The translations under genes were made by a program, and so were the position numbers. A stretch of DNA of 64,000 nt from Periplaneta americana (taxonomy: Eukaryota; Arthropoda; Insecta; Blattodea; Blattidae), in the NCBI RefSeq assembly GCF_040183065.1, contig NC_091120.1, forward strand, positions 15,207,708 through 15,271,707, read 5' to 3'. Positions 1 to 64,000 of the stretch are shown piece after piece. Below the pieces are notes generated by a model. The model did not search any database and was not told the origin of the DNA. It saw only the letters and a program-made list of their open reading frames with translations. Within the stretch, counting starts at the first letter, position 1; each line of letters begins with the position of its first letter.

Positions 1-164
1 ATCTTTTCAAAAACTCAGTTCCTCCTGCTCCAAGAATTCTCATGCTTTTTGTTTCATGAATGTATATAAGCATTTTGAATACCCATCATGAAACACGTTG
101 TGTTCCATCACAATTTCACGCAAGAATCACGAAACTGCAGTGACAATTCCGGAGTCATTGACTA

Positions 165-356
165 TCAATCTGAACGAATTTCCTCATCAACTTCCTGCGT
201 TGTTAAGAATGGTTGGCCATTGTGCTCCTTGTCAAGAATATTCTTCCTTCCTTCACTGAACGTCCTAACCCATTTCCTCAACATATCTTCACTCACTACA
301 CCTGTAGACTTCATAAATTTGATGGTCAATTTCATTTCAGCTAATTCTTGTGACGT
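165..356 (-). pseudogene. mariner-like transposase fragment, DNA-binding domain remnant
   Basis: The minus strand is open from 356 down to a TGA at 165-167 (about 63 codons) and reads like the helix-turn-helix part of a mariner-type transposase, with the segments SEDMLRKWVRTFSEGRKN and DKEHNGQPF. The second segment corresponds to the usual 'DEERSGRP' stretch of the family. Reading continues leftward only with stops, so the copy is dead. It sits in the KCTD9 intron just outside the hAT element at 373. The assignment rests on motif resemblance, so the exact subfamily is open. Confidence 0.55.
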
Positions 357-372
357 TCAGAAACCTGATTAC

Positions 373-1205
373 TAGACCTCGGACTTTCAGGTCCTAAAAA
401 TCTTAAATTAGGTACCTAAAATAGGTTCTAAAATTACAAAAATAGGTGAACAAAAAATGACATTATTTCATTTCCCATTACAAATTAGCCGAAACATTTG
501 ACATTATTTCATTGTACATGTCAATAATTAGAGCCAGAGTAAACAACTAACACTTTTTCTAAGTTTTCCATTGAGAAACTGCATCGCTTCTCAGATAACA
601 CCATCTTATATGCCGAAAATGAGCGTTCCACATCAACTGATGGCACCAGAGCATATTTAAATGTTGGTATTAGATGCAAGGGAACAGCACATTCATGTTC
701 AGGTGCTTTGCCAGCCAAGATGTCAGCAACTGTGCGGAGAACTGTCAGTCCTGGGTGTTTTTGAAGCACTGATTTGAGTTTTTCAGAAACTTTTTCACCA
801 ACATAACCAGGAACCATGTTGATTTTTCCTGTCACCTCTTCTATCAATCCCAGTTGCGTGTAGACCGGTTTGCCTGAAGACTCTAAGAGCATTAATAATG
901 GGGACCAGAAATATATAATGTGATTTGATGAATGCAATATCCCGGGCAATTGTTGGGTCCTGCAGAAGTTTTTTAGCTGACTGGCATACAGAATTACACA
1001 GCGTTCCCATATTACCAACTGTAGAAATTGGGAAATGTATAATTAGGTAAAAATAGTTTCTAACGTGAAATTAGGTATTTTTAGGTTGTATAGGACCACC
1101 ATTTTCGAACATATATTTCCATAATTCGTATATATATATACAACTTTTCTTTTGTATATATATCTTGAGGAACAAAATAGGTTTTTACCTAAAATCCGAG
1201 GTCTA
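373..1205 (-). mobile_element. hAT transposon, internally deleted copy with 8-bp TSD
   Basis: The ends are inverted (TAGACCTCGGA on the left, TCCGAGGTCTA on the right) and are flanked by the 8-bp direct repeat CTGATTAC at 365-372 and 1206-1213. An 8-bp duplication is the hAT signature. The 833-bp element keeps only the C-terminal end of a transposase, so it cannot move by itself. Confidence 0.85.
521..1018 (-). pseudogene. hAT transposase C-terminal (dimerisation) fragment, frameshifted
   Basis: Two overlapping minus-strand frames together give the C-terminal end of a hAT transposase. One frame, from about 1010 to 885, reads MGTLCNSVCQSAKKLLQD. The reading then shifts near 885 into the frame that ends at 521. 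The segment VDVERSFSAYKMVLSEKRC is the hAT C-terminal dimerisation motif (the 'ERxFS' block). The RNase H-like catalytic core is absent. It lies inside the TSD-bounded element 373-1205. Confidence 0.75.
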
Positions 1206-1874
1206 CTGATTACCAATCAAATTTCACAACTCGTGGGTAGACAAATTATTTTAAACAGAGCAAGATTGGCAAAAAAAAATATAATTTTAATATTGACCAG
1301 AATAGTGGACAAAATTGGTTTAAATTGGCCAAATGTGGTCAAAATGGGTGAGACTGTAATTTTCCATTTGAATAAACTACTTATCTTTTATAAATTTAAA
1401 TTCAAACTAAAGTCAGTTAGGCCTACAAAAGTTAGACAATTAAAAACCACCCACTGGTCAAAACTAGCCAAGCCTAAAACACAGCCACCAACTCAGAGCT
1501 AACCTCAACTTAATCAGAAAAAGAAAATATTGACCCACTTTGTTCTTGAGGGGAAAGAAGTGACTACGCATTACAGCTCTGCTATTGCCTAATGCACAAG
1601 AGATGTGCGGATGGTACTTACTTTTTGGACGCGCCTCATAAGTTGTCTTTACTTTGTTTAGCACTCTAGAGTAAACATTTTAACCTTATTGGTCAAGAAG
1701 TGTAGTAGTCTGGAGTGACTGTCCCGCCAAAACTGATTTCTATGGTAGCAGTGTTACAGAAATATGAACATGTATCTTTCTATCTAAGATTCTCTTTAAT
1801 TTCTGAATTAGTTATGTTAGTGGCAAACTGCTTGAAACTTTCAGTGTTTCAAATGGATAAGCAATACAACTCAC
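1206..1874. other. KCTD9 intron, no recognised feature
   Basis: AT-rich sequence between the hAT element and the KCTD9 exon 4 donor. The next KCTD9 exon is not here, so this intron extends past the left edge of the window. Confidence 0.5.
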
Positions 1875-3412
1875 CCTCAGGATTAACATTGTTATCAAAA
1901 ATTAGCTGTCCATTTCGAAGGTAATTCAAAATTGGTTCAAAATACGTAGGGCTACGGTCAATGAGGTATGCTCCATTTTTATCAACATTACTTGGTGTCA
2001 TTATGAAGCCGTTGTCTCCCTCTGCAAACATTCTGTTGAATGACATCAAGTGTTAAACATGTAATACAAAATGCATGCATCTCTGTGTGCTTGTATTAGT
2101 GCCACAGTGTTCTCATATAGCCTAGACTATATACCAAAATATGCAAGTTATACAGATTTATAACAGTACCTGAGTTAGGAACGTATTGTTATAGGAAATG
2201 TTTTAAGTCCAGTCCCTATTGTACCAATAATTTTGCCATTGTATGAGAGAAATGTTAATTTCAAAATATTTAAAGAGGAAAGGTACCAGTAAGGTGCATC
2301 TACACGATTCAACTTTTCTTTCAACTTTACACATTCAAGCAATGCATGCAAGATTAATATTTAATATTAATATAGCCTATATACGTAGTGAAGATAACGT
2401 TCAAAACGGTGCACCTGTAGACACAATAATCTTCATGCATCTTAATTGAACGCACGTTTTAAACTTCATTCTTTAAATATTTTTCCCAGATTGTATGCAT
2501 ACGCATATGGAAAATTGAACCTGTAGATGCAGCTGTACTGCATACCACCAAAAAAAAAGCACTGATTTTATATATATATAAGTGGACCACCATTTCTAAA
2601 GCAGTATCATGTGCTGATAACAGTACCAAACTAAAATTGAATAATTGAATTGTAACACTCCTAACAATATTACTTGTAAAACTTGTATTTCTATACTTTT
2701 ATTCTCTACTGGTACAGACTATATCAATTCTATAGGCCTAATAACATAATTTACAAACCTTGCTAACATGCTCATCGGTTCTTTAGTCATTAAAGTACTT
2801 CTTGATGTTGTAAAATATTTTCCGCCAACATTTAAAGTGACCCATTCAGAATTTATTTTTGAACATACTGGGACACTGTCTTCATTTGCAGTTACAAATG
2901 TTGAAGAAGATGATGAAACACTGCTACCGGTAACATTTGCTGCACAAGGGGTACTTCTAATCGATGACCCAATTGGAATAAAATTCTCACTTTCAGCTAC
3001 ATACAGAATGTCATCATCCCTGGAAAATAAAATGCTATAATAATAAAAGTGTCAAAAACAATACTTTTAAAGACATTAATTTCATGACCATATCTGTCAT
3101 GTTCAAAATATGTTACAATAAATAGTTGTAGCACAAAATAACTCACCGAATTAATTTCAAATCGTCTATCTCACCACCCTGAGGCGTGAACAGCCGTTTA
3201 GCAACAATTCCGAACTTGCTACTGGCTGACGACAGTAACTCTTCGAGAGAATGAGTAACCAATATAACCTAAAATAATTATATCAGGACAATTTTATTAC
3301 TAAATATTTAACAAACGATTAAGACAGGACAATTTTAAGAGAATGCAGATTCTATCCTACATACCTTCCCATCAACTTCTGATCCATTTCTAAACACAAT
3401 AACTCTCTTCAT
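1875..3412 (-). CDS. KCTD9: BTB/POZ domain protein KCTD9, 5' exons (partial gene)
   Basis: Four minus-strand exons join in phase to give the first 196 residues: 3365-3412 (ATG at 3412, [16 protein letters not shown]), 3147-3268, 2759-3019 and 1875-2032. All introns are GT-AG. Residues 1-66 resemble the N-terminal KHA-like domain of KCTD9. A Ser/Thr-rich linker follows (about 75-112), then the BTB T1 domain starting at WVTLNVGG (about 116-123) and continuing with [19 protein letters not shown] and [18 protein letters not shown]9 family members are proposed adaptors for cullin-3 ubiquitin ligases; their C-terminal half is built of pentapeptide repeats. That half and the end of the BTB fold are missing because the gene runs off the left edge. 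Exon 4 ends in phase 1 at the donor GTGAGT. Exons 1-4 look intact. The gene is head-to-head with CLINT1, whose start is 3.2 kb away. The call is strong by domain order and by the near-verbatim BTB core. Confidence 0.93.
2284..2540. mobile_element. MITE in KCTD9 intron 3
   Basis: Imperfect terminal inverted repeats of about 25 bp enclose an AT-rich 0.25-kb body. The left end carries GGTGCATCTACA; the right end carries TGTAGATGCAGC. There is no coding sequence. The target duplication is unclear, so the superfamily is not assigned. Confidence 0.5.
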
Positions 3413-4200
3413 AATTCGACAGCGAAATGAAGTTTGTTGTTAATACGGAAGTGACACATACAACACCTCCTCAAAACAGTCCCTCCTCCACTTCTGATAG
3501 CCCTCTCGCTTTAAATTTACAAACACCTTCACGCCGTTCACCTTTTCACACTTGCATCAACCATAATTGTTAACTGTTGAAAACAGACTTCATTTTTATC
3601 TCCAACGATGGCACCACTATAAAAGCGCCGGGAAATACAAAGGGAGTTGGGAAATATGGATTAAGACGGTAAGAGAAATGTAAAATAAAAATAAAATTTA
3701 TAATACTGCAAAATACAAACAGGTGTGGGCACCAATCTAATGATTTCTGCAACATTGATAAATAAGGCAATGGTAAACTTTAGCGGTCCCTGCTTAGGTC
3801 GTCCTTGCACACATGAAAATAACAATGTGAGCAAATTTGAGGAAGCAATTAAATTTGAAATCGAACAGGGGCCTTGCCCCTGGATAGGAAACACTTCCGA
3901 TAGGAATCTCTGTATTTGCAGAGAGGTATAATAATAAGAAATGTGCACAAGTGTGCAAGAGTAGATTTGTTGTAATTCTTTGCTGTATTCGATAATTGAC
4001 TTGATTCTGTTCTTGCTTTTTTTTTTATCATAAATGAGCAGTGTGTGATTAAGTACCAGGTCCTTTACTTAGGACCCTTGCCTTATAATCAATCTGGAAG
4101 GGTGGCATATGGTTAGTTGGATAATTTGTTGTTTAACTAATGTCTACTATAGCAGCAGACAAGTCAGATGGACAGTGTTTGTTTGATATTGAGGTGTAAA
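3413..4200. promoter_or_regulatory. KCTD9 upstream region / shared intergenic region
   Basis: TE-poor sequence directly upstream of the KCTD9 start, facing CLINT1. It should contain the KCTD9 5' UTR and promoter. I see no clear TATA element with a matching initiator, and no conserved ORF. Confidence 0.4.
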
Positions 4201-4484
4201 GGTGCGGTCACACATCGCTACTTTTGCAGCGATGCAGTACAAAAAACTGCGCAAATCTCGTACTGCGACGTGTGAACAACTGTGCAACCCGAAAAGTAGC
4301 TGCCGAACCTGCTGCTCGCTACTTTTTCATGCTGCGCGCAGCTTAAAAGTAGCGACGTGTGAACAGGGTTCTCAGGGTTGCATCCGCAGCATTTTTGATA
4401 TCGGTTTTGTTGAAACTTTTGCTGCGGTTGCGACCAGTGTTGCCACCCATATGTGCCAATGATACTTTTATTGTTTGAATGTAT

Positions 4485-5255
4485 TGTAAATTTATTTCAA
4501 CTCAACAACAATGTAATTTTATTATCTCAACAATAGGATTTGCTCTCCACACAGTAACACAGTATTCGTTAGTGCACTCCACTGACGACAATGACAATTT
4601 ACTTGGACTATTACGAACAACAATGAACTGTTAATCTTAACTAATATTTACAAAGCACTATTTACAACACAGAACGGTCAGTTCTCAGTTCACAGCTCGT
4701 TTGTCTTGGCTAGTTCTTCTAGCTCAGTCACTCGCGTTCACAGAATCTCGAACCACAGACCTTCAGAGACGATCCGCTGAACTTCGAACTCAGGTCCCCC
4801 AACTGCGGTCCACTGCACTCGAACTCCGGGCTTCAGGCTCCACAGTTACGGACACAACTCAAGTCGCGCTCTGGTCTCGAAGCTGGCTTCACTGCTACAC
4901 AAGACTGGCTTACTGACTGACTGACTGGATGACTAAACTGAAACTGCTCAAGTTCGCTCGCGTTTCTTCTTTTATAGCTAAACCATAGTTACGAGAAATT
5001 TCTACGGGTGTGCAGAGATAGCTCTCTCGAATTATCTGGATATCTCCATTTCGACGGACTCCTCTGGACGATTCGGGAAGTCCGTCCCCCCTTCACTCCG
5101 CAAGTAGCAGCTGCGCGCGCAACCACCCCTCGCCGCGGCCGCGTTGCCGTAATACACCCCCTCTGCCCTTCAGCATGCAGATGCTCCCCGTACCAGCGTT
5201 TCGTCTGCCGCGCGCCCTGTCGGACGCGTGTTCGAACCCCGTTGCAGCTGTCACA
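4485..5255 (-). mobile_element. solo LTR of an LTR retrotransposon, 771 bp
   Basis: The element begins TGTAAATTT and ends GCTGTCACA on the plus strand, giving canonical TG..CA ends. It is flanked by the 4-bp duplication GTAT (4481-4484 and 5256-5259). On the minus strand it has TATAAAAG (4976-4969), followed about 30 bases on by a TCAGT-type arthropod initiator run. An AATAAA lies at 4523-4518. This is the promoter-to-polyA order expected of an LTR read on the minus strand. No internal gag-pol region is present, so it is a recombined solo LTR. GC content is clearly higher than the surroundings. A Gypsy-type origin is likely from TSD size but not proven. Confidence 0.8.
4969..4976 (-). promoter_or_regulatory. 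LTR TATA box
   Basis: TATAAAAG on the minus strand with a run of CAGT units, matching the insect initiator, about 25-35 bases downstream. It would direct transcription leftward toward KCTD9, within the solo LTR. Confidence 0.5.
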
Positions 5256-5388
5256 GTATTTTAATGTTAGATGTGATGAAAATAAATTATTTGTAACAGT
5301 TATTAAATGCACAACACAGTCTGAGCATATTTGCTGACGATATAATTCATATTTTTTTTAATTTTCTTTAGTGTAGTTTCAAACAGGA

Positions 5389-6332
5389 TTCACTGCGGGC
5401 TAAAGCAGGGAGATGCACTATCACCTTTACTTTTTAACTTCGCTCTAGAATGTGCCATTAAGAAAGTTCAGGATAACAGGCAGGGTTTGGAATTGAACGG
5501 GTTACATCGGCTTCTTGTCTATGCCGATGACGTGAATATGTTAGGAGAAAATCCACAAACGATTAGGGAAAACACGGAAATTTTACTTGAAGCAAGTAAA
5601 GCGATCGGTTTGGAAGTAAATCCCGAAAAGACAAAGTATATGATTATGTCTCGTGACCAGAATATTGTACGAAATGGAAATATAAAAATTGGAGATTTAT
5701 CCTTCGAAGGGGTGGAAAAATTTAAATATCTTGGAGCAACAGTAACAAATATAAATGACACTCGGGAGGAAATTAAACGCAGAATAAATATGGCAAATGC
5801 GTGTTATTATTCGGCTGAGAAGCTTTTATCATCTAGTCTGCTGTCAAAAAATCTGAAAGTTAGAATTTATAAAACAGTTATATTACCGGTTGTTCTGTAT
5901 GGTTGTGAAACTTGGACTCTCACTCTGAGAGAGGAACATAGGTTAAGGGTGTTTGAGAATAAGGTGCTTGGGCTAAGAAGGATGAAGTTACAGGAGAATG
6001 GAGAAAGTTACACAATGCAGAACTGCACGCATTGTATTCTTCACCTGACATAATTAGGAACATTAAATCCAGACGTTTGCGATGGGCAGGGCATGTAGCA
6101 CGTATGGGCGAATCCAGAAATGCATATAGAGTGTTAGTTGGGAGACCGGAGGGAAAAAGACCTTTGGGGATGCCGAGACGTAGATGGGAGGATAATATTA
6201 AAATGAATTTGAGGAAGGTGGGATATGATGATATAGACTGGATTAATCTTGCACAGGATAGGGACCGATGGCGGGCTTATGTGACGGCGGCAATGAACCT
6301 TCGGGTTCCTTAAAAGCCATTTGTAAGTAAGT
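5389..6332 (+). mobile_element. LINE family 1, 5'-truncated copy with 7-bp TSD
   Basis: It carries the C-terminal half of a non-LTR reverse transcriptase: [12 protein letters not shown], the catalytic [13 protein letters not shown] at about 5515, [13 protein letters not shown] and [14 protein letters not shown] frameshift falls near 5970. It ends in a short GTAA-repeat tail. The flanks AACAGGA (5382-5388 and 6333-6339) are a target duplication, and the intact MITE copy at 17653 shows the unoccupied site. The clade was not determined. Confidence 0.85.
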
Positions 6333-6385
6333 AACAGGAGGGTTGCCAACATTGATTACGTGAATATGCTGTTGGTTATCATTTA

Positions 6386-6615
6386 AGTATAGCAACGAGC
6401 TAGATAGTATCTAACTCGTTGGTTTGACTGCAGAAGATTTCCAATCAATGACTGATGACGTTTTCCTACCCGGTAGCCATATTGAACATATCAGCTGTTT
6501 GACGTGAAAATTTGAGGAGTAGAGTAATAAATGGCATAATCTGCTATCATCCTAAGTGCTATGATAGTTTAGTTGTTATAAAATAGTTAATTTTGTTTCC
6601 ATATAAATTTTCATC
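6386..6615 (+). promoter_or_regulatory. CLINT1 5' UTR / proximal promoter region
   Basis: This is the TE-free sequence just before the CLINT1 ATG at 6616. The start codon context is TCATCATGTGG. No canonical TATA box is obvious. Confidence 0.4.
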
Positions 6616-6647
6616 ATGTGGAAAGTGAGAGAAATAGCCGACAAAGT
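6616..6647 (+). CDS. CLINT1: CLINT1 exon 1
   Basis: Residues 1-11, [10 protein letters not shown] plus two bases of Val; donor GTAAGT. The start is the first ATG and matches the short WKVRE N-terminus of the family's ENTH domain. Confidence 0.9.
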
Positions 6648-9600
6648 GTAAGTTTTTAGATATTTTAAATGTCTATGTATTGTATGACTCTGAAGGTTCA
6701 GCGTTGTTTTGACATAACGATTTAAGTTTAAGGGTATAAATTTAACTATTGAAAGTAAATATTTATTCAGCAGTGCTATTTATTCATAAGCTCTGTTAAT
6801 ACCAAAATGTACCTCATCTTATTTACTTTGCAGTACCAATGTTGTGATGAACTATACTGAAATAGAAGCCAAAGTTAGAGAAGCAACAAACGACGATGCT
6901 TGGGGCCCTACAGGTACCGTAATAGACTTTAGCTATCTGTAGACTATTTACAATAGTTTAAAAGTGTTGAAAATACTTACTATATTTTATTTCTTTTGTT
7001 TAAGGTGCACTTATGCAGGAAGTTGCACAAGGAACATTCACGTATGAACATTTTCCTGAAGTTATGACTATGTTATGGAAGAGAATGCTGCAAGATAATA
7101 AAAAGAATTGGAGGCGGACCTATAAGGTAATACATATCTATTGTGGCAAAAATGGTAGCAGTAGTTATTTTTTTATTTTTGGAATATGTATAACGCGACT
7201 TGAGTCGACGTATAAATAGCTTGACAAAAAAAAAAGTTTGGTTAAAAGATGGCTCTTCAATCAAATTATCCATTCTCCCTTCCCTCCACATTCCATCTCA
7301 TTCTCCATGTCTCTCATTTTTCTTGTCTCTCTTAACTGTTAATCCTGTAACACACACAACCTTACTATTATATTATAAAATACGTAATTATCACTGGAGG
7401 TGTTAAGATTGGAATAAGTGACATTGTCTATCCTACTCAGAAACAGTATCCAATACTTTGAAGTACAGAGCTACAGAAGCAGTTGAAAATGGACACTGTG
7501 AACTATCTTTATTACGTTACAGTTGTCTTATGAGGTTAGAATGACATACCAAGCTGTTATTGGTTAAAAATATAAAAATAAGTAGGGGGGGGATGTCAGA
7601 ACCGAAGAACCAACACACCACTGAACACAAGACACATTTACCTATAATGGCAGCTACTTGCAGCAGTTACGGGGGAGACAAGACGGATTATTTTTGCATA
7701 TCAATGTTAGTTATGCAAGGATACTAGAATTGTAATTAAGTATTGTATAGTCGCACCATCGGATCCATGCCCCCGTAAGATATGCGAACTGAACCCTAAT
7801 TTCTTCTCAGTCTCGGTAATTCGTTTCCCTCCCTGCATTCCTATCTCTCTCCCTTTCTCTCCCCCATTATTCACAATTTTGGCCTTCTTGCGGGACAGTT
7901 TACAATATTTGCACTTGCAGTCCAGTGTTGTCAACTCAACATGAATACTATAGCACGGAGTGGCGAAAGAAATATTATTAAGTAAATACGTAATAGCATT
8001 TTGCGAAGAAGAGAAACAAACAAGTCATTATCTGTTTCCTATAAATCAGGCAACGAAAAGAGCAGCTGATATCACAGGTGAGGCTTATTTTATTTCAATT
8101 GATTACGTATTAAAATTACTTACTTAACTAATACTAATAATACAACATTTTATGTAAATTATATAGACAAGTCAGAGCTCCTAATAAATAAAATCAGGAG
8201 AGTGGGAGTCTGTGCAGGAGATGAAAAGCTAGAATCACCAGAGAAGAACAGACCAAGGGAACTTTTAATTATTGTAGGTGATATGAGCCAATGTATTTTA
8301 AGAACAAAGATACAAGAATTTTATACCGTTCAAAAAGAAGTTTCAACATTGAAGAAATTGCTGAAGCTTGCGAGAGAAGCAATAATTTCAAAGGTTGGCG
8401 AGAAAAACAACGGAAAGTGATTCGAGACATGGGATTTAGGTTTAAAAAATGTAGAAATACAAGATGTATTTTGATTGAAAGAAATGATATTGCAGCATGG
8501 AGGACCAGTTATTTATGACACCGTTTGACTGAAGTTTGGCAACATCCCTATTCGGCAAGGTTCGTAGTCTGCTGTTTGACGTGGTGGGAGGAAAGCGGGT
8601 GGAATGGAGTGAGTACAGGCGTTAACTTTTCCAAGAACGACGACAGCACTGAAGGGGCACAGATCCGATGGTCCGACAATAGTTACAAGGTCTTGTCACG
8701 AAATCATACAATAGTTAAGAGTGTACAGCTTCCATAAAATTATTTGCTAGGTCAGACATAAGCGAGAGTATGCGTGGTACTATCGTGTCAGAGGTGGGCG
8801 TGTGAAACGAAGTATCTGAGGTACTTACTTTAAATCAATCAGTTTGACTCATTATAATTAACTTATGTACAATGCTGAGATTTGTAACATTCGTGAAAGA
8901 TGTTGCCACTGTATGCATATCCCATGTGGATCATATGCAGAGACTAAGAGGAAGGCAGAAACTAGGAAAAATTGGAGAATGCAGGGTTTGCAGTGAAAGA
9001 CCTGCCCACGGGCAGAACACGTACGTATGTATATGTATGTATACACACACCCCATATCTCTGATGGACAACCTATACCACTAAATCACATTCCATCCCAA
9101 AGTAACGTTAGTAGGGTGTCTACTGGTAGCAAAAGTAACGAATTTAAGTAATTGGTAATGAAAAGTAACGAAGTTAAAAGTTTGAATGATTGTAGGTAAC
9201 GAAATTGAGCATGTTCTTCTTCACTTATTTCATCTTGCTTAAGGTGGAGCTGAAACAGCTGCAGTTGTAAAAACAAATGTTATTGGAAGAAAAAGCTGAG
9301 GAATTGAAGCCTATTTAACTGAAGATGAGAGAACTTTAGAAACAAGTCTGATGACAGATCGTAAATGACTGGAATGTGATTGTGTTTTCATTGTGCTTAT
9401 GAGTAATTATTAAGTTGTGATAGCTAAAACAAATAGAATATGCCATTAGGAAAATCCAGGATAACAGAGAGGGTTTGAAATTGAACGGGTTAGGCCTATA
9501 TCAGCTGCTTGTCTATGTGGATGACGTGAATATGTTACGAAAAAATCTACAAACGATTAGGAAAAATACGGGAATTTTACTTGAAGCAAGTAAAGAGATA

Positions 9601-12600
9601 GGTTTGGACGTAAAGTAAGACCAAGGTGTTAACATAATGACAGTTATAAAATCGACGGATTTAAAAGGAAATTTGATTTCTGGTCGACATCACAAGTGAG
9701 AAATCTGCTTGAAACTGAAAATATCAGTATATATCGAATAGAGTGTCCAGATTTGAGAAGCTGCCTTCTGAAAAGCAGGCACATTTATCACATTAACTAT
9801 TTTTTACTTTGTAACTACTGAAACATTTTCTTATTTTTATGTTTAACATTGTTTATAATTATGTTTCTAAATATACAACAGAAATGTATGTTAATCAGAC
9901 TTTATTTTGTATTTCATCTCAATACCTCCTCTGCTCTTTATATGACTCAGTGTGTCGCGACCCACACTTTGGGAACCAGTGATCTAGGAAATTGAAAAGG
10001 ATGGAGGGGCATAATCAACTTAAGTTCGCAGCATAGTTCTGGAGTGTTAGAGTTATAATAAACTAGCCGTACCTGTGCGCTCCGCTGCACATGTTAGAAA
10101 TAAATATAAAGTAATTACATAATTAAAATAGGACGTTTGATCCAGGGAACATTCGTGTTTGATAGAAGGATAAATCGTTTAACATGTTACTTAATTTAAA
10201 TTGTATTTTAATAATTAAAATGCGGTCATTTTGGTTCAGAGAGCACTCAGAAGTTACTGTAATAACATTATACCATTATGTCCATCTAGAGAAACTACAC
10301 TTTCCAATGGTGAAATAATAATTAATTATACAAATCGGTTAATTTAGCTTTCGATATTACTTCATACAAACACAGAAACATTCTCTGTAGGCTATCTTTC
10401 ATAGCTTTCGATTGTTGCTGTCCAAGGCCCCTTATAGACGAAGTCGTTTGTTTTTTAATTCATTACATGGCCTTAGATGGCAGTTATTTTAATTTTAAAA
10501 CTCATTTATCTCATTAAATATCAGTCTTATCAAACTTTTTCAAGGAATAAAACTTATCGCAAATTATTTTTAAAGAAACGTTTGTTATGTAACATATTTC
10601 ACAAAAATCAATAATGAGCTAGATATTTCGATTTATTTAATTCAGGCCCCTTTTAAATAACATATTTTGAATGTCATATAGCCTAAAATCTACGTTACAG
10701 CAAACTTAATTTATATTCCAATTTACATATAAATCGGTTCAGCCATTATTGCGTGAAAAGGTAACAAACATCCAGACAGACAGACATACAAACAAAAATT
10801 TCAAAAAAGCGATTTTCGGTTTCAGGGTGGTTAATTGTATATGTTAGGACAAATTATTTTTGGAAAATCGAAAATTACCAGAAAAATTTCGGCTACAGAT
10901 TTATTATTAGTATAGATGATTGTAAAGTTAGTAAGATCCTGTGTTAAAAATAAAAAGTTGACATTTCGTATGCAGGAAGACCTTTGCATAGCAAGTATGA
11001 CGAACTTGGTTTTATTCTCACAAAACTTAAAATAAAATGTAGAATGTAGAATTGTGGCTCGATAATTAAAAATACAGCAACACGGCATCTTGAAGCACAT
11101 AATAGAGTATGTAACTTATTAATTAATTTCCATGAAAATAATTTATTATGCTGCATAGAAAATCGTGTAAAATATGTATTGTGTAATTTACGTGGCCAAC
11201 CCTGTAGATAAGCCACTTCATAGTCGGTGCCTCTGCAAATGCTCTTTGACACCTGTCAACATCATTTGAATCACCAAGACCTTTTAGGACAGAATTGTCA
11301 CTGATGACAAAATGTGTTGTTGTTGTTTTCTAATGCCAGGTGTTTGACGATAAAGTCATTTGACATCTTGCACTCCAATATTTTTCAAAGATATTGTCAT
11401 AGCTAGCCACTGAAGCACAGATTTTGAGGTGTCCCGAATCTTTTTCTTGATTTGAATTGTACAATGGGCAGTTAGGGAATTGATATATTCCAATTCTATG
11501 CAGGTATTTGGCCAAATAGTCATAGGTTGTTGCCAATCTAAATGCAGCTACAGACGGTTTGCGTGGTAAATCGGGAATCAACTGTGGATTATGATGCAGA
11601 GAGTTCCATTTTTTCCCTTGGGATTGTGTTATCAAATTTTGTGTGTTGAAGTCTAAGTATGTAGATTTAATAAATGTTTTCACAGAGTAATACGTAGATT
11701 TAGTAACAGGTCTATAAGTAGCAGTGCTGCCCTTCTTTGCTAAAGCATCTGTATTCTCGTTTCCTGGGATTCCACAATGGGATGGTATCCATTGGAATAC
11801 AATTCTTTTATTGAGTGGTAGTTATTGAGAGAGCATTTTAGTTATTTCTGCTGTGTCCAGAGACTATTGATAGAATAGCTGCTTTGGAATCCCACAATAT
11901 AACTGCATTTTTAAATTTATTGATGTGGCATAGAAGATTCCTGAGACTTTCACTTATTGCAATGATTTCTCCATCAAAGCTTGTTCCATATCCAAGAGAT
12001 CTATAAAGTGAGAAGAGACAGCACGTAACACCTGCACCTGCATCTTATTCCCTGTTCCTTGTTCCATTAGTGTATAAATGAAGTCAGTTTTGTGAAGGAT
12101 ACCTAATATTGTCTCTGAAGACAATTGTTTTATTATTTCATTGTTTACTTCTGATTTCAGTATTTCTTTTGTTAAATTTAGATTATACTCTATATTTAAT
12201 ATTGCATTTTAAGTTTTAAATGTATGATAGTGTAAAGAGAAAATTGGCTCCGGAACATATTAGCCGGAATTTTTAAAATGTTAACATGTGCTTGACAGAA
12301 ATTCAACTCTCTCATGTTTATAGTGGGATATGGTCTTACTTAAATAGGTTTTTATTTTCTATAAACACACGAAAGGAATAATAGGAAACAAAAACAATAA
12401 TCGTACATACACTTAAATGTTTAATCCACATGGAAAATTAAAAAAGACAGAAAAAGACATAGAAATTTTAAAAATTCAAACAATTAACAATATAGGGTAA
12501 ATGGTCTAGTGGTCAGGGCTTCTGGCTATAGTTCATGAGGTCCCGGGTTCGATTCCTGGTTAGAGCACAGGAATTTTTCCTTAAAGGGGATTATTCCTGT

Positions 12601-15600
12601 GTTCGTCCATGGTCTGGAATTTAGGTTAAGTTTAGATTTAAGACCTCTCCTGGCACCACATTATCATAATCATCCTATCACATCATCGGGGTAATGTAAC
12701 TCTGCCTTCCAGGCACCCCAACCTCAGAAGTGGGTTATAATTAAGCCACGGCCAGGAGAGAAGACTAGAAATGTCGAAAAGACAACCTGGTGGCATTGGA
12801 TTAAAAAAAATATTTAATATACAATGACGAAATATGAATCCACCATTACAAAGAGTAAGTGGTGGAATATGGAATGAAAATTCACAATTACATGAAAACT
12901 GATGCTTACAGTTTTTTGGGATGTACAAGACTTAGTATTGGAACCTTATCTGGAGAGCACTCAATATTAACCGGTGGCTTTACAGTGAGATGCTGTTTGA
13001 CAAGGTGAAACCTGCAGTTCAAAGCAAATGCAGAGGACTGCTATCGAAAAATATGTTGTTGCAGAATAATGCTCGTGCATATACTGCTGTTGAAACTTCC
13101 AGGAACTGAAGCTTCCTTCATATAATCTTCAGCAGTCGACCTGGTTGGCGAGTTGGTATAGCGCTGGCCTTCTATGTCCAAGGTTGCGGGTTCGATCCCG
13201 GGCCAGGTCGATGGCATTTAAGTGTGCTTAAATGCGACAGGCTCATGTCAGTAGATTTACTGGCATGTAAAAGAACTCCTGCGGGACAAAATTCCAGCAC
13301 ATCCGGCGACGCTGATATAACCTCTGCAGTTGCTAGCATCGTTAGATAAAACATAACATCTTCAGCTTTTCCCTTCTGACTGCCTGTCAGAGAGGCACCT
13401 CGAGCCAAGAAACGGAGGAAGCGGTGCATGTGTGGCCCACTGAAGCAACATGGACCCACAGCTTTACTTTCCTTCTGGAAGAAGTCGCACTATATATTTT
13501 TCTGCCCGAAATTCTGCCACTGTCTGCTGAGTTTGAACCCACGAACTTCGGTTTCAAAGTACAAGGATGACACTGAATGAGTCCCATTGGTAAATACCCC
13601 TACAAGTCAGTAGTTTCTGGTCAGTATTTTAAATGGAATGTTGTATTAATATGTTTCAGTCACTTTTGCTGCTGAACTATTTGGTGCGCAATGGTTCAGA
13701 ACGTGTTGTGACGTCTGCAAGGGAACACATTTATGATCTTCGTAGTCTAGAAAATTACACTTACATTGATGAGTTTGGGAAGGACCAAGGGATTAATGTA
13801 AGGTAAGTAACGTACAGATACTTTACTGTCAAGTTATTATTTTATCTTATCAACTATAGTATTGAACACACACATCAATATATGAGTACTAAATTACCGC
13901 TCTTTTAATTTTATAGTCCATACCCATGCAGTAACGGTTAGCACGGCTGGCCGTGAAACCAGGTGGCCCGGGTTCGAATCCCGGTCAGGGCAAGTTACCT
14001 AGTTGAGGTTTTTTCTGGGGTTTTCCCTCAACCCAATATGAGCAAATGCTGGGTAACTTTCGGTGTTGGACCCCGGACTCATTTCACCAGCATTATCACC
14101 TTCATATTATTCAGATGCTAAATAACCTAAAATGTTGATACAACGTCGTAAAATAACCTACTTAAATAAAATAAATTAATTTTATATGTGTAGAAATAGG
14201 CTAAGAGGGGTTTAAAATCAGAATTTTAAATTATTCTGATTTTTGAAATGAGCAAATGATGCAGATCTGTTAGATTATTCTCTTTTATGCATCTTTGGTT
14301 TATTTTTTTAACATTCTGATTATGTAAGTATGAGTAAATTTTCTGCCATTCTGTTTTTCCATGGAAAGTGGTTCATTCACATACATTTCTCACGGTGATA
14401 AAATGAGCATAAAACACTGGTTTACCGACATTATTATTTGCACAAATAAAAATTACAGATGATTTTTGAGCTTTCAGGAATGTTAGCCCCTCTGCACCAG
14501 AGGGGCTAATGGACGGTTTACTTTGTTATAGCAGAACCAAGAGGCTTCTTACATCTTGATTTTAAATTTATTATAGACTAGCCGTACTCGCGCGCTTCAC
14601 TGCACTTCTTAGAATTAAATATTGACAAATCTAAATACAGTTTTGTAATTACTTAGTGAATAATAGCTTTTTGTATGTTGTAAGTCGTTTGCTCCTGAAT
14701 CATTTTCAAAGTTGTATTTAAAACTAATGAATTTAACTATTATTATCATGCAATACTTCCTGGAGTTATTCAGTCAACTCTGCTTTTAAGATTGATACTA
14801 TCCCGGTCGGGGCTGGTTGAGATTTTTTCCGGAGTTTTCCCTCAATCCAATATGAGCAAATACTCGGTAACTATTGGTGCTGGAACTCAGACTCATTTCA
14901 CCGGCATTATCACCTTCATCTTATTCAGACGCTAAATAACCTAAGATGTTGATAAAGCATCGTAAAATAATCTACTAAAAAAATAAAAAATAAAAAAAAT
15001 TGATCTGAAATTAAATATACTTGTAAGAATTGAAGGCTCTTACTTCAGCTGGAAGAAAATTTCCAATTACATGATAAGCCTATGCTTGAACTTTAAATGA
15101 TGGCGTAGAATTGACTTTATGTATTTATTGCACAGTTTATTCATTTTATCTATTTTAACACAATTCAATTGAGCTTAGTTAAAATAATGGAATGCTAAGC
15201 TAACATACTATTGCTGCATACTAAATCAATACACTCTCATTGTTCGTTAATTCTCTGAGATGAAAATGAATGTGGTAGGCCTACATAAACATTATTTTAA
15301 GAAATATATGAAACGAATAATATACAGAATAGCCTATCAAGTTTTCTGTGTATAAGAATCTATTTTAATCTTACCTGTCCTCGATTCACTCAGAAGTTAC
15401 TGTAATAGCATATAGCATTATGTCCATCTAGAGAAATACACTTTCCAATGGTGAAATAATAATTAATTATACAAATCGGTTAATTTAGCTTCCGATATTA
15501 CTTCATACAAACACAGAAACATTCTCTGTAGGCTATCTTTCATAGCTTTCGATTGTTGCTGTCCAAGGCCCCTTATAGACGAAGTCATTTGTTTTTTATT

Positions 15601-18600
15601 TCATTATACGGCCTTAGATGGCAGTTATTTTAATGTTAAAACTCATTTATCTCATTAAATATCAGTCCTATCAAAATTTTGCAAAGAATAAAACTTATCG
15701 GAAATCATTTTTAAAGAAACTTTTGTCATGTAACACATTTCACAAAAATCAATAAGCGAGATATTTCGATTTATTTAATTCGGACCCCCTTATAACCCCC
15801 CTTTTAAATAACGTATTTTGAATATCATATAGCCCAAAATCTAAGTTACAACGAACTTAATTTATATTCCAATTTTCATCGAAATCCATTCAGCCATTAT
15901 TGCGTGAAAAGGTAACAAACATCCAGACAGACAGACATACAAACAAAAATTTCAAAAAAGCGATTTTCGGTTTCAGGATGATTAATTATACACGTTAACA
16001 CCAATTATTTTTGGAAAATCGAAAATTACCAGAACAATTTTGGCTACAGATTTATTATTATTATAGTATAGATCAATGATTAAGTCCTTAAAATCATCAT
16101 ACGTAATTCTTAATAATTCCCTATATTTACCGTCTTTCTTCATTATTAACAAACTTTTGAAACAATTGTTTGGCTGAGGGAAAACCCTGGGGAAAAAACC
16201 CCAGTCAGATAACTTGTCTTGGGACAGTGATTTCCACCTGAGCCTGCTCATTTCACAATGTGGACCCAATCTTGTAGTTACACAGTTCAACAGTAGAGTA
16301 ATGTGACATGTGTCAAATTTTAGTTTCTGGCTGTTTGGTTCATACAAGCTCTATATTATTATTCAGAATGATTCCTGACAGTAGATTCTGAAAAAAAAAA
16401 AAAAAATCTTTATGTGCTGTTTTCGTCTAAGAATTCAAGCGGACTTTATCAGAGTGTAAATTCTTACATGTCTTTCAAAACATGGACTGGGCAATGTGCC
16501 TATTGCACAGGTTTTCCAGCCCTAGGTTTGCCCACAGATCACATTCATATTGGTTTGTAATTCTGAATGAAATATTTGCTTATATTCAGTATCCTGAGAC
16601 CTCCATCCTATTGTCTGAACAAATTGTATTATATGTTCCCAGAGGATGTGGAAATTTGGGAAGACCAAGAATGAGAGGGGGGGAGAGGGAGACCATAACA
16701 TTCACTAGAACGTACTACATGCTGGAGTTGGGGGGGGTAGGGGGGGGGAATGTGTGCGTGCATGCTTTTTTTCCAGGTGGAATTTTTTTTGCTGCTTTGC
16801 AACCTTTCTTTGTGTTTAGAATAAAGTGAAAGTGGAACGTGGATTTAGATAGCATATCTCAGCTTTGACATGTTATCTATTTCAATAAGGTTAGGAATAG
16901 TGTGACTTTATTTTGCGTTTCTGCTTTTTTTTTTTTTCAGACATAAAGTTCATGAATTGATCGACTTTATCCAAGATGATGACAAACTTAGAGAAGAAAG
17001 GAAGAAAGCTAAGAAGAATAAAGACAAATATGTTGGAATGTCCAGTGAAGCGTTAGGCATGAGATTTGGTAAGATATTTGATATATGGACTGTGTCCATG
17101 ATTTTTTTCTCCAGATTTTCGTGTTTTGTAACTTGCAGTTGATTTAGGTTGCTTTGAAATTGAAGTTACATGAAAGAAGAACTCTGTGTTTTTAGTATTT
17201 GGCCCTAGATTACAAGATTTATCCAGTAAATAGATCTGCATTTCTTTATATAACAAAATAATTGAAAAGCATTTTGTATCTTAAAGCACAGTCACAAATA
17301 GCTACGTTTGCAGTGCTGCAGTACGAAATACTGTGCAATTCGCATTGCGTACTGTGACGTGTGAACAGCGTTGCAACTCAAAAAGTAATGGTTGTCGAAA
17401 CAGCTGTTTGCAACTTTTTGATGCCGCTTTGAAGTAGTGATGTGTGAGCAGGTTTTTTCAGAATTGTAGCTGTAGCGTTTTTTGTATTGGTTTCATTGGA
17501 ACTTTTACAACTGTGTTATCTAAATGTGGCAGTAGTATATTATACTGTTTCTGTATATTTTATTGTTTGAAGCAGTGAAAATAAACTATTTGTAACAGTT
17601 GCTAAACACACAACATAGACAGTTTTTTAGTTTTTCATAGTGTATTTTTAAACAGGAGACTTGCTAACATTGTTTACGAGAATAGTGATGCTGGTTGTTA
17701 TTAAAGTAAACCCACTATGGCAGCGCAGTGGCTAGAGTGTTAGTCTCATAATCCTGTGGACACTGGTTCAATCTCTGTAAAAGAAACTGTTTAAAATTTC
17801 GTTACATACACACTTCACACAAAGCACTGTCCGCTCATACAAAATTTTTTTGGCACGCTTTCCACTGAAAACAACTGGAATGTAGGAAACCTCGTGTGTT
17901 TTCCACATGTAAAACTTAACACGTGGATATTGAAAGTTTATTATTTCAGTCATTGACTTCACTGTTGTGTATGTTTTAGGTGTTAACGTTTACATAATAA
18001 GTTACAAGACGTATAAACGTTTTCGTTGATCAATGTCAACATCTTCAGATACGAACAATCAATTTTGCAATATCATTACTCTCTACAATCTCTACACGTA
18101 CAATGCATGTTTAATGACATACGGGGATAGAAGCCTGTTAAAATTAATATAATTATAATACACATTAATATTCTAATATTCAAATATGGGTGCCCCTAAT
18201 GTCAATATTTAAAAGTGTACATATGATGTACAATAGATATGCGTTTGCAAGTCTTCACATGTGGGCTGGGATATTAGTGAGTCTTCACATAGCCAGTACA
18301 CAATCAACATCTAAAGAAAGCACATCCACAACAACGATTTTAGGCACCCGACTCACGTCTTGCTGCATAATTCACTACATATACAGTATTGGATTTTGAT
18401 TATTTATCTTGTGAATGAACAGCAACAAAGCAAACGTGCACCACCAAGTCAAAACAAACAACCAAAACCCAATATATTGGCATAAAGATTATTACAATAA
18501 TCTGCTTAAGCATTTACGATAGGCTATGAAGCATACACTATGATATATATTGGAAAGATGTGCATCACTAAAATACGGAGATATGAATAAAACATGTAAT

Positions 18601-21600
18601 AAAACATTGTAATTGCAAATCTTCACATGTATAATGTAATATAATATGTAGTCAGCTCAATTTTATATTTTTAACTTTATTTTCAGCCTCACAATATTAT
18701 CTCACTAATATCCCAGCCCACATGTGAAGACTTGCAAACGCATATCTATTGTACATCATATGTAAACTTTTAAATATTGACATTAGGGGCACCCATATTT
18801 GAATATTAGAATATTAATGTGTATTATAATTATATTAATTTTTTAAGAGGTTTCTATCCCCGTATGCCATTAAACATGCATTGTATGTGTAGAGATTGTA
18901 GAGAGTAATGATATTGCAAAATTGATTGTTCGTATCTGAAGATGTTGACATTGATCAACGAAAACGTTTATAAGTCTTGTAACTTATAATGTAAATGTTA
19001 ACACCTAAAACATACACAACAGTAAAGTCAATGGCTGAAACAATAAACTTTCAATATATATATATATATATATATATAGACTTTTCTGAAAATTCACATA
19101 AAATGAATTGCAAAATATTTAACACGTGGAGTTAATATATTAAATTTAGTTTCACTACTATAATTACTGTACTGCACAGATGCAAACTTTCTTCATGTCA
19201 CTGTCTTACATTTTTTTATTTCTTCTCGTAACATCTACCAGGACTCGGATATCTTATGTCTAGTCTACCTGGTATTACTACAGCATTTAATAATTGAGGA
19301 GCTAGATGCAATAACAATGTTAATGTAAAAAATCGATTTTGAAAAAAAATAGATAAGGCATTTCAACACAGTATTGTTAGAAATAAAATCTTTACATTTG
19401 GTAATCGTATGTTAAAGCCTTATATATTAATAAAATTATAGTTTTTATAATGTATAATATTTGAGAAAAGCTATTTATGCAACATAGTCGGTACAATGTA
19501 ACATGAGGTACTATGTTGCAACTTCAACTTCCTTCCACCATTGGTTCATGACTTACTTAAATTTAGGGATTTTCTAGCTGTTTGGTTCACTTCACCACTG
19601 GCAACACTTCTTCGAATACACGCATTTTACAGATATCATGATAGTCATTTTGTAATTGTTAGGTTGATACAATTTGAGATATTTATCAGGCAAGGCAAGC
19701 TACTGTAATTAATTTCACCACTTTTATTCAGTGTTCATGTGTGTTCATTAATTCATGATTATAATGTAATATATTACAGAAATATAGTTATTATTCATAG
19801 ATTTCGAAAAGGCATGTGACTCGATTAAGAGAGAAGTTTTATATAATATTCTTATAGAATTTGATATTTCCAAGAAGCTAGTTCGATTAATTGAAATGTG
19901 TCTCAGTGAAACATACAGCAGAGTCTGTACAGACCAGTTTCTATTCGATGCTTTTCCAGTTCACTGTGGACTAAAGCAAGAAGATGCACTATCACCTTTA
20001 CTTTTTAAACTTTGCTGTAGAATATGCCATTAGGAAAGTCCAGGAAAACAGAGAGAGTTTGGTGAGTGACAAACGATTAGGGAAAACACAGAAATTTTAC
20101 TAGAAGCAAGCAATGACATAGGTTTGGAAATAAATTTCGAAAAAAAAAAAAAAAACAAAGTCTATGATCATGTCTCATGACGAGAACATAGTACGAAATA
20201 GAAATATAAAAATTGGAAATTTATTATTGGAAAAGGTGACAAAATTGAAATATCTTGGAGCAATAGTAACAAATATAAATGATACTTGGGAGAAAATTAA
20301 ACGCAGAATAAATATTGGAAATGTCTGCTGTTATTCAGTTGAGAAGCTTTTGTCATTAATATGCTTAAAAAAAAAAAAACTGAGCAAGTTAGAATTTATA
20401 AAATAGTTGTTTTACCTGTTGTTCTGTATGGTTGTGAAACATGGACTCTCAGTTTGAGAGAGGAATAGAGATTAAGGGTGTTCGAGAATAAGGTGCTTAG
20501 GAAAAATATTTGGGGCAAAGAGGGATGAAGTTACAGGAGAATGGAGAAATTTACATAATGCAGAACTGCACGCATTGTAATCTTCACCAGACGTTTGAGA
20601 TGGGCAGGACATGTAGCATGTATGAGCAAATCCAGAAATGCATATAAATTGTTAGTTGGAAGACCTGAAGAAAAAAGACCTTTAAGGAGGTCGAGACGTA
20701 GATGGGAGGATAATATTAAAATGGATTTGAGAGAGGTGAGGTATGATGGTAGAGACTAGATTAATCTTGCTCAGGATAGGGACCGATAGCGGGCTTATGT
20801 GAGGGCGGCAATGAACCTCCGGGTTCTCTAAAAGCAATTTGTAAATAGATAATGTAATATTATTATTTCTTTATCATAGCTAGTTGTATGTGATGTTACT
20901 GTTTTATTCGCATTACATAATACAAGTTCTTAGTAACATTAGTGGTTTAGGTTCGTTCAAGGTTGGTAGCATTGTAGTGTCAGCCATCTTTGATCTTTAG
21001 TACTTCACCGTGTATTGTTTTGAGTACATGGGTTGATTTTTTAATAGTGGCAACTATGCTGCAGAAATGCCGTGCAATATCATTTATATCACAGGCTGCT
21101 TACATGCCTCCCCTCCCTCAGAGCTAATGAACTCGCCCTCCTCCCTCCATGTCCGTTCACAGTGACAACAATAAGACGAGCAGTTGTGAGCAAGCGGTCG
21201 CAGAATACAGTTGCAGTGTTTTCGAAGGAGGAACAGAGAAGCTGGTTAAAAATGCCATGTCATGGATAAATATATAATAGGATGCGAAACTGCGGTCAGC
21301 ACCATCTGGCTTTGGGGGTCTGAAATAAGGTGATCAGCACCCAACGTCGTAGGTGGTGAACATTAGAACTACGTGTTGAGTACATTACCCAGAGTTCTCT
21401 ATTTATCCGTTCGAGATATTGCTATACGGGAGAGTCGAGGAGCCGAGATGGCGGACTGAAACTTGCTAATAAGTGAACATAAAGTGATACGTGTGTGTAT
21501 AAGCAGTGTATGTTAAACAGTGATGTTTATGGACGTTGTAAAAATAGTATTGTTGAATGTATTGTAAAGTAATAGTAATATAATAAATTGAACTATCTAA

Positions 21601-24600
21601 GTAGTTCTTGCAGACTTTTTCCATTGCGCTGTACAATAAATACCCAAAGAATACAATCCCAATTATCTAATCTTTTGCTTTATTTTTTGTCTCTGTCTGG
21701 TTATATTTTAATCAGTTAGTGTAAAACACATCGTCTCTTTTATCTTTCTGTTGGCTTCGGTAAGAATTTTCAGTAGAATATGCTGTGAGGAATAAAAATG
21801 TAAATGTGTTATTTTAAATTGGGTTAGTTTTGAATATCGATGAAGGTGGGAGGGAATACTTTCTGCACAGTTTAACATTTTCGTCACCAGGTGCGCCGCT
21901 AAATGCATGGAGTAATTACTCTTTTCGCTACTTGGTGCGATGCTAGATGTAATAATGCCCCTCCCACAAACAGATGGCAGCAAGGTCAATTTCTACAACA
22001 GCGCCTATAGTATGTGTTACAGGAAACTCAGTAAGTTTCGCATCCTATTATATATTCATCCATGGCCATGTGCTAAAGGTCGCATGGCATGACAGTGTCA
22101 TCAAGGCTTGCAGTGTGACTGCGTTACCTTACTGAATGGTAGCAAGGTGGGTTAGAGCCTTCAGACAAGGACGCGAAAGTGTGTTGGACATGCCTCGATC
22201 AGGTCACCCACCAGTGAGTGATACAGGATTGGTGTCTTCGACTGTGCTTTACATTCTGAAGGAGTGTCTGAAAATGTTGAAAATTGCCTCAAAGTGGGTT
22301 CCATGATTTAACAAACATGCAGAAATGGCAGCGATATGAGCGCGAAGGAGAGGTCCTTGTATGGTGTATCAGTACAATTGATGAGACCTGGGCCAGATCA
22401 TATGAACCTCAGCTGAAACACCAATCGGACGAGTGGCATCATCAAGGGTCACCACGAAAAACAACAGTTCGGCAGACCCTCACTGATGTGACAGCTATGC
22501 TGATTCTTGCCTATGATTGGGATGGTGTAATCTTAAAGCATACCATTCCTCCAAGGCAGAATGTTAATGCAGAGTACTACTGTTCATTTTTGTGAAACAA
22601 TCTGCGAGCAGCTCTGAGAAGAAAACGGCGACACTTTGTGGATAACCCACCTATTCTGCATGAAAATGCTAGGACGCATACAGCAGATGTTGTCTGAATT
22701 GTTCAGTCACTGGGGCTGGGAAGTACTCTGTCACCTGCCATATTCTCCGGATTTAAGTCCCTGCGTCTTCGATCTTTTCCCTAAGATGAAAGACCCACTT
22801 TGTGGGATTCGCTTGTGAACAGTGGAAGACATTTTACAGGCAACTGACTGCTCTATTCGCACCATCAATAGATTAGGCAGTGCCAACGGGATCCAAGGCT
22901 TCCTTATCACTGGGAATACGTATGCAATGCTGGTAACTACATCGAAGGCTTGTAAAACTTAGAACCATATAAGTATGCTATGTATCGAGAAAAAAATAGT
23001 TGCCAGAACTAAAAAATTCAACCTATGTATAACAACGTTAACAGACTAATGCTGTTCTTGCAGCTCTTCAATTGCTTTGTGTGTTCTTGAGAGTAATTTT
23101 GTGTGTGTGTGTGTGTGTTTTTTTTTTCACAACCAGAGTGGACCAAGTCCATCTGGAATAGTTCTGAGATATTGAGTCTTAACGTTCCTGGCTCACGCTT
23201 AGCAACCTTCGCCTTCCATAGGAAATGCTGCCCTCTGTGGAGTAACAAATGAGTTATGGACTTTGTTTGTTATGGCAATGAATAAATCTAAGTTTTCTTC
23301 ATCCGAGATTGTATTAATCCACAAACTGATCACTGGTGGACTTGGTCCACTCTTGTTGTGAGCCCCTCATATATATATATATATATATATAATATTTATA
23401 TATATCTCAAGGCTTATACGTAATCCTAGATCATATTATGTAACAGATATGTCGGGGTTATAGGCTTTGAGGTCAACAACTTTTGTCAGGTTTACTACAC
23501 TGCCATCGAGTTGTTACATAAGGAGTCACGTCATAATACCCATTTGAATTGCATTAGCGACTGTGCTGCCATCTCGTTTTTCGTTTACGGGGGACGGGTG
23601 GCGATCCTGGCGGTTGTTCTCTTCAAAGTGCTGCCGATTTTAACGTAGCGAGGAGTTATCTGTTACATATATGATCTAGGACGTAATGCAGTGATCTAAC
23701 TCCTTTAGGTTTAAATTACTTTATATCAAACGCTGCATCACACTGACCCATTGACCACTCATTTGTTGTATTGTTTTTGTCTGTTTTTACAGGTGGAAGT
23801 GGTGGGTGGGATGATACACCACGTTGGAAGAAGGATGAATTTAGTGACTGGGATCCAGATAGGGGTGGGGGAGTTTCTAGAGGTATGGGAAGTGGCCGAC
23901 ATGGAAGTAGGAATTTTGAAGACATGGGTAATAACAGGTAAAACTCATAATTTTTGTACTAGTTTACTTATGTGTTGTCTTGGGTAATGTTAGTCTTTGT
24001 GTGAAGAGAGTTATGAACTCGGTTCTTGCTAGATCTCCTCTTCCTCAAAAGTTACTGAACATACTGTTTGACATACAGATATTTGACTGTATAAGGTATG
24101 TATACAAACATTTAACTATCCGTTTCTTTTCCAGCCCTTCAAGCTTGTGTTGAAGATGCTACTATTTTAATTAAAATATTCGCTTATCATCTTTAACTAT
24201 CCCTGCAATATATCATTTTGTTGAGGTTTTGACCAATAAGCAAAGTACAGTAGGTTAGGATTGAATGGGACCGTCAATGCTTATCTATTAATTGTATTGG
24301 TATATTACAATTTATTAATCATGAACGTTTTTGGCACATATATGTGCCATCTTCAGATGTTAAAAGATAGTCTTAATACATACTTGATAATGCCATAATG
24401 GTAAAACATGAATAACAGCGACATATCCGTTATATACTATTCAAATGATATTATGATTACAATATTCACACTGTTGTTAATTACACACTGTCCCTTCATA
24501 ATGAATTAAGCACCCATACTAAATAAAACAATTAAAAACAGAGATTTAAAAACGTTAGCTTTGGCAATAGCAGATAATGCTTGATGGATTCAAAATGAAT

Positions 24601-27600
24601 GTCATTAATGTTAATCACTTAATTGCAATTATAAATACTACGTTAAGATAATTAAATCTGATCAGAATAAGTAAACAGAATGTAAGCCATGAGCTTTAAC
24701 ATACTGGCAGGTGATGCTCGCTAAAATTGACAAATAAATGTCATAATGTCAATCATATTTTACATATTAATAAAATACATTGAAACAATTAATCCCAGCA
24801 TATGTGGTGCTTATGTAGTGTGGTTTCAGTCGTGGGAATGCAGTGATGTTATTATCTGGTATCAGCTTACAATGTTGAGTTTTAAAAAATTCATGTTGTC
24901 ACTTCTCGAGTTTCAGAATAGCCAGGCATAGTGCAGAAGCTTGTTGAATGATGTGTTCATGTCGGTGTTTCGGCTCAGACTGAAAGTCTACAATTAATAG
25001 ATAAGCATTGATGGTCCCATTCAGTCCTAACCCATTTTACTAAAGCTTTACGAAATTTGCTTACATCCAATGAATTCAAGACAACCATCTATGTAAATAC
25101 CTACTTCAACTATTAGACGAGGTCCCATGTTCAGCATTTAATTTGATGAATATCAAATTATGAACTGTGATAAAATTGAAAATATTGAGGGAGGTGACTC
25201 CGTGATAATGAACTGGATTTGCGTTCGGGATGTCCCGGGTTCGATCCCTGGTGCTGAGCAATCTTGTCGAGTTATAACTAATTTTCAATTAAAGACTAAG
25301 ACTGAATAGGATCCTAATTACCACGAAATAATAGACACAGTACAACAAACATTCCCAACAGTAAACTACAGACAGTTGTGGTATAACCTAGGAGTTAAAG
25401 CGAGTTTAAATAAGTACGCGAAAAAAAAAATTGAAATTAAGTTATTTGAAAATTATTAAGGGGACACTCAACCATATTTTGGAACTTTTTTCCTATTTGA
25501 CCAATCTTTTTCAAATTTGGAGAAAAAGTTTAATATACACATGGAAAGTAACATGCAAAATCTCAGCTCATTAGATGCAATACTTTTCAAAATAAAAAAT
25601 ATTTCAATTTTTAATCAATCATTAATTGAAATATCATTTTTAATTATCATTTTTTATTTTTTGGCTTTGTGCATTTGACTGTGACTTCTCAATGAATAGG
25701 GGAAGAATTCTGCATATTGATTTAGTTCTGTCACGTAAATTAGTGTAGAAATTTAATTTTTTATTTCTATGACACTTTTTCTCCAATTTTTAAGTTGAGT
25801 GTCCCCTTAAACAATTGACATTGTGAACTTGTCTTGATCATGGTTTATGAAATCACCTGTAAATCAGTGGCAGTTATATGAAGATAACAGTAACAACAAT
25901 AATGGTTGCAGCAGTGGTGCCAAATTGTTTCGTTAATATTACAGTGTTGCTTACTGCAAATACCACTTGTTATAGTTTTCACCTTTTTGCTGCCAGGTTT
26001 GTTCTCTTCTCGTGAAGTATGACATTTCAGCAAATCTCAGATCTCTCTCTTCTTCAACTTGAGTCGTCTCTTTACAGTGATGATGGAGATCGTTACGATT
26101 CAGACAGTGAAGGTGGCACCCACTCAAGAGGAGGCCGCGAGTACAGAGATAAAGACAGTGACAGCTTAGACTCCACAGAGAAGAAAGATCGCAACAATAG
26201 CAAACCTAGCACTCCGGTGAGGACGAAACCTGCCGCAAGTAGCATCAAGAAGATTGACCTAGGTGCTGCTGCTCACTATGGCAGGGATTCACATTCCTTG
26301 GTAAATGCAGTTGTGTGTTATTCTGTGTTTCATTTTCATGAGGAGAAAGTGAATATAGCATTGTTATTTTTCTTTGATGGATAACAGTCCTGGTCTTGCA
26401 AACCTGTTTTCTTCACTGTTTCTCTGCATGTAACAAGGGTTGTCATATTATGGGTATACTATATTGTAATGAAATGAAACATGTACCACATTGTAGGATT
26501 TGAATAGTCACTCAAATGTATCTAGGTTACAGGCTTAGACAGCCAGCCACAACATTTTTTAACATTGTTGTCATAACGCTTCATGGAAACTCGTGTCTAA
26601 TGGGTAGCAACAGACCCTGATTGAGATTTTTGTGTTTCATGTTTTTTTTTTTTATTTTACTTTATCATATTTGACTGTTGGATACATTTTTTACACTACA
26701 ATGATACTGATACACTTTCTTTGAATTCGACAATGTTCAATCACGCATATCACATGTATTGGGCTGTGAGTATTGGAGAAACATGTTTCAATATAGGATA
26801 TGTAAAATTCAGTAAGACGGTATTATTAAAAAATTAGATAGTTAAATAGAAAGTAATGCCGTATTTACCTGCGGAATGGACGTCCCCGCATAATGAACGT
26901 ACCCCAATTTTTCGCGTTAAAATAAAAAGAACTCCCCGCATAATGGACGCATAGAGGAATGTGAATCTGTGACAAATGTCAGCAGTGATGCTTGCTGTAT
27001 TAGCAAGATTCTACTTTTCAAACCTGAATTTGGTTGGGTTTTGTTACAACATCACAGCTACACAACATGGCTTCACTTTGTAAGAAAATTTACTCACTAA
27101 TTTATATACCTTTTCTTTCCCCATTTCATTAAGCTAGGTAGAATCAACCTGCGGGCTAAAGCAGGGAGATGCACTATCACCTTTACTTTTTAACTTCGCT
27201 CTAGAATATGCCATTAGGAAAGTTCAGGACAACACAGAGGATTTGGAATTGAACGGGTTACATCAGCTTCTTGTCTATGCGGATGACGTGAATATGTTAG
27301 GAGAAAATCCACAAACGATTAGGGAAAACGCGGAAATTCTGCTTGAAGCAAGTAGAGAGATAGGGTTGGAAGTAAATCCCGAAAAGACGAAGTATATGAT
27401 TATGTCGCGTGATCAGAATATTGTACAAAATGGAACTATAAAAGTTGGAGATTTATCCTTTGAATAGGTGGAAAAATTGAAATATCTTGGAACAACAGTA
27501 ACAAATATAAATGACACTCGGGAGGAAATTAAACGCAGAATAAATATGGGAAATGCCTGTTATTATTCGGTTGAGAAGCTTTTGTCATCTAGTCTGCTGT

Positions 27601-30600
27601 CAAAAAATCTGAAAGTTAGAATTTATAAAACAGTTATATTACCGGTTGTTCTGTATGACTGTGAAACTTGGACTCTCACTTTGAGAGAGGAACAGAGATT
27701 GAGGGTTTTTGAGAATAAGGTTCTTAGGAAAATATTTGGGGCTAAGAGGGATGAAGTTACAGGAGAATGGAGAAAGTTACACAACGCAGAGCTGCACGCA
27801 TTGCATCCTTCACCTGACATAATTAGGAACATTAAATCCAGATGTTTGAGATGGGCAGGGCATGTAGCACGTATGGGCGAATCCAGAAATGCATGTAGAG
27901 TGTTAGTTGGGAGGCCAGAGGGGAAAAGATCTTTTGGGGAGGTCGAGACGTAGATGGGAGGATAATATTAAAATGGATTTGAGGGAGGTGGGATATGATG
28001 ATAGAGACTGGATTAATCTTGCTCAGGATAGGGATCAATGCGGGCTTATGTGAGGACGGCAATGAACCTCCGGGTTCCTTAAAAGCCAGTAAGTAAGGTA
28101 GAATCAACAATTTATTAATAAACTTCTCTTAAACTATCTACTACAATTTTTTTTATAGTGTGTCACTGGACGACCTTTCATGTTCATGATCTTGTTTCGC
28201 CTCTCAAAAGAGGATGCAACTTCAAATGCTTCATGTAATAAGAGAGAATTTATAGCAAGGAATTTGTACGAGCATTGAATTGCTGTAAATTAGGTTGTAG
28301 CAATGAGGTGAAAGTGATCTTATTATTCATGATGTGCTTTGTAATTGATTTCACAGAACAGCACTCCAGCAAAATCGTCTCCTAATCAGAGTCAGCAGGG
28401 TAATGACAAGGGTCACGGAGATCTGCTCAGTGATATACTTGGAGGTACTGAAGCTAAGAACAGTAACACAGGGATTGGGGATGATGAAGATTTTAATCCT
28501 AGAGCATCAGAGAATCCCGTTGCTCCAAGTGGAGGAGAGTTTGGGGATTTCACTAGTGCATTTGAGAAGGCAGCAGCTAATAAAACGAGGTAATTTCCCA
28601 CTTTTTAAAATTGAAAATTCGAGCTTCAGTATTCCTTCAATTTACCATCACAGGCGTGTCACTATCACAATCAGGTAAAATGGTCGACAGGAACTTACAC
28701 AAGTCGTACTTTAGTACTGCATCAATGGATGTTCAAATTACAGCATCTTTCTCTTAGGTTATAAAACTTTGAAAGGAAGTGTTGTATTACAAGACATATC
28801 ATTTCTTAATACCATCATGTTGACTTAATTTAATAAAACATAATTAAATCTATTACCTTATTTTTTATAGAACTTCAATGGAAGAGCTTAACGAATGCTG
28901 TAGAACTCATCAATACCGAATTCCATATTTCGATAGGATGACATGTTTGTTTACCAACTTTGACATTAAAATTAACAGCTGGCACACTCAGCGAATAGGG
29001 ATTATAAAGAATGGACACTTCGTGTCAGTACCTTTGATGTAGCCGGACTGATTTCAATGACCTTCAAGCCAGCTAAAGCGTGAGATTCTGCTTTCTCCCT
29101 AGAGTTGGCGCTGACATCACACCAGCTAGCAGTCGACACAGTGGAAATATAACACATATAATTAATACATCTAGGTACATTATGTACTCAAATAAAATAA
29201 ATTGGATCCATAAAATAATAAATCCGTCATTAACTGTAATGTCTAGACTCTAGAGTTCCTTTATAATGACAGTTGAGACGTTGACCCCAACAACAATTAA
29301 AATATGTAATGATTTGATAGCACTGAAAATGGAAAAACAAAACTCTTACGAGAAGTAAAACCATATACGTATATTATATTATATGTAAATATTAAACTAA
29401 TTCGATACTTAATTTTATAATGTATTATATTATTTTATAATACAATTTATTATATTTGAAATATAAAATATTATTATTACAACTAGTTTGTCACTGAGAA
29501 ATAAGGAAAAGCTGTTAAGTTGAATTTATTTGAAGCAAAGCGTTACTGGATTATGCAATAAGGTAGGCGATGTTTGGATCCTGTGTCTCAACTCTATACT
29601 CAATTATTATCTTAGCGTATGCTCGATTACACTAACCTCTAGCTCTTGAAAGTGGAACTAAACGCTGGCACACAGAGAAACAAAACACAGGAAAATTCGC
29701 TCAGTGTCCATTCTTTATAATCCCTATTCGCTGGCACACTCTTATACTAAAAGCCAGATTATGAACCGACTAAACCGGAAGCAACGTTCTGTTGCTCTCT
29801 TTCTGAGCTGTTGCCACATAGTGGTGCGAGATTCAAAGCGTGTTCAGCGTTTGTCACCATTATGTTTAAAATAACTACTATATATAGTTCTCGATAACAC
29901 TATCAACAATATTAGTAATTAAAATTATGGTTTCTAAGAAAGGACGAGGTAATGACGCTGATACGAAATGCGACTCATAATGCACGTGGTACTGCAAATG
30001 AACTGGGGAAATTTGGCTACACTGTCTCCGTGATTCTGTTGCCAGATTTTCTTTAGCAGACGACATTTTCACGTGAGGGCCAATGAAAAGCTCTGTTCTT
30101 CCTTTCCCCTCCAACCCCCCCACACTCAACGTGTCATCGCTGCACAGGCTACCCCTCTAACCTGCACTTTCCTCTAGCCCTGCCAACTACTTCCTGTTTA
30201 GTCAGTTCATAACCTGGCTTTTAGTATAGATGCCCATATAACAATTAACTGAATCAAAGCTTTGCAGCTTCCATAGCCAGGAACATTATATAATTCAGTT
30301 TTTATTTCTTCTGCAGTGAGGGAAATGATGACTTTGCGGATTTCACCAATGCATTCAATGAAGGTGTAACTTTGTCTTCCAATAACATTGGCAGCAGTAG
30401 TCAACAGTTTAATGCTGGTAACATAAGCAGTCATCCTCCGGTAATGGCCAGCAATGGAAATCTTGGTAAGACTATATTGTATGTGATTTGACCACCAGCA
30501 TTATACAGGGTGTTTAAAAAATACGGGGCATAATTTCAGGTATGTATTTCCCATATGTAGACAATCAAAATAGTTCATTACTACATGTGTCCGGAAATGC

Positions 30601-33600
30601 TTTATTTCCGAGTTATGGCCTTCACAACATTGAAATTCACCGGAACGTTTTTCTTTCCGCAGGTCGTTGCCGTCAAAGGAGACATTAAGAGGGGAGGGCA
30701 CTCTGACAGTTCATTCTGAGGCGAAGGTTACATTCAGTGTTGTGTAGGCGTTAGACTGTGCGACATGTATTCAAATCAAGAGCTGGCAGAGATACACTTC
30801 ATGTACGGTAAGGCGGACAGCAATGCTGCGCTGGCTCGTCGTTTGTACCAGGAGAGGTACCCACAGCGACAATGTCCAGATCGGAAGACATTTGTACGTC
30901 TCCATTACCGTCTGCGAGTATGGAAAATTTAACTCTCCTGGTTTGGGAAGAGGACGACCAAGATCTACAACTCCAGAAGTACAGGAGGAGATTCTGGAGT
31001 CTGTGAACATGACTCCTTCTATCAGCACACGAAGGGTAGCGTTGCAAGTCAATGTTCCTCATACGACTGTCTGGAGACTGTTGAAAGAGTATCAATTGTA
31101 TCCTTATCATTTGCAACGTGTACAGGCCCTGTCACCAGCAGATCACCCTGCACGAGTTAGGTTCTGTCAGTGGTTCTTGCAGCAGTGTGGTGTAAATCCG
31201 AACTTTCCTGCCTTAGTATTATTTACAGATGAAGCACAGTTCACACGAGATGGCATAACAAATTTCCACAATCAGCATGTATGGGCGTATGAAAACCCAC
31301 GTGCAACTGTTCCATCTCATCACCAGGTGCGGTTCTCCCTCAACATGTGGGCCGGTATCATTGGTGATTGATTAGTTGGACCCCATGTACTTGTAAACAG
31401 ACTTACGGGGCAGGCATACACAAACTTCCTGGAAAACACCATACCTCATGTTTTAGAAGACACTCCACTGATCAATCGTCAACACATTCACTTCTTGCAT
31501 GATGGCGCTCCTGCACACTTCAGTCATACGGCTCGCCGGTACTTGGATCGAAGGTTTCCTGATCGATGGATAGGTAGAGGTGGCCCAATTGCTTGGCCTC
31601 CATGCTCACCTGATCTGAACCCTCTCGATTTCTACTTGTGGGGCCATTTAAATCATTGCTTTATTCGTCTCCGGTGCCTGATTTGGAATCCCTTCGGAAT
31701 CGAATTGTGGCATGTTCTGAGGTCATATGCAATACTCCTGGAGTTTGGGATCGTGTTCGCAGGTCAATGAGACATCGATGTGAGGTCTGTATTCAAGCAG
31801 GAGGTGGACATTTTTAACATCTTCTGTAATGACAACGACCTGTGGAAAGAAAAACGTTCCGGTGAATTTCAATGTTGTGAAGGCCATAACTCGGAAATAA
31901 GCATTTCCGGACACATGTTGTAATGAACTATTTTGATTGTCTACATTTGGGAAATACCTGAAATTATGCCCCGTATTTTTTAATCACTCTGTATATTACA
32001 CCTGAGAATGGTAATGTTGATAATGTTATTCTGTTAGGTCTCATGTAACTTTCAGTGATTCATGTGGATTTTCTAGCTTTCGCATTGGCATATATGAGAT
32101 GTATTTTTGTCTTGTGCAACATTTCTTAATTCTCCCATCCCCTTTTATCTCATCCAACCATCTTATTCATCGTCTTCCTTGTTCTGTTTGGGCTATTGTA
32201 TTGTTTCAGATAAAAATTGTTTAGCCTATTCATTATTAATTGAATGTCATAAGGAATTCAGAAATGTCAAATTGTGTTAATATGAGAAAATACAAGTATG
32301 CAGTAGAATTTTTATTAACGTTATTGCATTCCAAAGATGCCTCCGACACCCTATAAAATTATGAAAATATATGTATGCATATACTGGTAGGAAGTTACAG
32401 TCATGTGGCTGTAACTATAAGTTAATGCTTCTCTTGCGACTTAATTCTCATATTGCATGTCTTATCTTCTTCGTGGCTGCAATATTTTGTCTGGACGCAT
32501 GTAATATTTAAGTTATAATAACTAAAACCAACTGAGTCTTGCCATTACAACTAGGCAACATTTAAGTGCGAGTTACTCGTGTTGTTCTGGGCAGTTAAAA
32601 ATCCGCGACCTTCATGAACTGAGTCTCATGGAAAGGAATATAAGAACTATTACAACTAGGTCATCATCTCCGCACTACAGCCTCACATGGGCCTTGGCGT
32701 CCTCAACAATTCTTTTCCATGTTTGTCTTTCCTGTGCCTTCCTCCTCCAATTTCTCACTCCCAGTGCCACCAAGTCATCTGTCACGCCATCCAACCATCT
32801 GAGCCTAGGTCTTCCCTTTTTCCTTATCCCTCCAGTTTCATTAAAAAGCAGCTTTTTGGCTATTTCGTCTTCGCTCGTTCTCATGAGATGACCAAGCCAT
32901 TTTATCCTTTCTGCTTTTATAATCGCCACTATATCCGGTTCTTCATATAACTGATGTAATTCCCTCATTAATCGCTCCATATATTCTTCTTAAGATCTTT
33001 CTTTCGAAAGTTCCCAGAGAATTTTCCTCTCTTTTTGTCAGGGTCCAAGTCTCCGCTCCATAAATCAACACTGGTCTTATCATTGTTTTATAAATTTTAG
33101 TTTTAATCGTACAAGGAACATTCTTTGCTTTTAATATATTTGCTAACCCAAAATAGCTCTTATTGGCTGCTATTAATCTAGCTCCTATTTCACTATCCAT
33201 GGTATTGTTTTCTGTTATTACTGATCCCAAATATTTAAAAGACTTGACCCTCTCAAATGTATCTTAAGCTCATTTGGTATTGATATTCTAGAATACCCAT
33301 TAAACATATATTTTTTCTCTTGATTGATAGCTAATCCCATGTGTCCAGCCTTTTCATTCAGTCTCTCAAATTCATTACTCAGACTTTTGATGTTTCTACT
33401 AATGATAACTACGTCATCAGCAAATGCCAAGGTCTGGGATGTTCTATAGAAAATAGTATTAGTTGTTTGTACTCCAGCTGCCCTTATTACCTTCTCTAGG
33501 GCGACGTTAAACAACAGGCAAGCTAAAGGATCTCCTTGCCTTAATCCCTTACTTATTTCAAATGCTTCCGACAATTCTGCATTTACTTTGACTCTACATT

Positions 33601-36600
33601 TGTTACTCTACATTGTTGCCATTACAACTAGGTGATGTTGCTTAAGTGCGAGTGGCTCATATTGTTCTGAGCGCTCTATGGATTAAGTCGCATGAAAAGT
33701 GATATAAGAACCGTGTTGTGTAATTATATAATGAAATTGAGGGCAGTCATATCGTTGTTGATTTAACTGTCTTTTCTCTGTAACAAATGGGTTGAGAAAT
33801 TGAGGCTTTCATTCAGTATACAGGGACAAAACTGTGTTTTGTAGTAGAGTTACAACTTTTCTTCCTCTTCATTGTTCTTTGCTATTCAAAATTTGTTTCC
33901 CTTTTGTTACAGATATCCACTCTAATACAGACTTGCTTTCTGGCCTTAGTGGAGGTTTTAGTATGCTGCAAACTGCTCCTGTAACCAATAATACTGCTCA
34001 ATCGGCCATGTTGCTTAGCTCCAATCATAACCTTAATCCACTAGAAACCACCTTTACTTCACCAGGTGAGTCGTTTTTCTCAATGCACAACTTTGCAGTT
34101 GTGTCTAGTACCTGTAGTTCTTGATATTGAAGCATAAGAAAGAAACTGGTTGTGTGTAATCTTTTATGATTAATTACATCTATTATTACTTAAGATTTTT
34201 AACATTAATTCATGCAATTGATGGAGGAGGGGGTTCCTAGCATAAGTGGCTTAACTCCACTTTTAGTATTTATTTTGATGTACCGAAGTACATATGATAT
34301 TTCCATGCAGATATTCTGCTTTCTCAGATGATGAGAGAGAGATGGAACGGAGAAAAATTCTCTCCGGCGCCGGGATTTGAACCCGGGTTTTCAGCTCTCC
34401 GTGCTGATGCTTTAACCACTAAGCCACGCCGGATACAATCCCGACACCGTTGAGAATCGTCTCAGATTAAGCTTAATCTGAGACGATTCTCAACGGTGTC
34501 GGGATTGTATCCGGCGTGGCTTAGTGGTTAAAGCATCAGCACGGAGAGCTGAAAACCCGGGTTCAAATCCCGGCGCCGGAGAGAATTTTTCTCCGTTCCA
34601 TCTCTCTCTCATCCACTTTTAGTGTTAAATTTTATGCATATTTTGAAGTGGAAAATAGTGTATCAAATTTTCAGTTAGTTATATTGCTACTTGAATAATT
34701 TCAAGGGAAAAACTGTTTTGGGGCCGGATATCAATCCTGGGATCCATCGCTTAGCACACAAATGCTCTACTGGCTGAGCTATCCTGGATCTACACCCGAC
34801 ACCATCCCAGTTTTTCCCCTCTATATCTGTGTCACTTGAATTGTGGTTTTCTGTTAACGTACCTACAGTGACGTATATATTATGCAAATCTGGCTTTCAG
34901 GTATAGCTCCCTGTGAAATAGACTGGAATAATTTCAGCCCATTTGAGTTGTGTCAATATAGAGGGAAAAATTGGGGTGGTGTCGGTTGTAGTTCCTGGGT
35001 AGCCCAGTCAGTAGAGCATTCATGCGCTAAGTGAAGGGTCCTGGGATCGATACCCGGCCCCTGAACAATTTTTCCCTTGAAATTATTGAAGTCTGCTTCA
35101 CAGGGAGTTATACCTGAAAGCCGGATTTGCATGATATATGCTTCACTTTAGGTATGTTAACAGAAAACCACAATTCAAGTCCCGCAGAGTTTGTGTGCAC
35201 TCAAGGTTGGATTTCTGGCGTCTTGTCAGCCCACTTGAGTTGTTTGGATATAGAGGGAAAAATTGGGACGATGTCGGGTGTAGTTCCTGAGTAGCTCAGT
35301 CGGTAGAGCATTTGTGCGCTAAGCGAAGGGTCTCAGGATCGATACCTGGTCCCGGAACAATTTTTCCCTTGAAATTATTCAAGTCTGCTTCACAGGGCGC
35401 TTATACCTGAAAGCCAGATTTGCATATATTGCTCAGACATAACTGTTCCCTATGAACTCAGGAATTTAGAGCTTTAGTTACGTAATTTCACTTTTCATCA
35501 GACTGGACTTACATGTTTGCTTTGAGTGAGAAATATCAAACCTTAAGCTCTACTTGTAATTTCTTAGTTATTACATACTTCTTGGATGTTTACGTACTTA
35601 CCGAATGTGTGATGAAACAGATGACCAACAATTCACTGAAATGTTTGCATGTTTTGACAAGTGAGGGGGTGGAGGAGGGAGGTCTCTGAGCCCGTTCAGT
35701 TACTGCGTCCTTCAGTTTACAGAGTATTTGGATGATTGAGTCCCTACTGTTGTTTATATGAGATGTTACACTGTATACAGTAGAACCTCGATTATCTGTC
35801 ACCCTATTAACCGATTGATGGATTATCCGACTAACTTTCTCTCTCGCTCTTTTTTTTATGTAGAAAAAATATGAAGTACTGTATGTACATTATATTAGTA
35901 CGAATTTTTTCTACAGAGTATTTTCTTTACAAACCTTTACCCTTATACAGTATGGTCTACTCTTAAAGGGGCCATACTGTCTAACTTCTATGCAAAATGT
36001 TTTCTACAGGTGTCAAAAGAAAATGTGTTGTGCTACGAAAAAAGTACAAGTAATTGTGTGGTTTGGAAAAAGAGAAACTGTGGTTCATCTCGCATCAGAA
36101 TACGAAATAGGAATTACACCTGTGCACGATTTAATGAAAAAAAATAAATAAATAAAGTGTATAAAGTATGTAATCTACAACATGAGACCTGTAGGCCTAC
36201 TGTTCCTATCTTTTCACAGACAGCCGTCATAAGGAGTTTTGTCGTTGAAAATCAGACTTAAATTAGTGAACGTCTGATCTGTTATCTAGAATGTTAAAAC
36301 AGGAGACCACAGAGGAAATTACGAAACTGTATTAATCTATGCACTTAATTTATGAAAACCTTATATGGTACGGATTATCCGATTTTTCGATTAACCGTTC
36401 ACTCCACCCCCTTCATTACCACGGATAATAGAGGTTCTACTGTACTAATATTTATTGACATAGTGAAGAAGTAGTCCAGATATTTTATATTACAGTATTA
36501 GTGGATAAGTATGACCAACCTAGTAAAATTTATTTATTGGATACTGCATGAAATAGTATGAGGAATGTGATGTAAAAGTAATTTATATTGATGGAGCTAG

Positions 36601-39600
36601 GTGATCCTTCAGTCTTGCTATATTGCTCTGAAGATGGAACCGATGGTAAACACTTCCAAAATGCTGTATATATTTAGCCCTAGCTCCCAGTACATGGTGA
36701 AATACTCAAAATTCTTCTCCTGTGAAGTCTCAGAATCTCAAATTAAAGTCTTTTTTTATTTTTATACTGGCTGTACCCTTGCGCTCCACTGCACTTGTTA
36801 GAAATAAATATTTTGATAGAAGTATAAATCGTTTAATATGTTACCTAATTTAAATTGTATTTAAATAATTAAAATGCGATCATTTTGGTCCATAATTAAA
36901 ATAGAACATCTGGTCCAGGGAACATTCGTGTTTGATAGAAGGATAAATCGTTTAATATGTTACCTAATTTAAATTGTATTTAAATAATTAAAATGCGATC
37001 ATTTTGGTCCATAATTAAAATAGAACATCTGGTCCAGGGAACATTCGTGTTTGATACAAGGATAAATCGTTTAATATGTTACCTAATTTAAATTGTATTT
37101 AAATAATTAAAATGCGATCATTTTGGTCCATAATTAAAATAGAACATCTGGTCAAGGGAACATTCGTGTTTGATAGAAGGATAAATCGTTTAATATGTTA
37201 CCTAATTTAAATTGTATTTAAATAATTAAAATGCGATCATTTTGGTCCATAATTAAAATAGAACATCTGGTCCAGGGAACATTCGTGTTTGATACAAGGA
37301 TAAATCGTTTAATATGTTACCTAATTTAAATTGTATTTAAATAATTAAAATGCGATCATTTTGGTCCGTAATTAAAATAGAACATCTGGTCCAGGGAACA
37401 TTCGTGTTTGATGGAAGGATAAATCGTTTAATATGTTACCTAATTTAAATTGTATTTAAATAATTAAAATGCGATCATTTTGGTCCATAATTAAAATAGA
37501 ACATCTGGTCCAGGGAACATTCGTGTTTGATGGAAGGATAAATCGTTTAATATGTTACCTAATTTAAATTGTATTTAAATAATTAAAATGCGATCATTTT
37601 GGTCCATAATTAAAATAGAACATTTGGTCCAGGGAACATTCGTGTTTGATAGAAGGATAAATTGTGCAATATGTTACCTAATTTAAATTGTATTTAAATA
37701 ATTAAAATGTGATCATTTTGGTCCAGAGACACTCATTTGGTGCAATGATAATTTCTTTAACATGTTTCTTAATTGTTATTACATGCAAATAATTAAAATA
37801 TGATCATTTGGTTCAGAGAACATACGTTTTTGATACAATTTGGTCCCATCAAAATTTTGCTTGGAATGAAACGTGTATCAGAAATCATTTTTAAAGAAAC
37901 TTTTGTTATGTAAAATTTTTCACAAAAATCAATAAGCGAGATATTTTGGTTTATTTAATTCAGGCCCCCTTATAATCTCCTTTCAAATAAAGTATTTTGA
38001 ATGCCATATAGGCTAAAATCTAACTTACAACGAACTTAATTTATATTCTAATTTTCATTGAAATCCGTTCAGCCATTATCATGTGAAAAGGTAACGAACA
38101 TCGAGACAGACAGACAATCAAAAATTTCAAAAAAGCTATTTTCGGTCTCAGAATGATAATTATACATGTTAAGACCAATTGTTAATTCTCTGAGATTAAA
38201 ATGAATGTGTTCATAAACATTATTTTAGGAAATACAGGATATGAATATACAGGATATGAATATACAGAATAGCCTATCAAGTTTTCTGTACATAAGAAGC
38301 TATTTTAATCTTACCTGTCCTGGATTCACTCAGAAGTTACTGTAATAACATTATAGCATTATGCCCATCTAGAGAAACTACACTTTCCAATGGTGAAATA
38401 ATAATTAATTATACAAATCGGTTAATTTAGCTTCCGATATTACTTCATACAAACACAGAAACATTCTTGTAGGCTATGTTTAATAGCTTTCGATTGTTGT
38501 TGTCCAAGGCCCCTTATAGACGTCATTTTTTTTTATTTCATTACAGCGACTTAGATGGCGTTATCTTAATTTTAAAACTCATTTATCTCATTAAATATCA
38601 GTCCTATCAAAATTTTGCATGGGATAAAACTTATCGGAAATCATTTTTAAAGAAACTTTTGTTATGTAATAGCTTTCATGAAAATTAATAAGGGAGATAT
38701 TTCGATTTATTTAATTCAAGCCTCCTTATAACCCCCGTTTTAAATAAAGTATTTTGAATGTCATACAGCCTAAAATCTAAGTTACAACGAACTTAATTTA
38801 TATTCCAATTTTGATATAAATTGGTTCAGCCATTATCGCGTGAAAAGGTAACAAACATCCAAACAGACAGACAGACAGACAAACAAAAATTTCAAAAAAG
38901 CGATTTTAGGTTTCAGGATGGTTAATTATACATGTTAGTGGAAAAGCGAAAATTACCAGAAAAATTTCGGCTACAGATTTATTATTAGTATAGATTAATT
39001 ACATGGATGTGGTTAATCATAGAATTGATCAAGAAGTCCAACGTGTGCATTAGATGTAATTATGTCAATAAATCGGGAACCTCGTACACTTTAAACCAGG
39101 ATAATCTGAACCATGTTGTTAAATTTGCAATATGAAACCTTTGCATAACTTGATGTAAGAACAAATAATGTTTTAGACAAATGAATATTTTAAAAATCTT
39201 CCCACTGCTATGTAAACATGTATTTCTCGCAGCATATATTACTGAACTATCCTTGTAGTTCTCAGTTCAGTTCTATGTATCACATGTGCTTACGTCTACA
39301 AGAGTTTTAATGAGGAACACCAAGTGAAATTTATCACCTTGCAGTTACCGAGAGAAGACAGGATATCAAAAGGAAAAGGGAGCCAGAATCATCAGAGGAA
39401 GATGGACGAAGCAACGCGCTTTCGTCTACCTGTGAGAGAGAATCTGATGCAACCAGACTGCAATCAAGGTCGCATTTGGAGTCATTTGAAGAAAGAACAA
39501 ACAGCTTGGATAAACATGATGGAGAGAGTCTTACATCACCTACTGCTGTTGATAATAAATCAATTTACGATAGAATTCATGATGCAACTGCTACTCTAGT

Positions 39601-42600
39601 TTCTCAACTCTCAAATAATTCTCCCAATGTAAAATCTATTAAATTGCTACTCAAATCTTTGGTAACTTTTATGCCAGGACCTTTTACACCACAGAAGTTA
39701 TGTGGAGTTGATGTTACATCCTCAGATTTAACTATATTTTACGAGACCCAGTATGGACAAGTGCTGGAAGCTCTTTTAGAAAGTTACAATCCTGTATGGT
39801 TTGACCAGGATATCGAAGTTCTCGTTAGTAATCTAGTGGTGATCGATGGGGGTGGAGTTACTCTTTTGTATGAGTCACTCAGTGTATTAACCAGAGCTTT
39901 AAGAGATACAAAACCAAGTCAGAAACAGGACTTCATAATTGACATGCTAGAGAAGTTAGTTCAGAGTAGGGAAATCGTGTCCGCAGTACTAGATCAGTGT
40001 GGTGTTGAGAATGCTAAGCCACCGCACAGTCAGTTTGTGCATATTTGGGAGGACACTGTACAGTTGTTGGTGTCATTGCCAAGTAGAGTGTCGAACAAAA
40101 TTAAATTTGTCAAGGATGTTTTTGTACCTGACTTCTATTGTAAAATTTTATGTTGTCACATAGCAAGGTGCATTCAGTTCCTGTCAGAAGCTACTTTGAA
40201 AAAATGCACACCACAGAATCTATCAGTATTATCTCTCCTTCTCAGTAAAATCATTACAAATTTCAATGACTATGGGAAATCAGATGGCTTACTGAAATTG
40301 ATATCTATTTTTGAAGATTGGTGTTTACATTCTGCTTATAGTACGATTATACAAACTGTTTTCTTTGGCTTGCAACACAGTGCTGTGGAAGCGAGTGCAA
40401 GAATGGTATTCACAAGGTGTTCAAGTCCGTTGTCAGTGCGGAAGATTCTGGGAAATGTTATTCACAAATCACATAGTTGGACACATGTCCTCTGTACTAA
40501 ATTTCTCATAATGTCATACCACGATTGGCAAGATAGCGCATTTATTGAGAATCTCGTAGGGTATTTAGCTTATTTGCATTTTGAAAATGTGTGCAAAGCT
40601 GTTTCTGGTTCAGATGGTTTGTCATCGAATCCAAACACTGGAATACTAGGTGAAATTATGGCAAACCTCTTGACTGTTTGGGGTGATAAGAGTGCAGTGA
40701 ATCATACTCCTTTAGACCAGCATGTATATATTACTCAGGCTCTTATCCTCGCAGTTCTGTACCTTCATAAGACTAAAGTAGTTCTGAAAGACCAACATGG
40801 AACTTCTGAACATCATAAACCTCTTATATCAAATGAAAAGGAATCAATTAAAAATAAAATTTTCTTAGGTGTTCCCATCCATTTGGAATCTCCAGTTGAA
40901 AGCATACGTGTCATTGGTATGATAACAGCAGAAATAGTGACCAGTGCTCTTCATGCAGACGATGATAATCCTAGTCAACCAAAGCTGCAGTTTGAATATG
41001 CAGACTTGAGTAAGGAAGCTAATCAGATAATGGATGCTCTGAAGAAGTTGACTCCTAAAGAAATTCTAATTGATATGAATGAACATGATAGAAACTTCAA
41101 CAGTACTAGCCAGGCTCTTAATAATTGTGATACTGAGACGCAAACTACTTGCATTACGATGGGCAATCAACATCTACAGGAAATGGAATTGGAATGCAGT
41201 TTGACATTGCCCACACGAGACAGCGACTCAAGTGAGATCATCAGTGTAAAGATAGGAAAGTTCAGTGCACAAGAATTGAATGAAGAACCAGTAATTACGA
41301 AAGGGGATGACAGTATGCATAGCAACAATGAGGTTGAAAGTGATTTGGATAGTGATGATGATTTAATTCCATATGATATGTCAAATGATGTAAAACTTTC
41401 TGCAAGAAAACGACCAAAATATTTACGTGACCTTCATAATGGCTTACTGGAAACTGAAGATCCTGAACGATTCCTTGAGAGTCTGGAAGCTTGTGAAGAA
41501 CTTGTTACATCTCAGCTGCCAAATGACGATGTCTCCATGGGAATTGAGCTCCTTGAAGTCTTGCTTTGCCTAGAGGAGAAATTTTGTGTTGATCATTTTG
41601 ATGTTCGTCGTTTTTCTGCATCTGTTGCCATAGTCACCGTATTCCCGGCGCCGTGTGCAGAGTACCTTTGTTCTCAGTTTAGTTCAGGTTTTGGTAAATA
41701 TTCTATAGGACAAAGATTATTCATGCTTGACTGCTTAGCAGGTGCTGCAAAGAAGCTCTCTTCTTTCAAAACTACTACAGAAGATTCTGAAAGTCTGGGA
41801 AAGTTTAAAATGGAAACTAACAGAAAATTAAGTAATTTAAAGGATAAGAGGGACGAATTTGTGTGTAATGCCTCATTAAACTCGGCAAGGAATATTGTAC
41901 AGAAGAGAATAGAGTCTCATACAAGAAGATTTGTGTCAGCTGCGAAAGCTCCACCTGCTAGTCATGTTAATAAATTTTCTTCAGTTGCTGGCTCATTCTT
42001 TTTCCCTTTGCTTTATGGCATTAGCCAGACATCTGGAGAAAGCTGCTTTTGGAGGAAATCATACGCAGATCACAATTGTTTGCTTCTAGTTCATTTCTTG
42101 CATACACTTGCAGTCGTAATGAATGCGTCTGTCAACTGTCCAGTAGCTACACGAATGGGAAAGGAGTTGCTAGATTTTTGTTGGAACTTGAGGTATCATT
42201 CCGAAGCTAAAGTGCGACTGGCTGTGATGGTGTGTGTGGGAGCAGTGCTAATGGCTGTACCCAGGTCAAGACTGTTGGAATTACAAGAACTTGTACTGGA
42301 GTTCAGATTGTGGCTTATTGAGGCATCAGAAACAGGAGTTGGACGTGGTGATCCAGACTCTGATTGCAGGGAATTTGCATTGTATGTTACGTGGTTGATT
42401 GGAAATACTGTGAATGAGAATGTGTTTGCATCTGGTTTTGTTAATTAGGTACCAAATAATGTTTTAACTTCCACTTTTATTTTCTGTTAAAATAGTTGTG
42501 TGTATTCATACATATGCAAGAATTGAAAATTGTTAATACTCATATTAAGCTCATGTAGATTGCTTGGAAATTCTATCCACTTCATCATACGATAGCAGAG

Positions 42601-45600
42601 TGACGTTTTGTAACTAATTTTGAATGCTTGTAACTATATGACTCAAACGTGAAGTGCTCAGAGATGGTAGATTTTCACAATCACGATAAATGCAAAATGT
42701 GCCCAAATGCTGTCAAAGTAGGCTGAGTAGTTTTGTATTTGAAAGCATGTTAAGTATATTATTATAGTTTTTTTTAAGGTGATGCTCTACTGAAATTTTG
42801 AAATCCACAATTTTTGAGCTAAAGATTTGCAATTTTTACCGAATATCGGTATCATAATCACACTTTTGGCAAAGTGCATCAACATCGGTTAAAAAAGCAG
42901 TAATCATAGATTACGAAACGACGGTTAAACAGTAACCGTGGTTAAAATGTAATTTCTGTGAACCATTCATAATCACCGATTACTTAAACATGGCTAGCTG
43001 ACACGTCATTTAACCAGAGTAAAGTCTATGATGATACGCTGTTTCTACAAAATGACTAAAGGAAAGCATCCATACCACTGCAAAGATAATAGTCAACATC
43101 TAAAAACGACTATGCTCACTCTGTTCTACATCGAAATGAACATGTCCTATATTTTCGCGTTGCATTTGTTTGCCTTTCGGCACTGTTATATTTACGAGTT
43201 GCATTTCTTTGTTTTCAGTGTTGTTAGGTTAAAATCGTACAAAATGGAAATTGGATGCAAGAATGATTATATCCCAATGTGAGGTTGAAGTATTGATAGA
43301 CTTACTTACTAGATGTAAATATATTATATAAAAAAGAAGTAATATCCATAAAGGAAAAGGATGCAAAAGATAAGTAGGAATGTGTGTACGATCCAGGACC
43401 CCATTTACACCAGGGAACTGTTCATTATCCTAAGATCCATCCATAACCTCTCTTTGTTCAGCCAGTGACATAGAGAAAGAGATATTCGAGTATTCCCTCT
43501 TAAAATACAGAAAATAATAGTTACACAGATTCGTAACATAAGCAGCTGATCCATAGGAGAAAAATGATTGTTTTTGTGTTATATCAAGTGATCCATTTGT
43601 AGATTTTGATAAACGAAATCCCTCCTGAAATTTTCTGTCACCTAATTCCTCGTAAGAATTGTCTCTTTCCACTAAAGAAACTTCACGCTCACTCTCTATC
43701 CAAGTAATTCAAGAACTGTACAATAATAGTCGTCTTCAAAATAAACATCTGTGGCTCCGTCCGCCATTTTGCATTACTTGGTCTACTAATCACTGATTAT
43801 CTCCTTTAACCGCTCAAATATGGCCAGTTAGAGATTACTGTGGTTAACCTCCTATTTAAGTCGTAACCGAGGTCGATCCACTGTAAAAATGCTTAACCAC
43901 AAGTTAGGTGACAATTTTAACCGGTGGTTACACTAACCGACATTGATGCACGTGGGCATTTGTAAATTTCAATCTTTTCTCATAAACACTTACAAAAAAA
44001 ATTAAAATTAATTTGTTTTTTCGTAGTAAAAATCATATTTCTAAAACAATTACTATTTTTTAATCTATTTTTTTCTTAAAGGTAACATGCATATTGTGCA
44101 ATGGAGCATTAGTAATGCTCTAGTCCAATTTGTTCATTTGTAAATAAAATTATAATTTTTTTCAATGTTCGAACCTTAATAAAATAATTATACTGCTTTA
44201 CATATAATTCTCTAGCAATAAAGCTATGCTGAATACAAGCAATCAAATGCTCCATTTTACAACAAAGATATTAATGAATATGTATGTTAAGTTTCATCAC
44301 TCTAGCTTTAACCACTGAGAAATAAAATGAATACTTGTCTAAAATGTAGAAAATTTCTTTTTTGAGATGATTAAATTTAAAGTTTTGGTTACATATAACC
44401 CTAGATCATATATATAACAGGTGATCCCTATGTTAAAATCGGTAGCACTTTGAAGAAAACCGCCAGGATCACCACCTGTCCACCGTAAACGAACACAAGA
44501 TGGCAGTACAGTCACTAATGCAATTGAGTTATGACATGACTTATTATGTAACAACTAGATGGCAGCATAGTAAACCTGACAAAAATTGTTACCATCAAAG
44601 CCTATAAGAGTGTCTGGGTATATATCATCGTGTGAATGCAAGAACTAGGTAACTTGATTTTTCATATTTTGTGACATTGCCTATTTACTTATTTATTGCA
44701 CTAAGGAATATGTCTCGTTTTCATTCACCTATTTGTTATATTGGAAAATAGATGTCGCTGGTATCGTTCGATCAGTTACCAAGTTCTTGCATTACATTTT
44801 GTGCGATTTTTGCTATGCTATAGAAGAGGTTACTAAAAAACGCAAATTTCGAGTTACCTAGTTCTTGCATTCACACGACGATATGATCTAGGATATAACT
44901 TGTACATTAACACAACTACTAATTGTATAAAAGTATACTTATAATTAAGATATTGAGGTAAAATTTTCTTGAAACCTTACATTTTTAGCACGAAAATAAA
45001 AAAAAATTATATTTGTCAAAATTCGACTATTTCCAGTAGCACATCACCTTAATCTGCGATAAAATGCGCAATGTGTTTCTACAAAATACAAGCGAAATTA
45101 CACTTTGAGACATGTTTGTTTTTGTAAAAAAACCATTATCTACAGACCTCGTTACATACAGGTTCTTACATTTTTTCAAATAGTTCAGTCACTTCTCCAT
45201 GTTAGCTTTTATGGTATGAATATCGTAGGAATGTGACCTACCTGACACCCTTTGCTGGGTTGAGTGTTTTCCGGGGTAAGAGGCCAATGTCTGCTGGTAA
45301 AGTTACGTCCAGACATTTCACTTATAGCTGCGGTAGACATCATGAGTGGTGAGGCACTCTAGATTTCTAGATTGTAGTGATCTTAGCATGCCAGGGACAA
45401 CTGGCGGTGCAACTAGTTTCGTGTCATAATTTATAGGGGGACTGGGTGTGGCTTGCTCTGTCTGTGCCAGGAATTCCAATGTTTTGGTTGTGGATTGTGG
45501 TGTTGAACTGTTGGGGGTGAATTGTACCGCAGCTGTAGACATAACATCACCAGTAGACCATGGCCTCTTAGTGTACATTTACGCTGGATGTGGAAGCTTC

Positions 45601-48600
45601 TTTGTTGTTATCTGTACCATTATCTTGAGTTTTCAACTAATCTGGTGCTGGCGGCAGAATATTTGCTGCCTGTGTAGTCCCCTTATGTCCAGTGTTCACT
45701 CCCAAAGAAATCATGTGGTGGTGGGTGATTGTGATTAACAAGATGGGTCGGAATAAAATCACACCATGTCTTTGGGCACATTTTTTAATCTTCACTTTCA
45801 CTAATTTTATATGTTCTTTTATTTGTTCATTATTTTCTAGAATTTTAACTGTAAAATATAGAAAATACACCCATTAACACATTGATGACATTGAATTTCT
45901 ACAATCAAACTTTCCTTAAAAAAAATGTTTCACCCTAAAATGCTACAAAATGCTAAATTCTAACGGTCTTACTAATAAAAACTCTATATACAGACGTTTA
46001 ACTGTCTTATACTTATACAATGAGTAGCTCGTTTATAAGTCGTGTGTAAATTCCTTACTAATAATCACTATGTACGTCGTGTATAACAGTATGACTGTTA
46101 CACAGCTACGTCATAGTTCCGTCATTACTTCGTTACGAAGGGTAATAGAATATCTGAGGTTCTCTATTGCATCCGGTAGAGCGATCTAGTGTGGCGTGTT
46201 AAATATCGATAGTACAACTGCCTCTAATCGATTACCACACTACATTTTGGTCAAAGAGTACAAGATACAGCAATATTATTCTAATAATTGTATGATCTTT
46301 GGTTTGTTCTTCTGTGGTTACAAGGTAACCATCATCATAAAATGACAGTCGATGCGAACAGCTGTTAGAGGGGTGGCCATTTTTTCGCTATATACAACGC
46401 TTAAACAAAGGGTTTCGTGTATATAACTACTGCAAAGCAATTCCCATTGTATAGTTACATCCTGTTTATACACCCATCGCTTATGCATGGTTTATTAGTA
46501 ACGTGTTCTGTCTCAACTCTGCATAAGTCTCGTATAAAAACTATACACGGTTTATTAGTAAGACTGTAATTTTATATGTTCTTTTATTTGTTCATTATTT
46601 TCTAGAATTTTAACTGTAAAATATAGAAAATACACCCATTAACACATTGATGACATTGAATTTCTACAATCAAACTTTCCTTAAAAAAATGTTTCACCCT
46701 AAAATGCTACAAAATGCTAAATTCTAGTGCTAGCTTCTTCTTTCTTTCAAATATTAGGCCCTATGGTCTGTTACGATCTCAAGAGATAAATTAAGAGAGA
46801 TAAAATGCTAAATCTGATTTCTAAATTGTTAATTTTTTTATTTTGAGTTTCTAAAATCTACCATCTCTAGTAAGTTAATGACGTAAGTTTGTCTCGACAA
46901 TTTCTCTTGATTTTTATTCAAGTGTTAATATTCCACTTATTTTACTGAATCTTGAGAAGAGACTGAAAAAAAAAAAAAAAAGCTCTTTGTATCTACCTTT
47001 TGGTATTGATGAAAATCCTATCATTCTGAGTACAGTGAATTTCTGTTATCCATGGAATACTACCATGGATAATTAAAAATTACACTTAGTGCACATTTTC
47101 GATTAAAGAAACTCTTATCTTTACTACAAACTCGCAATATTTTATATTGTTCTACAAACAGCACTATGAAACAGCGTGAAATGCAAGTAAATAAAATGTT
47201 TTATGTTTTCAGTAAACTTTTTTTTTCTTTGACTTCATATGGAATAAAATTTTATGTATTTTCTTATTGTATGTCAAAAGTTACTGTGAATTTGAAGGGG
47301 AATATAGAGAATTGAATTTAATAGGATCATGTATGGGTACAACATACATAGTAACCAATCACTGCTGTTTACATCCTATGTGTAGGTTAAGCAAGCATTC
47401 CATGCTTTATAGGAGGAGGAAGAAAAATACATCTCTCTCTCCTCCACCACATACCTCTCTGCACTTTCCAAGAGTATTTTACTTAGGGGATGCTTTCTGT
47501 TTCAAAATCCCATTATTTCGCAAAAACAGTCCCTCTCGCACATAATGGTTCACAACCACACGTGTACAAGCTACTCAAAATAATAGTAAAACATAAAGAT
47601 ATTGTAAGAAAATACGGAAAGTCCTTAATTAAAAAAAAATAATGAAAATAAATAAAAGTTTTTTGAAGTTGAATAATCAAGAGTTGACTGTATTTAAATG
47701 TTGACTTTTTCTAATTCTTGAATTTAATTTCATCCTTTTTATAAGATCGACAATAGTAACTAAGCATTTCAATTTTCGTGTATGATTTCATTTTTCATAA
47801 AACTTTCTTTTAAGTTAGAATTATTATAAACACTTTGTACTGTGTGAAAAAAAAAAGGCAGTGAATATATTTAGCATATGTGTTTTATTGTATTAAGTTG
47901 AAATAATTTCATAATATTAAGATATTTCGTCAAGAAACTTATTTGCATATGATAAAGAATCGTTATTGTTGTCAACTAGTCATTCCAACTGAGTAATTTT
48001 GTGAACTGCAACCTACAGAAGGAATTAAATAATTTTTGTAACAAGTTTTCTGTCTTTGTTTTCCCTTATGTTCACTCCACAAAAAAACGAACTTTTAATT
48101 CTCGTAAACCTTTCTGGTGATGTCTGTGAATGTGATGATTGATTTGCAGTTGGATTACTGCAGTTAGAGTGATGAAAATTCTTATCTCTACCCTGTCTAG
48201 AAAGAATTAAATCTTATTTCTATCTGTTAACAATAAGAGCACTATTTGCAAAGGATTGACGTAAGTTGTTAATGGTTGTCTGATACTGACACCAGTATAT
48301 AATAAAATAATTCTAGCAGAATTAATATCTAATGAAATTTATAAGCGTGTATTTGCTATTTGGGAAAAGGAAATTGTACAAAAGCAGTGGAACGAGTCCA
48401 TAATAGCACCTATTTTTAAGAAGGGGGGGGGGGAAATCCTAACTGTAGTAACTTTCGAGGAATATCACTTTTATTGACGTCATACAAAATTTTGTCCAAT
48501 ATTCTTTTAGAAGATTAACTTCTTATGTAGGCTTAGATGAAATTATTAGGGATCATGAATGTTGTTGTTGTTTTCTAATGCCAGGCATTTGACAATAAAG

Positions 48601-51600
48601 TCATTTGACCTCTTGCACTCCAACATTTTTCCAAGATATTATCATGACCAGCCAATGAAGCACAGATTTTGAGGTGATTCTGTACCATTAAAGTGTCCCC
48701 GCCCGGAGATCCGATTGTGGGACTATTTTACCTCCGGATAATTTTACCTTAATGGTACTCATTTCATATTGGAGCGGTTAAATGGCAAGTTATAGCTGAT
48801 TTAAGTGAACACCATATTTTAACGTTTTGGTGGCTACTTCATTCACACACAACCCCCAGAATGTCTGGAGGACCACACCTGCTGTTGGTCGAAGGGTCCA
48901 TTGGACCTAGCTGGGAGATCTTGTTGATCACCAGCTTTCCCTCCTTAAGCCACTGGAGGACGATTTTAGTGCCATAGCAGGTCAGCACTAGGAACAGAAA
49001 AGTAGAAAGAGGAGGAAGGAAAGTGAAATGAACCCCTAGGCCTCGTATGCTCTAATGCCGTCAGGGTCGAAGAAACTAAGAGTTCAGTCAGAGGACTGGA
49101 TAGGAAAGGGTAAAGAGGGAATTAGGTATTGAATAGAGGAAAATTATACCAAATTCAGTCATTAACTCATCAAGCTGACCAGTGCTAATTGATGAGTAGC
49201 CCCTCCCTTTAGTTCAGCTCGTAAAATTATGCTTACTAACAGCTGCACCACGGGAAGGTAGGGATGGGACATTGGGTATTTGTCCAGGTTGGTTCCTTAA
49301 AGCCTTCAATGGGAAGGATTAATGGCTCTTCCCCTGTATCCGACAGATACCCTTTTGCAGCCGGGGGATCATGAATGTGGTTTTAGACGTAATCGACTAT
49401 TAATCAAATTTTTTGTATTCGACAGATATTGGAGAAGAAATGGAAGTGCATGGTTCGCCGAGAAACTGGCGATTTTAAAGTATGTGCTACAGAAATATTG
49501 TAGGTGATAGGAAGTTCTGTTATCTGTTATTATATTGCCCAAAGTATGTCATTTACACAGCGTTACATGATCAGTCGCCATGGAACAATGGAACGGTGCA
49601 CAATGTGCATATGCAATCAAAGCGTTAAAAACAATGACAGTTACGCGATTGCTAGACGAGATTTTCGTACACATTTCAATATCGGACGTCTTGATCCTGT
49701 GCCTAGTGCACTTCCAATCAAATTATGGATTACAAATTTCGAGGCCACAGGATCTGCTATGAAGGGAAGGTCACCGAGTGAAAGAACTATCAGCAACCTC
49801 GTAACTGTCACTGTTTTTGAAAACACTTTGACAGCATATGCATGCTGTGCGCCATTCCATTGTTCCATGGCAACTGATCATTAATGCTAATAACAATTAT
49901 TATATACACATCAAGAATTATAATATGAGCAATTATCAGAACAACATTTTTATTAATTCTACTAGCCGGCTTATACCATGAATGAAATCAGGGATCCTTA
50001 GAATGAGCATCATAGGATAGTAGTTAAATATAACATTTGGGTTGCATTCAAAAAGTATTGATTATTCAATCTATCTTAAGCATAAATGGCAGTTTCAGCA
50101 ATGTAACAACAGATAACAGCACCTTCTATCACCTACAATATTTCTGTAGTGCGTACGTTAAAATCGCCTGTTTCCCTGGCGAACAGTGTATAAGGGCACA
50201 GTTCATTATTCATAGATTTCAAAAAGGCATATGACTCGGTTAAGAGAGAAGTTTTATATAATATTCTTATTGAATCTGATATTCCCAAGAAGCTAGTTCC
50301 ATTAATTAAAATGTATCTCATTGAAACATACAGCAAAGTCCGTATAGGTCAGTTTCTGTCTGACGCTTCTCCAATTCACTCCAAGCTAAAACAAGGAGAT
50401 ACACTATCACCTTTACTTTTTAACGTTGCTCTAGAATAAGCCATTAGGAAAATCCAGGAAAATGGAGAGGATTTGGAATTGAATGGGTTACATCAGCTGC
50501 TTGTCTATACAGATGACGTGAATATGTTGGAGAAAATCCACAAACTATTAAGGAAAACGCGGAAATTTTACTTGAAGCCATAAGAAGAGAGGTTTGAAAG
50601 TAAATCTCAAAAAAACAAAGTATATGATTATGTCTCATGACCAGAACATCGGTAATGTATCTCTGGATTCTTTAAAAACTATTTGTAAGTTGTATCTACT
50701 CGAATATTCTGCACACTTCCCCCCCCCCCCGAAAAAATCCTATCAAAAAGTGGGTGTGTGACTTACCTGAACAGACACTTTTTGTTTTCATACTACTGTC
50801 CATCCAACACATCTGATGTACCATTCTATCTCTGTTCTGCTCTGTCTCCAAAACTGGAAATGGAACAGACATGGAAAATAATTGTTAATGCTGTGAATGT
50901 TACTATTAATGGCTGTGTTTGTAATTATGTTTTTTTTTAATTTATCTCTGAAAAACATTTTTTATTTCACAAGAGTTAGGGTACTGGGGTTCATGGCTTA
51001 TTGGAAGATATGTGGTATTTGAGTAAATGCAGTATTAATGATTGTCTTCTTGTACAGTTTCTTAGAATGGCACTCCTGTACTTCATACATTAGCAGTATT
51101 CACTATAGGGTAACATATGAGGGTGCTTCAAAAACTAAGATAACAAGAGCTCTCATTTACAAACTTTATCCTGATATACAGTAGCAGGGCACTGGTACAC
51201 ATTACTTTTCAACATAGGCACCATGCTTGTCTGAACACTTGTTCCAACATTAGACCAAAGCATTAATGCCGGAAGAAGAAATCTGCGTCATGTCCCTGAA
51301 GCCACATTATGATGGCTTGCAGAATGGCTCAGGTTCTTCTTCAATAGTCCACACCTGTGGAGTAATGGTCAGCGCGTCTGGCCGCGAAACCAGGTGGCCC
51401 AGGTTCGAATCCTGGTTAGGGCAAGCTACCTGGTTGAGGTTTTTTTCCGGGGTTTTCCCTCAACCCAATACGAGCAAATGCTGGGTAACTTTCGGTGCTG
51501 GACCCCGGACTCATTTCACTGGCATTATCACCTTCATTTCATTCAGACCCTAAATAACCTAGATGTTGATACAGCATCGTAAAATAACCCAATAAATTGA

Positions 51601-54600
51601 AAAATCTTCTTCAATGGTCCAAAGAGATGGAAATTACTGGTTGGCAGGTCGTGGCTGTAGGGAGGATGGTCCAGTACCTCCCACCAGAAGCACCATTTTG
51701 CACCATTCACCTCAAGTTGACCAGATCACACTACACACTTTCAGGTTTGGCTGTGTTTCTATGCGCACAACTATGTTACAACTGATATTGCGATCTGATG
51801 GCTGCGTGATAAAGTTTGTGGTCTGCTGCTGCAGCCCTGGCTGAAAATTATACAACCGGGGGAATATGCCACCCTTGAGAGCTCGTTACCTTTTTGAATC
51901 ACCCTCGTGGTTGTGAAAATAATACTGATAGGTATGTGGTAAAAGCTAGTATTTACTTTGCTAAGTGTAGTAAAAGTGATGCTGAAGAACAAGATTATAG
52001 TTTGGATTTATTACATAGAATATTGTTCAGTTTTAAGGCAGTCAGGAAGATAGTGGCAGAAACATAAAGTCAAATTGTGTTGAGGGTCACACACTCTTGA
52101 AGCAGATAGAATTCTATTGTAACAGAATGTCAAGATCAGTCAATAAAAGTATGAAAGAGGGTAAGCAGAGCACACTTCCCACCTGGGATCTGCAGGCATG
52201 AGTGACGAGAAACAGTACTATAATAGCTGCTCGCACATGCGCACTCTCTGTTTTACAGACGACACCTAACGGCTACTATGCTTTCAGATTCCAGGCGACT
52301 AGTGTAATGGAAAACATTTTTAAGAGTGCAATACCAAGTGAAAAGTGTAATATTCAGCATGAAAACCAAGAATATTAAAAAATACGTATTGTAATTTTTT
52401 TTATCATTACATTGGGGTTTCTCCAAAATTTGACCATTGTTATGCAGTGATGGATAAAACATATTGAAAAAAATAGGATAAACCATGGGACCAATCAAAT
52501 TTCTCATTGCAACAGGATTTATTGTTATATTGATTTTCATTGCATAGAGGTTCGGCTTATTTTTTTTCTTTCTTTTTACATATTTGCATTTGTTTCTTCT
52601 TCCTATCCACCTCAGTCAGTTACTAGGAATCTTAAGAGTTTACCTAGGCAAATGAATCACTCATGTTCTGTTATGAATTCTAAAATGTGTGCAAGCAGGA
52701 GGATTGCTGAACTCCACTACTAGTATAGGAGGAACACCACCTCTTCAACCAGTACCAGGACAACCTCAGCAACCCATAATAATGTCTTCCAGTCAGCAAC
52801 AAAAACAGCAGGTACAGTATTTTTCTGTAGCATTTACTTCAAATTTTGTACATTAAAATCGAATTTTTCATAACTAGATCCAGTACAGACGACCAAAGTA
52901 TGAGGAATGTTCAGTGATAAGTTAATACACATACTATGACTTTCATGTTTTATGGTTTTAGTTCAGAGGCAAAGAATCTTATAAATTATTACTTAAATAA
53001 TAGATTACAGTGTGTAGCTTATAATGGTTCAGTATCACAGTTCAAGTCTTTAGTATATGGTGTACCTCAGGGATCTGTTTTAGGCCCTATATTGTTTATT
53101 ATTTGTATTAATGATTTACCTAGTGTTGTTAATAGTAACTCTGTAAACCCTTATCTATTTGCTAATGATTTGGCTATTCAGCTAGCTGCTGATTGTTATT
53201 CTGACTCTCAAGATTTGTTAGATGAGAATGATATCTTAATTAAGTCGTGGTGTTCTTCTAATTATTTATGTATTAATGAAAGTAAAGTGACAGATTTTAA
53301 ATTTAGCTTAGATAGAAAAAGTGATGCTTTTCATAATAACATCAAATTTTTGGGTATTTATATTGAAGGCGGTTTGGGCTGGGATAGCCATATTAATATG
53401 ACTTCGGGTAAGATATCTAAAGGAATATTTATGTTACGATGTTTGTCTAAAACTGTGGAAACAAAAGTGCTATGAACAGTATATTTTTCATATACGGTAT
53501 TCATAGTCATCTTCAATATGGCGTTTTATGATGGGGGAACCATAGTTCATCTTTTAATATTTTTAAATTACAGAAGAAAGCAGTGAGAATTATTTGTGGT
53601 GTTGGACCAAAAGAACATTGTAAACCGTTATTTCAACCCTGTAAAATTCTCACTCTTCCATCGCTATATGTATTGCAGTGTTATATACCAAAGTGAATAT
53701 AGATAATTTCCCTTTGAACTTGCATTTTCACGAACACCATACGAGAAGTTGTAACGATATAAAACTTGATTTATGTAGATACAAGACTACACAGAACAGT
53801 TTTTATTATATGTCTCTGAAATTTTATAATAGCTTACCTAACTCAACTAAAAATTTAAATTAAGATTCATTCAAATCGTTAATTAAAAGAAAATTATATG
53901 AACACAGTTTGTATAGCATTAACGAATATTTTAACTTTGCAAATAATTTTGTATGATTTTATTTATATTGACGTTGCTAATGCATAATTTATTTATGTCC
54001 AAGCAATAAAGTAGCTATCTATCTATCTATTGTACAGAATGTTGTAAATGCATTAATTTAACTACATGAGCATTTCCTCTGCTTGTAGAATGAAACTCAT
54101 TAAGGTTCTCATTGTGTGAAACATAGGAAGGGAATTATGGCCACTAGTTCATTGCAATTGAAATACCGTGTTGATGACAATGTACTTTTCCATAGAGGTC
54201 ATTTTTTTTATTGAGTGTTTTAGTGTGGACTTGAATATAATTTTTAATTACAATAAATAAATATACATTTATATTTCAGATACTTTGCAAATAAACATTA
54301 CCAAATTGACTTGTCACGATGTTACATACTGTCTTACACGGAGAAGATACACCTTTGGGATCACTCATTTTGATGATACTGTTTCAGATGCGAGGTTATT
54401 CTGTGAGATGTCAATCTTTGGCTAAATTGAGATTTTGCAATATGATGTCCATTCTGATGGTATCTTTATTGTGCCAAAAGATTACATTGTCATGCATATC
54501 TATATTATTTTTCTCTCTAACCCGTTATAAAACATGATTCCTATACAGTCATTCAAACTTAAAATGCTTGCTCTTGGAAGGGCGGGAGGGGGGGAGGGAA

Positions 54601-57600
54601 CTGCAAGAAATGACAACAAATCACATTTTTCCGTGAAGTCACAGAATTATGTGAAGGTATACCGGGGACAGAACAACTAGAGGCTTCAGTGACGTCACTA
54701 CAGAAGCTTCCACATACACAGCAGAATTGTTCGTTGAACTACAATCTGAAAACGTTGATCACTTACTTTCACTGATCCAGCTGCACTCTCACAATACATT
54801 AACTTCCATTCAGAAAATGTTTTGCAGATGAATGGTACCGTACCTGCTAGTGCGGGAGGAGGGGGTGTTGGACCGCTTAAAAGTAACGGCCTCCAAGCTT
54901 CTAGATGTTCTGTCCCCGGTATATATCAAAGCCAAATTATGCAACACTCAAAGGTTGCGAAGTTATTAGTAACGAAACCTTCGAGATGTATCTATGTACC
55001 TGTTGTCTACTGTGGAAGTGGGTCCTGTTAGACTGCATCAGACATCTATCTCGGACAGGACAGTTTTGTTTTGGACTGTCCAATGTGATGGTGATTACAC
55101 ACATTGTTATGAGTAGGGCTAGGATTTTTATGACCTATAAATCATGAAAAATTGTCCTAAAAACATTGCATTTATGACCTAAAAATCTTTCAAAAACGCC
55201 CTTAAAATGCCCTAAAAATTGATCTTACATAATTATTGGCTTAGTAGGAAAAGAGGTTTTGTACTAAATATTTAGACTAGTAATTAAATTAAACTAGTAC
55301 CAACATTTAAGTTTATTTAATTTTACATAATTTTTTCTAAGTTGCACACTTCAATTAATTATTTTACCTGATGTAGTTCCATGTAGTCCACCGCAAGGCC
55401 ACTCTTATCCGGAACTAGCAGGTATAGACGAGTCTATATTGAAGGGGTGTTGGACTGATCCATTACGTGGGGTATACTACGTTAAAATGACAATATTTGT
55501 GTAGAAAAACAATTTAAATATTATACAAAATAATGGACAAAATATGTAGAGAAAATATCGAAGGATATAAACATTATTTTACATTAATGGGGATTTATGG
55601 CCAAAATTAAATGAAAATGCCTAAAAAAATTACCGAATAAAACAAAAGATGCTCTTATGAGTTGAAACAGGCAAAAAATTAAAAAAAAAAAATGCCGTAA
55701 CAAATATGTCTTAAAACACTCAGTTTATCACATAACATATATATACTAAAGCAGCTATGTTTGTGGCTTACTAGGAAACAAGATGCAATTTCATCACAAT
55801 CCTAGCCCTAGTTATGAGGTTGCAGGATACAGCATTGGACATTCGTTCTGGTCAACCAAGGATTATCCTGGATGGTTTCGAACAAAATGGTGACATCACA
55901 TTAAGTTTCATTTGCTAGCAGACATGATCGGACATTTCATTCTGTGCGTGCATGAAGTTTGCTGTCTGCTCACTCGCTCACATGATTTGCTGTACCTTAT
56001 GTCCAGTGTGGGTTATATTTGGTGGTACAATTTTATTCTTACATTGTATTTACGAGTATTTTCAAATTGAATTTAAAATGGATGTAGAAGCAGATAGAGT
56101 TGTTTGTGTGCATGCAAGGCCCCCACCTTTTGATTATATATTTAAAAAAGCAGCATAGCAGGACCTAGATAGATAAACTGTAGGAAAAAGTTACATTAAT
56201 GCATTTATAAAACCAAGTGCGGTACATTAAGTTTTTATTGAGCAGATTAATAGAACAACTTCTATTTTTGTGATTCCTTTTTCCAAGTACATTAGTACAT
56301 TATGCAACGAGCCTATAATGATAGTAATTAAGACGCAAGTATGTTTGTTTATGAAACGAGCGCAAGCGAGTTTCATAATTTTCATACGAGCGTCTTAATT
56401 ACCTTTATAGGCAAGTTTCATACGACTTCTTATGCTCGACGATATTTCTAACTTGAAATTATTCAGAAATATTCATTTTATTTGTATCTGACAGAAGATC
56501 GAAAGTGACCTTGTTCATAGCTCGAAATTGTGAGATGTGCGCAGACGCAAAAGTATTGATTTTTTCCGAGGAACAATAATGTCATTGACCTTGATGTAAT
56601 GCAGAGAATGTATAACCTGGAAATTGATTTAGAATTGAAAAACGAGATGACAAATTGAATTTATTTGAATATTATTTACAATTAACGCTAATTATTATAG
56701 TAACAGAACATAACCTTCTGCGACAGTATTGGATTTCCAGCCTCCGTGACTTTTCGCTAATTCTCTTTCGATTGCATATCCGAGAATAATCGATACTTGC
56801 GGTTTTATGACGGTACAAAGCTGACTTGTCATTGGCTGAACACCTGTAAGCTGAGTTGTCATTGGCTGAACACCTGTACTTTAATGAGTAGGTGTACTTT
56901 AATGACATGCATTAAAGGACTGCTACCAGGTGTATAATTACTACATTTCGGCATGGTCGAGCATAAAAAATAATAGATCATTGCTACAATTTCCTCGTTG
57001 GTTGCCATCGTGTCACAATTGAGAGTAGCAGTTCATGGGAAAACGAAATTCTATTTGAGACAGTCCTAGACAGACCGAAGCAATATTGTGTGGTATCAAG
57101 ATAGTCCGAGAAGAAATTGTCCCATCAGAGACTATGTCCGATGCAGTATGCTGTGAGTCTTAAGCAAGAGAAGGGCTGTTGAGGGTTCAAGAGGTTGGAA
57201 ACTCTGTAGAAGCATCAGAGATGAAGTTCCTCCTTTCAGCAACAGGGTACACTGTTATGGATGGAAAATGAAATAAGATATTACAAATAAACTACACTTG
57301 TTAATCTAACAGTAAAGATGAAGTAAGGAAAGACTGGTTTAAATGTTTTCAATGTATGTCAGAACACAGATTACTAAAAACAACTTATGAATGATAAACC
57401 AATAGGATACAGATTTAGAGGCCGTACCATATTAAATGAGTAGTTGAAATGAAAACCTCTTGAAGCTGGAACAGACCAAATGCTCTGAACTGTAATGAAA
57501 AGGATGATTTATGTATGCAACTTGTTCATGAACATGCCTTTCGTATGTTTAAGATAAGAGAAGTATTACTTTCGTTCTTAAGGGAATGTGTTACTGAGTT

Positions 57601-58687
57601 CTGGTGAAAAAATGCAATTTTTACCATTTTCAAATTTTCCCATCTAAAAATTCTTTGGTCTATGAGATATATTTGTGCAATGTTTCATTTCATTATTCAA
57701 ATTGTAGGTGACCTCAATATTTATTCTTTTTATGCTCGACCATGCCGAAATGTAGTAATTATACACCTGGTAGTAGCCCTTTAATGCACCTCATTAAAGT
57801 TCAGGTGTTCAGCCAGTGACAAGTCACCTTTGTACCATTATAAAACCGCAAGTATCGATTATTCTCGGATATGCAATCGAAAGACAATTAGCGAAAAGTC
57901 ACGGAGGCTGGAAATCCAATACTGTCACAGAAGGTTATGTTCTGTTACTATAATAATTAGCGTTAATTGTAAATAATATTCAAATAAATTCAATTTGTCA
58001 TCTCGTTCTTCAATTCTAAATCAATTTCCAGGTTATATCAGACTAATGTTCATCTTATTCTCTATCAAGGTCAATGACATTCGGCCTCGGAAAAAATCAA
58101 TACTTTCGCGTCTGCGCACATCTCACAATTCAGGTCAGTTCGCACATAACCATAACATGATCTAATTTTGAATAATTTCAAGTTAGAAATATGGTCGAGC
58201 ATAAAAAGTCGTATGAAACTTGCCTATAATGGTAATTAAGACGCTCGTATGAAAATTATGAAACTCGCTTGTGCTTGTTTCATAAAAAAACATATTTGCG
58301 TCTTAATTACTACCATTATAAGCTCGTTGCATAATGTACTATTAAAGGACCAGAAGCTAACCTCACATTAGGCAGTTACGTTTAAATGGAGTTTCCAGAT
58401 ATTAAATTTGTTTACATTTCTCAATCTCTGGAGTATACAATATCATGAAATATAACAGTGAATTATATGTATACATATTGGCAGTGTTATATTATAATAT
58501 GTTTGTTATTAGATTGGCAGTACATGGACCAACTCCGGAAGTCTGAACATTGATATTGACAATCTAAGTAAATCTGGCTTCAGAGGGTCGTCCAAAAATA
58601 ATGCATCTGCCCCTTCAATGAACCAGTTAGCTGTAAGCAGTCCTACTTCTCCGTTGCATCCTCCACAGACTAATAATCGGCTTCAAG
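6616..58687 (+). CDS. CLINT1: EpsinR / clathrin interactor 1, twelve exons, 3' end beyond window
   Basis: Exons: 6616-6647, 6834-6913, 7005-7126, 13660-13802, 16941-17068, 23793-23937, 26078-26300, 28357-28589, 30317-30465, 33913-34065, 52699-52811 and 58513-58687. All phases agree (32, 112, 234 ... 1408, 1521 nt cumulative) and all introns are GT-AG. Residues 1 to about 145 form the ENTH domain ([59 protein letters not shown]). A conserved basic run follows, [15 protein letters not shown]. The tail is unstructured and holds IDLGAAAHY, the FxDF-type motifs EFGDF (about 358) and DDFADF (about 373), a QQ-rich stretch and LNIDIDNL with PSMNQLA. In the family, ENTH binds phosphoinositides and SNAREs, and the FxDF/W motifs bind the gamma-ear of AP-1 and GGA, in clathrin trafficking between Golgi and endosomes. 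The gene is mostly TE-filled intron. Exon 10 can also splice to the Tel2 exon. The terminal exon(s) are not in the window. Confidence 0.95.
6834..6913 (+). CDS. CLINT1: CLINT1 exon 2
   Basis: Residues 11-38 of the ENTH domain ([20 protein letters not shown]). These are the helices that contact lipid headgroups in the family. Acceptor TTTGCAG, donor GTACCG. Confidence 0.92.
7005..7126 (+). CDS. CLINT1: CLINT1 exon 3
   Basis: Residues 38-78 ([20 protein letters not shown] then [11 protein letters not shown]), the ENTH core. It ends in phase 0 at donor GTAATA. Confidence 0.92.
8165..8515 (+). pseudogene. DDE-type transposase N-terminal fragment, frameshifted
   Basis: Two frames overlap: 8202-8420, then 8291-8518. 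Read together they give [19 protein letters not shown] and, after the shift, [10 protein letters not shown] followed by [11 protein letters not shown]. This matches the N-terminal DNA-binding region I associate with insect IS630/Tc-type transposases. There is no catalytic core. It lies in CLINT1 intron 3. Confidence 0.5.
9436..9617 (+). pseudogene. LINE family 1 fragment
   Basis: A short degenerate piece of the same reverse transcriptase as the copy at 5389. The catalytic box has changed (YADD to YVDD: CTATGTGGATGACGTG) and several substitutions follow. It breaks off after the equivalent of IGLEV. Confidence 0.75.
10059..10917 (+). repeat. dispersed repeat family R1, copy 1
   Basis: It starts near ACTAGCCGTACC and ends near TTATTATTAGTATAGAT. 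It contains the marker GACAGACAGACATACAAAC followed by GCGATTTTCGGTTTCAGG. Related copies lie at 14576-16078 and 36763-38996. No ORF; class unknown. Confidence 0.75.
11318..12215 (-). pseudogene. LINE family 2 (RNase H type), degenerate 5'-truncated copy
   Basis: The minus-strand reading resembles the better-preserved copy at 62213-63147, including the C-terminal stretch [19 protein letters not shown] and a Cys/His cluster ([14 protein letters not shown]). Many stops and shifts are present. The 3' end at the left terminates in a short CAA-repeat tail. Confidence 0.75.
12494..12822 (+). repeat. tRNA-derived SINE, family B
   Basis: The head is tRNA-like with an A-box region (GGTCTAGTGGTCAGGGCTTC) and a B box (GGTTCGATTCC). 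A 240-bp body follows, then an A-rich end at 12802-12820. A full second copy lies on the minus strand at 59168-59475, which fixes the family limits. Confidence 0.8.
13138..13209 (+). repeat. tRNA-like head of a SINE, family C
   Basis: GACCTGG at the start pairs perfectly with CCAGGTC at the end (7-bp acceptor stem). A B box (GGTTCGATCCC) sits in a proper T arm. The anticodon arm does not pair well, so this is not a working tRNA. A SINE-like body follows to about 13400. Confidence 0.65.
13660..13802 (+). CDS. CLINT1: CLINT1 exon 4
   Basis: Residues 79-126, [20 protein letters not shown] followed by [20 protein letters not shown]. This is the most conserved part of the ENTH domain. Acceptor TTTCAG, donor GTAAGT. 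Confidence 0.95.
13916..14175 (+). repeat. tRNA-derived SINE, family A, with 11-bp TSD
   Basis: The tRNA-like head contains GGTTAGCACGGCTGGCC and the B box GGTTCGAATCC. A body with GGTTTTCCCTCAACCCAAT and an AATAAA-rich tail follow. The direct repeat TTAATTTTATA flanks it at 13905-13915 and 14176-14186, a clean retroposition footprint. Confidence 0.88.
14576..16078 (+). repeat. dispersed repeat family R1, copy 2, carrying a SINE fragment
   Basis: It shows the same start (ACTAGCCGTACTCG), GACAGACAGACATACAAAC marker and TTATTATTATAGTATAGAT end as copy 1. A 5'-truncated family A SINE (14796-15000) sits inside its left third. Confidence 0.7.
14796..15000 (+). repeat. SINE family A, truncated copy
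   Basis: It begins inside the SINE body (CCCGGTCGGGGCTGGTTGAG) and ends in an A-rich tail. The tRNA-like head is lost. Confidence 0.75.
16165..16290 (-). repeat. SINE family A remnant, minus strand
   Basis: GAGGGAAAACCCTGGGGAAA matches the complement of the SINE A body but decays on both sides. Only a short core is convincing. Confidence 0.4.
16941..17068 (+). CDS. CLINT1: CLINT1 exon 5
   Basis: Residues 126-169: [20 protein letters not shown] then [20 protein letters not shown]. This is the end of ENTH and the basic linker. Acceptor after a long T tract, donor GTAAGA. Confidence 0.93.
17283..17708. mobile_element. MITE copy B, uninterrupted
   Basis: The same element as at 4201-6385 but without the nested solo LTR and LINE. 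It serves as the empty-site reference for both insertions. Confidence 0.65.
17714..17785 (+). repeat. tRNA-Met-like pseudogene or SINE head
   Basis: The A-box-like GGCAGCGCAGTGGCTAGAG and the anticodon loop CTCATAATC resemble elongator tRNA-Met (CAT). The T arm has GGTTCAATCTC. The acceptor stem does not pair, so it is not functional. Confidence 0.55.
17928..19057. mobile_element. long-TIR (foldback) element, arms about 350 bp
   Basis: The segments 17928-18280 and 18700-19057 are inverted copies at about 95% identity. They share TTGAAAGTTTATTATTTCAG ends and ATATGATGTACAATAGATAT internally. A 420-bp loop between them has no ORF. The direct repeat TTAACACGTGGA lies at 17916-17927 and again at 19119-19130, about 60 bp beyond the right arm. 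Confidence 0.75.
19786..20850 (+). pseudogene. LINE family 1, decayed copy lacking the YADD box
   Basis: It starts at [20 protein letters not shown], earlier in the RT than the copy at 5389, and continues to the GGTTCTCTAAAAGC 3' end. A deletion around 20060 removes the segment with the catalytic YADD. Poly-A runs at 20141 and 20368 break the frame. Confidence 0.8.
21072..22960 (+). pseudogene. mariner-like transposase, inactivated and split by a MITE
   Basis: The N-terminus ([17 protein letters not shown], about 21220-21268) and the part from 22075 on ([14 protein letters not shown], then [20 protein letters not shown]) belong to one mariner transposase interrupted at 21261-22064. Later segments are [14 protein letters not shown] and [20 protein letters not shown]. 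Of the DD34D acidic residues, the second reads Glu (HEN for HDN) and the third reads Val (PCVFD for PCDFD). With the stops and shifts this makes the copy dead. Confidence 0.75.
21261..22064. mobile_element. MITE nested in the mariner copy, 7-bp TSD
   Basis: TIRs of about 30 bp (ATATAATAGGATGCGAAACT against its complement) bound 804 bp. The repeat GCCATGT flanks it at 21254-21260 and 22065-22071. Removing the element restores the mariner reading [11 protein letters not shown]. No transposase is present. Confidence 0.8.
23128..23360. mobile_element. short MITE next to a GT microsatellite
   Basis: Inverted ends AGAGTGGACCAAGTCCA and TGGACTTGGTCCACTCT enclose about 230 bp. A (GT)n run at 23100-23118 abuts the left end and an (AT)n run (23367-23391) follows on the right. 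Confidence 0.6.
23424..23681. mobile_element. MITE family M2, copy 1
   Basis: Terminal repeats TCCTAGATCATAT and ATATGATCTAGGA, extended by TGTAACAG, bound 258 bp. The same family, in the other orientation and with an insertion, is found at 44400-44892. Confidence 0.7.
23793..23937 (+). CDS. CLINT1: CLINT1 exon 6
   Basis: Residues 169-217, Gly/Arg/Asp-rich ([20 protein letters not shown], then [19 protein letters not shown]). This is the start of the disordered tail. Acceptor TTTTTACAG, donor GTAAAA. Confidence 0.9.
24254..25031. mobile_element. TIR element, about 780 bp, 45-bp TIRs
   Basis: The ends GAATGGGACCGTCAATGC and GCATTGATGGTCCCATTC, extended by TTATCTATTAATTGTA, form near-perfect 45-bp inverted repeats. 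There is no coding capacity and no clear TSD. Confidence 0.7.
25180..25262 (+). repeat. tRNA-like SINE fragment
   Basis: A B-box T arm (CGGGTTCGATCCCTGG) with upstream D-arm-like sequence. The remainder is degraded. Confidence 0.4.
25460..25806. mobile_element. MITE with TTAA target site (piggyBac-like)
   Basis: TIRs GGGGACACTCAAC and GTTGAGTGTCCCC are flanked on both sides by TTAA (25456-25459 and 25807-25810). TTAA duplication is typical of piggyBac elements. The 347-bp body is AT-rich and non-coding. Confidence 0.75.
26078..26300 (+). CDS. CLINT1: CLINT1 exon 7
   Basis: Residues 217-291, acidic and Ser-rich ([13 protein letters not shown]), a basic patch, then the family signature [14 protein letters not shown]. 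Acceptor TTTACAG, donor GTAAAT, phase 0. Confidence 0.93.
26301..27136. other. CLINT1 intron 7, mostly unrecognised
   Basis: The only notable piece is 26863-26955, where CCCCGCATAATG occurs twice. This looks like the worn end of a DNA transposon, but no partner end was found. Confidence 0.35.
27149..28096 (+). mobile_element. LINE family 1, 5'-truncated copy with 12-bp TSD
   Basis: The reverse transcriptase C-terminal half is the best preserved of the family here: [56 protein letters not shown] and [15 protein letters not shown] stop at 27466 and a one-base slip near 27938 are the main lesions. GGTAGAATCAAC at 27137-27148 and 28097-28108 is the target duplication. The tail is a short GTAA repeat. 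Confidence 0.9.
28357..28589 (+). CDS. CLINT1: CLINT1 exon 8
   Basis: Residues 292-369: polar linker, DLLSDILGG, then [20 protein letters not shown] is an FxDF-type motif of the kind that binds AP-1 and GGA ear domains. Donor GTAATT. Confidence 0.92.
28990..29732. mobile_element. Mutator-like MITE with 9-bp TSD
   Basis: TIRs of 30 bp (AGCGAATAGGGATTATAAAG against its complement) bound 743 bp. GGCACACTC flanks both ends (28981-28989 and 29733-29741). A 9-bp duplication is characteristic of MuDR/Mutator. No transposase is present. Confidence 0.78.
29744..30228. mobile_element. MITE adjacent to the Mutator-like element
   Basis: The inverted ends TACTAAAAGCCAG and CTGGCTTTTAGTA extend to about 30 bp with TTATGAAC. 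TA on each side suggests a Tc1/mariner-type target. It begins two bases after the previous element's TSD. Confidence 0.7.
30317..30465 (+). CDS. CLINT1: CLINT1 exon 9
   Basis: Residues 369-419: [16 protein letters not shown], a second FxDF-type motif, then a Ser/Asn-rich linker. Acceptor TTCTGCAG, donor GTAAGA. Confidence 0.92.
30506..31991 (+). mobile_element. Tc1/mariner-superfamily transposon, near full length, about 165-bp TIRs
   Basis: The ends CAGGGTGTTTAAAAAATACG and its complement (with two mismatches) continue as inverted repeats to about 30672 and from about 31827. The element is flanked by TA (TATA on both sides) and is 1486 bp long. It carries one degraded transposase gene. Confidence 0.85.
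30764..31790 (+). pseudogene. DD41D-type transposase, frameshifted
   Basis: It starts [20 protein letters not shown], shifts frame near 30925, then reads [14 protein letters not shown] and [14 protein letters not shown] (helix-turn-helix). Catalytic segments are [25 protein letters not shown] and [14 protein letters not shown]. Counting from the Asp in HDGAPAH to the Asp in NPLD gives 41 intervening residues, so DD41D rather than the usual DD34D/E. A stop interrupts GIIGD-LVGPHVL at 31369, and the C-terminus shifts near 31675. All three acidic residues are retained, but the gene is not translatable as one protein. Confidence 0.8.
32540..33718. repeat. tandem duplication of about 110 bp, split by a LINE
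   Basis: Unit 1 (32540-32648) and unit 2 (33622-33718) share ATTACAACTAGG, TTAAGTGCGAG and a GATATAAGAAC-like end. They are now about 1 kb apart because the LINE at 32662 inserted at the start of unit 2. Confidence 0.6.
32662..33621 (-). mobile_element. LINE family 3, 5'-truncated copy with 13-bp TSD
   Basis: Minus-strand RT fragments in order: [32 protein letters not shown] (catalytic FADD), [18 protein letters not shown] and [15 protein letters not shown]. Frameshifts lie near 33230 and 32965. ATTACAACTAGGT at 32649-32661 and 33622-33634 is the target duplication. It is a different family from the [12 protein letters not shown]. Confidence 0.85.
33913..34065 (+). CDS. CLINT1: CLINT1 exon 10, the exon with two splice partners
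   Basis: Residues 419-470: [17 protein letters not shown] then Thr/Asn-rich sequence ending ETTFTSP. It ends in phase 1 (CCA G) at donor GTGAGT. Both the Tel2 exon acceptor at 39345 and the exon 11 acceptor at 52699 accept phase 1, so this donor can make either EpsinR or EpsinR-Tel2. Confidence 0.92.
34363..34433 (-). repeat. tRNA-like cloverleaf, left arm
   Basis: Exact mirror of the unit at 34510-34580, pointing left. Confidence 0.6.
34510..34580 (+). repeat. tRNA-like cloverleaf, right arm (anticodon GGA)
   Basis: The 71-nt unit folds completely: acceptor TCCGGCG/CGCCGGA, D stem GCTT/AAGC, anticodon stem TCAGC/GCTGA with loop ACGGAGA, 4-nt variable loop, T stem CCGGG/CCCGG with loop TTCAAAT. 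GGA would read Ser codons, but tRNA-Ser has a long variable arm and this does not. The SINE-like flank also argues for a tRNA-derived SINE. Confidence 0.6.
34690..35425. repeat. cluster of three tRNA-like SINE units (one -, two +)
   Basis: The units are at about 34717-34795 (minus), 34991-35066 (plus) and 35284-35358 (plus). Each has a D arm of the type GCTCAGTCGGTAGAGC and a T arm around GGATCGATACC. They are joined by a shared flank with CAATTTTTCCCTTGAAATTA and TTATACCTGAAAGCC. The anticodon arm, where it pairs, shows GCT. The head and flank segments occur in different orders, so the block looks dimerised and rearranged rather than three independent insertions. Confidence 0.65.
35778..36442. 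mobile_element. pogo/Tigger-like element with CENP-B-type remnant
   Basis: TIRs CAGTAGAACCTCGATTATC and GGATAATAGAGGTTCTACTG are flanked by TA (35776-35777 and 36443-36444). Around 36010-36160 the plus strand retains a decayed CENP-B-type helix-turn-helix ([12 protein letters not shown], later SHQNTK). The rest of the transposase is gone. Confidence 0.75.
36763..38996 (+). repeat. dispersed repeat family R1, copy 3, expanded by a tandem array
   Basis: It has the same start (CTGGCTGTACCCTTGCGCTC) and end (TTATTATTAGTATAGAT) as the other R1 copies. Two segments bear the AGACAGACAGAC marker (about 38105 and 38865). The extra length comes largely from the 119-bp array at 36811-37735. Confidence 0.75.
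36811..37735 (+). repeat. tandem array, period 119 bp, about 8 units
   Basis: The landmark ATTCGTGTTTGAT recurs at 36924, 37043, 37162, 37281, 37400, 37519 and 37638, exactly 119 bp apart. Units differ by only one to three bases. The unit corresponds to a segment present once in the R1 copy at 10137-10240. Confidence 0.95.
38997..39344. other. sequence just upstream of the Tel2 exon
   Basis: No repeat or ORF seen. In the Tel2 frame the nearest upstream stop is TGA at 39311-39313, followed by no ATG before the acceptor TTGCAG at 39339-39344. No obvious separate promoter with initiator and ATG is present. Confidence 0.5.
39345..42448 (+). CDS. TELO2: TELO2 (Tel2), single alternative terminal exon of the CLINT1 gene
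   Basis: One uninterrupted 3104-nt exon encodes 1033 residues and ends in TAG at 42446. Tel2 acts with TTI1 and TTI2 in the TTT complex, which with HSP90 and R2TP stabilises PIKK kinases (mTOR, ATM, ATR, SMG1, TRRAP). After a charged 40-residue linker ([18 protein letters not shown]) the helical-repeat body begins near [16 protein letters not shown]. The acidic link [12 protein letters not shown] (about 41343-41378) matches the site that binds PIH1D1 after CK2 phosphorylation in TELO2. It leads into [20 protein letters not shown] and the C-terminal HEAT-like region ([40 protein letters not shown]). Human TELO2 is 837 residues. The first in-frame ATG is at 39671, inside the conserved body, and a stop lies at 39311. 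The exon must therefore be entered by splicing. With CLINT1 exons 1-10 the phase is exact (1408 + 3104 = 4512 nt, 1504 codons with stop). Confidence 0.93.
42449..42773 (+). other. Tel2 exon 3' UTR region
   Basis: Non-coding sequence after the Tel2 stop, before a MITE. No AATAAA occurs here; the next on this strand is near 44143, inside the MITE. The polyadenylation site cannot be fixed from sequence. Confidence 0.4.
42875..43950. mobile_element. TIR element nested in the TTAA element
   Basis: Inverted ends TGCATCAACATCGGTTA and TAACCGACATTGATGCA bound 1.08 kb. Repeated GGTTAA/TTAACC half-sites lie near both ends. An 80-codon minus-strand ORF (43430-43672) is unrecognised. Confidence 0.65.
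44400..44892. mobile_element. MITE family M2, copy 2, carrying a further MITE
   Basis: The ends CCTAGATCATAT and ATATGATCTAGG, and internal sequence (GATGGCAGTACAGTCACTAA), match the family copy at 23424-23681 in the opposite orientation. It is interrupted at 44624-44882. Confidence 0.7.
44624..44882. mobile_element. innermost MITE, 259 bp
   Basis: TIRs of about 30 bp: GTGTGAATGCAAGAACTAGG against CCTAGTTCTTGCATTCACAC. A third copy of the motif (AAGTTCTTGCATTACA) lies inside. Confidence 0.75.
45318..45578 (-). CDS. unrecognised small ORF, possibly TE-derived
   Basis: 86 codons with a Thr/Pro/Ser-rich middle ([20 protein letters not shown]). I recognise no domain. It sits just right of the TTAA element and has no clear promoter or splice sites. 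It could be a degraded transposon ORF or chance. Confidence 0.2.
   Translation of the reverse strand: MYTKRPWSTGDVMSTAAVQFTPNSSTPQSTTKTLEFLAQTEQATPSPPINYDTKLVAPPVVPGMLRSLQSRNLECLTTHDVYRSYK
45802..45962 (+). repeat. 160-bp direct repeat, copy 1
   Basis: It runs from TAATTTTATATGTTC to GCTAAATTCTA and is nearly identical to 46567-46726, with one extra A in the A run. Confidence 0.92.
45964..46566. mobile_element. Harbinger-like MITE between duplicated flanks
   Basis: TIRs GTCTTACTAATAAA and TTTATTAGTAAGAC bound 603 bp. TAA stands on both sides (45961-45963 and 46567-46569), the 3-bp target of PIF/Harbinger elements. No transposase is present. Confidence 0.75.
46567..46726 (+). repeat. 160-bp direct repeat, copy 2
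   Basis: Second copy of the unit at 45802-45962. It starts exactly where the MITE ends. Confidence 0.92.
46727..48290. other. CLINT1 intron 10, no recognised feature
   Basis: AT-rich sequence with scattered homopolymers. I found no inverted ends, RT motifs or exon-like ORF. Confidence 0.4.
48562..49364 (-). mobile_element. LINE family 2, internally deleted copy with 13-bp TSD
   Basis: The left end matches the 3' end of the RNase H LINE at 62213 (AATGCCAGGCATTTGACAAT). The right part is a GC-richer 5'-type leader. GGGATCATGAATG at 48549-48561 and 49365-49377 is the target duplication, inside the LINE family 1 sequence. Confidence 0.8.
49455..50190 (+). mobile_element. TIR element carrying a transposase N-terminal fragment
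   Basis: TIRs of about 75 bp (GCGATTTTAA, CTACAGAAATATTGTAGGTG, CTGTTATCTGTT). A plus-strand ORF at 49504-49884 includes [38 protein letters not shown], which resembles the N-terminal helix-turn-helix of a cockroach-type transposase. A second nested inverted repeat (CCATGGAACAATGGAACG) flanks it. The flanks AGTGCAT and AGTGTAT may be an 8-bp-class target duplication. Confidence 0.65.
51118..51908 (-). mobile_element. mariner-like remnant with inverted ends, split by a SINE
   Basis: The ends GAGGGTGCTTCAAAAA and TTTTTGAATCACCCTC are imperfect inverted repeats. The minus strand near 51250 reads like a mariner C-terminus (KHGAYVEK). The SINE at 51352-51604 lies inside. Confidence 0.6.
51352..51604 (+). 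repeat. tRNA-derived SINE, family A, with 17-bp TSD
   Basis: Full-length: head GGTCAGCGCGTCTGGCCGC, B box GGTTCGAATCC, the shared body and an AATAAATTGAAAAA tail. TCTTCTTCAATAGTCCA (51335-51351) recurs at 51605-51621 with one mismatch. Confidence 0.9.
51909..52698. other. CLINT1 intron 10, right end; nothing recognised
   Basis: No element ends or coding motifs seen before the exon 11 acceptor. Confidence 0.35.
52699..52811 (+). CDS. CLINT1: CLINT1 exon 11
   Basis: Residues 470-507: [20 protein letters not shown] then Q-rich sequence ending SSQQQKQQ. The acceptor is GCAAGCAG; an alternative AG three bases upstream would add one residue. It ends in phase 0 at GTACAG. Confidence 0.88.
52936..54035 (+). 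pseudogene. LINE family 4 (jockey-like), decayed
   Basis: The RT segment reads [20 protein letters not shown] and then [10 protein letters not shown], where the catalytic Y/FADD has become FAND. Downstream frames are broken (about 53475 on). The 3' end is a CTAT-repeat tail (about 54013-54031). Confidence 0.75.
54660..54921. mobile_element. MITE with TA target, containing a pseudo-exon
   Basis: TIRs TACCGGGGACAGAAC and GTTCTGTCCCCGGTA, extended by CTAGA and GCTT, bound 262 bp with TA on both sides. A central TGACGTCA-type palindrome lies at about 54690. The ORF at 54822 falls mostly inside. Confidence 0.75.
55114..55810. mobile_element. hAT-type MITE with 8-bp TSD
   Basis: TIRs TAGGGCTAGGATT and AATCCTAGCCCTA are perfect over 13 bp. 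GTTATGAG flanks both ends (55106-55113 and 55811-55818). The interior has repeated CCTAAAAAT motifs and no ORF. Confidence 0.88.
56295..58339. mobile_element. giant foldback element, arms about 650 bp
   Basis: The arms 56295-56968 and 57733-58339 are inverted copies. They start GTACATTATGCAACGAGC and contain GCGTCTTAATTAC, CACGGAGGCTGGAAATCCAA and GGTCGAGCATAAAA. The 760-bp loop has no recognised ORF. Each arm itself contains shorter hairpins. Confidence 0.82.
58513..58687 (+). CDS. CLINT1: CLINT1 exon 12 (last seen in window)
   Basis: Residues 508-566: [20 protein letters not shown], then [20 protein letters not shown]. Conserved C-terminal region of the family. It enters in phase 0 after TTATTAG and ends in phase 1 at donor GTAATA, so at least one more exon lies to the right. 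Confidence 0.88.
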
Positions 58688-59167
58688 GTAATACACTGCT
58701 TCATGGCAGTTTGTTGTAACTTACATAATATATAATAGTTTTTGCTCTGATAGGAGTGCAAAGGTAATTATTACAGTGTGGACAGAAGACATGGAGACAT
58801 GATTTGAAATACCTGTATTTTCTGGATTACTGATGTCCAAATGCCCCAACTATTTTTCCACGTAGCACCTATGTAGGTACTAAATCAAATGCCAACAGTA
58901 CCGTATTAACAATGGAAGGCATTTTTTTTAGCATGTGGGCATGTTAAACATGAATTTTATTTCATACAAAATGTTATTTTGTGCGAAATCGTGCGTATTT
59001 GCTTGGTTTCCGCACAAAACCAATCTGCGGAAAGTCTAAAATTCCACATTCAGTATTCCCAACCTAACACACATAACAATTTCCCTCTTCTTACCGCTTA
59101 AGTGACATATTGATTTTACTGCTTTAGGCTTTTAACATATTATTTTTAGAGACGTTCAATATTTTTT
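58688..59167. other. CLINT1 intron 12 start, nothing recognised
   Basis: No repeat ends or exon found. Confidence 0.35.
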
Positions 59168-59475
59168 TTTTATCCAATGCCACCGGGTTGTCTTTCGACA
59201 TTTCTGGTCTTCTCTCCTGGCCGTGGCTTAGTTGTAACCCACTTCTGAGGTTGGGGCGCCTGGAAGGCGGAGTTACATTACCCCGATGATGTGATAGGAT
59301 GATTATGATAATGTGGTGCCAGGAGAGGTCTTAAATCTAAACTTAACCTAAATTCCAGACCATGGACGAACACAAGAATAATCCCCTTTAAGGAAAAATT
59401 CCTGTGCTCTAACCAGGAATCGAACCCGGGACCTCATAAACTATAGCCAGAAGCTCTGACCACTAGACCATGAGT
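59168..59475 (-). repeat. tRNA-derived SINE, family B, minus strand
   Basis: Reverse-complement copy of 12494-12822. The B box reads GGTTCGATTCC on the minus strand and the T-rich stretch at 59161-59172 is the poly-A tail. Confidence 0.85.
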
Positions 59476-59543
59476 AATAATTGTAAATTGGAAACTTACC
59501 ACTGCAATTTCACCTAAATTGCACTGTTAATTATTGTTTTTAA

Positions 59544-59692
59544 ATAATAAACGTACTATATATATATATAAAACACAGTTGTATGAACACTTTACAATGT
59601 TTGAATTTTACCAATCTTAATTATCATCATTTGTAAAGTGTTCATACAACTGTGTTTTATATATATATTGTATGTTTATTATCTAATCGGTG
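59544..59692. mobile_element. small hairpin MITE
   Basis: TIRs of about 50 bp (AAAACACAGTTGTATGAACA against its complement) are separated by only about 35 bp. No coding. Confidence 0.75.
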
Positions 59693-60061
59693 AACACTGT
59701 TTAATTGACCTTACATGTATGAATTAAATTGTTTTTAAATATTTGCAAAAATTAAGTAAACTCTACAACTCCACTAAAGTTACTGCATTCGTGATGCAAG
59801 TAACATTAAGGAAGCCGTGAAAAAATCAACAAGATTCCAGACTCACCACAGACTGGGGGAAAAAAAAGACAGACATATATCACGGCCTGCTGGAGTATAG
59901 TAAACACAGAAAACATTTTAAAGCAACAATGTTGAAGATAGATATTTTTGTTTTGCAAATTTGCCGTCGTTGAACAGAAACCAAGATTGAGATTTCATTG
60001 CAACTAATTAGAAATTCCTCTTTCAGGTATGTAATAAACGATCTTCGCACAAAATAATGTA

Positions 60062-60180
60062 TGATACACGAGCGGTATGTTTTCTTTCAATTCTCGGAAA
60101 TTAAAAAAGCTCAACTACGTTTCGCTTTTTCAAACTTTTCCTTGAACATGAAAACTTCAACATACCGCTCTTGTAACACA
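60062..60180. mobile_element. very small inverted-repeat element
   Basis: GAGCGGTATGTTTTC and the looser AACATACCGCTC mark the two ends, about 115 bp apart. Weak evidence. Confidence 0.35.
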
Positions 60181-60638
60181 TATTACTATTCTCCACTAAT
60201 TTCAGAGAATCAAATAAGGAATTTATATAACTAAATATTTTAGGCCAAACTGATGGGATACCAAGATCAACATTATGCAACAGGACAGTCCCATTCAAAA
60301 GAGTATATTGTCGCTGCCACAAGAATATCTCCAATATGCAAAATCACAACTTTTCAGGAAGTAATAATACTTTCTAAAGTCTGTTAATTTAAGTTTTAAA
60401 CATCCAAATAAATGAAAATAAGTAAACACAATTGCTGCCCACTATATAGCAAATCAAAATGCAATTTTATATAAAGAACTTTTATTGGAGGGCAACTTGA
60501 AGATAACTGATAACATAAGAATGATAATTTAATAGCTTTATTATATTGCCAAGCTAGGGAAAAATGATCAATATCGATATCCCAGATAGCCACTAGCAAC
60601 CAACCAACATTCAAATAAAATTTTAATGTAACTTTCAA

Positions 60639-61620
60639 AGGCCGGGATTACGATCAACATTCGTTTGTGTTACGTTTCATTACAGTGAAGTCTGTTGAAG
60701 TTTGACAAATCAAGCTCCATGTATTTGATTATGGTCAACATTAGAATGAAAGAATGCAAGATGGCGCTGATTCAACATTGTCAAAGCCTAGTTTCCACAA
60801 ATACAAAGAAAAGTAAGTTCAACATCATCTAATTACGAATCAGAAGCTCGTCATTTGTTTTTACCTCTTCTTTCATTGTAAATGTGGCCATATTGCTACT
60901 GAAATATTAAATAAAATGATATTAATTTAAAATGCCATAATATGAGGGGCGATCCTTTGATTGAATATGTTGGTCACATGAATATATTTCCACTATATGG
61001 CATGAAACACATTTTTGTTTAATATTTAAGAATTCAAAATTAAACGTAGCAGGCAGCTAACATGAAAGAATGCGTAATGTCAACCAGTTTACTGTATAGA
61101 CCTCTGTAGCATAATGTTAAAGTAAAAGGGCAAGGTGTAATTGAACGCATGTTTGAACCTGGGATCAACTGATTCTTTTTTTTCTCTCTCTGATAATTTA
61201 TTTACATTATTTTAAATTGCTAATTTATTTACATTATTTTAAATATTATATTTTAATCCGAAATCAAGGGGGTTTTACTACATAAATAATATATCCGTAA
61301 TTCGTGCTAAGTCTTGCTATTTAGTAATCTATGATTTTATTATTGTCGTCATTCTATATATTATTCTGTCCTACCATATTTTTCTAATACCAATATTTTA
61401 ATTATACTATCTCAAACAAAGTTACCATAAAATTAAATGTTTATCATAAACATCTGACGTCCAGCATGTGCATTTTAGTATTCATTATGGTCGGCAGAGT
61501 GTTGTAGTTGTCACGAACATCTATCATAATACACAACCTCTGAACATTTGGTAGAAGTTCAGTGTACAGACAAAAGCAATGTAACGTAATGCAAAAGAAC
61601 ATTGATTGTAATCCCAGCCT
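60639..61620. mobile_element. TIR element, about 980 bp
   Basis: The ends AGGCCGGGATTACGATCAA and TTGATTGTAATCCCAGCCT are imperfect inverted repeats continuing for about 45 bp. No ORF of note. Confidence 0.6.
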
Positions 61621-62201
61621 AATAGTTCAAACGTATTTTCACTGATTTTAGAAAGCTATTAGTACCTACTTCCTTAAGGAAAAACTATATAGAGAAAATT
61701 GAATTTTCTACATTTTTTTAAGATATAGCTTTCATTTTTTTGTACACATCTATCTAAGCAACCTAATAGAGTTTACCAAATTAATTAATTGGGGGGGGGG
61801 GAATTTTCAAAATTCTACTCATACAAATATCAATCAGTCTGAATATTTTTATACAGCACCACTAGGAAAAGAACTATGCATTTAATTCATTTTAAATAAT
61901 TTGTGAAATAAACCTACTTTTTAAAATTTATTTTGTTTATGTCACATATATTTTTTCTCTTAAAAGTTGGAGTGTTAGAAAATAATACATGCACAGAATT
62001 GTTGAGCATGGTATAGTGAATATAAAGAAAAAAATTCAGTTTTATAGCTACAGTATTGTAGAAGCTGTAATGATTTGGATGAAGAGAAATACACAAAATA
62101 TTATAGCAGAGAAAAATGGCTTTTAAGTTGACACTTCAGGAGCACAGATCTTTAATTATGACGTCATTAGGAGGGTATCCAATTGTCTTATGCCTTTGAA
62201 T
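61621..62201. other. no recognised feature
   Basis: AT-rich sequence with a G run at about 61791-61801. Confidence 0.35.
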
Positions 62202-62212
62202 TTTGCAAATGT

Positions 62213-63147
62213 TGATTGGTTGGTTTCTAATGCCAGGCATTTGACAATAAAGTCATTTGACCTCTTGCACTCCAATATTTTTCAAAGATATTATCATGAC
62301 CAGCCACTGAAGCACAGATTTTGAGGTGTTCCGAATCCATTTCTTGGTTTGAGTTGCACAATGGGCAGTTAAGGGACTGATATATTCTAATTCTATGCAG
62401 GTGTTTGGCCAAACAATCATGGCCTGTTGCCAATCTAAATGCAGCTATAGACGATTTTCGTGGTACATCGGGAATTAACTGTGGATTTTGATGCAGAGAG
62501 TTCCATTTTTTCCCTTGAGATTGTGCTATAAAATTTTGTTTATTGAAGTCTAAGTATGTAGATTTAATAAATCTTTTCACAGAGTAATAAGTAGATTTAG
62601 TAACAGGTCTGTAAGTAGCAGTGCTGCCCTTCTTTGCTAAAGCATCCGCATTCTCGTTTCCCAGGATTCCACAATGGGATGGTATCCATTGGAATACAAT
62701 TCTTTTATTGAATGATATTAATCGAGAGAGCATTTTAGTTATTTCTGCTGTTTGAGATGAAGGTGTGTGTTTAGAGACTATTGATAGAATAGCTGCTTTG
62801 GAGTCTTGACAATATAACTGCATTCTTAAATTTATTGATGTGGCATAGAAGATTCCTGAGACTTTCCCTTATTGCAATGATTTCTCCATCAAAACTTGTT
62901 GTTCCATACCCAAGAGATCTATAAAGTGAGAAGAGACAGCACGTAACACCTGCACCGGCACCTTGTTCTCTGGAGATCAAGGATCCGTCGGTGTATAAAT
63001 GAAGCCAGTTTTGTGGAGGGTACCTAATATTAATTGTCTCTAAAGACAATTGTTTTAGTATTTCAGTGTTTACTTCTGATTTCAGTATTTCTTCTGTTAA
63101 ATTTAGATTATATTCTATGTTTAATAGAGTTAAAGGGTTTGGTTTAA
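62213..63147 (-). mobile_element. LINE family 2 (RNase H type), 5'-truncated copy with 11-bp TSD
   Basis: The minus strand encodes a C-terminal RNase H domain: [32 protein letters not shown], then after a one-base slip near 62800 [13 protein letters not shown] and [20 protein letters not shown]. These supply the Asp/Glu/Asp/His-type residues of RNase H. A Cys/His cluster (CPLCNSNQEMDSEH) follows near the end. TTTGCAAATGT flanks it at 62202-62212 and 63148-63158. The RT domain is lost. Confidence 0.88.
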
Positions 63148-63581
63148 TTTGCAAATGTGTAGAGTAAGATATTAGGAACTATTTACAGAAAAAAATAATA
63201 AATTTTTTGTCCAAAAATACAGTATTTCTCTGTAGGCCTCCCTTAAGAATTGTGATTTTGCAGATACGAAATATTGTCTTGGCAGCAACGAATATGTTCA
63301 CCCTAACACTACTTGAAGTTCTGTATTTCAGCTTAATTATTTTCCATATATGATTACCGGTACTGACCAAGTATTTTCTTCTTAATCCTCATCAATCAGT
63401 AACTTAACTTAGCTTGTTATTTATATAAACTGCTGATGTATAGATATGAATAATACACTTTTTTAAGTAACATTTCATTATAGCTTTTATCAGTGGCGTA
63501 GCATGAAATTTTGAGCAGGGGAAGCTAACTCAAATTGTCTTCCATGTACAGTAGTGGCAAAAAAAAACCGGACCGACCCTT

Positions 63582-63910
63582 GTAGCTGATTTCAGAACCT
63601 TGTTCACTCAGAGCACGATAGACTGGTAACTAAGACTTCCGTGGTTCGAATCTTGCCTGGGAAGGGAACTTTTTTTTTTTGTTCCTTATTCAAATTTATT
63701 CCCAATACTTTTCGATTGCAGCGATATTTTACTACTTAATTAACTTATTATTCCCAGAACATCAATTTTACCTGCAATCGAAAAGTATTGGGAATAAATT
63801 TGAATAAGGAAAAAAAAAAAAGTTTCCTTCCCAGGCAGGATTCGAACCACGAAAGTCTTAGTTACCAGTTTATTGTGCTCTGGAGTGAACAAGGCTCTGA
63901 AATCAGCTAC
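63582..63910. repeat. inverted repeat with tRNA-like B-box arms
   Basis: Arms of about 140 bp (GTAGCTGATTTCAGAACCTT; GGTTCGAATCTTGCC; TATTCAAATTTATTCCCAAT) are inverted around a roughly 50-bp loop. A possible outer pair lies further out (ATGTACAGTAG and CTACTGTACAT). Each arm holds a T-arm-like GGTTCGAATC. Confidence 0.75.
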
Positions 63911-64000
63911 TGTACATATGAGAAAATGTATTGCAAAAATATAGTCTTAAAATAAATAGTAGTCAATGTCAGCAGTCCGAAGATTGGTTGGAACCTCATA

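What the first reader, a model, noticed from the sequence alone, without database searches (positions are those of the whole stretch)
6616..42448. EpsinR-Tel2 fusion gene: TELO2 is an alternative terminal exon of CLINT1
Seen: CLINT1 exon 10 ends in phase 1 (CCA G|GTGAGT at 34065). The 3.1-kb Tel2 exon at 39345 opens after CACCTTGCAG in the matching phase and stays open to a stop at 42448, giving 1503 residues: ENTH domain, disordered tail with two FxDF motifs, charged linker, full Tel2. Known: a translational fusion of Tel2 with EpsinR has been published for Drosophila lqfR. Inference: the arrangement is old within insects and may couple Golgi/endosome trafficking with PIKK chaperoning, or may simply borrow a promoter.
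Basis: partly seen in the sequence, partly recalled or inferred. Interest (0 to 1): 0.92.

Follow-up and report, generated by a model that had tools for sequence, protein, structure and literature searches.

The report
Insect EpsinR-Tel2 fusion gene
In this cockroach, as in fruit flies and many other insects, the only recognisable copy of the kinase chaperone Tel2 is encoded as the tail of a Golgi trafficking protein, through a choice between alternative last exons; the arrangement is real and old but was already reported in flies in 2012.

Summary
Ten coding exons (6616-34065) plus exon 39345-42448 translate exactly into the 1503-aa NCBI protein 'TEL2 homolog isoform X1' of Periplaneta americana. 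Exons 52699-52811 and 58513-58719 instead give a predicted 575-aa EpsinR/CLINT1. The genome search found one Tel2 domain. This is the cockroach counterpart of Drosophila lqfR/tel2, whose authors also noted likely fusion 'in other insects': known in kind. Additions: annotated fusions reach mayflies and damselflies, with Tel2 following an NPLD-like motif, so capture probably predates living winged insects. Tel2 is one exon here, 21 in humans, which suggests a captured retrocopy (inferred). Five braconid wasps have stand-alone Tel2 models with a Met at one shared column, and form a clade within Hymenoptera; that search could not return fused proteins, but one search's listing shows no braconid. 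This suggests secondary separation. The two competing acceptors are the most pyrimidine-poor of twelve. Most likely Tel2 borrows CLINT1's promoter and start codon; functional coupling is less supported.

The parts
6616..34065 (+). Ten shared coding exons of CLINT1/EpsinR (6616-6647, 6834-6913, 7005-7126, 13660-13802, 16941-17068, 23793-23937, 26078-26300, 28357-28589, 30317-30465, 33913-34065): ENTH domain and tail with FGDF and FADF motifs; the last exon ends in phase 1
   Evidence: exact match to P0001 residues 1-469 plus splice signals
39315..39344 (+). Pyrimidine-poor 3' splice region of the Tel2 exon; it is open in the Tel2 frame ([10 protein letters not shown]) after a TGA at 39311-39313, with a possible in-phase upstream acceptor AG at 39313-39314
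   Evidence: sequence; pyrimidine fraction 0.50, second lowest of 12 acceptors; similar ...HLA[AV] in P0014, P0016, P0220, P0222
39345..42448 (+). Single 3104-base Tel2/TELO2 exon with stop; with the last base of exon 10 it gives residues 470-1503 of the fusion; first in-frame ATG at 39671, after seven out-of-frame ATGs
   Evidence: Pfam Telomere_reg-2 1.6e-24, TELO2 structure 7f4u 1.1e-65, ATG positions
43740..43745 (+). First AATAAA after the Tel2 stop; possible poly(A) signal of the fusion mRNA
   Evidence: pattern scan; not shown to be used
52699..52811 (+). Alternative exon 11 of the predicted short EpsinR isoform, joined in phase to 34065
   Evidence: frame and splice signals; acceptor is the most pyrimidine-poor of 12
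58513..58719 (+). Terminal coding exon of the predicted short isoform (ends LLHGSLL, stop); isoform total 575 aa
   Evidence: open frame and acceptor, joined translation

Best explanation
This is the Periplaneta americana lqfR/tel2 gene. One promoter and one start codon serve two proteins. After exon 10 the pre-mRNA is either spliced to the Tel2 exon and ended there, giving ENTH-EpsinR-Tel2 (1503 aa), or the Tel2 exon is skipped and exons 11 and 12 are used, giving EpsinR (575 aa). Shown here: the exon structure, matched phases, a single Tel2 match in the genome, two pyrimidine-poor competing acceptors, and a public protein model identical to the fusion. Shown by others in Drosophila: two mRNA sizes, two protein bands, and rescue of null mutants by exon 6 alone. 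Inferred: that both splices are used in this species; that the fusion arose once before living winged insects diverged, most likely when an intronless Tel2 copy landed in a CLINT1 intron and the parental gene was lost; and that it persists mainly because Tel2 depends on CLINT1's promoter and start codon, terminal-exon choice setting the Tel2 to EpsinR ratio, with the two protein halves acting largely independently.
For: Exact gene model. One Telomere_reg-2 hit in 3.23 Gb; the four ENTH pieces found lie here (two) and at one locus on C9 (two). Seven out-of-frame ATGs precede the first in-frame ATG of the exon, which lies inside the conserved PGPFT region. The competing acceptors at 39345 and 52699 have pyrimidine fractions 0.50 and 0.40, the two lowest of 12. 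117 of the 120 listed hits (253 found) to residues 1-200 among long proteins carry ENTH plus a Tel2 Pfam domain in the precomputed column; all 120 names shown are insects, including Odonata (P0062, P0075) and Ephemeroptera (P0101, P0127). In the rows printed the Tel2 part follows an NPLD/NPLE-like motif in mayflies, locust, cockroaches, termite, planthopper, bugs and a sawfly. Fly mRNA, protein and rescue data. Human TELO2 has 21 exons (passage).
Against: No RNA data for this species were seen. Stand-alone models exist: Anabrus (986 aa), Ignelater, Cryptotermes, Aedes albopictus, a 508-aa Cryptolaemus model and five braconids. A fusion kept in many orders could also mean that the joint protein matters. 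Full-length fly LqfRa has a Golgi-like pattern while exon 6 alone is mainly nuclear, so the fusion does change location. For the fly ~5 kb mRNA one group could not produce and sequence a cDNA, and its protein bands run larger than predicted; RT-PCR of the junction is reported by the other group. Tel2 gene structure in crustaceans, springtails and other non-insect arthropods was not seen, so retrocopy versus intron loss is not settled. Absence of Met in the first 109 residues has a chance of about 0.10. Intron positions outside this species were not seen; the shared break is read from proteins only.
Confidence: 0.78

Rival explanations
1. The fusion is functionally selected: the EpsinR part places Tel2, and so PIKK assembly, at Golgi/endosomal membranes.
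For: Fused models in many insect orders (120 of 253 hits seen); full-length fly LqfRa has a Golgi-like pattern, exon 6 alone is mainly nuclear.
Against: Exon 6 alone rescues fly null mutants to wild type and the authors conclude the parts are independent functions, though they leave other contexts open. Five braconid species have stand-alone Tel2 models (a search that by length could not return fused ones); no braconid is among the 120 listed.
Confidence: 0.17
2. In Periplaneta Tel2 is mainly a separate, internally started transcript, and the fusion model is a prediction artefact.
For: Anabrus, whose model reads YHLA where the acceptor lies here, is annotated as Tel2 alone with 63 residues before the junction residue; the frame here is open for 31 bases upstream of the acceptor.
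Against: No in-frame ATG in the first 109 codons of the exon and seven out-of-frame ATGs before the first in-frame one; a stop at 39311-39313 with no in-frame ATG between it and the acceptor; phases match exactly; in flies an exon 6 probe detects only the ~5 kb band.
Confidence: 0.08
3. Tel2 became single-exon by intron loss after a rearrangement joined it to CLINT1, not by retroposition.
For: Not excluded; intermediate lineages were not seen.
Against: It needs loss of many introns plus a move into an intron of another gene; one retrocopy event would explain both. Long single Tel2 ORFs occur on short contigs from unnamed sources, but that search could not return multi-exon genes.
Confidence: 0.3

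Closest known systems
Drosophila lqfR/tel2 (LqfRa 1415 aa, LqfRb 649 aa; PMC3460857, PMC3197181)
   Same: Shared EpsinR exons, then either a single large Tel2 exon or a downstream EpsinR-specific terminal exon; fusion of ENTH and Tel2
   Different: Ten shared coding exons over 27 kb here, against five in a 7.7-kb gene of seven exons; two downstream coding exons for the short form instead of one. The fly sequence itself was not aligned here.
Human TELO2 and CLINT1
   Same: The Tel2 exon matches the TELO2 structure over both halves; fly lqfR was found by others with human CLINT1
   Different: In vertebrates, yeast and worm the two genes lie in different places (passage); [quoted passage not shown]
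Braconid stand-alone Tel2 models (P0182, P0208, P0213, P0217, P0229)
   Same: Tel2 sequences that fall in the Hymenoptera clade
   Different: No ENTH domain in the listed Pfam column; a Met just before the first Tel2 helix in all five

Membership tests
lqfR/tel2 fusion gene | N-terminal ENTH domain of the EpsinR/CLINT1 type | tested here: met
   PF01417 precomputed on P0001; ENTH pieces found at this locus. The CLINT1 type rests on the fused relatives' names and layout, not on a separate tree.
lqfR/tel2 fusion gene | Tel2 encoded by one 3' exon joined in frame | tested here: met
   39345-42448, phase 1, 1034 residues
lqfR/tel2 fusion gene | Alternative EpsinR-only terminal exon downstream of the Tel2 exon | tested here: met
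   52699-52811 and 58513-58719 give 575 aa without a stop inside; prediction from sequence
lqfR/tel2 fusion gene | Only Tel2 coding sequence in the genome | tested here: met
   one PF10193 hit in 3.23 Gb
lqfR/tel2 fusion gene | mRNA and protein evidence for both isoforms | not testable with these tools
   no reads available; only a public protein model identical to the fusion
Tel2/TELO2 family | Telomere_reg-2 domain and TELO2 solenoid homology | tested here: met
   Telomere_reg-2 86.9 bits over a cut-off of 23.6; TELO2_ARM 23 bits is under its cut-off of 27; PDB 7f4u 1.1e-65
Tel2/TELO2 family | Binds Tti1/Tti2 in the TTT complex | not tested
   the genome search for Tti2 did not complete
Retrogene origin | Intronless copy of a multi-exon parent at a new locus | tested here: inconclusive
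   single exon here, human gene 21 exons; arthropod outgroups not seen

The most novel reading that the evidence does not exclude
A Tel2 retrocopy landed in a CLINT1 intron before living winged insects arose, took over the essential function and made it dependent on CLINT1's promoter, start codon and a contest between two weak terminal acceptors; braconid wasps later undid the fusion by gaining their own start codon, giving a natural experiment on whether the joint protein matters.
Probability: 0.45. Interest if true: 0.6.

Novelty: already known. Interest (0 to 1): 0.4.

Why it matters
The TTT complex, of which Tel2 is a part, is a co-chaperone for PIKK maturation (passage; that this includes ATM, ATR and mTOR is general knowledge), so in these insects an essential factor depends on terminal-exon choice in a Golgi trafficking gene. 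Knock-down or mutation of the shared CLINT1/lqfR exons in such insects should also hit Tel2, which confounds trafficking phenotypes, as the fly work shows. The depth of the fusion and the apparent braconid separation allow a comparative test of why it is kept.

Tried and rejected
I first took the YHLA-containing N-termini of P0014 and Anabrus for a separate upstream Tel2 exon; in the window the same residues are the intron end read through the acceptor, so I dropped that idea and keep the stretch as unexplained. I looked for a CpG peak upstream of the Tel2 exon as a sign of an internal promoter; values between 34 and 39.5 kb vary (0.54-1.50) and the known start shows no clear signal (0.84 and 0.63), so this says nothing. 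Absence of Met in the first 109 residues is weak alone (P about 0.10) and is not shared by Zootermopsis. An NPL-type pattern matched 34 of 116 proteins over 1150 aa, so I claim the motif only for rows printed: 15 of the 16 chosen rows match the looser pattern used there; Macrosteles does not, although one search shows NPLD in it; the thrips row matched only as NLLD and the damselflies as NPV. A viral-contig scan with the Tel2 alignment found nothing. Non-insect arthropods were not visible: one search lists 120 of 253 hits and one search lists 120 of 435, so I make no claim about their state.

Stand-alone models outside braconids: Ignelater and Aedes albopictus sit next to fused relatives in the tree and Cryptotermes has a fused termite relative, Zootermopsis; these are probably split annotations. 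Anabrus is undecided. The tree has long branches for mayflies and damselflies, which are not placed as expected, and its forks among Hymenoptera are partly unresolved; I use it only for braconids falling in the Hymenoptera clade. The braconid Met column: three of five models start there, two (Diachasma, Fopius) begin 21 and 22 residues earlier; among the 13 fused rows none has Met at the column, but P0079 and P0081 have one three columns later.
Full report
Check of the observation. The window is G000:C4:15207708-15271707 of a 3.23-Gb assembly in 91 contigs. The large open frame 39314-42448 is real. A search with its translation returned P0001, a 1503-aa Periplaneta americana protein named 'telomere length regulation protein TEL2 homolog isoform X1', 100% identical. 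Ten upstream exons with standard splice signals plus 39345-42448 reproduce P0001 exactly; exon 10 ends in phase 1 at 34065. The Tel2 part matches Pfam Telomere_reg-2 at 1.6e-24 and PDB 7f4u (taken to be human TELO2) at 1.1e-65, in two stretches, query residues 229-557 and 664-1019.

The other isoform. Exon 52699-52811 joins 34065 in frame and continues at 58513-58719, ending GSLL-stop; the predicted product has 575 aa and 62.6 kDa, against 167.5 kDa for the fusion. The Tel2 exon thus lies inside the intron that the short form removes. The first AATAAA after the Tel2 stop is at 43740.

Copy number. A six-frame search of the whole genome finds one Telomere_reg-2 match, here. ENTH matches are four pieces: two here and two on contig C9; the C9 gene is taken to be the endocytic epsin (inference). 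So this exon is the only recognisable Tel2.

Anatomy bearing on mechanism. Among the 12 acceptors of the two isoforms, those at 39345 (0.50) and 52699 (0.40) have the lowest pyrimidine fraction in positions -23 to -4; the other ten range from 0.55 to 0.95. Two weak acceptors competing for one consensus-like donor (G|GTGAGT) fit a regulated choice of terminal exon; this is inference. Within the Tel2 exon the first in-frame ATG is at 39671, residue 110, after seven out-of-frame ATGs, and it lies in the conserved MPGPFTPQ segment. So without the EpsinR exons a normal Tel2 N-terminus would need another upstream start.

What is known. Lee and Fischer 2012 (PMC3460857; I saw the abstract, part 1 of 3 of Results, the Conclusions and passages) report that fly lqfR makes LqfRa (1415 aa, with exon 6 encoding Tel2) and LqfRb (649 aa) by alternative C-terminal exons, cite RT-PCR of the exon 5-6 junction, and show that exon 6 alone rescues null mutants. 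[quoted passage not shown] PMC3197181 (one section and passages seen) shows by Northern blot that an exon 6 probe detects only the ~5 kb band; [quoted passage not shown] Searches for tel2+epsinr+fusion, lqfr+tel2, tel2+insect+retrogene, telo2+clint1+fusion, lqfr+tti1, lqfr alone, tel2/gene fusion/insects/epsin, and telo2/intronless/arthropod gave, by their listings, no other paper that I recognised as relevant (one search lists 20 of 239). The retrocopy and braconid points were therefore not found in that library; other literature was not searched.

Age. A search with residues 1-200 of P0001, in which candidate length follows the whole 1503-aa protein, gave 253 hits, 120 listed; 117 of the 120 carry ENTH and a Tel2 Pfam domain in the precomputed column; the other three are P0024 (ENTH plus reverse transcriptase), P0046 and P0130 (ENTH only). 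All 120 carry insect names. They include two damselflies (P0062, P0075) and two mayflies (P0101, P0127); Neocloeon and Hetaerina were checked as Ephemeroptera and Odonata. My own scan of six proteins confirms ENTH in all six; Telomere_reg-2 passes its cut-off in both damselflies, the stick insect and the locust; the mayflies show TELO2_ARM at 26.1 and 25.0 bits, under its cut-off of 27, and one also Telomere_reg-2 at 20.5 bits, under its cut-off of 23.6. The mayfly Tel2 call is therefore weaker, though they align over the Tel2 part. In the rows printed the Tel2 part follows an NPLD/NPLE-like motif in mayflies, locust, cockroaches, termite, planthopper, bugs and a sawfly; damselflies have NPVS. 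A shared break point, here read from proteins only, argues for one event before living Pterygota split. 133 hits of that search were not listed, so absence outside insects is not shown.

Stand-alone Tel2. A profile search whose length limit excludes most fused proteins gave 435 hits, 120 listed. Named ones without ENTH are Anabrus, Cryptotermes, Cryptolaemus (508 aa), Aedes albopictus and five wasps, Aphidius, Chelonus, Diachasma, Fopius and Diachasmimorpha, all Braconidae; Ignelater came. The search could not have returned fused braconids of the usual length, but none is among the 120 listed. In an alignment of the five with 13 chosen fused Hymenoptera, all five have Met at one column just before the first Tel2 helix and none of the 13 does; two of the 13 (P0079, P0081) have a Met three columns later, and two of the five models (Diachasma, Fopius) begin 21-22 residues before that Met. 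In a tree of 48 chosen Tel2 regions the braconids form one clade (100/100) within a Hymenoptera clade (100/100) whose other nine members are fused; the order of forks inside Hymenoptera is partly unresolved. That is what secondary loss of the fusion predicts. Whether the braconid gene still lies at the CLINT1 locus is unknown, and an unlisted fused braconid isoform is possible (the Fopius model is called isoform X2).

Origin. Human TELO2 has 21 exons (passage of PMC10199318). Here Tel2 is one exon. Long uninterrupted Tel2 ORFs also appear on short contigs from unnamed sources, several reading through what looks like a phase-1 acceptor end (such as FLTA, FPV or HLA) before the exon, which suggests genomic single-exon Tel2 in other insects; that search could not return multi-exon genes, so it is one-sided. 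A retrocopy that landed in a CLINT1 intron would explain the missing introns, the location and the fusion in one step. This remains inference.

Function. The simplest account is shared transcription and translation start with independent protein functions. Fly rescue and the braconid models favour it; the Golgi-like pattern of the full-length fly protein and broad retention leave some room for coupling.

Verdict. A correct, well-read observation of a known system, extended in depth and with a possible reversal worth testing.

Noticed in passing
39315-39344: The intron end before the Tel2 exon is open in frame and reads [11 protein letters not shown]0014, Anabrus P0016, P0220 and P0222 show similar [IL][YL]HLA[AV] near the start of their models. 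It may be a conserved splice element or an alternative in-phase acceptor.
   Followed up: partly
5346-6050 and 52921-53472: Reverse transcriptase fragments (RVT_1) next to the first exon and just after exon 11; the public model P0024 of this species carries RVT_1 together with ENTH, probably an annotation error.
   Followed up: partly
30748-31368: Transposase-like remnant (HTH_Tnp_Tc3_2, 29 bits, just under its cut-off of 31.5) between exons 9 and 10.
   Followed up: no
49504-49881: Open frame with DUF4817 helix-turn-helix domain in the intron between the Tel2 exon and exon 11; probably mobile-element derived.
   Followed up: no
P0101, P0127, P0062, P0075 (proteins): Tel2 of mayflies and damselflies is strongly diverged, with stem branches of 2.93 and 2.73 changes per column, and mayfly Tel2 parts are shorter (749 and 741 aa in the trimmed set).
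   Followed up: partly
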